Below are positions 1 through 64,000 of a stretch of DNA of 64,000 bases, piece after piece. The notes under the pieces are model-generated. The model made no database searches. It had not been told where the DNA came from and saw only the letters and a program-made list of their open reading frames with translations. Position numbers and translations under genes: made by a program. How positions within the stretch are numbered: position 1 is the stretch's first letter; each line of letters begins with the position of its first letter. The stretch is from Auricularia sp. M13 (lineage: Eukaryota; Basidiomycota; Agaricomycetes; Auriculariales; Auriculariaceae). The stretch is taken from contig CM073199.1 in the NCBI GenBank assembly GCA_037042915.1, positions 186,001 through 250,000 of the forward strand, given 5' to 3'.

Positions 1-53
1 GTCGGTGAGTATGCGCCACATTCACTCAGGACGGATCAAGTAATCTATTGCAG

Positions 54-1787
54 GTTTTGACGGGCAAAGATCCGTGGAACGATCTGAACCAAATGCAAGT
101 CTGTGTGGCAGTCGCGCGGGGGGAACGCCTGTCTCGACCAGATCAAGCAGCATTCAGTGATGAACTCTGGTCACTTTACATATCCTGCTGCAGTCGAGAC
201 CCAGCGCTTCGACCCAGCGCCAGTCGTGTCCTCTCTGAATTACTAAGCATGTGCGTACCTGCGTGCTCTACATGGAGCCTTTCGGATAACACAGCGTGAA
301 AACAAGCCGGGACCGAGATGCTGTATCTCGCTCCTGCGAGGAAGCGTCTATTCCAGATGTGAGTTCTATCCTCTCATGTATACCTTGACTGATAACCTCG
401 TACTCGATATCAGAAGAAGCCGGAGGAGAGGAAAATTGATTGGTCGGCCAAGGATGAACACGTGCGTATGATTATTGCCACTCGTGTCAAACATATGAAG
501 GAATTTCTGACTGTCGGCCTCAGAAGGACAGGGAATCACACGATCGTCGAAACCATCCAAGGTGCGCATTAAATCACCCCACAGGCCCAGCTATCCAACT
601 TTTCCCTAGCAGCCCTGTAGACGGACGAACCTTCGAGGCCCGTCCCCCATGGGCAGGGATTCCGCGAGCGGGTCTTTATAAACAGCTGCTTGACCAGCGA
701 ATACGCTGCGCTCTCAATGGCACAGAAGTAGACATCGACATTCCCAAGCAGGAAGCCTTTGGTGCCGGAGGAATGGGCGACCTCGTCAAGGGATATGTCC
801 ATCTCAATGAGTCTGATACGGTTTTTGCGGTCAAGGTTTGCCTCAACGCACAGGTGAGGTTGAAATTCCACACGTGAGAGCTCGTCTGACCGGACGATAC
901 CAATCAGAAAACGACCAATCGTGAACGCGACATCTGGAGCACCCTGAAGCATGAAAATGTACTTCAACTTTGCGGCGTGTTCGAGTTCACATGCAAGGAC
1001 CCTCGATCCCGGTGGGATATCCGATGCACTTGCTTTGTTTCGCCGTTCATGCAGCGGGGGAACTTACTCGAGTACCTGAGGTTGAACGGGCAGGCCGATA
1101 GATTGGCCTTGGTGCGTCCCAAATCTGTGGCGTCGCGGTTCCTGATTCTCCGGACTGTGTTTCAGATGATCGACGTCGCGAGCGGCCTGTCGTACATGCA
1201 TGACGAGGTAGAGCTAGTTCATGGCGATATCAAGCCTGTAGGTCATTTTGGGATTGATACTTAAAGTCAACTCTGACAATATATGACTAGGAGAATGTTC
1301 TGATTGCGGATGACGGGCGGGCTTTATTGGCCGACTTCGGCTTGAGCACAACCGTCGCCTGTGGGCCAGAGCAAATGGGATATGAGATCCGCCAGCTTCT
1401 TACCTTGGCTTACTGCGCTCCGGAGATCGTGGACGACGTCGCAGAATATGCCTCCGCACCCGGTGTCAAGCGCTCGAAGACCAAGATGTCCGACATGTTT
1501 TCATACGGAATACTGCTCTACGAGGTACGTAAAAATCCAGCACCGTACATTTTCTATGCACTCAGCCACCACAGACATACGCAGGGGCTCTGAATAGGAC
1601 GGGCCTCGGGAGGTTCAAGTTAATTGGCGACCTGCACGACGGCATATTTCCGCCCCGCCCTCCCCGCAGCGATCGTCTCCCCATCTTCTGCGACGAGCTG
1701 TGGTCCATGTGCACGCGATGCTGGGAGAAAGTTCCGGACGACAGACCTGTTATTGCCGCAGTTCTCTTGGAGCTTCAGGAGTTGTGA
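54..1787 (+). CDS. Tandem pseudokinase-kinase protein, copy 1 (5' partial)
   Basis: The exons join 54..250, 295..358, 414..461, 524..561, 610..853, 908..1111, 1166..1237, 1291..1524 and 1575..1787. They total 1314 nt and stay open to the stop. The first exon is the C-lobe end of a kinase-like domain (PWNDLNQ, then LWSLYISCC, then RPSASRVLSEL). A linker of about 55 residues follows, and then a complete TKL-like kinase: Gly-rich GAGGMG near residue 164 of this partial product, FAVKV lysine near 190, HGDIKPEN near 284, ADFGLST near 304, and an APE-like CAPEIV. HGD in place of HRD is usual in fungal TKL-like kinases. The two domains share a transcript by inference, because the same linker introns recur in copies 2 and 3. 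The substrate is unknown. The start lies outside the window. Confidence 0.8.
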
Positions 1788-2337
1788 GTGGCGGCGACGA
1801 AGCTGTTCATGACTTTGCAGTGTTAATATTGTGCAGGCGGTCGTCACAAGAGAGACACTTACTGGTGTCGGGGGACTTTGAGTCCCAGCTTTGGTACCTC
1901 CTGCTGCTTGGAATACTCTGCTGTGTACACAGGTTGTTTAAGTTCGTCATAAGTACGTCCCGCCGTTTCTTGTAATACCCTACAGGCTGGTGCAACTTGT
2001 TATTTGTCTCCCGACGCGAGGAGCATAGTCCCGGAGGTGGAGCATGAGGCCTGGACTGCTGCGCGCGCACGATGAGGTAGACTCGGTTTCCTTTTCCGCA
2101 CATGTCACACTGCCATCGTGTATCGAAGTACAGAGATGGCCATGAGAATATTCGAGTCCGACCGCTGGTAGCATGGCGACTACAGCCGACCCGGCGACGT
2201 GGTGCACCCCTGAGTTCCTAGAGGTTCCAAATACCCGCGGGCCGCGGCTCGGGACATGCAGAAGAAACAAGGAGTGGTTTCCCCCCTTCTCATTCCGACT
2301 GCCTGGCGACGGAGTTTTCCTCGTGCTTCGGTTGCTG
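1788..2337. other. Intergenic, no gene recognised
   Basis: This stretch follows the stop of kinase copy 1. It holds no open frame with recognisable motifs and no clear repeat before the tandem repeat begins near 2338. Confidence 0.4.
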
Positions 2338-3476
2338 CAACTCTCCGGGAAAACGGTTGCTCTGGCATCCCAATGTATCGAGCTCAGTTACACTAAGTGT
2401 CGGCTTCAATCGAAAGAAGCCGACAATCATGCACGGTTAAGCACAGCTGAGACGGCTTCATCTCGTGGATCTGTCACCTGCGAAGGGTGCGCGCGCACGG
2501 CAAGAAGCCGGCAGGAGAGAATGCTTGCGCTTCGCCAGTGCCATTGTGATCTGTGGAACCGCATCTCGAAGTCCTTCAGATGAGAGTCAGCCCGGATCTC
2601 ATCTCGGCGTTGTACTCTCAGAAACTTGTTCTGCTGCGTGGTACTCAGGCCGTAACGATGACCACGGCACCACGGTCAATTTCCGGTGCTCCGCGGCGTT
2701 CCGACGCCTGACGCCTGACGCCCATGGAAAGCGGTGACACAAGTCTCTGCCTGCCAAAAATTGACCTCAGTGGGCCCCTGAGAACGTGCATTCTCCGGGA
2801 AAACAGTTGCATCCTAATGCGGCGAGCTCAGTTACCCTCAGTCTGGTCAAACATCGGTTTCAGTCGAAAGAAGTAGTCAACCGCGCACGCTTAACGATGT
2901 GTCAGCGGACACCGTTACTTCATCTTGCGAATCCGTCCTCCACGAAGGGCGCTCAGCTTCATTCCCGAATCTCCGTACCTTTGTCCAAAATGGAGAATAG
3001 GAAATCTGAACAGGTATATAAGGTGCGCCTCCTAGGCCATTTAAATCCTGATTTTAACCCAAACCCTCTGCAGCCAGTAGGAACGATCACGATGTGCAAG
3101 CTGTACATGTACGTCATGGGGATACCAGTCACCTGAACCACTTGCTGACACGGACCGTTGTCTAAGAACCCACCACACTTACGACAGGTGCCCGCACGAA
3201 GTTGTCGATGTGCGTTGAGTTGCAGCTGGGAAATTACTCCACAAGGTTCAGCGTCATTAACCTGTTGCAGAGGGAGAAACATTCATTCGAGCGCTGCGGC
3301 AACCCATTTTGCCCAATCTGGGTCCGACACAGCAATCATTATCAGGCGAACCACGATTGCATCAACCGGTGCTTTCTGTTTCGCTCGCAATCCAATGTTC
3401 TTGAGAGAAGTACGTCGAGGCGAGGCCACACTTGAGACGTTTTATTCTCACATTTTTGACAGCGTACAAGAACGCT

Positions 3477-4310
3477 TGTCCCAAAAAGTGCAAGTTGGCT
3501 ATGAGGATTGACAAAGTGTGATAAGTCCTGATAACAGGGTCAGCCGACCCCCTACCTGATCAAACAGCTTCAGGGGGTATACTCGCTTATAGGCCTATTA
3601 TACGGCTGACAAGGCCGATACAAGTTTATAATGCGGACAAGGCGGATAAGAGCTGATCAACCACCCCGCCCGATACTATGAAAACTCCCCCAGCTACTCC
3701 TATGCGGCAGCTGGGTCTTACTTTATGTATTTACATTTGTACATTTACTACTTACTCGTAATACTAACCGGTGTACATTTTCTAAACTTACTCCAGATTG
3801 TACATGACTTGTATACTTTTCTAACTTAGCCTGGATTTGAACCAACGGCTTGTCTGCTGGCCACACGCGCCCTCGCGCGAGCTACCAGCTAGGCTATTCC
3901 GCCAATTGTCTGCAATGGTGGAGCAAAGTATACATGCCCGCTCCACCGCTCCACCGGACCTCCGCTCCATTAAACTGCAGCTCCCCTTCCATCTGGAGGC
4001 CCTCCAAGCACCATCCCATGACTGGCCTGACCTCTCAGTAGCTGGGACTTGAGTGAACAGGTGCTGGGGGTACTTGTTGCTGGTGAGGGTTGATCACCTC
4101 TGATGAGGCCTTATCCCAGGCCGCAGAGCTCTGATCAGGCCTTGATCAGCGCCGGTCACCGCTTATCACTCCACATTGAGGAGTTATCAGTTCTTACCAG
4201 GTCTTATAGGCGCTTAAGGCATCTCATAGGTGCGTATAGGCATGTATCACGATACATAGAGCTCTGATAAGAGCATAATCGCTGATCACCGATTTGCAAT
4301 TTTTGGGACA
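3477..4310. mobile_element. Non-autonomous TIR DNA element, 834 bp
   Basis: The left end (3477) reads TGTCCCAAAAAGTGCAAG. The right end (4294-4310) is its near inverse, giving imperfect terminal inverted repeats of about 17 bp. Both subterminal zones are rich in TGATAAG/CTTATAG-type words in both orientations, as in transposase-binding subterminal repeats. It encodes no transposase. I cannot fix the target duplication (at most CT), so the superfamily is open. It sits between copies 2 and 3 of the 445-bp repeat. Confidence 0.55.
3829..3903 (-). other. tRNA-like sequence with pol III A and B boxes
   Basis: On the minus strand TAGCCTAGCTGG (3885-3896) fits the internal A box and GGTTCAAATCC (3833-3843) fits the B box, with spacing typical of tRNAs. 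The 5' arm (GGCGGAA) finds no 3' partner to close an acceptor stem, so this is not a functional tRNA. A tRNA-derived SINE head or a tRNA pseudogene is more likely. It lies inside the 3477-4310 TIR element. Confidence 0.45.
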
Positions 4311-5639
4311 CTGGCCCATGCCCGAGTTGTTGCCAGACGGTGTATGCCCCCAAATTCGGCGCCGGATTGAAGGAGCTGGACAAAGAGTGACTGAGTCATG
4401 GTTTTCGTCCTTTCACCTTGGGCAGCGCGTCAATAAAGTGTAAAACGACCCTTGGGAATGTTATCATAGTTGTGCCAAACGTCGACCATCTTTCTGCACG
4501 CACGTCTGTTGCTCATTGCGCCCGCCTGCGCAAAATCCCAAAGCGTTATTTCATGGGTCGCAGAAGCCGCTGCGCAACGTGCAGTCTCCGGGAAAATAGC
4601 CAGGTCCCAATGCGTCCAGCCGTACCCTGCACTTTGACCAAATGTCGGTTTCAATCGAAAGAAGCCGTCAACCGCGCACGCTTATCGACGTTTCATCGGA
4701 CACCGATTCATCTTGCAAACCCGTCCTCCAGGAAGGGCGCGCGCGTGGAAAGAAGCTGGCGCAAGGGAATGCTTGCGCTTCGCTCCGGCGCCAGAGCCAT
4801 TGTGATCTGTTAAGCCGTGTCTCGAAGTCCTTTCAAAGACAGCCAGCAAGGAGCACATTCTGGATTTGCACTCTCAGAAACTGGTTCTGCGGTGCGGTAC
4901 GAGGACCACGACATCAAGGTCAATTTCCGGTAGTCCGCGGCGACGCCCGACGCCCACAGAAAGCGGCGACACGAGTCTCTGCCTGCCAAAAACTGACTTC
5001 GTTGCACCCCTAAGAGCTGACATTCCCCAGAAAAACGGTTGTATCCTAATGCGGCGAGCTCAGTTACCCTTAGTCCGGCGAAACATGGGATTCAATCGAA
5101 AGAAGCCGTCAACCACGTACGCTTCAGCACAGTTGAGACGCCTTCATCGTGCAAATCTGTCCTCCGCGAAGGATGCGCGGGTGGAAAGAAGCCGGCGCGA
5201 GGTAATGTTTCGGCGCTCCGGCGTCAGTGATAATTGTGATCTGTTGAGCCACATCGACATCCTCGCAGTCCTTTGGATGACAGTCAACCATTTCATCACC
5301 ATACTCGTAGACACTCGTTTTGAAAGGTGGTAGTAGATAGCGAGATTCGTTCTGCGGATGGTACGGAGGCAGGCTGGAACGATGGCCGTGGTACCACTTC
5401 CGGCGCTCCGCGGCGTTCCGATGCCCTCTGCCCTCCGCGCTGAGGAAGCGGTGCAATGCATCTCTTCTTTCGAATATGAAGCGCACCTTCCTGCTGTCAG
5501 GAGGTTATCGATGGCCGCTGGGTCCGTATCGACCACAATCGGCTGGTGCAATCTCGCAACGAATGCGAATGAAGAATACCGTGCTGTGCGCCATTAAGGG
5601 GAAGTTGCTGGTTGGAATGCTGCGCACTGCGAGTCGGCA

Positions 5640-7640
5640 GTGAGAGATGTGCAGTCCCCGGCGCCGTTGCGATAAACGTGTGCAGGTAGTCAGTCCTTTA
5701 CGGGTGATCACAATCGGTCCAGAGTAACGCAGTGAGCGCAGGTCGCGGGCGCGCGGCGGGGAACGCGGGTCACAGGCATGTATCGTCAAATGCAAGTCGC
5801 GGGCGCGTGGCAAGAGCAAGACAACAAATGCGAGGAGCGGCCGAGCAGCGAAATGCGCGCAGTGACAAACGCGAACAGTGAGCGAGGGAGGCGCTGGCAG
5901 ATGCATGCGCGCAACGAGGATGTGGATGCCAGGCGCGCCGGGCGCGCGGCGAGGAATGGGACTGGCGCATCCGTCTTCTCGTTGCGCGCCCTCGGCTCGC
6001 CCGGCGGATCCCATACCTCGCGCCGCGTTTGAAGTCTCGCTGCACGCCTGCCCGGTGCGAGGGCCGATACCTGAATGTGCAGCGGGGGACACGATTCGCA
6101 AATGTGCAGAGGTAAACGCGAGGATGCGGCGCAACAGGTGCGAGGCGCGGGCAGGGTGCGCAAGGAGAAATGGATGTGAGGTTTGGGCGGCGGGCGCTGC
6201 AGCGGGAACAACGACTCGGAGTCCGAGTCTCGGTCGCCGTAACGGGAAACGCGCGCGAGGCCGAGGTGCGGCCCGCACGCAGCGGGCCAAGTGACGCGCG
6301 TGAAGCGGGGAGCGCGCGCTACACCGAGCGCGCGGGGAGAATCTCTAGGCGACGTGGGCAGGGCGCAGAGCAGGAAACGCGAATCGCGGCCGCGTGGCAG
6401 CAAACACGAGGTGCGGCGGCGCAGGGAGAAAAGAGATGTGATGTCCAGGCGGAGGCCGTGTAAGTATCTCCCGGAGCAGTGGGTGCGCATCGAGAGAATA
6501 TCCGCGCATCGCGGGGCCGGGGAGTCGCAAAATTCGAACCGGAATCGAGGTAGTCTCCTTCGCAGAATTTATTGTTCAACGATAATAGGGGGAATCACAG
6601 TGGTCGAAACTCGTCGAAACGCGTCGAAACGCGTCGAAACGCGGGTAGAAACGGTCAGTCGAAACGGTCAGACCGTTTCGACAAGTTTCGACCGTTTCGA
6701 CCGTTTCGAGTTTCTACTCCGGGAGTCGGAACGCTCGAAACGTTCCGTCGAAACTGGTTGACATCTATGCCTTCCCCTTTACGAAATATTCATCCCTTTG
6801 ATTCTTACTCTTCGAGGTGCGATTCCATGCTACTAAGGGCCTCAACAAAGCGTGCCAGCCAAAAGAATGTAAATTTCCGGAGGTCGGTTTTGCAAGTTTC
6901 GGCCTGCAGTTCCTGGGGTAGTCACAGTTGATTCTCACGATTTTTCTGTTTCGTTCAAGAGTTTCGACGTTTTGTTTCTAGCAACGTTTCGACAGCTGTG
7001 ATTCCCCCTAATGATAATCGTTCGGAGTAAACCGCAGCGGCAAATCTCGCGCGAGGCGTGTGCAGTGGAAAATGCGAGGCGCGGTCGCGCAATGGTATTG
7101 AACGCGGGTTCGAGTATTGGGGGCGTAGCGCGAAACGCGGCGCGGGGAGAGCATAAAAACGAGTCGGGCTCGGCGCTCGTCAAGACTGTATACGTGCGGC
7201 GCAGGCGCGGAGAGGTAAAGGGGGCCAGATGCTTGGGGATGCAGCGAGGGGCGCGAGTCGCCGGGGCGTGACGGGAACATCACTCCAAGTCGCGCGAGCA
7301 TACCTACCTACCTACCTCGCGGTAGACTCGGGACGCGGAAGCGCAGAGATGGACAGAAGTCCGAGTAGCGGATGTGCGGCGGGGACTGGGCGAGTCTCGT
7401 GCTGTGTGCTCGACAAACGCGAGATGCGGCTGCGCGGCGAGAAATGTGTCGGCCAGGCGCCGCAGCGGGAGTCCGAGAGTCGCGGGAGAGCAGCGGAGGG
7501 ACCAGGGCGCGAGTCCTGGAAGTGCGAGTCCGGGGCGCAGCGGCAAGGGCGAGTCGCCGGTTTGAGGCGCAAAATGTGAGTCCGAGTCGAACTTCGGTGC
7601 GCAGTTTTGACAAATTGAGAGACGCGGGAGACCAGCGCCG
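5640..7640. repeat. GC-rich, G-strand-biased low-complexity block
   Basis: Words such as GCGCGGCGAG, GAGTCCGAGTC and GCGAGATGCG recur without a fixed period across about 5690-6560 and 7020-7640. The two halves are separated by a MITE. Long open frames occur on both strands, but they are Arg/Ala-rich and mutually overlapping, as expected from base composition alone. I see no gene here. Confidence 0.5.
6587..7009. mobile_element. MULE-like MITE with 9-bp target duplication
   Basis: The ends are exact inverses over 14 bp, AGGGGGAATCACAG at 6587-6600 and its complement at 6996-7009. The similarity continues imperfectly into TCGAAACG-type words. Flanks AACGATAAT (6578-6586) and AATGATAAT (7010-7018) match at 8 of 9 positions. 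A 9-bp duplication points to a Mutator-like element. The interior is packed with direct and inverted TCGAAAC repeats and codes for nothing recognisable. Confidence 0.7.
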
Positions 7641-8634
7641 GCGCGATGACGCCTGAGTTCATTCTTTTGAGTTGAACGGCATGGTGCAGGATCGGTCGTG
7701 GGACACTCGTACAATGCAAAGATGCCGCGCGATCGGGTGGGTGTGGCAGGAGTCGTCGCGGGGGTGGCTCAGAAAGTTGGAGGGTAACACGAGTGCGGTT
7801 CCACGCCCACCACTATGAGGCAACACAGGAAAGGAAAGGACATTCGCGTCTGGAGAGGACATGGGAAGGTGTGCGGAGAGAGGTGTCGTCCGATTTCGGA
7901 CCGGGAGGGTCAGGGTGGGAGCGCGAGAGCCAGAACAACCATATTGTTCCTAACCAGTGTGATGTGCGTAAACGCGGTACAAGCGCACGCTTGCGGGGGA
8001 CGTAGCACGCGAGCAGCGATCACGCGTCGGGTCATTATTCGCTGCCACCGCTCCATTATTTCTGGCCTGGATTCGTCGTGAATTAGGTGCGCGACGCGAC
8101 ATGCCGTGGAAAGAAAACGGAGGAATGCGTGAGTATGGCCACTTGTAGTGTCGACAAAGGAGTCGGCGACAGTCTGCGGCACGATGAATTGTTATACAGC
8201 AAATGCGCAGGATAGTCGAAGGAGTTGAGGAGGCAAAGTGTCAAACGGCGCAGGAAGATCAAGAGGTACTGGGAGAAGGACGAGCCGGCAATCGAGGATA
8301 AGATAGAGTAGTCCAGAGTAGAGAGGGCAGCCGGGAGCCCATCGTGCACGAGATGGAGATTGTCAAGTGAGCGAGCGAGGAGCGACGAAGATCATCCTTC
8401 CCGTCACGTTACTTGTGCAATAAATGGGAGGCGCGTACGCTCAACAGCAGGCACTGGTGCTAGGGCGCGCGACAACAGGGACGGCCGAATGAGTAAGCGC
8501 GCAAGAGGCTAAAGAGGCGCCGGGCGGAGTGCGAATGGCGGGCTACGTCACCGCGTCGCCTTCGCCGACTCCGACACCTCTTAACGTTTACCTCTTACAC
8601 TCTCTCGCGCCCGCGCTACCTTACCCATACCACC
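7640..8634. other. Intergenic upstream of the BAP31-like gene
   Basis: No gene is recognised. The last 60 bases before the BAP31 start are pyrimidine-rich (CTCTTACACTCTCTCG), as is common in basidiomycete promoters. No TATA box is obvious. Confidence 0.35.
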
Positions 8635-11503
8635 ATGACGATATAGTGCGTCCTGCAATCCAGACTTCATAGCGCTTTACTAACTCTTCGGGCAGCTACA
8701 CGTTGACGTTCTTCCTGCTCGCCGCCGAGGTACGTGTTCGGTGTCGGCTGAGCGAAGAACCAAAGGCTGACACCCGGGTAGATGGGGACGTTCTGCGTGA
8801 TACTGGCGCCTCTGCCGTTCATGATGCGCAAAAAGATGCTCACGTTCCTGAGCACCAACTTTGTCGTCGCCAAGATTGCGTACGGCCTCAAGATATCCTT
8901 CATGTCCGTCCTAACCGTCTTGCTTGCCCGCGCTGACGCTGAAGACTAGATTTGTCGGGATATTATTCGTCGACGCCGTCCAGCGCATGTGGAGGATCGT
9001 CGCGGAGGCGGAGCAGGCGAAGAAGGACGGCAGCGGCGTGCACGACGTCCGCACCGAGACGAACCTCGCTGCTCGCAAATTTTAGTACGTCGCCTTATCT
9101 TTCTTACTTTTCTTCACTTTGTCTTTCCTCTTCGTTCCCGCGACGCTGCCCACGTCATCAGCGCGCCATGACGCTGGGAGCGTCGCGCCCGCCGACGTCA
9201 TCCAGGCTTGCGCGGGCCTGCTCGATACCGCACGGCGTCGCACGCGTCCTATTCATACCTATTCCTCATCGCCCATGCCATGTCTGCCGTGACCTGCGTG
9301 TCAGGACGCCGACGTTATCCTGCGCTCTGACACGACGTCGTTTACGCGCGCGCGCGTGCGGCCCTCACCGTTCTCGTTTATTCATGAGGCCAGGCATGAC
9401 CTGCGTCCAGTCGCGTGAAGGACGCGTTCAGACTCTCCATCTGCGCGCACGTGCCGTTTCTGCTGTCCTTTCTCTTCCTCCCGCCTTCGTTCCTCCGTGC
9501 GCACCGTAGCGCCTGGCACTTCAAGGCGTCGCGGCTGCCGAAGATATCCCCGCCCGACGCGCAGTGTTCATTGTCTCCGGCGCTCAAGTCGTCATGGTGT
9601 GGCGAGGCCTCGCCGCCTTGCGCCCCGCCCCGAGGCTGGATGTGTCCACACATCTGGTGCGACGTTGTGCACCTTGTCCTGTGCGCTCCTGTTCTCGGGC
9701 ACGACCGACCCAGTCCATGTCCGACGCTAACGCGCGCGTGCGGGCCACGTCATCGTCGCCTCTTGTGCGCGGCTGCGCACACGCGCGTTCAGACACTCGC
9801 GATCCCGACGTCATACCCCTGCGCGCCTGCTCGTCCCCTTGCCCTTTCGTTCCCCGCGACGCGTCGTGCGCCTCCCGGCGCGTGCTGTCCATTGCGCGTC
9901 TTCCCGCGCATGCCGGGCGCCAGCTGCTTGCGCGAGGCCAGGCCTGCCCTGCGCCTGCGCGCACGGCATGCACATCGTCGCGTGCTGGACGCGTTCAGAC
10001 GCACGCCCCCGGCGACATTCCTACTGCGTCTGCAGCTCCCTTTGCGCGTTCGTTACACGCGTCGCAGCCGCCGATGTCATGAATGCCCCCAGCGCGTGCT
10101 GACCATTGTTCGTCGTCGCGAGCACCCACAACGTCATGGCGCGCCCAGTCCTCACGTTTGCAGCGGCTGGCGCATGCACCGTGATGCCAAGATGCTGACG
10201 CCATTCCCCACGTCTGGCGCCTCGCTGTGTGCGCCCCTTGTTCATCGTCGCCTGCGCCGTCACGACACGTGCCGGCCTAGCACGCGTGCGACCGTCCTGC
10301 TTCTGGTGGTGGACGACGTCATGAGTCGGCCTTTGCTCGCAGCCACGGGCTTTCACGACGTCATCCCGTCGAGCGCCCTGCGCTGCTCCCGACGTCACTC
10401 CGCTCGCGCACCGTTCGTCTCGCGCCACTCGTCCGTGATGATGACCTCGTCGCCCACGCTCCCGTGCCAGCCATGGTCGCCAGCCACCGGCGACGTCGTG
10501 ACTCTGTCCGCGCGCGATGTACTCGTGAAGGATGGCCGGACGCGTGCTGATTCTTCCCGCGCACGCCGCGTCCGCCGCGGACGTGCATATGAGGGAAGGT
10601 TGGGCCCGCGCCGGCGTCCTGTCGCGCCGTCTGTCTCCTCGTTCCCCGCTGTCTCTCGGCTTGTTCGCTTCTCCCACCACTTCATTTCGGCTCAAAATGC
10701 TTGTGCGCTCTTGCTAACGCCCACGCTCAGCGCGCAACGCAACACGTACCTGACGGGCTTCTGCCTGTTCTTGTCGCTCATCCTCACCCGCACGTTCTAT
10801 ATCCTGCTCGACCACCTCAGCACGCAGGAGGAGTATGCGAGGTTGAAGAAGGAGGTATGTATCGTTCTTCATTTTGGTGTGCTTCACGCGACGCTCCGCG
10901 CGCCAGCGATGTAATGTTAGCCGTGAGCGGCGGATCGTCTAACGTCAGCCCGCGCGCTGCCCAGTCCGCGTGCGCGCGACGATGACAATCAGTTGCGCGC
11001 GCTATGGGCTGGCTTTTTCGGGTTCGTTTGGTTGATGATGATGCTGACGCTTTGTCCTTGCTGCAGACGGCCGCTGCGTCCAGCGGCAAGCTCGCGAATG
11101 GTGGGAAGGAGGACGTGCCGACGCTCAAGAAGCGGATTGCGGAGCTTGAGGCGCGCGATCGTGATTTCGGTGAGTTGGGTCTTCTGCACCGTCCTCGCTC
11201 CCTACACACCATTCTTTTGCCCGTTTCATTTCTTGCCCATCCCACATCTGCACGATTGCTCGGCCGGTCGATTCGCTCTCATTCCTTTCTCCTTCGAGCG
11301 GCGCGGTCCTTCATGCTCGAGTTCTTGCATGACCTTCTGGCACTCACGTTCCCCTACGTTTGTTCGTTTGCGTTTTGACTGACACAGCGCCGTCCGCAGA
11401 GACACTGAAGAAGCAGAGCCGGCAGCAGGCGGAGGAATACGACCGTCTGGCGCGCGAGCTGAACAAGGCGACTGGGGGCACGGCGAGCAAGAAATCTGAC
11501 TGA
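8635..11503 (+). CDS. BAP31/Yet-family ER membrane protein
   Basis: The exons are 8635..8645, 8696..8729, 8782..8903, 8950..9084, 10731..10854, 11067..11169 and 11400..11503. They give 210 residues with no break. The start MTIYYTLTFFLLAAEMG is the family N-terminus. Membrane segments lie near residues 3-28, 42-66 and 105-130. The hallmark AQRNTYLTGF follows at 102-111, then a heptad-like coiled coil (about 160-200). The protein ends in KKSD, a KKxx ER-retrieval signal. The family (human BAP31, yeast Yet1/Yet3) works in the ER as an export chaperone. The AQRN motif is split from its tyrosine by a 1646-bp intron, far longer than other introns here. That intron still has a GT donor, a CTAAC branch site at 10714-10718 and a CAG acceptor. 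Confidence 0.92.
9085..10730 (+). repeat. Degenerate repeat filling BAP31 intron 4
   Basis: The intron is built of loosely repeated GC-rich segments. Examples are GACGCGTTCAGAC near 9422 and 9998, GACGTCAT-like words near 9190, 9808, 10070, 10316 and 10356, and GAGGCCAGGC near 9386 and 9935. The same type of sequence recurs at 22885-23290, so this is a dispersed repeat that invaded the intron. The plus strand stays open for about 1.3 kb in the frame of exon 5, but the composition explains that, and the frame does not join exon 4. Confidence 0.65.
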
Positions 11504-11719
11504 GCACGCGGAGCCCGACCAGGCTGCGCAGAAGCGATATCCCCGAATGAAACTTACTGGACTGTCTGCGTGTGTGTGTCGCATAACCTCCTCGATTCTT
11601 TTCTTCTTGTGCGTTTTGTGGTACAGTATGATACGAACATGAAACCTTTCTCTACTCTGTTCTGTGTATTTTCTGGCGTGAGGTGGTGTTGGGGACTTGG
11701 TGCTGGCTGTGCAGGATGT

Positions 11720-11990
11720 GCGAGCTCACTGATAGTTGGCGACACAGCGCCTAGATTCAGAAGCGGCACCGTTATGTGCGCGGAATGACGGTGTGCGCGG
11801 GTGGAGCCAGAGGCCCTGGAGTGCGAGCGATTTGCGCGCGGGCTCAACAACGTTGCCAATGCTGGCGGCTCAGAGAAGAGCACTGGGCGTTGGGAGGTAC
11901 GAACGGGCCTCAGAGCGGGCGGTGTGAAACGGCTTGGGACATCAGGAAACTGCGTTTTGCCCTAAAGCGGCATAAGTAGTCTCTCGAAGG
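11720..11990 (+). pseudogene. Fragment of a BAP31-like last exon
   Basis: About 300 bp past the intact stop, 11810-11885 reads LECERFARGLNNVA and on to GGSEKSTG. This parallels the intact C-terminus YDRLARELNKATGG and SKKSD. The fragment carries no upstream BAP31 exon and no proper stop, so it is a decayed duplicate of the coiled-coil end. Confidence 0.45.
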
Positions 11991-13480
11991 TTGAACGCTG
12001 ATAGCCGCTGTCATCAAGCGTCCAATTCGGATTCATGCCACCAGACCGACGCTGCTAAGCTTTTTGAAGCACTTGGCGCGTGCCAGGGCCATGCAAAGGC
12101 AATCTCATAGCTGGAAACGCGGTGACACGGCGCGTCTGAGTCCCTTGTGCGATCAATTCGCGCACCTGTCCGCGCTATGCCGCACCTGCCGCACTTTCTG
12201 CACGTGTATCAACCTGACATTCACATCGGCAACTGCTGTTGATTACTGTAGTGTATGCCTTTCTGTGAGCCACAAGGTCTGCACTAAATGGCAGCATTGT
12301 TTTGACGCTGTGACCTCACGTGCGAAGTCCTTCTGACGACACATTCTTAGAGTCGGTTCCATCTTCAGCTACATCAGTTGGCTGCCTTCAAATCAAAGGC
12401 AGAAGTAAAGAGCTCCGAGACGACGTGGGGAAAAGGTTAGAGGGCAGGTACTAGGCAATCCTCAAAGTCAAGCACCGAAAGACTACCGAAAGTGGCAACG
12501 GCCGACTGTCGAAGTTAGTCTCAGCTCCGTGTTGAGTCGGAGTTCAATCGTCTCTTGCCCTTCAACCCCCACCATCGCTTTGCGGTGCGGAGTCGCATCG
12601 GCGGCTCACGACGGCTCGTCACCCCGACAGCGGCAGGCATCATTTCGATGGCTGGATGTGACGCGGCTAAGTAAGCCTTGAAGTCTTCCTGTCCCCACAG
12701 TTCCCTACCTGAGTATATTGCAGGCGATGCGACTTTGCGGCGACTCCGAGATCTCAACCATTCCCCTCTGTACTGCTGTGGATGCTACTATTCCCGGTGG
12801 TGTCGGTCTGTTGGCAATAGGTACGCCGTGATGTCACTGCGCCCAACGCTGCTGTGCCTGACGTGCACATTTTCGCAGAGATGACCTCGCAATGTAGCAC
12901 ACAAGGTGCGCATATCTGTCGTATATATGAATGTGCACGAACTGACGTTGTTATACGTGTGTTGTAGGTGTCGCTTCGACGCGCTCTTTCGTTTCGGTAT
13001 GTCACTTGTCTTGCAGTCCAACGCAATGTAACGTTTCTTTTCAGACTGCCCAACATGCTCGTGAATTCGCGTACATATCATTTGACACCGTGAGCATAGC
13101 TATTCCCGCGCCACTCCCATCGTCGCACCCGAGCCCCGGCGTCTCGTCCACGCGCATTTATATGTATCTACGCTATTCCTTGAATACAGTTAAATTTCAC
13201 CGATATCATTTTCGCCGCGGGATCGGCAAGAAATTTCAGAACCTGAGCAGGAAAAGCACCAAAAGAACAGCCAACAGCTAACGCGGTAGGACCTAGGACA
13301 CTGGATTCAGAGCCCCGAAGAGCATACACTGGTCGTTCTATTGCGTACGAGCTCGCTCTGGAGCGATGGTATAGCGCAATAAATCGGGGGCATGGGTCCT
13401 GGGGCGCGGACCGCTATGGAGGCTCCAGTCCGCCCCAGGGAGAAGACACGGTTTCCTGATGGACGCATGACGCCGTGCTG
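11991..13480. other. Intergenic, no gene recognised
   Basis: I find no frame with recognisable motifs and no well-formed repeat. Short open frames on both strands look random. Confidence 0.35.
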
Positions 13481-13489
13481 GGTCAACGC

Positions 13490-13605
13490 GAGATGAAACT
13501 GGTTGATCGGACTGTTGAGTCGTGTCGCATTTCCCTCTACTCTCGTCTTGTGCGTTTGTGGCACAATACTCCCCTGGTTTAAATTTTCCGCATCACGCGT
13601 AGTGC
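13490..13605 (+). repeat. Diverged copy of the BAP31 3' flank
   Basis: GAGATGAAACTGG, GGACTGTTGAGTCGTGTCGC and TCTTGTGCGTTTGTGG follow the order of the sequence just after the BAP31 stop (11545-11630). The copy is more diverged than the one at 26390-26545. Confidence 0.5.
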
Positions 13606-14421
13606 CACGTCGAAGACTTTCCGCTGGGCTGCGCACGAGGAACGAGCTCACACCGTCGTACGGAATAACGTTGCACGCGGGCGTAGTTGAGAGCGGCATG
13701 GCTGCTCCGGTACTACTGTATACGCTTCTCTCTACCGTGCAGGGCTGTCTCAGTGTGGATGCGATCCAGTGACTCTGCGTGAAGTCGGGCCAGCTAGGCC
13801 ATCGAATCGGTCAGAACTGGGTCTCGCACAGTGTGTGGACTCGGCCAGGCTGTCCTGGTGTGAAATTGGTCCGGCTATTAGTACTAGGAATCCGTTACAC
13901 ATCGTCTGCAGGACTGAGATGAGGCAACGGCAAGCGGACGGCGGGCTGGGGTATAACAGGAGCGGGGACAGCAGATAATGAGAGCGACTGCGTGACCGGT
14001 GGATTTTGTATTCTGGACGCGTCGGGAGGAGGGATGGGGGACAGGGCGGGCATGGGGATGGGGAGTGTACTTAGACTCGGACTCGGGCCGTTGTGATTAT
14101 CCCCTTTCCCGTTGCATAGTTCGCATGCATTCTCATTCCACTAAGCAGGGACCACTGACGTAGTCTCCCCGCTGTTTGATCTCACTTCCCTTTGGCCGTG
14201 CATCACTCTCTGTACATAAGCGGGGTCTCCAATCAGATCGTTTGAAGGATTATACATTCGACCGTACAGTATTCAACACAACGTCAGGATACAGTTTCCA
14301 GGGAACATTCTCACTCGCGCACGAAACAGCCCCTGACCCTACACGGTAAACACCAACTGCCGCTCTGGGGAAGAGTGCCTGCGAAACGTTAACGGGCTGC
14401 GCGGTCTGTCTGGCTGGCGAC
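13606..14421. other. Intergenic and kinase copy 2 3' flank
   Basis: There is no gene. The stretch near 14345-14390 (CGCTCTGGGGAAGAGT) also occurs downstream of kinase copy 3 near 26817-26832, so the kinase duplication included 3' flanking DNA. Confidence 0.5.
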
Positions 14422-15394
14422 TCACAAATCGCGCAGCTCATTGAGGACGGTTCCTATTGGTGGCCTGTCTGTCGGAACGAACACCCAGCAGCGCCTGCAG
14501 ATTGACCAAAGATCGTCGCAGAATATTGGCAGACGATGTGCACCTGAAGGGCAGGGTGGAAGCTTGCCTTGATACATGTCGCCCATCAACTTATATCTGT
14601 CGCCTCGACTTCCGCCCAGCCCGCCTGCGTAGGTCTGGAACAGGTCAGCCCAGCGTGGCACCCGAACTCGATCTCATACCTGAAAGAGTAAGACTCCGTA
14701 TGCATACATATCGGACATCTTTGTCTTTGAGCGTTTCACACCAGGTGAAGAGGGATCTTCAGCTACGTCGTCCACAATCTCTGGAGCGCAGTACGCCAAT
14801 GTATATCGTTGTCTAATCTGGTATGCGGTCGCCTGCGGTTGAGCAGCGACAGTGGTACTCAATCCGAAGTCGGCCAGCAAAGCACGCCCATCGTCCGTGA
14901 TCAGAATATTCTCCTGGGAGTAATTTATGGAATAAGTTTAAATACTGCGCATGATTGAATGGACCGAGAGGCTTACCGCTTTTATATCGCCATGGACAAG
15001 TGACTTCTCATTATGAAGGTACGATAGGCCATTTGCAACGTCCATCATCTGCAGCATAGTTCAGTTAGGGTTTCAGCTCGCTTACATTACCCACCAAGTG
15101 CAATCTATCTTCCAGTGGATTCCTTTTGAGATACCCGAGTAGATTTCCCTGTCGCATGAATGGCGAGACGAAGGCGCATGATTGCATGCTGGACAAATAC
15201 GACGGAATCTCGCACACGCCCCAGAGCGGAAGCACATTCTCGTGTTCTAGGGTCCGCCAAATTTCGCGCTCCCGTTTCATAACCTATTTCAGAATTTCTC
15301 ATTCAGTTAGAGTCATTCTTGTGTGCAAGATAACAAAGCCCACCTCTGTGACCTGACAGACTTTAGAGTGCGTTCGGTAACGGGTCATGAGAAA

Positions 15395-15805
15395 AACGTG
15401 CGCACGTGCGCAAGGTGCGTGCGCAACATTAATTCAACCATAGAAGCCCATTTAGATAAGATATTGTCATTGTTGAAGGTGATGGTGGTAGCTATGATAC
15501 CATTGCATGTGATTATCCAACAACGGTCATCAAACCTTAAATATACACAGAGATATTGTTGATATACACATTTCAACTTGCGTGCGCACGTGCGCACGTG
15601 CGCAAAACTAACGTGCGCCTGCGCACGCACTGCGCACGCATGTTGCAAGTATGCGCACGCAAGTTTGCAAGATGCGCACGCTATTGAAATGTGTGCGCAA
15701 AGATGCTCACGCTCTGCGCACGCAAGTTGGAACCTTGCGCACGCACTGTTGGAACATGTGCACGCAGTCGTAATTGTTGTGCACGCTCACTTGGACTTTG
15801 CGCAC
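15395..15805. repeat. Subterminal TGCGCACG repeat cluster, left
   Basis: Dozens of TGCGCACG/CGTGCGCA words occur here, densest at 15577-15800 and often followed by CAAGTT. Together with the matching cluster at 17005-17230 they flank the 15.4-17.3 kb segment symmetrically. Such arrays are commonly transposase-binding sites. Confidence 0.7.
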
Positions 15806-16119
15806 GCTGTTGAAGAAATGTACACAAGCTCTTCTTATGCCTACATGCACCGCTCATAAATGAGTCTGCAATTACTGGACAAGGATCACATGTTCTGAGT
15901 TCACGTCTTGTTCGTTATCAAGAACATTACATTCTGACAGACAGGTTTGGTTTACCAAAGTTATAGTTGGTTGACCAGCCCTTAAGTACTAATCTCCAAT
16001 GAAGCAAAGCCCATGTGGTTCTTACATTAGTGCATCTCAACATGAATATACATCAGACCTAGTGCTACTTTCTTTTACGTGTCTTTGGTTTTTTGACAGG
16101 CTTTGTTGCAACTGCCACT

Positions 16120-16560
16120 GTTTTGCTTTTCTGGCGCTTTGCTGCAGCCCGTTCCTGTTCCTCCTCCTCCATTTCCATTTCTGCGAAGAATTGTCTGTAA
16201 AAGCAGGTCAGTAAGTTTGCTAAATTTGATGACACCAAAAACTTAACCTTTTTTGACTTGGTGTTTCTCGCATTTCTGCATTTGACATTTCGGGGGTGGG
16301 TGGCCTTTTGGGTGAATTTTCCCTATAGTCTGGTCCACGCTGTGCATTGTTGTGTTTGAATCAACTTCTGCAAAGCAAAAAATGAGTGACTTACTGTGAT
16401 AGCCAAATCATATTCATCAGACTCTATGTTCCATCCTGCTTCATCATGTCTATCCTCCGTTGGACCATGCACATAGGGATTCCAGTGATGCTGGTGGTGA
16501 CCAGCATCAAGGCCTCATTGTGACAAAGCAGATAAGCCTAGGTCACAGGACTGATCAAGC
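16120..16560 (-). other. Possible coding remnant in the left Harbinger segment
   Basis: The minus strand reads FFAEMEMEEEEQERAAAKRQ, then a Lys-rich tail ending KPKTRKRK and a stop near 16066. Upstream, DEAGWNIESDEYDLAIT precedes a plausible short intron (GTAAGTCACTC, ending TTTGCAG). An in-frame stop lies further upstream. It may be an element-encoded accessory protein, but I do not recognise a family. Confidence 0.35.
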
Positions 16561-17004
16561 ATCAAGTCCTCTAGGATGGACAACACAAACACGTCCAGGT
16601 CAACCTGCTGCTTGGGACCTTTATACTAAACTTGGTACTGATCCCAAGCTTCAGCTACTGTCATCTTGTTGTGGGATGCAAGAATGGATGTAATTGGCAA
16701 TCGAATACATTTGCAACTTCAAGTGTGCATTAACGTTCGAGTGTAACACAACTTCTGATTCATTACACTTGTGATATATAGTGTGCATTAATCTTTGGGC
16801 CTAATGTAATCTCCAACTGATCACTTTGACATGCATTGCAAGCTCTGTAATCCACACTGCTGATGACTTCCTCGGCAGTAACGTGGTTTCTAGTTCATTA
16901 CACTTGCGGCTTCTAATGTGTATGCTGAATATAAGATAAGCTTTAGTATACCGCTGACTTTGCATGTGTGTTATCCATCGAATATAATACAATACACTAG
17001 CAAC

Positions 17005-17230
17005 CTCAGACTTGCGCACACATACTTGTTTGTGACTTGCGCACACATACTTCTGACCTGCGCACGCACACCCATGACCTGCGCACGCATGAGGAAAAGC
17101 GTGCGTTCAGAGTTTTGGACCCTGCGCACGCAAGTGAAAACCATGCGCACGCATTTTGAAAACTGCGCACGCAAGTTGTACGCACGCAAAATTCTGCGCA
17201 CGTGTGCACACGCACCCTGCGCACGTTTTT
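17005..17230. repeat. Subterminal TGCGCACG repeat cluster, right
   Basis: TGCGCACGC words alternate with spacers of 8-20 bp. The end TGCGCACGTTTTTCTA mirrors TGAGAAAAACGTGCGCA next to the left terminus at 15366. This supports 15366 to about 17264 being a separate element with its own two ends. Confidence 0.65.
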
Positions 17231-17461
17231 CTAGGGGTCCTTCGGTAACCGAAGCGCAGCTCCGGAAATGATGCGGACGCCCAGATTTTCGGGCGGAGCA
17301 TCATCCCGGGCCGAAGTGCGTTCGGTAACAAATCGCCGGCCTCAAACCTTGAAGCGCCGCTTCGTCCGGCTTCGCTTTCTGGGGCTCGGCTCTAGAGGTC
17401 CGCTGCAAAACACCGACGCTTCGCCGCTCCGCCACCGCTACTGCCGCTGCCAATCACAGCC

Positions 17462-18673
17462 ATGGCCGACTCTGATTCTAACACCAGCAGCAGTGACTCG
17501 GAGCAAGACAAAAAGAAGAAAAAGAAGAAGAAGAGCACCGCCGAAAAATGCAAATGGCTGTCTGCTCAATCGGCGGCCATGCTCGACGTACTCAAGGAGC
17601 AGAAGGCACAAGGCCAGCAGTCCGAGAGCGGCTGGAAGGAGACCGTGTGGACAGCCTGTGCCGAGGCCCTCCAGGAGGAGTTCCCGGATGCTCTGGGTGC
17701 CGTCAAGACCGCGGCAAAGTGCCAGGACCATTTCACCAATGTACGTACCATGTGCATGGTCTCTTCTGCTATTATATGGTGACTGCCTCTGTATCAGCTC
17801 AAGGGGGACTAAAAGGTTGTCAAGGAGCTTCGAGCACGCTTTGGGCTGGGCTGGGATGAGGCGGGGTGCATGGTAACCGCCTCGCCCGACGTTTGGGACA
17901 AAACTTGCAAGGTGTGCGCTTTCTGCTCATTTGCATGTTGTGTAGTAATTGCTATAGGCCAACAAGAAGTTCAAGAAGTTCCGAAAGAAGGCCTTCCCAC
18001 TGTACGACGCGCTTGCAGACCTCATCGGCGACGTCGTTGCAACCGGGGAGGGTGCGCTTGTGCTCTCAACTCCTGCCGTCAAGAAACCCGACACAAAGCC
18101 GCCCAAGAGCAAGGCCGAGAAGGAGGAGAACGATGTATGTGTTTTTTTATGTTGATTTCGCACTCCTGATCTCCTGGTCAGGAGCTCAAGAAGCGCCGTC
18201 GTAGCAGCACTGGATCTGAGCCCATTGAGATTGAGACCAGCGATGACAATGTGAGTGCCTAGCCCGATTTCAGCGCCGCTAATGCAAGGTTTTGTGTAAA
18301 TTACTCGCTCTACTGGTGCCTCCAAGCGGCAGAAGACTGCAACGGGCGGGCGCAAGCCTTCGGGTGCGTCGGCAGTTCATGGTGTTGCTGGCAGCCTCGA
18401 CAACCTGAGCAACACCCTTGCCGATGTCCTGGGCAACAAATCGGCTGAAGCAGCGGAGTCAAGGGTCGCCAAACGGCGCTCCGAGGCGGTTATTCTTGTC
18501 TCCAACATGACGGACCTTCCTATTGCCCAGCGCGCTGCGCGAGTCGCCTATTTGCGGACCAGCTCAACGTTGACCTTCTCCTGGAGATACCGGTGGACGA
18601 GCTCAGGGTTGCATTTGTGCAGGAGCTACTTTCGGCGGAGGATCGGAGGCTAGGTACATCTCGCACGTCTTGA
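17462..18673 (+). pseudogene. Harbinger Myb/SANT-like DNA-binding protein, disrupted
   Basis: The start MADSDSNTSSSDSEQDKK is followed by poly-Lys, then a Myb/SANT-like domain (KCKWLSAQSAAMLDVL, GWKETVWTACAEAL, AAKCQDHFTN) ending at a donor at 17741. The next exon opens LKGD and then a TAA where a tyrosine codon is expected (DYKVVKEL in relatives). It continues KVVKELRARFGLGWDE, then Lys-rich segments. Near 18540 the likely frame shifts to FADQLNVDLLLEIPVDEL and a stop at 18673. This protein normally helps the transposase bind the ends. The stop and shift suggest it is no longer functional, unless a different acceptor skips the TAA. Confidence 0.7.
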
Positions 18674-18682
18674 GTATCTACA

Positions 18683-20031
18683 CTAGCGGCGACGGCCGCG
18701 TCGTCGGCGTTCACAATAGTCAGCCCACATTTCCTCTGCAATGCGATCACGGCGCGCATCTGCTCTCCTTGTCTCGGCACGGGATACATTGCCACCGAGT
18801 TCATCTTCATTGATCTGGTTCGATTCGGTGTCGTTTCCCAGGTCTGGGTCGTTGAAGAGCTCGTCATCGGGGTCGTGGATGCGGATGAAGTTGTGAATAA
18901 CAAGACACGCAGGGATGATACGAGCCTGGCCCTCGATGGGCAGGTTGCACGGTTCACGTAGAACGGCAAAACGCTTCTTGGCAACACCGAAGCAACGCTC
19001 GATGACATTGCGCGCACTGGCATGGCGTTTATTGAACAGTTCCTTGGCATTCTGTGGTCTGAAAGCAAGTCAGAGGACAACTACAAGTTGAAAGAATGCG
19101 CACTCCTTGCCACAAGTTGCCCATTCCTTCAGATGGTAGCGCACACTACGGTACGGTACGAGCAGAGCATCACAGTGTCCATAACCAGCGTCAGCAAGGT
19201 AGTAGGCGCCAGGCGGGACTGCAAGGTCGGCTCCACGAGCATAGGTGAAGACAGTTGTGTCGCAAGCGCTGCCCTCCCAGCCAGTCAGAACATATGAGAA
19301 CCGCATGTCAAAGCGGCAAGCAGCAAGGACATTGTGGGTGAGGTCGCCCTTCCTGTTGCGGTAGCGGCCGCGGATATCGCAAGGAGGGATAGCATCAAAG
19401 AAAGAGCCGTCGAGAGCACCACGTGCATCCTTGAAGAACGGATAGAAGCGGTTGTCCTCCTCGATCTCCTCCGGCGTCTCGTCCTCAGGAAGAACCATGT
19501 ACATGGTGTAGAACTTGCTGCCAGTGAGCGCATGCAGCATCTTGTTGTAGAAACTATTCGCGCAGTGAGAACTTGAATACGAAAGGACAGTGCCACGAAC
19601 TATGAGACAGTGGATCCGCTGCGTTGAAAGCGTTCCTGGAGGCTTCGATTGGAGCGGTTCTCCCGGACACCAAGCAGGAACATTGCCACCTGCTCCTGTG
19701 CTGTCACATATCTGGTGTCCAGGATGTCGCCGTACTTGCCCAGGGCAGCAACAAGGCGTCTAAAAACATGCTTGTGCATACCCAGGGATTCATGGACACG
19801 CCTCGGGCTTTCGGCATCAAGGAGCTCTTGAACCCACATATTGCCGGTCATCATGCTGTTGTGGACCCGGATCTTTGTGAGGAAAGCATCGTGGTAATAG
19901 GCAGAAGTGACGGCGGCGGCAGCGGCAGCGGCAGCGGCAGCGACGACAAGCACAGCAATACGGCGGCGCTTTTCAGGGTCCTGGGAGCGTGTATCTGCCG
20001 TCCGACGTGCGACAACTGACTGCACGGCCAT
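18683..20031 (-). CDS. PIF/Harbinger (HARBI1-like) DDE transposase
   Basis: The exons 20031..19601, 19553..19104 and 19058..18683 give 1257 nt and 418 residues without a break. Both introns (47 and 45 nt) have GT/AG ends. The N-terminal helix-turn-helix part includes QEQVAMFLLGV and SNRSLQERFQRSG. The catalytic triad is visible: ALDGSFF (Asp near 192), LADAGYG (Asp near 265) and RNVIERCFG (Glu near 314). PQNAKELFNKRHASARN is the family block before the Glu. An alanine run near residue 30 comes from a GCN repeat. The stop is 10 bp from the converging Myb gene. The enzyme appears whole and could still act. Confidence 0.88.
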
Positions 20032-22139
20032 AGGGCCGTTATGCGCGTGTGTAGCAGAAGCAGAGATTATTTTATTTGACTTTGTGTACAGCGCGGCCTG
20101 GAACTGTTCGGTAACGCCGAGCGATGCCGACGCATCAGATTGCGCAGCGCCGCCAGCAGGTTGGTCACCGGGCGTAGCCTGAAGCCGAGGCGCAGGCCGG
20201 CCCGTTACCGAACGCACTCTTAACAGCCAAAACTCTGATCGTGCCAGCGATATTTGCATATCCCTTCAGCACCTGGGCCATCCCTCCACGAAAGGGTTTC
20301 TGTTTGGGAATCGCGATGTCTACCTTCGTTTCGTACAGCGTGCAGGGTATTGTTTGCTCAAGCAGCTCAGTGGCTTCTTCCATCAGAGCAGCCGCGCGAC
20401 GCGGCGAGGCTGCCCATGAGGGACATGTCATGAAGCCGTCTTCTGGGCTCCTAATACGTGGTTAAAAGGCCAACAACATGAGACATTTGATGCTTACCTA
20501 GGACTTTCCGCGGGAGTCAGGTAGTCAGACGCACTCGAAGGTGGACTGCTAGCGTCGGTTGGATTCAAATCAATCTGATTCACGCTGTCAGAGCTCTCGC
20601 TGCCCGGGGAGTTTGCGCCTCTAGTTCGTACGCACAGATAATTGCTCAAGTGATCGACAAATCCACCGTTCGGATTTCTCCTAGTGATGAGTATGACTAG
20701 CAACTGAGAGCACAACAGCAAATGAACTCACATTTAGGGCGGATAATTCTTCGCTCACGCGACCCACGCCATCGGGAGCTCTGCTCGAGCTGACACTTTG
20801 TAAGCGTTCCGAGTCGAATACAGGGCGCGCGGATACGCACATGCGATACATTTCTGAGTGAACATGACTGATACTCGGGCGCAGCAGTGGGTCCCCACAC
20901 CAGCAGGACCTGCACAGCGACCAGAGCGCATCGCTCATATCTGGATGTTCTGGGCGAGGGGGAAGTTTGCCCCTCACGGTCTCCAACAGAACCTGCATTT
21001 GAGTTCTCCCTGCCCAGGGTTCTTTTCCTGTAACAACCTGGATATTGCATTCAATGGTTCGCGTCTAAATGATGCAAAGCATATGCACCTCCAGGACGAG
21101 CATTCCGAAGGCATATACGTCACTCGCCGTAGTCTTGGATCGTTTCCACCCGGTTGAGAAATCGGAAGCGTCGTCGGTGAGCAGCTCGGGGGCTGCGAAT
21201 CGCAGCGTATACGTTTCCCGGGGCCGAGTCACTATCAATTTGGGCTGATTCGGTCAACGTGCTCAGTCCAAATCCGCCGAGCAAGACACCCCCGGTATCC
21301 GATACGAAAACATTGCGCTATGAAATGTTCAATGAAGAATGTGCACAGTGTATGAAGCGCTCACTTGGCAGATATCACCATGGACTACGCCCGCCACATC
21401 ATGGAGATATTGTAACGCCTCGGCCACTTGAAGAAGCTGTAATGTCCGCGTTAGTCCTTCTCGAGTAGACGGGAATAACAGCACGCACAAGTATCATTTT
21501 ATCTTCTTGGGGATTGTTTTTAAGATACTGCTCGAGGGTGCCGTTGCGCATGTAGGGCATCACGAGGGCAAACTGCTTGGAGACTGGCAGTGCGCAGGCG
21601 CCGTAGAGGGGTAGAATTCTCTCATGTTGCGCCCGTCGCAAGTGATTTATCTCACGTAGTATCAACTGCTATCAAAGTTAGCCGCGGCCGTTAAGCATTG
21701 TGAATGCAAGTTTGACGCACGTCTCGTGACTGGTCCGAAAACATCACTGGATAGACCTTGACGGCGACCTCAACGACAGTGTGATCCAGCAAGACGAGCC
21801 TTCCTCGATATATCGAAGCCTGCTCGCCGCGCGCCAGGAGTTGCTGATTAGAAATCCTGAGCGAGACCTGCCCTTCATAGTAATCGAGTGTTGTGATGAG
21901 TTCTGAGCTCTCGTCGTCGTCTTGGGTGGTAATTTCTGGCGATTGTTCGCCGGACGTATCGGTTGGAGGCTGCGGCAAATTGGACATCGAGTGGTGGGTT
22001 GACAGCGAGTCGAGGAAGAACGTTGACAGTAGCCCGGATCCGACCGTCACAGAGCGGCTGCCTCATGGCCACATAACACGAGGCAAGCGCCTCCCCCAAG
22101 GTAGACGGCAGGAGGCAGCGCAAAATAGCACCCACCAAT

Positions 22140-22880
22140 GAGAAAAAGATAGGTCGGTACAGCGATTGTGGGCCTAGTCATATATCCCAAATGAGCGGTG
22201 TTGGGAGTTTTCCCAGTACGAACTCCGGGGCAGGCGCTCGTCAGACACTCGGGAAATCAGCGGCAGCGGCAGCTGTGGGAGTCCTGTAAAGCCGCTGGCT
22301 TAGCAGAGCCTAGCTGTGTGCCGAAGAATTATGAAGCAAATGTCAAGTAGTGGGATGAGGAGACGCAGAGACGGGACAGTGCCCGTCTCATCGATCCAAG
22401 CGGACAAATTGACAGCAGGAGGCATTGCGTCGGGCGACTCGGATCGCATGGTTCAGGGTCGGTGGTGGGCCGTGCGCCAGGGTCGCAGGGGCTGCGCGTG
22501 GAAAGAGAGACAGCCCACCGCGCATCGCCACTCCGATGTCCCAAGCCCATCCGGATTAGTTCTCGAACAACGCGTGGTCCGTCGTGTTTGCGAGATGTGC
22601 GTCAGGAGCAGAAACTTGCGGAGGCTCTGATCCGGAGGAATCCTTTCGCAATGTTGTCAAATTAGTCCCTTAGGAGAACACGGTCTTCCTGGCTGCTTGC
22701 GCAGTCAGCGGTAGTTCGACAAGAGTACTAGAAGACATAAAATCGACACACGTACGCGGGTTGCTTTCACTTTGCATTATGAAATGCGGCCGCTGCGCGT
22801 TGTGCGCGCGGTTTCCTGTCTTCAACAAATCGGAGCTGGACATCGAGAAGAGAGCGGCAAAACCGGAGTTTAAAAGCCCC
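22140..22880. other. Upstream region of kinase copy 2
   Basis: This includes the likely promoter of the minus-strand kinase copy 2 (22050 and above). No further gene or repeat is recognised. Confidence 0.35.
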
Positions 22881-22884
22881 GCTC

Positions 22885-23290
22885 ATCCCTGTTGCTCGTC
22901 GTCCACGCCACGCCTGCCGTGACATTGCGCGCCCTTCCAGGACGTGTTTAGGATACCGACGTCATCGCGCGCGGTTTGACGCGGCGTCACTCACCGACCT
23001 GCTATTTACTCGTTGCCGTCGTCATCGACAACGCCGACACTAGCGCACGCGGTCCGGGCGCGCTCTGGTACCCGTGCTCGCCGTTGTGACATGTGCAGAC
23101 TTTATCGTGCGGATGATGTCCCCTGACACACGCTCCCGACGCCATTCCCCATGCGCGCATTCGCGCGTTGCCTGCTTTGCTTCATTTCCCTTCGCATTTT
23201 CTTCTCCAGCCGCACTACACTTGACGCGTTGCGGACGCCGTTATGACTGCCCAGTGCGCTGTTCTGTCCTTTACTCGACATGCGCCTGAG
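22885..23290. repeat. Dispersed copy of the BAP31-intron repeat
   Basis: CCACGCCACGCCTGCCGTGA, ACCGACGTCATCGCGCG and similar words follow the order of 9255-9350 and later parts of the BAP31 giant intron. It is not next to any BAP31 exon here, which shows the repeat is dispersed. Confidence 0.55.
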
Positions 23291-23582
23291 ATTCACACGA
23301 ATGTTTTCACCGCTCGTACACGGTCGCGGGTGTACTCCGAAGCCTCGGTCAACTAGTTCTGCCCCATGCTCTCGCCTACTCAGTATCAATACACTGGGAC
23401 ATGGCAGCTAATAAGCTATTGCAAGAGCTGTCTGCTCGAGCCACAAACGCGATCTAGAGACGCAATCGGGAACTGAACGAAGGACACGCGAATCCCATGC
23501 AACGACATGACATCTGTTTCATGACGCATCCAATTATCAGCTGCCCAACCTTGGTAGATATTCATGACACCAACAGTGACGA

Positions 23583-25126
23583 CTACCATATGTCCTCGTC
23601 GCTGGTAGAAGAATCGTACTCGTAGTCCACCAGCTCTGGCTCAGACTCCGTCTCGAAACCCAATCGCTTCCATGCCTGTAACTTCCTGGAAGAAGCGGTC
23701 CAACATCCTCTACAGTGTCGAACTGAACGCGAAGCCCGCTGCCAGTGACGTCGACATCATTCAGCGCGTCAGGCGGGAATCCCTGGATGCGAATCTCGGG
23801 CAAGGCGTACGGATCGAGCTCGAGAGCCGCGATATGCTGCACGAGCTCGCGCGTCGAAGGCGGTTGGTGCGGAACTGCAGAACAGCTTGCGCCCTTCGAT
23901 GTTGCAATAAATCTGAAGGTGGAGCGACAGAAGATCGGGTAGCGCAGTCGTGAGGCGTGGAAAATATGCCAGCGGCTCCCAGCATGGGAGCGGACCTGTC
24001 GTCCTTGTGCAATCCCGGTGCGGCACGAACTCGGCGTCGTTGTGTATGACAAGGTGTTTGAGCGCAGGCAACACCGCTAAGACGTCTATGAAATTTTCCA
24101 GAGTGGCGAGGCCGAGCTTGACGGTGTGCACCTTGTGAAGGCTGCGCTTGATACCCAATAGGTTCTCTGCAAGAAACGTGGTGGATGTTGCGATGTAACC
24201 GACGGTGCGCTCGTGCGCGTGCGTCGGTCGGGAAGGCTTGCTTTCATCCAGCAGAAACTATCGCCGTGCGACGCTGTGATCGTGAGCATGAAAGCGTCTT
24301 GGAGGAAGGAAGCGGGAATGGGCTTCAACAAGGTTACCGGGAAAAATTCTAGCCAGACATAACGAAGATTCGGCGTCCTCCATTTGAAGTAGATTGACAA
24401 CAGATCAAGGTCCGTCTCAGTAGATTGCAGAGTCAGCTCGCGCAGGGGGTTGGGGGCAGGCCCAGAAGGCAGTTTGTCTCCGAGGTCGCCATGGATATCC
24501 AACAGAGTCAGAGATTGGAGACGGGGGCAAAGATCGAAAAGACGAGCGTATGAAGCATTGGGGTCCCGGACATACAGCGTGACCAACGATGAGAGCGCAG
24601 GGCATGTCTCGGGGAGATCCAGGCGTGCGCACCGGATGGTACGAAGTCTGCCGACCTGTCCCCCGAGGAAATCCTGCGATAACTCGAGCTGACCGCGAAC
24701 GTGCAGATATTCCAGTAACGGTGCACAGACGGGCAAGGTAGTCGCCACTCCACTCGTTGATCGCAGCGTCAGGGACCGTATCCGGTTCAAGTACGGACGT
24801 ATGTCGGCGTCGGCGACGGTCTCGTAGTCGCTGTAAGTTGTACGGACGCTCAAATCGACGGCCATTGGTTCTGCTCGGCGCAGGGCCATTTCAAGGATAT
24901 AAAAATCGAGAGGCCTGAAGAGCGAGATCGAGAATCGGGCCCAGACTATGGGGTTGGAAAGTGCTACGGCGCGCCAGCTCCGGGAGACGTGCGAGGCCCG
25001 AATTCGGTCTTGCAAGCGGAGGAACGTGAAGCAATGAGCAAGAGTATTAGCAGGTAGCCGTGATGTGAGGCTATCCTGATTGAAGACATTCAGCATGTCG
25101 CGCAGTGCGCGCACCGTCGTGTCCAT
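23583..25126 (-). pseudogene. F-box/LRR-like gene with several frameshifts
   Basis: An F-box-like start (LPANTLAHCFTFLRLQDRIR, then SRSWRAVALSNPIVWARF) is followed by leucine-rich stretches (IRSLTLRSTSG, LEYLHVRG, LVTLYVRD, LQSLTLLDIHGDLG). The frame with sensible sequence changes near 24235, again near 23880 (STRELVQHIAALELDPY) and near 23690 before the end (GFETESEPELVDYEYDSS) and a stop at 23583. No splice sites explain these changes. F-box proteins recruit substrates to SCF ubiquitin ligases. Either this copy is dead or the assembly has indel errors. The start is uncertain; an upstream Met at 25222 is possible. Confidence 0.7.
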
Positions 25127-25229
25127 GATGCTGTTGAAAATCTCGTTCATGCGCATCTCACTAGATCTGCTCGTCAGCCACACAAGTCCAGCTATGAGAA
25201 AGGTCTGCATACTCTGTGACACCAGCTGC

Positions 25230-26389
25230 GAGTGGTAGAAAGTCGGATCTAACTTGCGCGAAGCTCATCGCCGTTGAAGTCCAACATTGCTTTCTGTTTG
25301 CGAGTGCTTGGCCTGATGCAGCACCAGATCAGTGGCAGTGTACGAAGCATCTTCCTCCGCTAGCTCCTGCTTTGCTGCCTCCTGCTTTGCAGCTTGCCAG
25401 CGCTGACGGCTAGGCCGCCCTGCCTCTTGTGTAACTCTGGCACCAACATTGGTTGTAGCTCTTCAGTCCGTGTCAATGCCCGTAAGCCACGACCGACCTG
25501 GTCGTGGGCGTGCTTAGCTTGTGCGTTTTGCGACTACACAAGCTACTCATCCAGCTCGCCGACGTCTCCCTTCTGCTCATTATCTTGCGTGGGTCGTCAT
25601 GAAACACTGCTGCTCTGGGCCAGGGACCGAGCTGTCAATCGAAATCTGGTATCGCTGGTATCGCGCTCCCGCGGCCGCTACTAGGATGACTTGCAGCGCG
25701 CACATCTTGGAGCCGGAGTAGCGCTCAACGACGCCAGCCTCTGACTTCGGCGCTTGACCAGCGGCATTCTTGAATTATTCAGACGCGGATACGCGCACAA
25801 CTGTCTTGGCTCTGGTGTTCTTCAGTGCACGCCGCCCCTCGGAGCTGCTCCATGGTCTGCATTACTGAATTTCTCCCGGGCAGTACGCATCTTGGCCATT
25901 CGCGCTACATTCGACACCCTTATATTTCGGTGTGCCTGCTCATGTTGCTCATGGTAATCGTTCCGCACTGGACACTGGCTCAGGATGCCAGTCTGTATTA
26001 CCTGCAGTCTCGGCACCATGTATCGTGCAACGGGACGCAGAGACGCCGCGCTGTAATACCGCGCGAGGCCGCGCAGAAGTGTAAAGCTCAACGCTGTGCG
26101 CATCGGCCGTTTTCTCGTCCGTCTGACTCATTCCCTGCCAGCCCACAACTGTGTTTCCGATCCCACCTGCAACACCCCTTCTCGGGCGTACCTGAGAACT
26201 CTCGCCATCAACGCGACACAGTTTTCGCGTGCGCCGCGGAGTTCAAGTGGTGTCTTGGCGGCAGAACGTGCGCAATCATGAATCGGCTTGCAGCGCACTC
26301 GCGCGAGATGCGCTGCGTGCTTTCAAAATTCAGACATCAGATGCTCATTCTTCAGAATCCGTTGTCGGGCGGCTGAACGCACTGGACGC
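25230..26389. other. Region with gene remnants, none assignable
   Basis: The minus strand at about 25270-25470 keeps a coiled-coil-like stretch (QRWQAAKQEAAKQELAEEDA) ending in a stop. The plus strand near 25930-25970 encodes a hydrophobic run (YISVCLLMLLMVIVPHW). Neither can be extended into a recognisable gene. Confidence 0.35.
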
Positions 26390-26545
26390 CGAGCGGCGCC
26401 GGGCTGAGCAAATGCGTAATGAAACTGACTAATCGGACTGTCTGTTCTGTCGTGTCGCATAACCTCCTCGATTCTTTTCTTCTTGTGCGTTTTGTGGTAC
26501 GGTATGATACGAACATGAAATCTTTCCCCCCTCTATTCTGATTGC
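26390..26545 (+). pseudogene. Second BAP31 3'-end fragment
   Basis: From 26452 about 70 bases nearly match the BAP31 3' flank at 11577-11648 (GTCGCATAACCTCCTCGATT and onward), differing at a few positions. Just before, RLNALDAERRRAEQMRNETD ends in a stop and has coiled-coil character like the BAP31 C-terminus. The rest of a BAP31 gene is not present in readable form. Confidence 0.65.
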
Positions 26546-26878
26546 TACGCGATGTAGGCTAGCTACATTGCCTCTGTCCCTAAATTCGCTGGAAAGGTCA
26601 ATATTGTCCTGGCCCGTGCACACGCGCGGAGACTCTGCTTGCCACGTGCGTGCAGCACTTTGACAGCTAACTCCTCGCGAATATCTGTGCTATGCGCGTC
26701 CACGTCTTGCTGCTATATACGTGGTCTACCTGATCCATTCTAATTTGTCACATTACCATCGGTAATCCAACGCTTACAGTGTTCGCTGTCTTACTAATCA
26801 AACACAAGCCACTGTCGCTCTGGGGAAGAGTACCTAAAATACGTTATGGGAGTGCCCGCCGGCTTCAGGTAGTACGAC
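26546..26878. other. Intergenic and kinase copy 3 3' flank
   Basis: No gene is seen. The end near 26810-26870 resembles the 3' flank of kinase copy 2 near 14345-14420. Confidence 0.4.
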
Positions 26879-29345
26879 TCACATCTCGCGCAGCTCGAAG
26901 AGGACGGCCGAGATTCCTGGTCTCTCGGTTGGAACATTCGCCCAGCATCGAGTGCAGATAGACCAGAGTTCGTCGGAGAAGATGGGAAGATGATATGGCT
27001 CCGATGGCCTGGGTGGAAACCTGCCTTCGTACATGTTGCCGATCAACCTGATTCATTCTCTTTGACTGCGACCCAGGCCTCCAGCGTAGGTCTGGTCCAT
27101 TTCAGCGTCCGAAGACAGATGTGATGCTCACGTCTGACCTGATAAAGCAGGACTCCATACGCCCACATATCGGACATCTTCGTCTTAGAACGTTTGACGC
27201 CCGGCGCGGAGGGATATTCGGCGACGTCGTCGACAATCTCCGGAGCGCAGTATACTAAGGTGTATAGCTGGCGAATATGGAATGCCGTTGCGTGTTTCCC
27301 AGGAGCGACAGTTGTGCTCAAGCCGAAGTCGGCCAACAAAGCCTGTCCATCGTCAGCAATCAAAACGTTCTCCTATGGATATGTGTTATGGATTATCATT
27401 TCCGTCGCACAACGGTGTGATAGGAAGACGTACCGCTTTTATATCGCCATGAACGAGTGATTTTCGTCGTGAAGGTACGCCAGACCGTTGGCAACGCCGG
27501 TCATCTTGAATCAAGCGGTTCAGGTATTGCAGCCGTCGGAAATCTATACTCACCAAGCGCAATCTATCAGCCAGAGCATTCCGTCTCAGGTATTCCCGTA
27601 AGTTTCCCTGTCGCATAAAGGGTGAAACGAAGCAAGTTCGCACGCTGGACGACTCGGACGCCGACTCTTCGGGCGGAAGCTCACACACACCACAGAGTCG
27701 AAGCACATTGTCGTGATGCAGAGTGCGCCAGATCTCGAGTTCACGCTTTGTTTTCTGTTGAGTGGCGCTCGATTGAGTATATGCACTTCGCGGTGAGCAG
27801 TTGCTGGCTGACCTGTGCACCGTGGCAAAGCTTGACGGCAAAAACCTGAACAGTCTCGTCGACGTTGGTATATCCCTTCAGCACCTCACTCATGCCTCCA
27901 CGAAGGGGGCGCTGTTTGGGAATAAATATCTTGGTCGCGGATCCGTCGAGAGCGCAGGGTATCATCTCTCTGAGCAGCTCTGAGGCGGCCATCCGCAGCC
28001 GCGGGACGAGGTGACGATGGCCATGAGCGACAGGTGTGGAAGTCTTGGCCATTCACAGGGCTGAAAATGTGAGATTATATAAATAGACGTGTACCGTGCA
28101 CGAAGTACTTCGTGCCTACCTTGGACTTGTAGCGGCAGTCAAAGGATTGGGCCGATTCGACGACCAGCTCCTTTCATTTTGCGCGATCAGGTACCTCCAC
28201 TGCTCATAAGCGAACACTCTCGTATTCACAACACTCGCGATAAAGGTTCACACGCACAAACTCTCCACCAGGTGGACGGTCGATTTGCAGAGGGGATTTC
28301 TCCTAGTGAAGGAACTGCGTCAGAAGTCGGACTGTGGAGGAAGACACACTCACGTCCTGATGGTAGGGTAATTCGTTTATCACACGAGTCAGAGCATCAG
28401 GGTCTCTGCTTGAGCTGGCGCTTTGATCAGCGGAATAGTCAGTTACATAAACCTCGTGGACACTCACATGTTGCGCATTGCTGAGAGTACGCCACTGGCA
28501 GTGCGTCTAAGCAGCGGTTCTTCACACCAGCAGGATACGCATAGTGACCAAAGAGCATCATTGAACTCTTGATGTTCTGGGCGGTCGGGCAGCATGCCCT
28601 CGTTCATATCAACTACTCTTGAAAAGAGCAACTTGCTCTTTTCAAGTAATTTCTCCAAGCTGCTGGGCGAGGTTTCTCGCCTGTGACAACCTAGACGAAG
28701 GGCAAGCTCAGTATTCGGAACAATTTATACATAAGGCACGCGCACCGACAGGATGAGCATTCCCGCAGCATATACGTCAGTTTGCGAAGTCCTCGATCGC
28801 AGCATCCCGGTCGACGGATCGTAACCGTTCCAAAGGAGCCGCTCTGGAGCTGCGAACTCGAAGTGGTACAGTTCCGCGATCACTTCATCAGTGCCACAAA
28901 TGGTAGAATCGGGGACGATTAGTGTGGTACGTCCGAATCCGCTGAGCAAGGCGTTGCCGCTGTCCGATATGAGGACGTTGCCCTAAAGCATGTTTGAAAT
29001 GCCCAAGAAACGTGGTTAATGCACAGCTCACCGGCCAGATGTCCCCATGAACTACCCCTGCAACGTCGTGGAGATATTGTACACCTTTGGCCACATGCAG
29101 CAGCTGAAAATGCTACGATCAGTCGATGTTACAGAGGATAGACACACATCACCCACCAGCTGCAGTCTGCCCCCCTGCGGATGGAGATGCAGATAATGAT
29201 CGATGCTACAATTTGTTCTCGGCGAACGGCAGCAAGGAGCCGCAGGCGCCCTGTGAGATGAAAGCCTGCGGTAAGTTCGCAATCTTCGCGATTTTCTCGC
29301 TACCTGCGGTACTGTCCCATAAGCGCGTGCGAAGGGGAGTAGCAC
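26879..29345 (-). pseudogene. Tandem pseudokinase-kinase gene, copy 3, decayed
   Basis: Domain 1 (about 29345-28464) keeps GACGSLLPFAEN and, in another frame, HYLHLHPQGGRLQLV. It then has YLHDVAGVVHGDIWP, GNVLIS, and SGFG in place of DFG, and the C-lobe end LWSLCVSCWCEEPLL. Its N-lobe is missing. The linker repeats the copy 1/2 intron pattern. Domain 2 (28052-26879) has LRGGMSEVLKGY, VFAVK, SLVHGDIKA, ADFGLSTTVAPG and CAPEIV. It also has a 1-nt shift near 28010 and an in-frame TGA near 27050 within the TYAGGLGRSQRE region. The final stop is at 26879. Confidence 0.75.
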
Positions 29346-29639
29346 TCGAAGTCGTCTGTGAGGACACCAAGTAGGGAATCTGGCGGTCTACGCGGGCCAG
29401 TCGATGCATGCCGAAGATCCCAGGCCGGAGACGCGGTTGCGCTCGAAAATGCGCTGGCGGGTTATTGCGCAGCTGCTCGCCATCCAGGAATATGCTCAAT
29501 TCAAGGTCGACCATGAGCCACGCACTGGGGAGAACAAGCTGCAAGTGAGTTGTCGCAATGATACCGGGCGCTTTGCTATTGCATCCTCGCGGAACCTGGC
29601 GCCGCCCAGATGGCGTGATCCGGACCGGACCCGGTCAGC

Positions 29640-30060
29640 GGATTTGAATCAATGCGTGCGCCACTCCGTGGCTTGCAGACGGTCACGCTTCGCAAACAAA
29701 CACTGACACTGGCTCTTTATTTGCCGATACTCGAAACAGAGTTTCCACGCAAGGAAAGCTGTCTCGGACACGACAATCCGTCGGGCCAAGAAATCCTGCG
29801 CTGTAGGAACTCTGCAGCCAGCCGCCACACTACGTTCTGCTGCGAGTCCGGGCATTCGAAAAGGACGTGCTGCATCGACTCTACCACACCGCATGTCGGG
29901 CAGGTCGTGTATGACCTCTACGGCTCGGGCATCCCGCTAAAGTACTCCGCGATTTTGTGGGCCCCATGAATTCCAGAAGAAGTTTCTGATGTTCCGGCCA
30001 ATGTCCCTGTCTCACACGCTCAGGTGCGGCCCGCTTAATAGTCCGACAGTGACGTCAGCA
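29640..30060 (-). mobile_element. LINE (RT/RNase H) C-terminal remnant
   Basis: The minus strand reads RSYTTCPTCGVVESMQHVLF followed by ECPDSQQNVVW. This is the CxxC...HxxxxC zinc-ribbon-like tail found after RNase H in fungal non-LTR elements. GAHKIAEYFSGMPEP lies before it, separated by a stop codon, and a further frame change lies upstream. No reverse transcriptase motif remains, so this is a short dead fragment. Confidence 0.5.
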
Positions 30061-30350
30061 GCACGTGAATGGGATTCTCGTTGTGGGGGAAACAATCGTG
30101 TTTTTCGGGTCATGTGACTCATCCGGATTGGGACCATGGCGAGACAACTGTACAGAGGAGTGGACAAGAGGAGTGGACAAGGTACTGCACTGAGGCGAGA
30201 AGGGCCGCAAGAAGGGAAGGAAATCCTACATGTGCCCCGTCTGTGGAAGGGTGCGCAGACCGTGGTGTCAGGCGCCTATTGGGAGAGGGCTGGGAGTCAA
30301 GAGGCACTGGGTTACACTTGTTTCAAGTTCGGGGGACGACAGGGGGTGGT

Positions 30351-30893
30351 TCACAGGCGGGCACGGACAGGGGGGCATACGCGCCCAATTGAATCGGCAA
30401 GGATATAGTTATGGCCTCCTTTGCAGCCCACATGTGCGCGCCAATGAGCTAGTAGCTCTTCGTGTGAGCCGAAAGAGCTCCCACAGCCGTTGTGGCAGAC
30501 GAGGCGTCGGGGGGCGGCGTGAGAGGCATCATGGGCCCTCGCGGTTGCGTGGTCAGGGGAGACGTGCTTACAGTCCATGCAGAGACGGACTGGCAAGTAG
30601 TATCGGCGTTCACATTCAACTGGCGCGCTGTGATTTGCGTCCGGGGGTGGCATCGGCACCGCGACCAAGCGGATTTTCGGGGGAAAGGACATGGGAGGCG
30701 GCGGCAGGCAAAGCTCTGCTTGCGTGTGTGTGGAGGCGATTATTTGTGTTGGCACGCGAGGTGCCGCTGCTGGAGGGACTGGGGCGACGGCAAGGGCGGT
30801 TGGAGCGATTGGGCGCAGCGCCTTGGCGAGGTCGTACACATAGGGGTGCTGGTCAACAGCTGTGGGGAGGGGGGCCGTTGCCATAGGCTGCAT
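30351..30893 (-). CDS. Two-finger C2H2-like protein, paralog 1
   Basis: This is about 180 residues from MQPMATAPLP. The first half is Pro/Ala-rich and probably disordered. The second half has two zinc-binding sets: CMDCKHV...HDASH (C-x2-C-x12-H-x3-H) and CHNGCGSS...HWRAH (C-x3-C-x12-H-x3-H). The second is introduced by RLVC, matching LPFIC and SFVC in the two paralogs. An upstream in-frame Met at 31064 exists, but the paralogs start close to the Pro-rich part. It may bind nucleic acid or protein; the function is not known. Confidence 0.6.
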   Translation of the reverse strand: MQPMATAPLPTAVDQHPYVYDLAKALRPIAPTALAVAPVPPAAAPRVPTQIIASTHTQAELCLPPPPMSFPPKIRLVAVPMPPPDANHSAPVECERRYYLPVRLCMDCKHVSPDHATARAHDASHAAPRRLVCHNGCGSSFGSHEELLAHWRAHVGCKGGHNYILADSIGRVCPPVRARL

Positions 30894-31267
30894 TGACTCG
30901 TGAAGGTAGAGCAAGTACAGCAGCAGGATCGTTGCCGGACGACGTGCCAGGCGGAGTCTTGTGAGCTTACAGCGAAGGCTCCTAGTGCCTATGCTGAAAA
31001 AGCCGCAACAGCCGGGAGGGCGTGGGTTTCGGGTCCCCGAGAGTGGGACAGCTGATTGGGACAATGAAGGGACAGCCGTATTTAAGGCTCAGGAAGTCGG
31101 GACAGGTTTTGGCAGACAGGTGTCCATTCGCAGAGCATCTGGGGGCTAAGAGGCACATGTTTACCACGACCCGTGGGGAAGGGATCTCTTAGGGGTGCAG
31201 TGGTCAGACATATCAATTGGTCACATGGCGCGCTGTAGAGGCATGTTGCCATTACAAGCATTGAGAA

Positions 31268-32050
31268 CTACATTTCGAGGTTCGTTACAGGACGTGGGGC
31301 AGACATTCTAACAAGGCGCGCTTTGTGGTTAAGTAGGCAATCGTGGTCTTCCATCCAATGCTCGTCTTGCTCTAGGAGGGAGGCGAAAGCGCGTCTGCAC
31401 CCGCCGGCGCATATAAAAGGCAAGAAACCTACATGCACATCGGCGTGGGCCAGGGCATCGTCACACAGGTTGAAGAAGACATTGCAGTCACTGCAGAGCA
31501 GTACAGCACTCTCTGCTTCTCGCAGCTTGTCGCTGTGCGAGCCGGTCCAGTGCCGGTCGAGCGGAATTCTCGCACGTGCACTGAGCATTCTCGGGAGCTC
31601 GAGCGGTGGGAGGCTCGAGCTTCTAGCCAGCTCGGAGGCTATTTGCAGCGCCGGTCCTGTCTCTGAGGATTGTGTGCAGGGCGGCAGCGGAGCCAAGGCG
31701 GTATGACGAGGGGGCGTGTGCAAGTACGCGGCTGTTTGTGCGAGGCCACTGTTGTCGCTGGCAACCGGCTGGGTGCTGAGGCCGGGCGCAGGGTAGGGAT
31801 AATGCGTGGCCGTGGGGGCCAGGCGTGGTGGTAGAGACGGCAGTGTGGTAGGAACATATTGCGCTGTGAAGACTGGAAGGGGACTATTGACCCAATGAGG
31901 CGCACTGAGCTCAGGGGTGCTCTGCGTTGATCTCCAGGAGACAGTGGACAAGGTAGTGTGTGGGGATGGAGGAGGGTAGGGCTGAGAACTCGAGGTGGTG
32001 CAGTCCTCACCAGCGCTGGCGTCGAGCGTGGAGGCACCCGGGATTCCCAT
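31268..32050 (-). CDS. Two-finger C2H2-like protein, paralog 2
   Basis: A single open frame of 260 residues starts MGIPGASTLDASAGEDC. A long Ser/Pro/Thr-rich, probably disordered region runs to about residue 190. Then come CSDCNVFF...HADVH (C-x2-C-x12-H-x3-H) and, after FLPFIC, AGGCRRAFASL with H and H/C ligands near EHWMEDHDC. It lies about 375 bp from the start of paralog 1 on the same strand, with a membrane protein gene upstream. It is intronless, unlike most genes here. Confidence 0.65.
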   Translation of the reverse strand: MGIPGASTLDASAGEDCTTSSSQPYPPPSPHTTLSTVSWRSTQSTPELSAPHWVNSPLPVFTAQYVPTTLPSLPPRLAPTATHYPYPAPGLSTQPVASDNSGLAQTAAYLHTPPRHTALAPLPPCTQSSETGPALQIASELARSSSLPPLELPRMLSARARIPLDRHWTGSHSDKLREAESAVLLCSDCNVFFNLCDDALAHADVHVGFLPFICAGGCRRAFASLLEQDEHWMEDHDCLLNHKARLVRMSAPRPVTNLEM

Positions 32051-32300
32051 TGTTGCCTCTGGGTCGAAGAGTGGATGGAAGCTTCCATAAATTCACAGCA
32101 TGAGTGGACTGATATGGAGACGGAGCGCTTAATAGATACGTGACCCAGATCTGGTTAAATTTCGACAGGAACCGCGAAAGAGTTAATTCCGCCTCATACT
32201 AGCCAAAATGTCAGGGCGAGGCAACAGTTTTGGGGTTGTGAGAAGACTGTGTGTGTGGGATGCGACTGCTGCACAGGGGGGTAGAGGTATGCATAGTCAG

Positions 32301-33035
32301 CTAGGGCGAGGGCGGGTTGACGGTGAGAACAAAGGCAGCGAAAGGGTCGGGGGAGGATGCTCGGGACGATATTGGGTAAAGGTAGTTATTGGGGAAGGTT
32401 GGCACTGGGGGAGGGGAGTAGCGTCCAAACCACAGGCTGTCCTCCGATACCGGGCGGGAATGCTCATTGAGAGGGTGTTGAGGAAGCGCGGTCTGCACGT
32501 GTGTCAACCGCACGTCAGCCAGTTTGTGTGTTCCAGACACATTGGCAAGAGTGCGCGCTTGGCGAAAGCGAAATAGATCCACTTTGGGTAACGTCAGAAT
32601 CGAATAATGGGATCTGCACATGGTTCTAGTGGAACTTACACAAGCTTGAGCGCCGCATCACGCGGGCGGGGCGTTGCATCGAAGGGGTCGGATCTTGAAG
32701 TCCGGAGCTTGTTAGACCGGGCTCGCTGTGTGTGTGTGAGTACGTCGGCGATGGACGGCAAGTGGCGCGGCATGTTACGTAGGAGGGGTGTGTTCTTCGC
32801 GACCTTGTTGCTGATGGGCGCCAGGCGGGGTGTCTCTGTCTCCCTGTGAACGGCTAGAGGTGCTGCAGTTGCGCTGCGGGGAACTGGGCCACCCCATTAG
32901 CGCAGGCGTGCGCCGTGCTCTTGCGGTGACTAGGGCGCGGAAAACCACCACTCCTACAAGTGCCGTAGTCAGCAGGGCAGCCGCGACGGCGCTGGCGATG
33001 ATATAGGATAGGGTCGAGCTGCGTAGCATGTCCAA
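32301..33035 (-). CDS. Small single-pass membrane protein upstream of zinc-finger gene 2
   Basis: MDMLRSSTLS is followed by one hydrophobic segment (IIASAVAAALLTTALVGVVV) and a basic RALVTARARR stop-transfer stretch. The downstream frame with sensible sequence reads RLAPISNKVAKNTPLLRN and ends at KLV before a GTAAGT donor near 32630. The last exon starts TALPQHPLNEH and ends VNPPSP at 32301. The join between the membrane part and the tail is unclear (perhaps an intron near 32880-32960). The product has no recognised family. The same arrangement recurs at 52244-53000. Confidence 0.45.
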
Positions 33036-33039
33036 GCAG

Positions 33040-34290
33040 AGGAGTCAGACCTGATGTGTTAAATAGTCACAGGGACGGGTAGGTGCGGCATTCCGTCCTG
33101 TTTGGGTATTGACGGGCTTCGTTGGTGATAGTTGGTTCCATGTCAGGGTGGTTTGTTAGCTATAGCGCCATCAGTCAAACCACGCATATACGACTGGTCG
33201 ATGCTGGCTCGTCGCAGGGACACAGAGCAGAGCCCGTTGTCTGTGTTGCGTGAAGGTTCACCGTGTGGGGGACAAGTATCGTGTAGGAGCCTCCGCAGAC
33301 TGCTGTGTGGGCAGCGGCAAAGAGCGACAGTAAGCGAGCCCAGCGATCGGTTAGAGCCGGTCGCGGGGTTGGAGGTCAGCTCCGCTCGTTGTGCATGGTC
33401 CAGGCTCATGGAGGGCAAGGATCAGATGACATTGCGTATGTGTTTTTGGTGACAGGCCTGTTGCACCAATGCGCTTCATTTGTTGCGTCAGGGCGTAGCA
33501 CTCATCTCAGCTGGTAGCTTCGTGTGTTTGATGGATATTCGGCGAGGGGTGCAGTCCAGGGCAAAAAGGGGTGTATTGGTGGCGCAGGAAGAGAGGCGTG
33601 TGGTAGATGGGTTCGCACGGAGATGAACCAAAGTGACGTGGACGGATGATGGTTTGCATCCACCTTGCCGAAACTTTTTAAGCGGTTTTGGGTGATAACG
33701 ATAGTGAGGACCCTTGTAGACTGCACGGGTAGATGTCCTGGCACTTGGGCTGGCCAGTCCAGAGTGGTGCTGGGTCGGGCAGGTTTGTGGCCGTGTGTCG
33801 GCCGTCGACTGACCTGCACTGTACCGCGTGTGGCGCGAGTGTCAGTCCACCCCCCGCGTAGTTGTCGGGTCCTCGCTTTCGTCGGCTATACTGACAGATC
33901 GCATCTGCATCAATTTGCAATCGTGTTTGCGCACACCGACTTTGGGTAGGATTCCCACGTACGATGAGCCCATGTTTTCACATAAAGCGAAGGCATTGGC
34001 TGACCAGCTGGAGTGACAACCTACGTCTCTATGTGTCGAAAATTTGCGTGAGTGCTAGTTGTTGTGGATCTGGGAGCATAGGCACTGAGCGTCGACTCAG
34101 GCTCGACATACATTTCCCATGCGGGGTGAGTGTCATCGTTCGATTTGTCCCGGGACGGCGGACTTGAACCACGACTGACAAATTTTCAGCACTATCTCGC
34201 ATGCAACCCGGACTTGCTGCGCGACCCTCTCCTTTGCTGCTTTGCAGCAAACTGTATGCAGCCCACGGGGCCCGACTTCTACTGCAACTG
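33040..34290. other. No gene recognised
   Basis: Several 60-105-residue open frames occur on both strands, but none has motifs or splice structure I can support. Confidence 0.3.
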
Positions 34291-34639
34291 TTTCACTTGC
34301 CAGTCCGTGCGTTCACACTGACTTGTATTACTCGTGCAACTGGCCTCATGTGACAAGCTTGGGCGTGGGCCCGTTTGCAGGATGGTCGCCCGCTCGCCGT
34401 TTGTCTGCGGCGACTGCCTGGCGGCCTTGGCTGCTCAGACCACAGCTTAAACGGTTCTTCGGAGGCGCCGGCGCGGGTCATAGGGCATGTGACTTCGGGT
34501 CGGTAGCAGACAACCGGGGCCGCACGGGGCTGTCGGGCCGAGTGACTCAACCTGGATGGTGTGCGGGCGACAGAGTGCTGGGCCGGGGCAGGGATGTTGA
34601 CGAGGATAAGGATTAGGCGCATTTGTGGAGGGGGCTGCA

Positions 34640-35004
34640 GCCGGTCAATGTAAAGACAGGCTAGACGCAGATGGGGGAGGGGTCGCGTGCACAAAGGACT
34701 CCTTGCATTGTGTTGACAGCGACTGCTTCGAAGACTTCAACAGACAGTGTTGGCTTGTGACAATATGGTTCGTATTAGCAAGGAGGTTGGGGTCTGTGGG
34801 GCTTTAAATGGTGTGCGAGATGAGATGTCCCTTTCCACATGGTGCGGCGTGTCGGGCGTGCGTCTTTCGGCGATTTCCGGTGGCGCCTTTGGGAATGCCG
34901 GTGGCAGTAACAAACGAAGAGAAAAAGGCCAGAAATGCGACCACTACGGTAAATGAGAGGAGTGTGAGTACTCCATGGCGCGAGGAAAAATTGCCGCTGA
35001 ACAT
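34640..35004 (-). CDS. Possible third small membrane protein of the same kind
   Basis: MFSGNFSSRHG is followed by LTLLSFTVVVAFLAFFSSFV, a clear membrane segment. A second frame continues FPKAPPEIAERRTPDTPHHV to a stop near 34697. That resembles in character the RLAPISNKV tail of the gene at 32301-33035. The joining splice is not obvious and no zinc-finger gene lies directly downstream, so this may be a degraded copy. Confidence 0.3.
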
Positions 35005-35089
35005 TTGGTATTCAGTTCGTCATGGTCTCACATAGACTCACCACGCTGCCTACGATAAACCATGCTGCCTACAATAAACGTGGAGCGCA

Positions 35090-35175
35090 TATAGAGCAAC
35101 AGTGTGATGCGGGCGCAATGCAGCTAACACCTTCTGTACAATGCGGGCGCAATGCAGGTAACACCTTCTGTAGGA
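35090..35175. repeat. Short tandem duplication, about 41-bp unit
   Basis: ATGCGGGCGCAATGCAG followed by TAACACCTTCTGTA occurs twice in a row. Confidence 0.7.
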
Positions 35176-35352
35176 ACAGTCGTATGGTTTCTGTCTGCGA
35201 AATCCGCCGAAATGTCCGAGTCATCCTCGGTGTAAGACCTTATATCCGTTAATCTATATAAATATCAGACTTGCGAACACGGCTCTCCTCTCTTTCCACT
35301 TCTTGAGCAAGGCCCATCTGCTTTCCACTGCTGATGTCCTCTCCATCCTTTC

Positions 35353-35538
35353 ATGTGTCACATCATCACCGCTTGGATTGAATATGAGTGCACTCATCGC
35401 TACAAAAAATTCGAGCAGAAGGTGGATGATGCTGTCTCTACTTATAAAATTACCATTCTCACTGTTTATCAGCTGGACTGCAAGCTTCAGCATTGCCAAG
35501 CTTGTACCCAGCGGCTTGCACTCGTTCGTTCGCGTTAG
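35353..35538 (+). CDS. Small hypothetical protein with spaced cysteines
   Basis: A 61-residue frame, MCHIITAWIEYECTHRYKKF and onward, ends CQACTQRLALVRSR. The W..YEC.HRYK...C.AC pattern is similar in style to the cysteine-rich frame at 37257-37526. It has no signal peptide. It could be a true small gene or a remnant. Confidence 0.3.
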   Translation: MCHIITAWIEYECTHRYKKFEQKVDDAVSTYKITILTVYQLDCKLQHCQACTQRLALVRSR

Positions 35539-35621
35539 GCAATCGACAGTGAATGTGGTAGATACACGAGAAGACAGAGGAGCGGAATTAAATCAAAGAT
35601 CCGATGTTTAACCGAGAACAG

Positions 35622-35888
35622 TGGGCGCCGAACTTCATGCAACCGCTGGTACCAAAGTTCTAAGCGCCCGCCACAGCACCCACCGCTCCGCCGGCCAAGT
35701 CTGCCGTCCTGCTCTCTAAAATTCAGTGAGGCACTCATATGTCATTTTCGGCATATGAAAGGCATTATTGGCTTAAATTCCAGATCCAAAATCGATGGGA
35801 CGGAAGACTTGCCCGGCGGAGCGGTGGGCGCTTTGGCGGGCGCTTAGAACTTTGGTACCAGCGGTTGCATGAAGTTCTTCGCCCATGA
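35622..35888. mobile_element. Fold-back element with long inverted arms
   Basis: The left arm 35622-35709 and the right arm about 35798-35888 are inverted copies over about 85 bp. They share ACTTCATGCAACCGCTGGTA, CAAAGTTCTAAGCGCCCGCC and ACCGCTCCGCCGG with few differences. A centre of about 85 bp is AT-rich and non-coding. A target duplication is not clear. The arms would form a strong hairpin. Confidence 0.75.
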
Positions 35889-36077
35889 TAGTGCGCCTGC
35901 AAGTTTTCATTGCACTTCACCACTGATATTCAGCAGTACAAAGCTGTCGCAAGATAGGCTGGGCCAGCGGCTAGCCCGAGCTCACCAGTTGCTCGAGCCT
36001 GAGCCCCTCAAAGCCGAGTTGTAGCCGGCGGCTTTGAGCCAAGCCGGGCCGGCACATCACTAGGCTGCCGTCAGCAT

Positions 36078-36488
36078 TTACGCCGCTGACTCCGCAGTAA
36101 AGACCCAATTCTTTGATGATCTTGCCAACCGGTACAGGATGATGCGGGCGCCCCGAGTGCCTCCAGCCGAATTCGGGGAAGTACAGCTTTTTGACTTCAA
36201 TTGAGACAGTGCTTGCGCTGCTCGTGCCGCAATGCTTGACGTTGGTACGATGCTCGAGGGGGGTGTAGCCGTGGATGGGACAGCTCCGCTTGAATTCGCA
36301 AAACGGAGATGATTGAGCTGCTTATCGATGCCATGCAATGTGAACTGGCAAAGGACGCGGGCGAGGAAAGCGTCGTTGGGAGTGAAGTAGAGCATGCTAA
36401 ACGCAGGGGTGCAAGGTAGTAGATGAGCCACTGGTTTTTGTCCAACTCTGGCAGTGACATAGCAGCACCTAGACGTTCCATGATCCAA
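36078..36488 (-). CDS. Hypothetical protein fragment
   Basis: The minus strand reads FSMLYFTPNDAFLARVLCQF, then TLHGIDKQLNHLRFANSSG and a Ser/Ala-rich part. Just upstream another frame gives ERLGAAMSLPELDKNQWLIY. This looks coding, but it needs a frame change near 36410, so it is a remnant or has an unseen intron. No family is recognised. Confidence 0.3.
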   Translation of the reverse strand: MDHGTSRCCYVTARVGQKPVAHLLPCTPAFSMLYFTPNDAFLARVLCQFTLHGIDKQLNHLRFANSSGAVPSTATPPSSIVPTSSIAARAAQALSQLKSKSCTSPNSAGGTRGARIILYRLARSSKNWVFTAESAA

Positions 36489-36499
36489 CCTCCTTGCAT

Positions 36500-37250
36500 G
36501 CGAACATAGAATCTATTTTGGCTGGATTCGCTTGTCAGTCAATCCGGAGAGCACTCAGAAGCACACTCACATATCTGGGCGGTGGCTTCTATCCCGACTG
36601 ATCGATGCATGTTAGATTGTAAACATAAAACCGATGACTCGCGGCTGCAGTTCCTACGTAAAAGTGTGAGACACTTATATCTGCAGCCGAATTGTGCGGT
36701 TGACATGGAAAAGGTGACTCGGCCCGACACATTCTCCGGCGCTGTGAAGCGTTATCCAGGCTATCGCGCAGTTACAGCAGGCAGTGACCATGTTAGGTTT
36801 GCGCGTCTGGCATACAGGATTGGATGGCAGAGTTAGTGGTATGCGAAATACAGGGACGGCGAACAATGGCGCTCATGTGATAATCAGGTACGCAAACCTA
36901 ACATGATGACTGCGTGCATGCCACTCGCCATTTGCATGGATGAACATATTGCAACACGGATCAGTCCCGGCGCAGCAGTGCTGCGCACGAAGCAGAAAAA
37001 GGCGCGGTGGGGTGCGAAGCAAAGCATATCGTCTGAGTCTGTAATCAATCTCCGGTGAACGGTCTGGACCCAATTGTATAATGCGTGAGAATCGCGACGA
37101 GATCACATCAGATACCCATGGTGAGAAACACAGAATATGACCATACTTCCCCGGAATGACAACACCATCGAAATGCTGACAGGTCGAAGATGCGAGCATC
37201 CAGGAAAGAGCTTAGGTTTCCTAACTCAGTTCCAAATTCCTTCCTCCCTT
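36500..37250. other. Intergenic, nothing recognised
   Basis: GGTTTGCGCGT/GCGTACGC-like stretches and a few short open frames are present, but no gene, RNA or repeat that I can support. Confidence 0.3.
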
Positions 37251-37256
37251 GCCACA

Positions 37257-37526
37257 ATGTGCCGAAACCTCTTCGAGTGGGTCCTCTTTGTCTGCAAGCA
37301 CAGACATGGTTGCAACACTATCAGAGCCGATTGTGGGAATCAAGGCTGTCGTTTCAGCTATGCACATCGATCAGACGATCATGACTGCGCCACGACATGT
37401 ATACAGATAATGGGCGACGCACTTGCTCTACGACCAATCTTGCAGAATTCTCGATGCTATCAATGCTGGCGGAACTGGCAGGATACGTTGTCCAGAGACA
37501 ACAACGAGGAGCCCGACTTTGCGTGA
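37257..37526 (+). CDS. Small cysteine/histidine-rich hypothetical protein
   Basis: An 89-residue frame from MCRNLFEWVLFVCKHRHGC continues ADCGNQGCRFSYAH, DHDCATTC and SRCYQCW. The spacing C..HRHGC, DCG..GC, H..DHDC...C and C..C suggests a small metal-binding or disulfide fold. There is no signal peptide, so a cytosolic zinc-binding protein is more likely than a secreted effector. This pattern is familiar from uncharacterised Agaricomycete proteins. No upstream exon is required. Confidence 0.5.
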   Translation: MCRNLFEWVLFVCKHRHGCNTIRADCGNQGCRFSYAHRSDDHDCATTCIQIMGDALALRPILQNSRCYQCWRNWQDTLSRDNNEEPDFA

Positions 37527-37822
37527 GGTGCTGCATCGAAGGCAAGTACTGCGTTGCCAATCTTTGTTTGATCCCGCTGCTTACAGGCAAATTAGTCCAC
37601 AGCAGCTTCTACGCAAGCAATATATGCATTGGTACAGAGTGGATGTTGCTATACGTGTTGTTTTTATGCCTTATACATGATACTACCCATACTACAAACG
37701 CGAAGTCCGCACAAATAACAATTGCACCGCCCCAGAGTCACACGTCTGCGCCAAGCCGGTGGGTGGGCAGATGAATGCGCGGGATCTAATCCTTAATCAC
37801 AGAAACGGATCTCGCCGCTGAG

Positions 37823-37832
37823 TCTATAAAAA
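37823..37832 (+). promoter_or_regulatory. TATA box
   Basis: CTATAAAAAC about 75 bp before the ATG at 37905 fits a TATA element for the three-exon gene that follows. Confidence 0.55.
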
Positions 37833-37904
37833 CCCAGACCATTACGCGCCCCACAATGCGACTTTCCGTTCCCCCCACATTTGTCTTCCACCTTGTTTCT
37901 ACGC

Positions 37905-38451
37905 ATGCACCAGCCTGAGATCATCTGCGTTTGCCACGACATCGCGCCCTGGAAGGCTCCGGACAGCAAACAACACCGTCGCTGTCAATACATGCAGTAT
38001 GAAGGCGACAAATCTGTGAGTAATCCGTCTGTTCTATCAGCTCGTGCGCTAATGCAGTGGGACACATCGCAGCGTCGGGCACGTATTCAGCGAAAATTCG
38101 CCTTAGAGCTTGCGGACCTTCTTCGCCATATACCCCTGTGGTCGGGCGTAGGCCCCTCGACAAAAGCCGGCGACTTGCTCGTCCATTGCCTCGGTGCATT
38201 GCGCTCGCTGTGCAATGAGCGAAGCACCGTGAAAAGCTGGGCTCTGGAGGTCACTATCGTTTTCGTGAGTCACCCATACCTTGATGCCTGCCACTGACAT
38301 CGACCAGTCTATTATCAGGCGCATGGAGGAGGATGAGACTGCACGCTTCTTCCGCCGTCCCATGGAGAAGCTGAGGGTCATGTACGCGTGGCGGGAGTTC
38401 GGGATGGCACCCGAGGAGGACCTGCTTCTTGCGGGAGTGGAGTGGATCTGA
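37905..38451 (+). CDS. Three-exon hypothetical protein, 153 aa
   Basis: The exons 37905..38015, 38058..38264 and 38308..38451 are 111, 207 and 144 nt, all whole codons. The introns are short (42 and 43 nt) with GTGAGT donors and CAG ends. The product starts MHQPEIICVCHDIAPWK, has a central alpha-helical part (RIQRKFALELADLLRHI, LLVHCLGALRSLCNER) and ends EDLLLAGVEWI. I know of no family. The clean splice structure and a TATA box support a real gene. Confidence 0.7.
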
Positions 38452-39220
38452 TCATGTCAACCGTGCTGTCTCTTTACGCATTACTCTGTACGCTTCGCTC
38501 GAGCTTGTAGCCCTCCAACCTCGAGTCGAGCGGATGTTCTAAATGCAGTACCTGTGCCTGGCCGCTCCGACCATTTCCGAACTGAATGCCACACGTCTAT
38601 CTCTGAAACAGGAACATGGCCACGTACCTATGCCATTCACATTAGCCGAGAAACAAGCGTCATCATTTTGTGGACCCGACTACTGCCGAGAGACTGGTGG
38701 CGCCTGCAATGGGGCACCACTGCCACATATACTCCGTTGTCGCCTTGATGGACACCACCTCAGTCATAAACAGAGGCCACCTGGTACACGTCTCAATGTC
38801 TCTTGCACTCTAAGCACCTCACCATGAGGCCTGCTGCACCGGAGATAAGCTATACAACACACCACATGTGCAATTACAAATGAGAAATTTTCATCCACGT
38901 CACAGGCTAATCGAAACTAATGTCTTTATTGGCACAGGCTAATCATGCGAGCCAGTGCAGCAAGATGGTGCTATTCACTGATATGCGGTGAATTCGCCGC
39001 GCATATCGCTGGACAGTCAGACACTGGCTTCCATTTCTTTGGGTCGCCTCGGGGCCTGCATTTGGTCAACACGAAGTCATAACATATCTTTGAACAGTGC
39101 ATCAAGCTGCAACAAACACGCGTCGGTTGACGGGATCAAACCAGCACAAAGAGAAAGATACAAGGACAGTGAGTGGCAACAGATGCGCCTGCGACTTCAT
39201 CCGCTTGTTGGGGTTTTGGA
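38452..39220. other. Probable Helitron 3' flank or intergenic
   Basis: No gene is recognised. CACAGGCTAATC occurs twice (about 38903 and 38934). I could not find the CTRR end with hairpin that would mark the Helitron 3' terminus. Confidence 0.3.
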
Positions 39221-39223
39221 GCC

Positions 39224-40085
39224 ACGAGTGTGTGTTGACTGACTCGCCTCTTCGCAGTGAGGCTCTCTCCCTCTCAAACAAATTGTGCTCGCCTCTTCGC
39301 ACCAGGGAGCGCAAAGAGCTCGCCGATGTTGCCGCAGCAGGCGGCGTCGTTTGTTGGGGTTTTGGAGCCACGTGCGTGTGTCGCCTCTTCGCAGTGAGGC
39401 TCTCTCCCTCTCATACCAATTGCGCTCGCCCCTTCGCACCAGCGAGCGCAAAGAGCTCGCCGATGTTGCCGCAGCAGGCGGCGTCGTTTGTTGGGGTTTT
39501 GGAGCCACGAGTGTGTGTTGCCTCTTCGCAGTGAGGCTCTCTCCCTCTCAAACAAATTGTGCTCGCCTCTTCGCACCAGGGAGCGCAAAGAGCTCGCCGA
39601 TGTTGCCGCAGCAGGCGGCGTCGTTTGTTGGGGTTTTGGAGCCACGAGTGTGTGTTGCCTCTTCGCAGTGAGGCTCTCTCCCTCTCAAACAAATTGTGCT
39701 CGCCTCTTCGCACCAGGGAGCGCAAAGAGCTCGCCGATGTTGCCGCAGCAGGCGGCGTCGTTTGTTGGGGTTTTGGAGCCACGTGCGTGTGTCGCCTCTT
39801 CGCAGTGAGGCTCTCTCCCTCTCATACCAATTGCGCTCGCCCCTTCGCACCAGCGAGCGCAAAGAGCTCGCCGATGTTGCCGCAGCAGGCGGCGTCGTTT
39901 GTTGGGGTTTTGGAGCCACGAGTCTGTGTTGCCTCTTCGCAGTGAGGCTCTCTCCCTCTCAGACAAATTGTGCTCGCCTCTTCGCACCAGGGAGCGCAAA
40001 GAGCTCGCCGATGTTGCCGCAGCAGGCGGCGTCGTTTGTTGGGGTTTTGGAGCCACGTCTGTGTGTAGACAGACTCGCCTCTTCA
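39224..40085. repeat. 137-bp satellite array, six units in A-B-A A-B-A order
   Basis: TTGTTGGGGTTTTGGAGCCA recurs at about 39207, 39351, 39488, 39625, 39762, 39899 and 40036, a 137-bp period from the second onward. A units carry AACAAATTGTGC and CACCAGGGAGC. B units carry ATACCAATTGCGC and CACCAGCGAGC. The order A, B, A, A, B, A implies duplication of a 411-bp block. The outer edges carry ACTGACTCG and AGACAGACTCG variants. The unit is near a multiple of three short by one, so open frames cross it in all phases and are not genes. Confidence 0.9.
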
Positions 40086-40165
40086 CAGTGAGACTCTTTC
40101 CCTGTGACAAAATTGCCCCCCGCCCATGGGCATCTGTGACCTGTAACAACACCATTTACCCCAAC

Positions 40166-41410
40166 CTATTGTGCACGCTTGTAAACTAATAAGTTTAACA
40201 CAAATTGCTTACCATCTACATCCTTCTTGACTAAGAGCTCAGTTGTGCTGGATTCATGGGCATCCAATATTTCCCGAACGCAATGCCCGTTATTTTTCAT
40301 ACCATCATGGAACCAGGTCTTTCTACCTGCATCAATGTAGCGCATCACATAGTGAAAATATCCATAGTACACAATACCTGTCAACGTCCACGTTGCATCA
40401 ATTGTGCAAATTTCCTGGGTGAGTGTAAAAGCTGTGTTCCCAGGGTCCGCATATGCTGCAAATAAATACGGACCACTCACAATCCTAAGGTTTATGGGAG
40501 ATAGTGGAACACAGCATGGGCCTATTCGACTCGCAACTAACAGCTGGTAATGCAGTGACTGTTCTACATTCAATCCAACTGGTAAGTAAACAATGGTAAC
40601 AGGAACACTTACACAGTTTGAGATTCGTTGGCATGATGGACAAACAGCATATACTACCCATGTACTCAAATGGGAAGTTAGGGTCTGCTGTGCTAAGTCT
40701 GCAAGGCTTGTTCCTCTCTGCCCAAAGGGGAAAAGGTGAGGGTAACTTCTGTTCAAATCATGTCGCACTTGATCTCGGACCACTGTTAATTTTGCTGCAT
40801 CGCCACAAACACTTTGAAACTTATCACATAGTTGAGCAGCGAACGGGGTCACAATACTTAGATACTTTGTTGCGCTGACTCTATCTGTGTCCCATATATG
40901 ATATAACAGTGTAAATAATGAGTCATAAGCGCAACTCCAGTCTCTTGGATCCCATTTCAGCCCCAATATTTTTATGCCAGCTGCAGAAGGGTCTGACAAA
41001 TTACTCCTGTGCAAACTAGTCCACTTTTCTGATGTTGCAACACGCTTTTTTGGACGGGCTTCAATATGTTCATGCACTGTTCGCTTCCTTTTACCATTTT
41101 TAGTTTTGTTCTTAGAGCCACCAGTATTATTGTCATTATTATCATCTAGGTCTTCCTCTGGTGGAAGTTCAAAAGTTCTGAAGAGTAGTTCGTGTGAATA
41201 TTGCAAGGTCCAGTCCAGTGCAGAGTGCAATAGTGGTGGCCGGTAAAGGAGTGACTGGGAGCTCAGAAATTGAGCAATGCGAGGGTAGCGCATAGATGCA
41301 GTAACTGCACTTGGCAGTTTACCCTCAAATTGGAGGCGTGTCATGTCATCTAAAATCTCAAGATCTCGAAACTCTGCTTTCAGGTCTGCAGATAATCCAC
41401 CCGAATTTTG
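40166..41410 (-). CDS. Helitron C-terminal cysteine-protease-like domain
   Basis: After SADLKAEFRDLEILDD and a Lys-rich patch (KNKTKNGKRKR) comes WDPRDWSCAYDSLFTLLYHI, with the Cys where ubiquitin-hydrolase or OTU-type proteases have theirs. Later IVYYGYFHYVMRYID offers the catalytic His. CPSCQRISNC may bind zinc. The end LLVYKRAQ is followed by a stop at 40166. Protease-like tails occur in other fungal Helitrons; the activity here is inferred. Confidence 0.65.
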   Translation of the reverse strand, partial: QNSGGLSADLKAEFRDLEILDDMTRLQFEGKLPSAVTASMRYPRIAQFLSSQSLLYRPPLLHSALDWTLQYSHELLFRTFELPPEEDLDDNNDNNTGGSKNKTKNGKRKRTVHEHIEARPKKRVATSEKWTSLHRSNLSDPSAAGIKILGLKWDPRDWSCAYDSLFTLLYHIWDTDRVSATKYLSIVTPFAAQLCDKFQSVCGDAAKLTVVRDQVRHDLNRSYPHLFPFGQRGTSLADLAQQTLTSHLSTWVVYAVCPSCQRISNCVSVPVTIVYLPVGLNVEQSLHYQLLVASRIGPCCVPLSPINLRIVSGPYLFAAYADPGNTAFTLTQEICTIDATWTLTGIVYYGYFHYVMRYIDAGRKTWFHDGMKNNGHCVREILDAHESSTTELLVKKDVDGKQFVLNLLVYKRAQ

Positions 41411-41880
41411 GATGCTGTAAATCCTTGCAGAATTAATGTATTTAGTGCGAATGAGCTTCGTGAAAGCGCTGTATAGTATGCTTGATGTGAAAATAGATTG
41501 AACAGGTCAACCACATTGAATATCCGAGTCTTCCCTTGACTAGCGTAGTCAGTCATAGCAAAGTTCGGAAGAACTCGTACCTGCCGTCTTCTGATAGACA
41601 TTGATGAATCATCTGAAAGTTGACAACTGATTGTCTCTTCATCTGTGCAAACTGGAACGACATTAGGAGGCAATCCCTCAATCTGCACATTAATGTTTGC
41701 ACTTGTAAGCTTTACAAATAGCACTTCAAGTGCCTCCTTGCCATCTGCCAGCGGTGACGAAATCCAATCAAGTACAGTGCCTTCTCCTCCATTTGTTACT
41801 CCACACTCTGTTGCTATATTTTTCTTTATAATCACAGGCATTCCTCGACATAACGATAGAATTCCAGGTACATTAGACAA
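41380..41880 (-). CDS. Helitron helicase C-terminal part
   Basis: SNVPGILSLCRGMPVIIKKN continues the helicase, with the late motif MTDYASQGKTR and ALSRSSFALNTLIL. It is one frame off the main RepHel frame; the shift lies near 41890. It ends with a second shift: after GFTASKI the expected SGGLSADLKAEFRDLEILDD is in the next frame. No splice sites fit either junction, so both look like indels. Confidence 0.75.
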   Translation of the reverse strand: MSNVPGILSLCRGMPVIIKKNIATECGVTNGGEGTVLDWISSPLADGKEALEVLFVKLTSANINVQIEGLPPNVVPVCTDEETISCQLSDDSSMSIRRRQVRVLPNFAMTDYASQGKTRIFNVVDLFNLFSHQAYYTALSRSSFALNTLILQGFTASKIRVDYLQT

Positions 41881-44800
41881 TTATGATGCGTCAATCCCCA
41901 AAGCATTTGTCGTAGGGCTGGAGGGATCTCTGTTGCCCAACGCTTCCTACCTCCTTTGCGACGTGTCCTGGGATCTGTATCGCTTTCTCCGACTGTATCG
42001 ATTGAGTAGAAATGATGGAGTGATTGACCGGTATCTGCTGCATACTTTTCACAACCTAAACTATTTATTGCGTCACGATGTGCGTTGAGGCCAGTGATCA
42101 CCGATACATGCCGGAAGTCTGTTGATTTCAAGCGCTCTGCATTCTTACCATGTGAGTTGACTACTAATCGATTTAGAAATTCTATATCCTCATCAGTACA
42201 CTGCTTATATCTCATATTGACAAGTGCCGCTCTAAATCGCTCATCAGCATCTCCCATCTCCCGCTGACGCATATTCTCCCGCAGAATTACCACATGCACA
42301 ACCTGTAGCCAGGCTAGCTTCCCTAATGCCGATTTCTGATGATAGGCTGCAGTTCCCTGCTGTCCTACTCTTGAGCTATATAAGCTATTCCCTCGAACAG
42401 GTGCAAGCTGCCCGAAGTCTTCAGCAAAAATCATGTTGAAGCCTCCAAAGACTTCTGAGCGCCGGTTGTGGACCATGGATAGCATCTCTGAAATAACAGT
42501 CATTTCAGAACACGAAATCATTGAGACCTCATCTATGAATACATACTTTACATTTTCAAGTGCTAATCTCAGAGCAGGCTTCATTATCCGTGTTCCTGGA
42601 TACTGTGGGTTCAATCCAAAGGCTGAGTGATAGGTAAAACCTCCAATATTAGCTGCAGCTGTTCCAGTTGGGGCTAAAAGTAGTAGGCAATGTCCCTCGC
42701 CAAGTTTTTCGAAAAATGATGATAATGCCTGGATGACACGTGATTTTCCAGTCCCTGCCATTCCTCCAAGGTACAATCGTATGGGTGTTTCCTGTCCACT
42801 TAGATGGTGATGTGTGACTAATCTGTATGCACGTTCTTGTTCACGATTCAAAGAGAACTCTGAAATTATCTGATCCACTATAACTGTAGCATTGCTGAAA
42901 GTGACATGGGCCTTGGATTTGCGGTTGAAGTGATCAAGATATGACTGATCTACAAGAGTAAACTGAGCATGATGGTTTGTAGTCTCAAAGGACTGTATAT
43001 TAATTGGTTCTTCGATGCTTGAATGAATAATGGTTTGGGTTATCGACCTCGTAACACGTGCATTTTGGAGCTGTGAAGACCAAAATTCACGTGATCGGCT
43101 AGGAAGATTGAGTACCGCAGTTGAGAGAGAAGCCATACATTGAGATATTGTTGATGTCCAGCCTTTATTTTGCATGACTCTTGAGATGTCCTCTGCCTGC
43201 CTCATGGTCCTTGCACGCTCACGACCAATGATCTCATCATGTAGTAAATTCCAGTCGTCATCTGTGGTCTCTGTATGTAAAAGGGAAATATCATTCAGAT
43301 CAGGTTCAGCATCAGGATCAGCAGCCACATCAGATGCTGATTTGCCATGCTTCTTGCTATAGTCATCACGTGCATCTAGACACTCATATCGTAGATTGAA
43401 ATTATCCATCACCTGGATTTGACGCTCACTAAATTTGTACTCATTAAATGCGTCTTCCCATGATTGATCAAGCTCCTTGAGATCTTTACCTGTGCACCAG
43501 GGCTTGAAAAATGTCAGCATTGTGCAGCAATAATATTCTCTATCGCCTACATCTTTGCGTGGCAGAGAACCGCCCACAAAATTGGGTACAACATCCGCTC
43601 GTGCATTATCTAAAAAGACACGATGAGACGTATGTTGGGGGTGTTCATGGATAAAGGGATATCTTGAGGTATCAATTGCACCAGCTCCAAGATCAAGTGA
43701 TAATGGGTCTTCACCATAGCTATTTGATTCCCCCGATGTCTGAGCTTTTCTTTTTGTTTTTGTGTACATACGGATCCAATCATACATGCAGAATGCACGG
43801 TGCTGCAGAGGGCGATGCATATAATCCTGCACAGGTGAGATAGGTATTAATTTTACTCTATCTGCTGATGACTTAGAGCTCTCAGCAGAAGCAATAATAA
43901 CACGATATTCTGCTTCTGGATACTCAACATCTTCGCTCTCAGTAATAACATGTTTCATTGGAAATGCGGACAAGACCTCAGAAACAAAACCTTTCCAATA
44001 TACAGTTTTAAACTCATGACTCTTATAGTGGTCAGGTAGGTCAAGCAGGTAACTGGCAGCCATGGGGGCGCCTACCTCTGACTTTGAGGTGAAGCTATTT
44101 ACAATGCCTGTTATGATCTTGCGTCGCTTCTCTGACCGCTCAGAGGAATCATCTAATAGTGCTGCTTGTCGCAGTAACTGTGTCCGAATAAGAACAAACA
44201 TGCTTGGTGTTTTTAAACCAACCTTTGTAATGTAATCTGTCGCATAAGCTATAACTGCCTTGAGCGCAGTACCACTAAGAAGGCAAGTAACGTCAGTATT
44301 GCATCTTAACATATAACTAAGTGCTGGGTTAACTGTATTCATCCGTCGCTCATCCTGACGTACATGTATATATCCAGTCTCGTCAACATGTGTTTTCGCA
44401 ACTAGACGACGTGGGAAGCGAGCCTTACAGGTACCACGCTTTGTCAGACACCTTGCATCACATGTGCCATGCTTGTTGGTGCGGATGAGTAAGTCGTTGA
44501 CAATCCGAGCGAAGTGCTCATACCAACCTGATTTATTCTCAATATGTTCAGGAAGACAATCCAGAGGTGATATGTAACCTGGTTCTCGCCGATGTTCATG
44601 TGCATTTAGCATGGCACTACTCATTGAACTGTCAATCAATCCACCTTGATGACAGCTATCAAGATAATCAATCATGCGCTTCTGGAACGAGCATGTTGGA
44701 TCAAGGAGGCGCTTGCGTATTTCCTCAGGCGATATAGCAAATTTTAGCCAAAGGAGAAGGTGAAGATGAAGAGTTAATCGACCTTGCTGTTCCACTGTGC

Positions 44801-47800
44801 CATAATATGCATTGGTCTCTCCAAAAAGTCCAGCACCTTCCCTTTTCCAACGCAACACCTCTTCTATAAAGATCTTCACTACGAAATGAAAGAACCTAGC
44901 ACTTGCCACAGGATTATTGGACAGTAACTTCCACTTTTCTGGATCGGAGAGAAGACTTATTTTGCGTTGATCAAAGGGTATATCACTTCCTGCATAATAT
45001 AAGCACAGAGGATGCCTAATATCTGCAGGTGCAAATGTGATAAACCACGTGGGAGCTCCAAGATATGCAAGAAGCGACCAAAGCTCATTCCTCTGATACC
45101 GCTTTGCGGTGATGGATCCTGGGACATGAGCATTCACCATATCCAACTCAGTTACAATTCTGAAACACTTTTTTTCTTCCTCGGTCTCAGGCTTCCAATG
45201 AGGCTCAACCTTCAATTTTTCAGCCATCTCTCCAAATACATCAGGACTGATGCTCATGATCATATCTGCGAGACGCTGGAATTTGTGTTTGGAACTGAGG
45301 AAAGAGCCTGCTTGACTTCCTTTTACGATCTGTTCCTGATTGAATGCTAACAAAGCAAATTCTTTATCCATCTGAAAGCGCTTATCATAATACATCAGGA
45401 GATGTTTCTTATGAGCGTGCTCAGACATTTCACCTTTTATAAGATTATTACAAATGCCTCCCATCCCATATGGAAAGAGCCACGGAAACATATTGGGGAA
45501 TAGATTACTATTATGCCACAGCGTGTCGGGCTCAGTGCCATGTGGTACAGCCAACGATCTGTTCCCTTTAATCATATGCTGTGCTGCAATTGCGGTAACA
45601 GCCTTGTAATTATCAGCTGTGAGAACATCAAATGCCATTCCTGTCACTGTGAATGGGCAGGAGCCATCTGATGGTCCAACAGATACTTCCTCATCATTGA
45701 CAGCACGTGCCTGTGCTGTATTAGTTTCAGCTGTCTCATCATAATAAATATAGTTTGGAAATTCGCCATCAGGATATGACTCCATGTTGCTTTCAGAAAT
45801 TAAGATATCATGATATAACTCATTATTTACTTTTAGCCAATTCAATGCAGCCATGACACGGTTACGCCTGATCACAAATGGTATTCGCTTCTTATCTTCA
45901 TCAAGGGGCCTTGCAGAACCAGTGAATACAATAGCCAATAATTCATCAAATTCATCGCGATGTGGTGGAAGCACATGGTACAACTTTGGATATGGATTTG
46001 GATAGCAAATCATATTTCCGTTCATCCGGTTCATACCTGAGCTAACAATGCGAAGAACACACTTATGTCTTCTTGACCTTGCTATGAGGAGTTGCTCTGC
46101 ATACGTCAAATCTTTGAACACTTCTGGTATTTCACCAAGCCATAAGCCATTAGCAATTGCAAATTTTGGGACTTGATTGTTTTCCAGCGAACGCTTACAC
46201 TCAGAGCATATGCATTCACAACCAGGAGCAATCAATGGTGTCATAATCTGTTGCTGTGGTGCAATTGCTGTTTTTCGCTCAACACGTGTCACTTCCGGAC
46301 GTATGAGTAACCGATTGATCTGTTCCTGAAACTGACCGATTGGTGATAATGAATTAATAAGTGAAATCTCGCCACAAACTGCACACGCGTCCTCCTCAAC
46401 GTTTCTAGAGATAAATCTATCACAGAAGGCATTGATAAGCCGTCGGATTGTCTCTGGTGTGTTTGGTGGTGGTGGAAACTCACGCGCAGTTGAAAAGATC
46501 ATGTGATTGCATCGGAGTAAAGTGATTTCATTCTCGCATGTCAGCTCACATATATGATCCTTGAGTGCACGCACAATTTGCGACGAATCACTCACAATGA
46601 TTCCATGCCTACAAGCCAGTTCTGAGCGTTTACGCACGGGCAGTTGCTCAGCAAGCACAGATGGTGACACAGAACATGGTACTAATTGTCGATCAATGAG
46701 CTCAGACATCTCAACCTTGAGTGTCCGAATGTGCCCAATAAAACTGAAAGTAGCATCTGGTTGCAATGAGTGAACAAAGGGCTCAAACTCTTTCAACGCC
46801 ACAGAGGCGACATAAGTGGACGCGAAACTGACTGGTGACAGGGGTCGTGTTTCATTCAAGGGACGAAATATCGCCCACACATGTTCACACGCATCTGTAC
46901 ATACATGACTAAGAGCCAATCGCATCAATTTCTCTGCACGCCCTTTTCCATCGTGTGGGCGCGGTATATGATGGGCTGAGCAGATGTTTCGCAATGACGC
47001 ACCACGTAGAGCGGGAGCAACATCGGCCAGGGGAACTTTCAATGCCAATTCTTCAAGCGCAACCTCAGTGGAACTCAAATCACGATAACACATGAACTGC
47101 CACCAATCGCTCTGTTGTATCCGACCGGCAACATATTGAGAATTTGTATATTGCATCAGAGACGTAAAATGCATTGGTTGACCTCTGGCAGTTGCATCCG
47201 ATACCTCAAGTCCACCCCCCCGAGTCAAAAGCCCCGCCTTTGGAACACTAATATTAGGGTCACTATTCTCTCTTCTACAATCCTCTTCCTTAATCCGGTC
47301 TTTATTCGATGCAGGATAGTCACTAACACACACTGTGCGAAGTTTCGGGTACAAAGTAGAACAAACGGCCTGTCTCCATTCAAGAGACCAGGAGACAGTA
47401 ATGGAGCATCGGCATGAAAACAATTGTGCAAAAAGATAGCGCTTGATCGCCCTCCGGCGACGATATCGCCGACGCAACACTATAGCAAGCCATCTATTAT
47501 ACAGCATAATTGCATACTCATGCCGATCCGAACCGCTTCGAGCACTACGAGGCGCATGCCAATAAAGCTCATTGCAGTACGCTACTAGGCGCGGATCATC
47601 AAACAGCTGGGACATATATTCTCTTTCATGCGCAACGACTCCAATGTGCGGGCCAGACGATGCTTCATGACGCGACACCTCGGGTGCACTGCGCAAGATC
47701 AATGAGCGAGGGCAACCAGGCTGGCATGAATGTTCGTCTAGCGACATGAATCTGGGACCGGCTTCTAAGCTTGAGCGCGTAACGAACGAAATCAACGCGG

Positions 47801-47996
47801 CCGATAGTAGAGCAGTCCAGAATATAAGAGGAGGGCGCAAGATGCGCCGATAATCGATCATGGATGAAGGTGACTTCGCGGATGTGTCTCGTGGCGATGG
47901 ATGTGGGGGAGGATTCGGCGATGGAGAAACAAGAGGGCATCTATATATGATGCTGAGGCGGGGAATCAGCTGACTCAGAATGTAACAATGACGCAC
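41832..47996 (-). CDS. Helitron RepHel protein, main frame (2054 aa)
   Basis: Around residue 600 FAIANGLWLGEIPEVFKDLT and two CxxC sets mark a DUF6570-like region. The Rep domain has RLTLHLHLLLWLK near 1075 (the HUH-type motif) and YATDYITKVGLK near 1252 (the tyrosine motif). The PIF1 helicase follows with GMAGTGKSRVI (Walker A, near 1745), FIDEVSMIS (Walker B), FAEDFGQLAPV and LRENMRQ. The frame ends soon after LRQMLWGLTHH, where the helicase would continue SNVPGILSLC in another frame. The first 250 residues look less Helitron-like, so the true start may be downstream. Confidence 0.85.
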   Translation of the reverse strand: MRHCYILSQLIPRLSIIYRCPLVSPSPNPPPHPSPRDTSAKSPSSMIDYRRILRPPLIFWTALLSAALISFVTRSSLEAGPRFMSLDEHSCQPGCPRSLILRSAPEVSRHEASSGPHIGVVAHEREYMSQLFDDPRLVAYCNELYWHAPRSARSGSDRHEYAIMLYNRWLAIVLRRRYRRRRAIKRYLFAQLFSCRCSITVSWSLEWRQAVCSTLYPKLRTVCVSDYPASNKDRIKEEDCRRENSDPNISVPKAGLLTRGGGLEVSDATARGQPMHFTSLMQYTNSQYVAGRIQQSDWWQFMCYRDLSSTEVALEELALKVPLADVAPALRGASLRNICSAHHIPRPHDGKGRAEKLMRLALSHVCTDACEHVWAIFRPLNETRPLSPVSFASTYVASVALKEFEPFVHSLQPDATFSFIGHIRTLKVEMSELIDRQLVPCSVSPSVLAEQLPVRKRSELACRHGIIVSDSSQIVRALKDHICELTCENEITLLRCNHMIFSTAREFPPPPNTPETIRRLINAFCDRFISRNVEEDACAVCGEISLINSLSPIGQFQEQINRLLIRPEVTRVERKTAIAPQQQIMTPLIAPGCECICSECKRSLENNQVPKFAIANGLWLGEIPEVFKDLTYAEQLLIARSRRHKCVLRIVSSGMNRMNGNMICYPNPYPKLYHVLPPHRDEFDELLAIVFTGSARPLDEDKKRIPFVIRRNRVMAALNWLKVNNELYHDILISESNMESYPDGEFPNYIYYDETAETNTAQARAVNDEEVSVGPSDGSCPFTVTGMAFDVLTADNYKAVTAIAAQHMIKGNRSLAVPHGTEPDTLWHNSNLFPNMFPWLFPYGMGGICNNLIKGEMSEHAHKKHLLMYYDKRFQMDKEFALLAFNQEQIVKGSQAGSFLSSKHKFQRLADMIMSISPDVFGEMAEKLKVEPHWKPETEEEKKCFRIVTELDMVNAHVPGSITAKRYQRNELWSLLAYLGAPTWFITFAPADIRHPLCLYYAGSDIPFDQRKISLLSDPEKWKLLSNNPVASARFFHFVVKIFIEEVLRWKREGAGLFGETNAYYGTVEQQGRLTLHLHLLLWLKFAISPEEIRKRLLDPTCSFQKRMIDYLDSCHQGGLIDSSMSSAMLNAHEHRREPGYISPLDCLPEHIENKSGWYEHFARIVNDLLIRTNKHGTCDARCLTKRGTCKARFPRRLVAKTHVDETGYIHVRQDERRMNTVNPALSYMLRCNTDVTCLLSGTALKAVIAYATDYITKVGLKTPSMFVLIRTQLLRQAALLDDSSERSEKRRKIITGIVNSFTSKSEVGAPMAASYLLDLPDHYKSHEFKTVYWKGFVSEVLSAFPMKHVITESEDVEYPEAEYRVIIASAESSKSSADRVKLIPISPVQDYMHRPLQHRAFCMYDWIRMYTKTKRKAQTSGESNSYGEDPLSLDLGAGAIDTSRYPFIHEHPQHTSHRVFLDNARADVVPNFVGGSLPRKDVGDREYYCCTMLTFFKPWCTGKDLKELDQSWEDAFNEYKFSERQIQVMDNFNLRYECLDARDDYSKKHGKSASDVAADPDAEPDLNDISLLHTETTDDDWNLLHDEIIGRERARTMRQAEDISRVMQNKGWTSTISQCMASLSTAVLNLPSRSREFWSSQLQNARVTRSITQTIIHSSIEEPINIQSFETTNHHAQFTLVDQSYLDHFNRKSKAHVTFSNATVIVDQIISEFSLNREQERAYRLVTHHHLSGQETPIRLYLGGMAGTGKSRVIQALSSFFEKLGEGHCLLLLAPTGTAAANIGGFTYHSAFGLNPQYPGTRIMKPALRLALENVKYVFIDEVSMISCSEMTVISEMLSMVHNRRSEVFGGFNMIFAEDFGQLAPVRGNSLYSSRVGQQGTAAYHQKSALGKLAWLQVVHVVILRENMRQREMGDADERFRAALVNMRYKQCTDEDIEFLNRLVVNSHGKNAERLKSTDFRHVSVITGLNAHRDAINSLGCEKYAADTGQSLHHFYSIDTVGESDTDPRTRRKGGRKRWATEIPPALRQMLWGLTHHNCLMYLEFYRYVEECL

Positions 47997-48059
47997 TCAC
48001 CTCAGCGACGGAACAATGGAGCACAACGCCCTTTGAAGACGGCTCACGCGTGAAGAGCA

Positions 48060-50710
48060 CGGCTCGAGCGTGATGTTGTGGTCGGTGTGCGCTGTTCAAC
48101 GCGTTCCTGAAATTGAGTCAGTCAGATCGCCTTCACAGCCGCGCCACCAAGCTCACCGTGTCCCTCGTAGACCGTGTGCCGTCGAGAACGACCACCGCGC
48201 TTTCAAGCGTGGTTCGAGGGCGATGATGTGGTCGGTGTGCGCTGTTCAGCGCGGTTGAGGACGTTCAGGTTAGTCGACTCGTCTCCGCGATGCGCCGCGC
48301 AGCTCACCGTGTCCGCCTCAGACGCTGGACCATCAAGCTCGCGTCCGTGAACGATTTTCTGCGTTGCCAAGCGCGACTTTGAGACGGGCGCGCGCTGTTC
48401 AGCGCGTTCTTGACGCCCAAGTCAGTCAAGACGCGATCACGACGCAGCACCGAGCTCACCGTGTTATCCCTGTCGAGAACGACCTCCACGGTGCCAAGCG
48501 CGGTGCGAGGGCGATGTTGTGTTGGGTGTGCGCTGTTCGATGTAGTCCAAGACGCTCAGGTCAGTACTCGCGATCGGTCTTTGCAAACGCTCCACGGGGC
48601 TCACCGTGTCTGTCGCAGATCTTGACGCCGTCGCGCTGGTAGCATTGCGGCAGATGCTGCAGGTCGAGCGTCAAGTACTGCACGCCCAGCAGCGCGCCCA
48701 GCGGGCGCACCAGCGTCCGCATCATGTACCGCGAGCAAATGCGGAAGACCGGCGCGTCGGCCAACGCCGCGCCCAGCCACTCCTACCTACCTACCTACCG
48801 CCGACGCCACATGCCCAGAGCCGGCACCGGCGACGGTGACGGTGACGCTGCAGGCCTTGAGGCCCTTGAGCGTGGGCTTGAGCACTGCCAGCACGGCGCG
48901 CACAGACACCTCGTCGATGCGCAAGCTGAACAGGTCCAAGTACTCCAGCTGCGCGTACCCCGCGAGATGCGCGGGCGCGAGCTGGTACAGCCAGTGCGCC
49001 TGGGCCAGCTCGGGAACGCCCACATGAGCGTCAGGCGGCGCAGGCCCGGTGCCGGCAGCAGCAGTGCCAGGTCGTCCGTGTCGGTGGCAGGGATGTCCGC
49101 AACGTGCAAGTACAACAAGTCCGCGGCCCAGAGACAGCCGCTATCCCCCAGCACACCGCGCACATGCTCAAAGTCGACATTGCATTTACGCACGCGCGGA
49201 CACCGACGCGCAATCTTGGCGTACCACGTCGCCAGCCGCGGTTCGGTACAGGCATGCCGCCAGACTGACCGTACAGGGCACAAGGCGGCCGCGCGAGACT
49301 CGGATGCGCCAGCGCCAGCGTGTCAGGGCCGGGTTGAGCTCAGGACGATCGAGCGCAGGAACAGGCGGGTGCTGCGGTGCGTGTGCAGGCCTACAGTGTG
49401 GTAGAGCTTGAGGTCGGTCTCTGCGTTGCCAAGGGCGATGCTGCCGTCGATGCATGCTGTTCAGCGCGTTCCTGGACCCAAGTCAGTCAGATCGCCTTGA
49501 CAAACTCGCCGCCGAGCTCACCGTGTCCCTCAGACACCAGGACGACCTGGGCGCTGGCAAGCGCGTTTCGCGGGGTTTGAGCGCGATGTTGTGGTCGGTG
49601 TGCGCGCGAGCAGCTCGTACAAAGCGACGTGCTCGACGGCCTGGCTGGCGCGCGTCGAACGGCAGACAGCAGACCGGTCGCGCGGTCGGCGCACGGTGTA
49701 CATAGCATAGCCAGCGAATAAACACGTGTTTCTGCTGCCATCGCCGTTGAGCAACCGCAAGCTGCGAGCTAGAGACTGAGCACGCGACACATCGACCATG
49801 CGGGCGTGCACATCGACTTGGACTGCGAGCGGGGAGCGCTAGCATCGAGCAGGAAATATGGCGCCCAGTCGTCGAGATGCTGATCGTCGGCCAGTCCATG
49901 AACACGCGCATCCTCGCCGTGACTTGCCTATTTCGTGTGTTGGCCGTCTTTGCCCATAGACGTCCGACCTACACTGACCTCGATCGCACAGATGTCTTCG
50001 CTGCGCGTCCAGTCGTTGCGGCGCTGCCAAACTGCCGTTCAAGCTCGCCGATCCGTACGTCGAGCTGCTTTCGATCCTGCGTCGTCGAGCTGCTGACTGT
50101 CGACCAACTTTGCCACGGCCACGGGCTCGTCAACGGCCGCTACGTCAAGTCTGGAACGGACGCGTCGAACACGGTGCGTGTGTTGATCTTGAGCGCTAGC
50201 TTGTGCAGGGGAAATCACTGACGTTTCTTCTTTAGCAGTCTTGCGCATCGAAGGCTCCGCGAACGGCAGCGCTGGTTCATGCTGGAAAGAATGGGTACGT
50301 CAAATCGTCCTCGCACCATTGTTGCCACTCACGATGCTTCAATTACGCAAGACAGCATCAAGGACGTCCCATCGCGCGCACACCGCGACTCCCGCTGTCC
50401 AGCGCGGATGTTGTGGTGGTTGTGCGCAGTTCCGCGCAGTCTGAAGCCCAGGTCAGTCGACTCGTCTTTGCCAACATGCCGCCCAGCTCACCAATGTTAT
50501 CCGCAGATCAGGCGCCGTTGAGGACGACCCCCGCGTTGCCAAGCGCAATGTTGTGGTTGGTGTGCGCCGTTCAGCACGTTCCTGGAATCAAGTCAGTCAA
50601 ATCACCTTCAAAGCCGCGTCGCCAAGCTTGCCGTGTCCCTCTTGGACCCTGTGCCGTCGAGGACGACTACCGCGTTTTCGAGCGCGGCTCGAGCGCTTCG
50701 CCACGAGCAA
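48060..50710 (+). repeat. Degenerate coding-derived repeat, about 150 bp, eight copies
   Basis: Copies near 48065, 48223, 48393, 48513, 49437, 49585, 50405 and 50546 share GTGTGCGCTGTTCAGCGCG, AAGTCAGTCAGATCGCCTT and AGCTCACCGTGTCCCTC. In one plus-strand frame several copies read ALFSAFLDPSQSDRLDKLAA followed by ELTVSL. The unit therefore probably derives from an exon. The copies are in different frames with stops between, so this is not one gene today. Confidence 0.6.
48561..49455 (-). pseudogene. LRR-like gene remnant inside the repeat
   Basis: The minus strand gives NVDFEHVRGVLGDSGCLWAA, LLYLHVADIPATDTDDLALL and LRRLTLMW. After an apparent 1-nt shift near 49020 it gives VPELAQAHWLYQLAPAHLAG, YAQLEYLDLFSLRIDEVSV and LKPTLKGLKACSVTV. 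A further exon reads ALADAPVFRICSRYMMRTLV. Hydrophobic repeats at leucine spacing resemble fungal F-box/LRR proteins. The F-box itself is not seen. A (CCTA)n microsatellite lies in a putative intron at 48783. Confidence 0.45.
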
Positions 50711-50990
50711 ATTGGCCTTCGGTATATGGCTACTGGCTCGAGCTGCTGGGAACGTCTGGGAAAGGCGCGGACATCGCCGCACTGTTTGGGCCCTGTCTGC
50801 CTCCGACCTTCAGTCGCTCTCCGAGCCAGATTTCGCACGGCAATCGAAGTTCTTTCTGGCAAAATAGTTACCAAGTTCTCGTCGGAATTAGCGGCCCTGC
50901 TCAGCAGACGCACACAGCTGTCAGATACTTCTGGAGCGATTGCATGGCACAGCAGATTCTTGATTCGAGACGATCGTGTACAGTGAACAT

Positions 50991-51920
50991 TTAGTACCTA
51001 TACAGTGGCAGGACAGAGTCAATGACCGCGTCAATGAAGGACTTGTGGTGATCTTCCTCGCATGTTGGAGCCTCTCGCCAATGCACGTGCCGATCTAGGC
51101 AAGTCTCGAAAGCTTTCCCGCAGCCTCCGTGGCAGACGAAGGACCTGACTTCGCCGTGCTCCACACCGTGCTCGATCGCGTTGAGCACCTGGTCAAAGGA
51201 CATGAGGCAAGTCTCACAGATTATGATCGACTGTGGTGACAAAGGGCGAGTCGACCGGGCGTGCGCGGGATGTATCAGCTCCGCCCCGGCTCTAAGCACA
51301 CCATGGGCGTGAGGAGAGGACAATGAGCCAACTGCGTCGTGGATGGAGAAGGGGGCGGATGCTGGAAGGGCCCTTGGACCTCCCTTATACCCCAGAGAAT
51401 TGGTGTCGTGCGACTCGTGCATCCACGCTGTTGCAACCGTGGGCGAGTAGACGAGCGAGTTGTCTCCTCCGTTTGAGGAGCTCATCGGGCTCCCCAGCGG
51501 GGTCAGGAGACCGCGACGGCCGAGGGCGTGCTGGAGAGAGTATTGGAAGGGAGTAGCCCCAGGCTCAGGGGACGGCGGACGGCTGCACAGTCTCGTCGCA
51601 CAGTGCGCCGTGATAATCGGCGACTCGCTCGGAGCTACCGCTGGAGTCAGCGATAGGGATGGTGACTGTGTCACTGTGAGAGGCTGAGTAGCCAAGGGGA
51701 GGGAGGCCGCGGCGGGAGACGTGTCAGTGTCGATGGGCGTGCTGACGAAGATGCGGAAGCCGGGCCCATCGAGCCCAATGTAGGGCTCAAGGGCCTGAGT
51801 CGAGAGAATCGGCTGTGCGACTTGGGTGGAAGGCGACGGTGGTGACAGCTCTGGCCTGTCGGATTCGGCTTTAAGAGCATCGGAGAAGCTGTATAAGGGG
51901 CCGAAGTCGTTGCTTGCCAT
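50991..51920 (-). CDS. Two-finger C2H2-like protein, paralog 3
   Basis: This is 309 residues from MASNDFGPLYSFSDALK; an earlier Met at 51998 is in frame. It has a long Ser/Pro-rich part, then CETCLMSF...EHGVEH (C-x2-C-x12-H-x3-H) and, after RSFVC, HGGCGKAFETCLDRHVHW with a degenerate His spacing. The C-terminus ends SFIDAVIDSVLPLYRY. It is single-exon like the 31.3-kb paralog, and likewise has a membrane protein gene upstream on the same strand. That makes a duplicated two-gene unit. Confidence 0.65.
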   Translation of the reverse strand: MASNDFGPLYSFSDALKAESDRPELSPPSPSTQVAQPILSTQALEPYIGLDGPGFRIFVSTPIDTDTSPAAASLPLATQPLTVTQSPSLSLTPAVAPSESPIITAHCATRLCSRPPSPEPGATPFQYSLQHALGRRGLLTPLGSPMSSSNGGDNSLVYSPTVATAWMHESHDTNSLGYKGGPRALPASAPFSIHDAVGSLSSPHAHGVLRAGAELIHPAHARSTRPLSPQSIIICETCLMSFDQVLNAIEHGVEHGEVRSFVCHGGCGKAFETCLDRHVHWREAPTCEEDHHKSFIDAVIDSVLPLYRY

Positions 51921-52002
51921 GTTCGAGCTGAGACGGCAACGGTGGGTAGTTGGAGGCCGGTGTGCTTGCCGACTGAGGTTATAACATGGATGAGACACGT
52001 GT

Positions 52003-52243
52003 TCAGACCGAGTTGAGGTGTGAGTGAGAAGGCTTCCTGATTAGGCAGTGACAGGATGACGTATAATTACTCGTTACATTCATATCGGCAGACGAGAGTG
52101 TCTTGCTCCCGCGGCACTGCGAAATGCCTAATAATCCCTTCAGGGACGCGGTACTCAGAAGAGTGCACAGATAATGTGTTTCTGTAGCACATGGGCAGAC
52201 AAGATAGAGTCCGCAAGCACCCACAGATTTGTCATTGCTGGGA
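52003..52243. other. Spacer between membrane-protein and zinc-finger genes
   Basis: This AT-richer spacer probably holds the promoter of the zinc-finger gene. No gene is seen. Confidence 0.35.
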
Positions 52244-53000
52244 CTACAGGTCTACAAATGTTACATAGATGATCGGGATAGTGGGAATCGGACCTGTAAC
52301 GTCCATCGAAGCCCTGCGCTCTGGGGAGAAGAAGAGGGGCGAGCTGCGACTGATGACCAGATTATCCACAGAGTCCACCGACGATGTGCTGCTAGTTTGC
52401 CAATCGTTGTGGTATGCAGAGGTGATGTCTGAGGTAGGCAAGCTGGGCTGGCTGACGTGGGGACAGCCTGGATACACATGTCCGGTGGGTTGCGGCCGTG
52501 ATGAATGGGTGTGTGGTTCGACCCCGCGCGGAGCGCCCTCTGTAACTAAGTTCTATTGAGTTCCATGCGTGCGCAGCATTGCGTGGCGGCTCTGACGTAC
52601 AGAGGAATGTATCTGGGACTGAATCGAGAAGCCCCCGGGCGCCGGCGATCTGATCCGGATCTTGGCTGCTCCTGTCACTCAAACATGCTTGCATTCGTGG
52701 GCGAATCAGCGGCGGACTATCGGGCGCCGCAGGGGTGTGCTGATGTGAAGGAGTGGTGCATCTCTCGCTGCCTGGCTGGCGTGGCGTGCATGACGAGCTT
52801 ATCCCGCGAAGAGGGTGCCACGTCCGACCCTGCAACGACGCGGCAGGGTTGGTCACGGGCAGAGTTGTGCGCTCTGCGACAGCTAGGTGGTGGGCGGACA
52901 CGACTCCTGCACATATAGCCACAACCACGATGACTGCGATGATAGCCGCGGCGGCCACAGCCTGGGGATTGTTTGGTGACATGCCTGAAACACACATCAT
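52244..53000 (-). CDS. Small single-pass membrane protein upstream of zinc-finger gene 3
   Basis: MSPNNPQAVAAAA leads into IIAVIVVVAICAGVV, a single membrane span near the N-terminus. A tail rich in basic, Ser and Pro residues follows (SSRDKLVMHATPARQREMHH in one frame). A likely last exon contains TSSTSSVDSVDNLVI and RSSPLFFSPERR and ends YVTFVDL at 52244. Exon joins are not settled. It matches the 32301-33035 gene in order, length, topology and position next to a zinc-finger paralog. Confidence 0.45.
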
Positions 53001-53009
53001 GGGTATGTT

Positions 53010-54321
53010 TTTTATACTTGGGAGGTTAGCTCGGGCAGATCACTTCGAAGAAGGAAGGCGACAGTCCTTAGGGGTTCCTCCGCGAGGCTGTCGATTTATG
53101 AAATTCGCTCGATGAGCTGTGGGACGCCGGAGAGAGATTCGGATGGAAGGCGGGTGGCGATCTCGACAGTCCGCATCGCTGTGTAGCCTGGCTTGGTAGA
53201 TGGCAAGCTTCAGCGGCCAGAGTTGACGGGACGGGGGGGGGCGCATGGGGCGGCGCTGTCTTTGAATATCCCGGGACTTGCCGTTGTCAGTTCAGGGTTG
53301 ACAGCTGGAATAAGGTTCACAAGTCTAAAACCCCGGTTGTAGCAACATTATCTTACTGGCGGGGACCGGGACTTTGTTTCTGACTCAGTGCTCGTATGGT
53401 GACGCACGTTTTTGGAAAATGTTTGTGGCGGGCGACTCGGGAATCATCGGCGGTGTTATATGGTTTCAAACCACAGTATGATTCCGATCTTTGCCTGGAC
53501 TATTTAAGGGGGAGACATACTCGCATTGCTCTCCATCTCAAGAAAATGTGCCGGTCTGTTTCGTGAGCAGATCTACCTAGGCTTGCTCGACGTATGCTCA
53601 TTTTGCTCAGGATCACGTTCGATTATTCCCAGTGTGGGGTAAGTGGCGGGGCGATTAGCTGCAATCTCTGAGGGCACCACAGCACCACGTCAATGCCCCC
53701 GTCGAGCCCGCCTTTTATCTCCATTGCCGCTCGCCCCATTGTGGATCAAGTTTATATTGCTTTTGTTCATTCTGTCGACAGGTATGGGAAAATGGATAAC
53801 TGCGCGTCAGGACTGACGTATCAGTAGTACGGCCGAGGGCCTTATATCCGTATTCGTGCCGCATCGTCCGGGAGCTGCCCTGCCTGCAGCGCCGGCCCCG
53901 TCCCGACCGTTTAAGGGGGCGAATGCATTGTTCGGGGGTGCCGTGTTAAGAGGGCAAGCCCCGCGCTGAGAGCGTGCGTCGATGGACCGGGAGGCGAGGG
54001 TCTGGATGAGAAAAGGAGTAGGCGCTTGTATGGAAAGCTACGAGAATCGACTCCCATGTGGCTTGGGACCGACGGGGGGGGTGTGCCGGGGGGAATGAGT
54101 CAAAAATCTGGCCGTGGTCATTGAGCGAGGCAACGAGCGGCTCCGGCGACGCAGAAGGGCCAGGATACTGTCTCGAGCTGTCGCGTAGCTCTTATATGAC
54201 GGAGTCGTGCGTTGTGTAGCGCTACCCGCCGCCTCGTATTGGCCGTGCGTGCTGGATGACTTCTGGAGCGAAGGGCAAGGGGCAGCAGTGTGGTATATTG
54301 GGATAAGGGAAGGATACGTCA
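53010..54321. other. No gene recognised
   Basis: I see no open frame with plausible sequence, no TIRs and no tandem repeats in this stretch. Confidence 0.35.
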
Positions 54322-54340
54322 GTGGTCGACATGGAGCATG

Positions 54341-57000
54341 CTACAGCACTGAAGAAAGTGGGGGGGTTCTTATGTAAACGAGGCTGTCGCCTTTCCACAC
54401 GGTGGTGGTTCGGGGGGCCATTTCGGGAAAGAACGACTCACGCGTGCCGAACCGCTGCATCGCGAGGACCCACATGTTGCGTAAGCTGTCGAAGCCCTTG
54501 GGCGACTTTGACGCCGCGATGGCGAGCTGCGGGTCGCAGATTTGGCCCCTCGCGATCGGCAGCCGCGGCGAGCAAATAGTGCGCGATCTCGACAACGGCG
54601 CACCCAGCGGCTCTGGCGCGCGAGAGGCATTGTCCGCCGTCGTTCTTGAACCCTGCCACCCGCTGACGGACTGCCGCTCGAAACAGAAACTGAGAAATAG
54701 TCAGCAATTGGACAGCGGAGCCGGCGCGCATGGCGACGCAGCGCGCGAGTGAGAAAATCGGCTTACCTAGCTCGGAACGACTCAGAGTGTCTCCAGTAGT
54801 ACCGCTGGCGCACGCAGTTGGAGGTAGCCACAGCTGCGGTGAAAATGCGTCAGCTCCGAAACTGAGAATGGGCAAAACTCACCAAGCGCCGGAGCTGACG
54901 ACGCCGCGCTGCTGACGTGGCATTGGGTAACCTTCCTCAGTGCTCGCGCGATGCATCCACGGCTGTAGATGCTGTGGAAGGGGTGAGATGGCGGTCACAT
55001 CAAAACACGAGACATGGACTCACTGCCGCTGTACCGTATACGATGGGGTCGTCCCCACGATGAGATGCGCCTGCCCGCTTCTTGAAGGACTGGGTGACAA
55101 CGAGGCACCCAGAGCCCTACAGCGGAACGACCGCAATCTGCGATATGATGAGCAGCTGCAAGAAACGCCGGCGCCGACGATATGGGCGCGCGAAAGTGAC
55201 GTAGCTCACCTGACCTGCAGTGCCCTGGACGTCATCCGCGCAGTCCGGGCCGCATACTGCTCGATACAACGGCTACCGTGCCAGCAATGAGAAGATGCGG
55301 CACAAAAATGAGATGTTACGCACCAGCCTTGGTTCCGGCGACGCTCCGCGCGACGCGCTGCCCCCAGTCGATCCATCGCATTCGAGCGAGCAGTGTCTGC
55401 TTGCAGCACGTTACCGCCATCGCCGGCGAGAGTAAGAATCGCGCACCTCTCAGTCAATATCCCAAATTAGCACATGATGTGGCGGGCGAGCGCGGCACCA
55501 GCGGGAGTCCGAGATCCACTCGCAACGCCATGGTCAACGATGCGAGAGCTCGTTGTGCAGGGGATGTTTCGATTGGCGAAGAAATCCAGAGCACGGTCGG
55601 CGCGATCGGAGGTGAGTTGATACAGCCAAGCAGTAGCCAAGCAAACAGCAGCCTGTGGGCGTCTGGTGGTCTGGCGAGTGCAAGGAGACTGTCAGAAACG
55701 AAACAAAAGTCTTTGTCGAGGCGAGTCGGCAGCTGCAGAGCGGGAGCGACGAAGAGGATGGCGGTGGTCTTGGATAAACCGCACCTTGACAGCGCCGGTG
55801 CGTCTCGCAGCATCCGAACCAGGCCCGTGATGCCGCCGGCGTCGCGAGTCGTTGAAGTAGGCGAGGACGGTGATGACAGTGTTGTACAATAGTGTGTTGT
55901 GAGCTGAAAGAAATACAGCCTCAGTACCGAGTCGCGAAGCAGCGAGACAACAACGGCTTACCAAGCGCGCAGCGATGAATCCCTGGAGCCTGCGCCGACG
56001 GCAAGAGAGAGTTGCGCGTCCTTGGGCGCGGTCCCGAATCGATTCCCCGGAGAAATGCAGCGAGCCCGTAAATTGCGGCGCCGCCCATGGTGTTCGAGAG
56101 TAGCTCACCGCCCGCCAGCGACCGAGACGTTCCCACTGTAGAGGATATCAGTAAGATGCCGCATAGTACTCACGCTGCTGGATGCAGGACAGCTACAGGT
56201 CCACAGGTGAACCAAGTTCCGTCTGCGAAGCTGCGAAGCTGCGAAGCAAAGAAGAATTTAAGCTCAACTGGCCAGAATCCAGCAGGGAGGCTTACTGCAG
56301 CAGGCGAACACGGAGAGCAAGTGGTGCACGCGCCGTCCTTACTGACACCAGTGCTGACTGCATCTGTTGCATCGCAGCGATGCCCAGAGCATGGAGAACG
56401 GAGGCAGGAAGTTGGAAGGGTAGTCGTCCGGGGAATAGTCGCCGGAGGAGCGTGCAATGCAGCTGGCAATGGAGTAAGGATTAGGAAAACAAGGCGGGGC
56501 GTCGAATGCTGACCTTGTCCACGTTCAACGCCAGCGCCAATGGCGTCATTGCGTCATTGCGTTGCATATAGACCATCGCGCATTGGCGGACGGCCGATAG
56601 AGGGACAAGGACAAAAGAGCGGCGTGCAGGACGTCCAAAGCGGGAGTGGAAGGACAAGGGATGAGCAACGGTGCCGCGCAGCCAGGTCAACCGTCAGGTG
56701 GTGATGTTTGGTCATGGCGCGGGGAATGACGCAACATCGTCGACGTCGCGCAGCTTGAAGAACGAGGACAATGGCGCATGTTGATCTTGAGCGCCCGATT
56801 GTGGAGAGCGGCGTGGAAAAGCCTTAGAGAAGCAAAACGGTCAGCGCAAGTCGAAGACCCAACGCCAGCGTACCGTAACAATCACAGCAATATAGTAACA
56901 GCCGGCCATTTGCATGTACAACTAAGTGCTGATTCCGAGCACCTTGCTGTGCTTGAGCACGAGCGCGGAAAACTGGATGGAGAAAAATGAACCGGTCAAA
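54341..57000 (-). other. Exon-like pieces of a multi-exon hypothetical gene
   Basis: Minus-strand pieces bounded by plausible splice sites read as protein: AMQQMQSALVSVRTARAPLA with a GTAAGC donor, LRSFADGTWFTCGPVAVLHP with a GTGAGT donor, MLRDAPALSRCGLSKTT with LLALARPPDAHRLLFAWLLL, and QFLFRAAVRQRVAGFKNDGG with VVEIAHYLLAAA. The short helical, Leu/Ala-rich pieces would suit an alpha-solenoid (ARM/HEAT-like) protein, but I cannot assemble a convincing full gene. It may be a many-exon gene or a decayed one. Confidence 0.3.
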
Positions 57001-57926
57001 CCGGCGGGTAAGTGTTAGATGAACGGGATTTCAGACGACGCACAATGCCGGCAAGTCGTCGAGCGTCACCGTGCGCCAGGATTTGAAAAACTTTGTGATG
57101 CGCGAATCTCATTACCAGCCGCGACGATGAACGCGCCACCAATGTGACAGGCTCGCCATTGCCGGTGCTTGCTACTGATTCTCGGGCATCGCGCGCGCCA
57201 ACAGCCCGGCATGTGATGCGCCAGCCAACACGCTCTTGACGTGTGCCCACACAGTCTTTCGAATCTCGCTGCCTGTCAGTCCAATATGCGTGTCGAAAGT
57301 ATGCCGAGCAAGGGCTCACTCTGCTTTGCGCCGCCGTGTTCTTGCCGTTCTTTGCGAGTAATCACAACGAGTGGAATGGCATGAGCGCGCGGTTCAAATC
57401 CGCTCGCAAATGTGCGACAGCGGCGAGGTAACGATGCAAGTGCAAGAACCACCGGGATTGACCGAAAGTCCCAGACCATCGATTCTGTCCGTACGCCGGC
57501 ATAAAGGTCATACAATGGATTGATCTACACCAAAGAGTCCATCACGTATACTGCTCCGCGGTCAACGTGATCACAACACGCGAAGTCCGACTCCCACTGG
57601 TCGGGCAACATTCATTCAGTTTCCATCATCCACAGACCAACAGGCTCGTTCGCCAAGTGAGCGTAAGCGTGGATATTGAACTCAAGGGCGGTGCCCAGGC
57701 CCTGGTCCGAAATGGTGTAGAAAACTACTCCAAGAGAACCGCTGGGCACCTCCTCCGTCATGTCTCGGCGCTTCTTGAGCTCTTCGAAAGGTTGATCGAG
57801 GTCTAATCCCCCAGAAGACGCGTCGAAGAATGGTACTGCCGAGTGCTGAGTCAGGTGCAGAAAATCCTGAATGATATCGTACCTCGAGCAGCACCAATCA
57901 ACTGTAACGGAACTCGCGGAAGAGAT

Positions 57927-59876
57927 TTACTTGACGATTGAGCGCTGTTCCGCGCGCCCTCGGGTTTGTAATAGCTGCGCTTGCCCGGAGACGTGCGAAC
58001 AGAGGGCGCTGGAGTAAACCGTCAGTGGCAGTAGCGTAATGTCCATACACGCACCCTCTTTGACAGCAGCCACTCTTGTCTGGAACGAGAGACCGCGCGT
58101 CTCTTCCTTCGAGGTCCAGCTCGGCAAGGACACGGTGTCTGTATCAAGAATACAGCCCAGACGGCAAAGGGCGAGCTCGAACTCCTGCTCGAATAAGTTG
58201 CCAATGAGGACCTTCTTCTCGATGAAACCGGTCAAATCCTTCTTCTGAATCCTTGTTGGCACAAGGAGTTTGCTGTGTTTAACCTCTATAAGGCTGATGA
58301 ATAGCGCCCCGGTCGTCTGACCCTCGAGAGTGATGCAGCGCTGTCGGTACGGCGGCCCGGAGCATTCGAAGACCCGAAAGTGCTCGTGAGGCATCCGACC
58401 AAGATTCACGTATTGCCCGTTCGTAACAAACTGTAATATCTTCTTGAGGGTTCTGCAATGCACAGTCAGTCAAATTCCAGGGAATAATACAGCAACTCAC
58501 GGGAATAGCTCAGGGCATCTCACCCACCGCCGTATAGATGCCGCAATTATCTCGGCTTCGTCGCGCTGTGCTGTATACCCGACAATGCTGCCCGGAACAT
58601 AGCTCGGTAAGGCTACCATCGTAAAAATTCGCGTACATACCGAGGAGGAGGAGTGACTTTGGCGTACATGTCACGAAGCTGCGGCGCCCACAGCTCATGA
58701 TCCAAACAGTCCTTGCTACCGTCGAAACTGGAGTAATCTCCAAACATGATTCCGAGTGTTTTCTGCGATTGAGGAAGCGTCACGGGGGGGGTTGAAAACC
58801 GAATGTTAGGTATGGCTACTCCAGTCCGCCGGATAATCGAATTACTGTGAAGGTATGAGTAAAAGCGTTATCTCGTCGGTTCGCGCGCACATAGATTCGA
58901 CGATGTAGTTCAAAACCTCAAGGTCCTTGGACGCTATCCGCGCGATGTACGCAATCTGTTCACGCAATTCGCTAGAACGACATTTCTCATTGAGAACGGG
59001 ATGCTCGAACAACTTAAGACTTGCCTGTCTAGCCCCTCGGTAACAGTCTCGACAATCGGGCCCCCGTCGTCTTCGTCACTGTAGGAAAATGCTCAAGCCC
59101 GAGACGCAGAATCAAGATGATGGTGTCACACGCACATGTTGTCCTCGTCTTCTGCGGCCTCACTACAACACCTGAGTGAGCTGGCAGGTTGGTGGCACGG
59201 CACACTTACTCGTCGATGAAAGTTTGTCTAGAAGCACAATGTCAGCGAAGTGCAACAATTTGTCAGGCACAACTTACGCCTGAGTCGCCTGCGGCGTTCC
59301 TGCAACACTTCTGCCAGGATATTACAGTGATATCCCAGCACATGAATGGAAAGAGACGCACCCTCCATATACGGCGGCAGCAGTGCCTCTAAACCAACGA
59401 GTCACATTCCCTCCATAAATATCTGCCATATCGACTTACGCAGATTCTTCTTCTGAACCACCGAGCTCCAGGGATAAATCCCGCTGCCTAGGTTCGGATA
59501 ATGAGACTGAGATAGTAGGAAAATGCCCGCGGTGCACCAACCTGCTGTTCTTTCCTGACGGCTCCTTGACTGGCGACCTGGAAGCTGTATGAGTAAGGAA
59601 CTCAAAAGCTAGTTCCTTATCACCTCTCACCTTCCAATGTGGCGCTGTATTTCGGACTTGCTTGACTGTCGCTCAGGACTTGCGTCGCGACCAGATGAAG
59701 CCTCCGGGACTTGAACTTTTGCGCGCTTGGGCAACACCACATCCGAAGGAGAATGGCTGCGCTTTACTGCAGTCGGAGGGCTGCTTCTAGCGACATCACG
59801 TCAGAGGCAATGGCGTATCGATAACGACCACGTACCTCGACGTCGCGGTCAGCTTCGAGCGAGTGCGAGGAGGCAT
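57927..59876 (-). CDS. Micro-exon hypothetical nuclear-type protein
   Basis: The start MPPRTRSKLTATSR is split by an intron at 59835. The next exon (59786..59631) gives SSPPTAVKRSHSPSDVVLPK with a nuclear-signal-like KRAKV. Many short exons follow: RSPVKEPSGKNS, RQRDLSLELGGSEEESA, EVLQERRRRLR, DEDDGGPIVETVTEGLD and ELREQIAYIARIASKDLEVL. C-terminal exons contain MFGDYSSFDGSKDCLDHELW and LQFVTNGQYVNLGRMPHEHF, ending at 57927. The final 178-residue part is a globular domain I do not recognise. Exon limits beyond the first few are approximate. The acidic/basic Ser-rich N-terminus suggests a nuclear protein. Confidence 0.55.
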
Positions 59877-60249
59877 CTTCGAGCCGGAGCTGAGCAGTCC
59901 AATGCAAAAGCAGACGATGCGGTGTTTCCGAGAGATATCTGTCAGATGTATAGGTACTTATAACCTGCACCAGCAAGACTCGCCACATGACGTTTGAAAC
60001 CGGTGGATGCCGATTCCGTCGCTCTCACCTGCGCGACAACACTGCCGACTATCTGAACGACTACACAGCATTCGCATTTTCCTTTTTCTGCATAAAGGCT
60101 CCCAGGGCTCCCTACGGAACTGCGCAAGGTGCGTGTGCTATCATAGTGACCATGCGCGAAATTTCTGAAGAACCGCAGGTCGACGTTGTTTACGCAATGA
60201 TTGACCATCATACGAGTTTGGCTGATCAATGGTACACAGCACAACAAAC

Positions 60250-60478
60250 GGCGGCGATGGCTTAACTGTCCATGACCTGAACGGTAACGACAACACGGCG
60301 GTGATGACCATGATCACCTGCGCAACTCGGCAGAACTGGACATATGACGACTTACCTTCGTGTGCGTACACATGGTCATCGTATGTGTGGCAAGATGCAA
60401 GCAATTTGGCATGTGCCACACTGCTAATCCAAGCAAAGAACACGCTCATATTTTTTTTTCCAGAGCTCGCACCTCCTC
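60250..60478. other. Divergent upstream region
   Basis: This lies before the plus-strand gene at 60479 and downstream of the divergent start region of the 59876 gene. It has a T-run and pyrimidine tract at 60450-60470 and no gene. Confidence 0.3.
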
Positions 60479-61838
60479 ATGGACTTCTCCTTACCCACGT
60501 CGCACTTCCAAGCCATGCCCGTCATTGACGAAGACAGCGCTGTGCCTGTCTTCGACTTTCCAAGTTCCTGTACGATTCCTCCTTCGCCCGCGGAGGATTC
60601 CTCTGACATGCTCCAGGCGCTCGTGTGGATCAGCTGTATGCTGAACTGATTCCCATGGCCACAGACGATGCTGCTTTTCCCAGCGAGTTTTTCAAGGCGA
60701 GCATCTGGAACAGCATCACAGTGGATGATGACTCACGACTTGCGCAGAACGAGGTCGAAGCGTCGCAGTCAGTATGCACTGAATACGGAAGCCCAACGTC
60801 GTACAGACTGTCCCGCGATGGGATTGAACTTTCGTTTCGCATTATCGGTATAATCAGCGGCCTCAGTCTCCCGCCGTTCGACCACCACCACCTGTGCGCC
60901 CTCCGAGTCTCCTGTTTGACCTCGTATTGACTCTACTCATGGCTTCGAAGGCGTCCTAGCAAACTTAAATACCTGCACCAGCAGGTGTCTCTGCACGCGC
61001 CACATTCTGCCGGCTTCGACGCTCAGATTCTCGGTATCCGCGGGATCGTTGAACGCATGTCGTCCATGGTACCACACCGGATCATTGACCAGTACATGGC
61101 CAACGCCGACCACGGAGTGTCGTTCAGCAACAGAATCTTCGAACCGAAGGACTTCGTCGGCGACCAGGCGATCGCAACCATGCCATACGGCATGGACCCC
61201 TCTTATAGCTTACGCGATGCAGCGGCAAGGCAGGACCTGGTATATTCGGACGACAACTTCGTAGACTACCTACGGTGGGACTCGCCCGGATAGTGCGTAC
61301 AGTCCGTCGGCCGGATGTCATTCTCAAACTAAGACGTTCTGCAGTGCTAGGATCACGCCTATCTCGTTCCACGTCGGCGACATAGTGGAGCTGCGATTCA
61401 GCTTCGCGTTCTTTCACAAAGACCGACAATCTCTGATTGTGAAACCCCTTCTTCGGACCATCATCAGCCTTGACACTACGTTTTTCAAGGTCAGTTGGAA
61501 ATTCTGACTTCAGACCTCAGAATTAACTAACTGGGACATCCTGCAGACCTTCTCTCTCGATAAATTGGCGCACCGCATCGAAAGGCCGCCCACTGCTTCA
61601 CGGAACCTGAAGCGCAAGCGCATTGAGTGCTCTGACGCGGATGAGGCCTCTCACCACGTTGCGACCACAAAGCCGAAGTACCACCACGGGCACAGTACAG
61701 GTCTGCGCTTTCTTATTGATCTGAGCGTCTTAAATAACCACCACAGACGCAGCACCCAGTAACGTGGCGCTGTCGCGCGAAGTGCACACCATTCAAGCAG
61801 GACTTCAGGATATGGCCATCGACTCTGCAACAACCTAA
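60479..61838 (+). CDS. Multi-exon hypothetical protein of a lineage-specific family
   Basis: MDFSLPTSHFQAMPVIDEDS opens an acidic N-terminus. Later exons give ELIPMATDDAAFPSEFF, GIRGIVERMSSMVPHRIIDQ, SNRIFEPKDFVGDQAIATMP and, after a GTGCGT intron, ARITPISFHVGDIVELRFSF and LRTIISLDTTFFK. Two more exons give TFSLDKLAHRIERPPTASRN with a basic KRKRIE patch, and NVALSREVHTIQAGLQDMAI, with a stop at 61838. The phrase FHVGDIVE...SF....LR.II.LD recurs in uncharacterised Agaricomycete proteins; its function is unknown. The join near 60610 does not splice cleanly, so exon 1-2 limits are uncertain. Confidence 0.55.
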
Positions 61839-62306
61839 CGCCTGCGGCGTGCTTCGCGCAAGCGAGAACGTGCCGAATAGCACGCTCTGAAACGGGTTTT
61901 TTGTATCACTATTTATGAATGACGCTGTGAAAATCTATAAAACCAATCCCAAGCTTCCAAACTTGACTCCGATTATTTTCTCCAGTTTGCTTGTGAGCGA
62001 CTTTGCCCAAACTTCATCACTGTAACCACGTCAATCCAGCACCGCGGAAAATAGCGATATAAAGGACCGTGACATTAAACTACCGCTGTGTTCAGCCCCT
62101 GCCACTCCCACACCATGACGCCCAAGTGAGACAAACGGACTGGGCCGGATAATCGTTACTGACGACATCTCAGCCCTCCTCGCCGCCGCGGCCGCTTCTA
62201 CTACACCGTCATCTACCCAAGCCTTTACAAGGCTGCACAACGCTCAGTATATAGACTGCTACTCGTCTTCACTGAGTCTCACTGACATCAATTACAGAAC
62301 AGAGCC
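61839..62306. promoter_or_regulatory. Intergenic with TATA-like site before 62307
   Basis: TATATAGAC at about 62249, some 58 bp before the ATG at 62307, is a plausible TATA box. The rest holds no recognisable gene. Confidence 0.4.
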
Positions 62307-62673
62307 ATGGATCGCTACCGCGAGGCTCGCGACCTCATCGAACATGATGACGCGCCCTTCTGGAAGCCACTCTACGGTGCAAAGGACCATGCCATGTTCA
62401 TGGACATTCTCCATTGCGCAGCCAAGAATCTGTCCGAACATACTACGCTCTCAGCTCTGTGGATGAGGGACGCTGAGACAGTGCAGGTTTGTCATGATAA
62501 CTTTCCATAGCCGCGCATTCCCAGATACTGAAACCAGCGCGCAGGAAATAATAGCCGTGGTCGTTGATGGTCACACCGAGAGGCACTTCGCTCCTATTGT
62601 GAAGGCACTGGATAGTATGCTGCGCAAAGCCGAGGCCGCTCATGCGAGCACATCACCCCCGCGAAACATCTAG
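62307..62673 (+). CDS. Two-exon small hypothetical protein, 102 aa
   Basis: The exons 62307..62486 (180 nt) and 62545..62673 (129 nt) are joined over a 58-bp GTTTGT/CAG intron. The product starts MDRYREARDLIEHDDAPFWK, has an amphipathic middle (HAMFMDILHCAAKNLSEHTT) and ends KALDSMLRKAEAAHA plus a short tail. It is alpha-helical with no motif I recognise. Clean phases and a TATA box support a real gene. Confidence 0.65.
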
Positions 62674-62879
62674 GCCTTCGCGTTGTAGTCCGCAGCGACA
62701 AATCATGGCCTGGCTATCGAATATATGATTTGATTTTGATATTTGTGTTTCGAGCCACAATCCCCTTCCGAAGAATGTAAGAGACTTCATCTTCGGGTGA
62801 ACACATCACATGACACATACCGAGTCCACCGAGCGAGCCCCAGGTCACTGGACTAACTCCCAAGCAATAGAAATTTCAG

Positions 62880-64000
62880 TCATGATGAGATTAAGCTGCA
62901 GACAGTTCGTGCTCTTCGCACTAGCTATGCAAAGTTGGCATGTGGCTACGCGTGGTTTTGGCATCTACTTCCGCGGAGAAAACTCCGATCTCGCGCTTGA
63001 GGTTGATCCACTGCATCAACTTCCAAAACAATCTCGCCGCGCCAACAACGGCCCACCGCAGGTCATAGTCGCGGGTTCACCATCATATCAACCCATCGGC
63101 GGTGTACACTGTGGCACAAAATTGGTTTTATGCGCGTGATTCGGTTTATGAATTGCGAGAACAACTCCGACTCCTGTCCCACCATCATGCCACTACCGGA
63201 ACTATCCCATCGCACACCCACATGTAGCGCAGAAGTACGTCAAAGCTGCGGTCGACTTCGCTCAGATGAGCATGAACTTAAGCGCTGCTCATGGCCATGT
63301 GTTCCAGCCCAGACTTTACCCATTCAGCCTCACGCATATCATGGATATGAACATTGCCTCTCACCCGACTCACTCTCTCCTTCTTCGCTCCGCCATGTCT
63401 TTCCCATCCATGCAGCTCGCAATTCCTTCGTTCGCACATGAGACCGAGGTCCTGAGTTTTGTGGACACCGTCGCTCTCTTTCATCTGGTACGCTCGGGAA
63501 TTCTGACTACAATCTTCGTTTCGTAGACTCAAAACAACTTTCACAGGGTAGCATGTCTGATCCTTTCACACCGCGGGTTGAAACTGTGCGTTGCCAGCCA
63601 AATATTGTTCTCACTCTCACGCCAGGCGCAGATCTATCGAGAAGCCGTGCGAGTCTATGTCGACCTCCTCAACGGCGTCTGTGCTCTCCTCGACTTTGTG
63701 AACCTCGACGAAGTCCACGGGAAGCAGATCGTACGCATAGACCACGACCGCCTCATCGACCTCTACGAGGCCTTCAACATCTACTCCTCGTACCCTTTTC
63801 ACAACGTCATGTACAAGATCGGTGCGTCGACTGGCTGAGATTTTTACCAACTCTAACACTTAGCTCAGCGTCTACCATCAGCACGATCAAAATCTGGCCC
63901 GTGCCTCGCTTCCAGAAAGTCTTCCTACACTCCCTCCCCGTCGAAATGATCAGCATGATCATTGGCTTCCTCGCCGATGACACCGATCTGGACAGTTTCG
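62880..64000 (+). CDS. Multi-exon hypothetical protein (3' partial)
   Basis: Exon-like pieces in order are FGIYFRGENSDLALEVDPLH with QVIVAGSPSYQPIG; YVKAAVDFAQMSMNLSAAHG with SFAHETEVLSFVDTVALFHL, ending at a GTACGC donor near 63489; AQIYREAVRVYVDLLNGVCA with KQIVRIDHDRLIDLYEAFNI; and STISTIKIWPVPRFQKVFLH with LPVEMISMIIGFLADDTDLD. The last piece, LPxEMISxIIGFLxDDTDLxSF, looks like an F-box core. The gene runs off the right edge. Exon limits are approximate. Confidence 0.5.

Follow-up and report, generated by a model that had tools for sequence, protein, structure and literature searches.

A candidate fungal gene joining a degenerate and a complete TKL-type kinase domain in Auricularia sp. 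M13

Three loci in the genome of Auricularia sp. M13 encode a first kinase domain (D1), a linker and a second kinase domain (D2), in this order and on one strand per locus. They lie in a 64,000-nucleotide stretch (assembly GCA_037042915.1, contig CM073199.1, positions 186,001 to 250,000), which is referred to as the window. We lean slightly towards the view that they represent one fungal gene, which arose by duplication and fusion and in which a degenerate D1 regulates a complete D2, copies 2 and 3 being dead. The three-locus layout had been reported in a preliminary description and is confirmed, but its notion of a working family is not borne out: two copies are broken, and the window contains no complete intact gene. 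The loci extend over positions 54-1975 (+; copy 1), 14339-21987 (-; copy 2) and ca. 26794-29367 (-; copy 3), and their features are listed in Table 1. In a tblastn search with E values up to 1, matches were confined to these loci, except for a single one with E = 0.78. Exon edges (GT-AG) were picked by hand, so that the agreement of 34/34 introns with GT-AG is not independent evidence.

Table 1. Features of the three kinase loci and of the inserted transposon (window coordinates)
Feature	Span	Strand	Exons and remarks
Copy 1, first exon in view	54-250	+	End of D1 (C-lobe, ~65 residues); closes in a phase-2 intron
Copy 1, linker (86 residues)	295-718	+	295-358 (Ser/Arg), 414-461, 524-561, start of 610-853; open, GT-AG introns
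Copy 1, D2 (complete kinase)	719-1783	+	610-853, 908-1111, 1166-1237, 1291-1524, 1575-1783
Copy 1, tail exon	1837-1975	+	RSSQERH..., hydrophobic end LWYLLLLGILCCVHRLFKFVI, stop codon TAA
Copy 2, start and D1	20841-21987	-	ATG at 21987; 21987-21721, 21665-21489, 21436-21365, 21317-21089, 21037-20841
Copy 2, linker (106 residues)	20330-20795	-	20795-20732, 20680-20667 (tiny, uncertain), 20620-20498, start of 20450-20220; inner border approximate
Copy 2, D2, N-terminal piece	20220-20330	-	To the codon aligned with the beta-3 lysine; outer border approximate
PIF/Harbinger-type transposon	15366-20219	.	4,854 bp, within the D2 coding exon of copy 2
Copy 2, D2 remainder and tail exon	14339-15362	-	15362-15353, 15283-15095, 15048-14977, 14913-14680, 14634-14426, 14378-14339
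Copy 3, D1 remnant	28468-29103	-	29103-29032, 28982-28746 (GFG), 28690-28468 (frameshift)
Copy 3, linker	27960-28420	-	28420-28354, 28302-28258, 28199-28120 (edges uncertain), start of 28060-27813 (frameshift); inner border approximate
Copy 3, D2 and tail exon	26794-27960	-	Rest of 28060-27813, 27754-27554, 27504-27434, 27372-27139, 27091-26883, 26833-26794

The part of copy 1 that lies in the window is intact. D1 is visible from the C-lobe onward (50% identity to copy 2 D1 across 66 residues), but the rest, which is most of the domain, lies outside the window. The spliced frame is open through the linker and the whole of D2, as had been described, but all ten exons together encode 482 visible codons rather than 438. 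The difference is due to the tenth exon; the apparent stop codon (TGA) sits inside the donor of a phase-2 intron. D2 has kept its catalytic motifs (GAGGMG, AVK, HGDIKPEN, DFG and APE), and the whole protein reading matches PF07714 with an E value of 1.7e-36 (this Pfam scan covered the proteins of copies 1 and 2). A tail exon at the C-terminus, preceded by a phase-2 intron, is common to all three copies. A membrane anchor was considered for the copy 1 tail (19-residue hydropathy of 2.0) but was dropped, as copies 2 and 3 end before the hydrophobic part.

Copy 2 has the only whole D1 among the three copies. This domain is frameshifted in the activation loop (exon 21317-21089), and PF07714 matches it up to the frameshift (1.7e-26) and again in the C-lobe piece (4.3e-13). 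The model has ~40 residues ahead of D1, and the reading frame is closed by a stop 26 codons upstream of its ATG. The piece from the end of D1 to the start of D2 reaches 17.2 bits, which is under the Pfam cut-off of 23.1 bits, while the part of D2 beyond the transposon is matched with 3e-29. The transposon has perfect terminal inverted repeats of 19 bp, a TTA/TAA target duplication (15363-15365 and 20220-20222) and a DDE_Tnp_4 match (4.6e-9, 19073-19759, minus strand). We take these three features to be those of PIF/Harbinger elements. In copy 3, no D1 N-lobe is detectable (the DNA score of 21 equals the median of 100 shuffles), and the region upstream of the D1 remnant (29157-29367) is garbled. 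Three exons of this copy are frameshifted, and another one contains an in-frame stop. The lesions in D2 include a frameshift before HGD (exon 27504-27434) and the stop (exon 27091-26883). Given the transposon and frameshift in copy 2 and the frameshifts and stop in copy 3, both are pseudogenes as sequenced.

Identity between copies is 40-54% for D1 and 61-68% for D2, but only 26-40% when D1 is compared with D2. The order of D1, linker and D2 would thus be older than the split into three copies. For D2, pN/pS is 0.29-0.36 in all three copy pairs, compared to 1.14-1.65 in wrong-frame and antisense controls, which indicates strong purifying selection in every pair. For D1, the ratio is clearly under the control in two of the three pairs and weakly so in the pair of copies 1 and 3 (0.67 vs 0.80-0.91). 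Constraint on D1 is weaker than that on D2 in each pair.

The linkers follow the pattern described beforehand: a phase-2 intron is followed by a Ser/Arg exon (VKTSRDRDAV, VSSSRAPDGV and ASSSRDPDAL), and the sequence then leads into SPVDG, SPEDG or SPVNG. Between copies 2 and 3, the linker has a pN/pS of 0.57 (controls 0.81-1.09), a clear difference. It is weak between copies 1 and 2 (0.61 vs 0.77-0.81). Between copies 1 and 3, a ratio of 0.84 (controls 0.65-0.78; bootstrap P for a ratio of at least 1, 0.07) reveals no constraint above the control. Judged by these ratios, only one of the three pairs gives clear evidence of coding constraint on the linker. A separate start between the domains had been named as a possible counterargument to a single gene. 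Copy 1 speaks against such a start, with no Met ahead of the D2 glycine loop, either in the spliced linker or in the ORF at 458-877 that holds exons 4 and 5. In copies 2 and 3, however, the linker contains two Met codons each, so that D2 may have a separate start there.

D1 and D2 are related in intron positions as well as in sequence. Four of the five D1 intron sites agree with those of D2 in both alignment column and phase (three internal ones in phase 0, the terminal one in phase 2), and a coincidence of at least three of the four internal sites did not occur in any of 300,000 random draws. The remaining first site is eight columns apart in the mafft alignment and lies inside a gap in the global pairwise alignment. 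It is probably common as well, as its distance from the conserved block that follows is the same in both domains (22 residues in copy 2). By phmmer, D1 and D2 match each other with 126.8 and 166.7 bits, compared to best totals against solved chains of 69.3 (D1), 64.3 (D2) and 74.8 bits (D2 profile), the latter being sums of at least two domains and the lengths being unequal (200 residues for D1 against solved structures, 277 for D1 against D2). The best single domains among the solved-chain matches listed have 52.6, 60.5 and 66.9 bits, respectively. Based on the common intron sites and the mutual scores above those for solved chains, D1 and D2 most likely go back to a single TKL-type gene that was duplicated and fused, not to a JAK, where the TKL grouping reflects solely the nearest solved kinases (RIPK3, TNNI3K and tyrosine kinases). 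The linker and the tail exon both follow a phase-2 intron and open with similar Ser-Ser sequences, which suggests that the linker is homologous to the ancestral tail exon.

D1 appears degenerate. GFG replaces DFG in copies 2 and 3, the two copies in which the D1 site is visible, whereas all three D2 have DFG. The Asp of this motif was probably lost before copies 2 and 3 separated. The D1 glycine loop has decayed to RGEQAS, and Cys or Trp stands in place of the catalytic-loop Lys. Copy 2 D1 nevertheless keeps VAVK with the beta-3 Lys, the HGD Asp and the catalytic Asn, and the helix-C Glu looks kept by eye. By these motifs, the order of a degenerate and then a complete kinase (D1 of copies 2 and 3, D2 of copy 1) is as in animal JAKs, as the preliminary description had stated.

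The retained residues leave some room for a double kinase, in which both domains phosphorylate and D1 is unusual but active. GFG kinases can be active: CASK (GKGPFS/FAVK/HRD/GFG) is listed as such (PMC2639636 Table 1), and among plant ILK pseudokinases, which have GFG, activity was reported for ILK1. VRK3, however, combines GFG with a degraded loop as D1 does and is listed as inactive. Together with the altered catalytic-loop Lys and the lower constraint on D1 in each copy pair, this makes a double kinase quite unlikely. We also rate it unlikely that D1 and D2 are two adjacent single-kinase genes of the same direction, fused artificially by reading through short introns. In favor of two genes, a phase-2 donor ends both D1 and D2, the D1 donor of copy 3 reads as a stop if unspliced, and extra domains occur in only 16/241 kinases of the fungal FslK lineage (PMC3937382). 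The linker Mets of copies 2 and 3 and the unconstrained linker pair of copies 1 and 3 point the same way. Such a pair of genes is difficult to reconcile with the Met-free stretch ahead of the copy 1 glycine loop, with the distance of just ~470 bp that separates the two domain-coding parts in copy 1, with an intron plan that is similar in three copies, or with the linker pN/pS of copies 2 and 3 being under the control.

It is fairly unlikely that every copy is a non-functional duplicate, retained by chance in a region that bears transposons, with copy 1 perhaps broken past the window edge as well. The transposon and frameshift in copy 2, the several lesions of copy 3 and a Helitron, which is also present in the window, fit such a graveyard; the 482 open codons of copy 1 do not, and the D2 pN/pS ratios show long coding service before the breaks. 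A true JAK relative, whether inherited vertically or acquired from an animal, is extremely improbable. Animal JAKs consist of FERM and SH2-like domains, followed by a pseudokinase and a kinase. JAK kinship came up because the JAK1 and TYK2 chains have the best total PDB scores for D1 (69.3 and 65.7 bits), JAK1 is also first for the D2 profile (74.8 bits), and the JAK1 pseudokinase resembles D1 in its glycine loop (IYxG) and catalytic loop (HGNVCxxN). It was rejected, being already contradicted: these top scores add up two domains, and the JAK1 kinase domain alone has 37.3 bits with D1 (ephrin receptor, 52.6) and 53.0 bits with the D2 profile (RIPK3, 66.9). D1 and D2 are much closer to each other than to JAK. 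No Pfam match to FERM or SH2 was obtained in the scanned copy 1 and copy 2 proteins (the copy 1 start lies beyond the window, and an upstream exon of copy 2 is possible). The D2 catalytic loop is HGDIKPEN or HGDIKAEN in all three copies, not the AARN of tyrosine kinases. The likeness to JAK consists in the order of pseudokinase and kinase, and FERM, SH2 and the tyrosine-kinase motif set JAK apart. An origin separate from JAK, as previously proposed, is supported by the mutual match, the intron sites and these absences, and internal duplication is the better reading of the sequences.

GCN2, which is present in fungi, also has a pseudokinase followed by a kinase, with RWD before and a HisRS-like domain after the pair. 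Neither an RWD before D1 nor a HisRS-like domain after D2 was matched by Pfam in the scanned copy 1 and 2 proteins, and the N-terminus of copy 2 and the tail exons are short, unlike the GCN2 flanks. The preliminary description had named JAK and GCN2 as known tandem kinases; this omits Dictyostelium Pyk3 (PMC3934975) and plant tandem kinases (PMC11153570). Pyk3 is a TKL protein with two C-terminal kinase domains, the first a predicted pseudokinase, and its authors liken it to JAK. A TKL-type pair at the C-terminus, with the first domain degenerate, is present here as well (by domain order and PF07714). Pyk3, however, is 1338 residues long and has an extended low-complexity N-terminus, compared to the ~40 residues that precede D1 in the copy 2 model; it belongs to another organism, and there is no evidence of a common origin with the fungal genes. 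Plant tandem kinases also have two kinase domains per protein, one predicted to be inactive, and duplication or fusion has been proposed as their origin. As described there, Pm57, Yr15, Pm24, Lr9 and Sr62 have a kinase followed by a pseudokinase, the reverse of the order found here; Pm57 and Lr9 have a vWA domain, and the role is in disease resistance. For mushrooms, no tandem pseudokinase-kinase protein is described in the open-access titles and abstract openings among the matches listed.

A parallel in motifs within fungi is FslK, a fungi-specific lineage related to TK kinases and expanded by duplication in Agaricomycetes; it lacks AARN and has Pro at the fourth position of GXR(L/M) (PMC3937382). 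The genes described here are likewise fungal, duplicated and devoid of AARN, and five of the six domain copies have the Pro (D2: GIFP, GKLP and GRFP; D1: GKLP and GMLP), the exception being copy 1 D1 (GERL). This is a likeness of motifs. Copy 1 D2 has the complete catalytic motifs of FslK, which the D1 domains of copies 2 and 3 lack. Few FslK kinases have extra domains, whereas the present genes join two kinase domains, one without the DFG Asp. A scan of viral contigs returned one related locus (25% identity), and one of bacterial and archaeal genomes returned bacterial sequences with 24-40% identity among 80 of 330 loci.

Under the single-gene reading, the encoded protein would have ~700 residues (copy 2 model), with a short N-terminus, D1, a linker of ~85-106 residues opening with the Ser/Arg exon, D2 and a short tail. 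By its motifs, D2 is predicted to be a Ser/Thr-type TKL kinase with a complete catalytic apparatus. An ancestral single-kinase gene would have been duplicated in tandem and fused, with the linker beginning at the former tail exon position. After loss of its DFG Asp, D1 would no longer phosphorylate. By analogy with the JAK pseudokinase, D1 would most likely hold or release D2 by direct contact. That mushroom-forming fungi own a JAK-type switch of this making, with D1 as regulator of D2 and still signalling today, is possible but doubtful.

Pseudokinase-kinase pairs are known in animals (JAK, GCN2), in social amoebae (Pyk3) and, in reverse order, in plants. A fungal pair with a duplication-fusion history that can be read from its introns would show how easily such a switch arises. 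With its GFG motif, D1 is a test case for nucleotide binding by such domains. The pair would also offer a testable mode of regulation for the large and functionally obscure kinase expansions of Agaricomycetes.

The three loci (copies 1-3) each place a degenerate first kinase domain (D1), a linker and a normal-looking second kinase domain (D2) in tandem. Their models were built by hand from three-frame translations and an exon plan common to the copies. The models contain 9 (copy 1), 13 (copy 2) and 12 (copy 3) introns. All 34 are GT-AG, which is only descriptive because the intron edges were chosen by hand. For copy 1, only the last ~65 residues of D1 are visible, the remainder lying beyond the window edge. 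The visible part of its spliced model is open throughout. A tblastn search with both domains (E up to 1) revealed no further copies in the window, the sole other match having E = 0.78.

Tandem kinase loci and neighboring features in the window
Feature	Coordinates	Strand	Description
Copy 1	54-1975	+	ten exons in view, nine GT-AG introns of 44-62 bases
ORF in copy 1	458-877		carries D2 start
Copy 1 tail	1837-1975	+	extends beyond the stop point of copies 2 and 3; membrane-helix-like stretch, hydropathy 2.0
Bap31-related ORF	9400-10914	+	504 aa, with a match at its end to part of Bap31 (1.4e-10); probably a portion of a spliced plus-strand gene
Copy 2	ATG 21987 to 14339	-	in-frame stop 26 codons upstream of ATG
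Transposon in copy 2	15366-20219		4,854 bases
F-box-like ORF	24086-25264	-	lies between copies 2 and 3; 392 aa with an F-box-like domain (3.9e-8)
Copy 3	~29367 to 26794	-	hand-made model
Tandem repeats	39244-40066		six 137-base copies, 95% matches; several frames open on both strands
Helitron	41832-47996	-	2,054-aa open frame with DUF6570, Helitron_like_N and PIF1 helicase; surrounding block low in GC (0.43-0.48; the 2-kb blocks that flank 40-48 kb have 0.56 and 0.64)

The preliminary description had named a separate promoter and start codon between the domains as a refutation. For copy 1, the single-gene reading is supported. D2 lacks an independent start in this stretch, because neither the linker nor the ORF carrying the D2 start contains a Met ahead of the glycine loop. 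The linkers of copies 2 and 3, however, do contain Mets. The same description had counted 438 codons for copy 1. This has to be revised, as the apparent stop TGA behind D2 sits in an intron donor and a tail exon extends the frame to 482 codons. All three copies share this final exon behind a phase-2 intron, starting with RSSQERH (copy 1), HSSPERQ (copy 2) and YSSPERQ (copy 3). The hydrophobic tail of copy 1 might serve as a protein anchor.

Coding constraint was analyzed with protein-guided codon alignments, with the two shifted reading frames and the antisense strand as controls. Two computations of pN/pS agreed within 0.04. Constraint is clear for D2 in all three pairs of copies, with values of 0.34 (1-2), 0.36 (1-3) and 0.29 (2-3) against 1.14-1.65 in the controls. 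For D1, it is clear in two of three pairs (1-2: 0.47, controls 1.22-1.39; 1-3: 0.67, controls 0.80-0.91; 2-3: 0.49, controls 0.98-1.12). Linker constraint is clear in one pair, weak in another and not below the controls in the third (1-2: 0.61, controls 0.77-0.81; 2-3: 0.57, controls 0.81-1.09; 1-3: 0.84, not under the control range of 0.65-0.78). Synonymous distances between the copies are large (Ks ~1.1-1.8). The copies are thus old duplicates, which had long been coding when copies 2 and 3 broke.

In copy 2, a frameshift affects the activation loop of D1, and a transposon splits the gene within D2, in the codon aligned with the beta-3 lysine. We assign this element to PIF/Harbinger: its 19-base inverted repeats are perfect, the target site TTA/TAA is duplicated, and it matches DDE_Tnp_4 (4.6e-9). 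Its segment 15400-17350 is rich in GCGCACGCA-like words, and its terminal repeat has a third copy at 17316, which suggests that the element is nested or composite. Copy 3 has frameshifts in exons 28690-28468, 28060-27813 and 27504-27434, and an in-frame stop in exon 27091-26883. Its D1 N-lobe was not recognizable: tblastn with copy 2 D1 matched only from query residue 121 onward, and the best local score of the upstream DNA against the N-lobe (21) equaled the median of 100 shuffles.

Several observations bear on the origin of the domain pair. D1 of copy 2 scores 166.7 bits against its own D2 and 126.8 bits against D2 of copy 1. Among solved chains, the top match for D1 is JAK1 (69.3 bits, two domains summed), although lengths are unequal (a D1 query of 200 residues vs 277 in the D1-D2 comparison). 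For D2, an EGFR chain that holds two kinase domains comes first (64.3 bits), and for the three-copy D2 profile it is JAK1 (74.8 bits, two domains summed). The best single solved domains listed are those of an ephrin receptor for D1 (52.6 bits), a Src-Abl ancestor for D2 (60.5 bits) and RIPK3 for the D2 profile (66.9 bits); the comparison sets for all these scores are devoid of fungal single-domain kinases. Four D1 introns, three internal ones of phase 0 and the terminal one of phase 2, share alignment columns with D2 introns. A coincidence of at least three of the four internal sites occurred in none of 300,000 random draws. The first intron, which precedes helix C, is offset by eight columns with mafft and falls within a gap in the global pairwise alignment. 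The downstream segments to the next conserved block are, however, equal in length (22 residues, copy 2), so that this site is counted as probably common to both domains. Across copies, identities are 40-54% (D1-D1) and 61-68% (D2-D2) vs 26-40% (D1-D2); the tandem form thus predates the three copies. The simplest account of these patterns would be tandem duplication of one intron-bearing gene, followed by fusion of the neighbors. The ancestral tail exon may then have become the Ser/Arg exon, the first linker exon after the phase-2 intron closing D1, to judge only from its position, its phase and a brief resemblance at its start.

In copy 1, D2 carries the motifs GAGGMG, AVK, HGDIKPEN, DFG and APE, and the D2 glycine loops are poorer in copies 2 (RGGMA) and 3 (RGGMS). 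The tyrosine-kinase motif AARN is missing from D2, which is predicted to be of Ser/Thr type. In copy 2, the glycine loop of D1 is poor (RGEQAS), and VAVK, HGD and the Asn are kept. The catalytic-loop Lys of D1 is replaced by Cys in copy 2 and by Trp in copy 3, and both have lost the DFG Asp (GFG). GFG does not prove a dead kinase, because Table 1 of PMC2639636 lists CASK (GFG with an intact glycine loop) among the active kinases, and activity is reported for ILK1, a plant pseudokinase of a GFG group (PMC9403797). VRK3 (GFG with a degraded loop) is listed as inactive in that same table, and D1 is intermediate between these cases. We infer that the product is one protein, in which a catalytically silent D1 would control D2 by contact. 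Taken jointly with the architecture, this whole chain is, in our judgment, just on the probable side of even.

Pseudokinase-kinase pairs as a kind are already known. Dictyostelium Pyk3, which belongs to the TKL group, has a predicted pseudokinase followed by a kinase, and its authors drew the likeness to JAK (PMC3934975). According to the Dictyostelium kinome paper, active-plus-inactive pairs arose on multiple occasions (PMC1420674). In Phytophthora infestans, three kinases carry two domains in tandem (PMC3019232). Pm57 and similar plant tandem kinases have the order kinase-pseudokinase (PMC11153570), the reverse of the order seen here. Many TKL kinases were remarked on earlier in Laccaria bicolor (PMC2838846). 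A mushroom-forming host, as the preliminary description took it to be, would fit the short introns and the type of kinase. Among the literature covered, the nearest described fungal group is FslK (PMC3937382): 241 kinases from 14 fungi, six from Chytridiomycota and the rest from Agaricomycetes, with extra domains in 16 of the 241. To judge from the open-access papers that the literature searches listed, a fungal pair that arose by its own duplication would be new.
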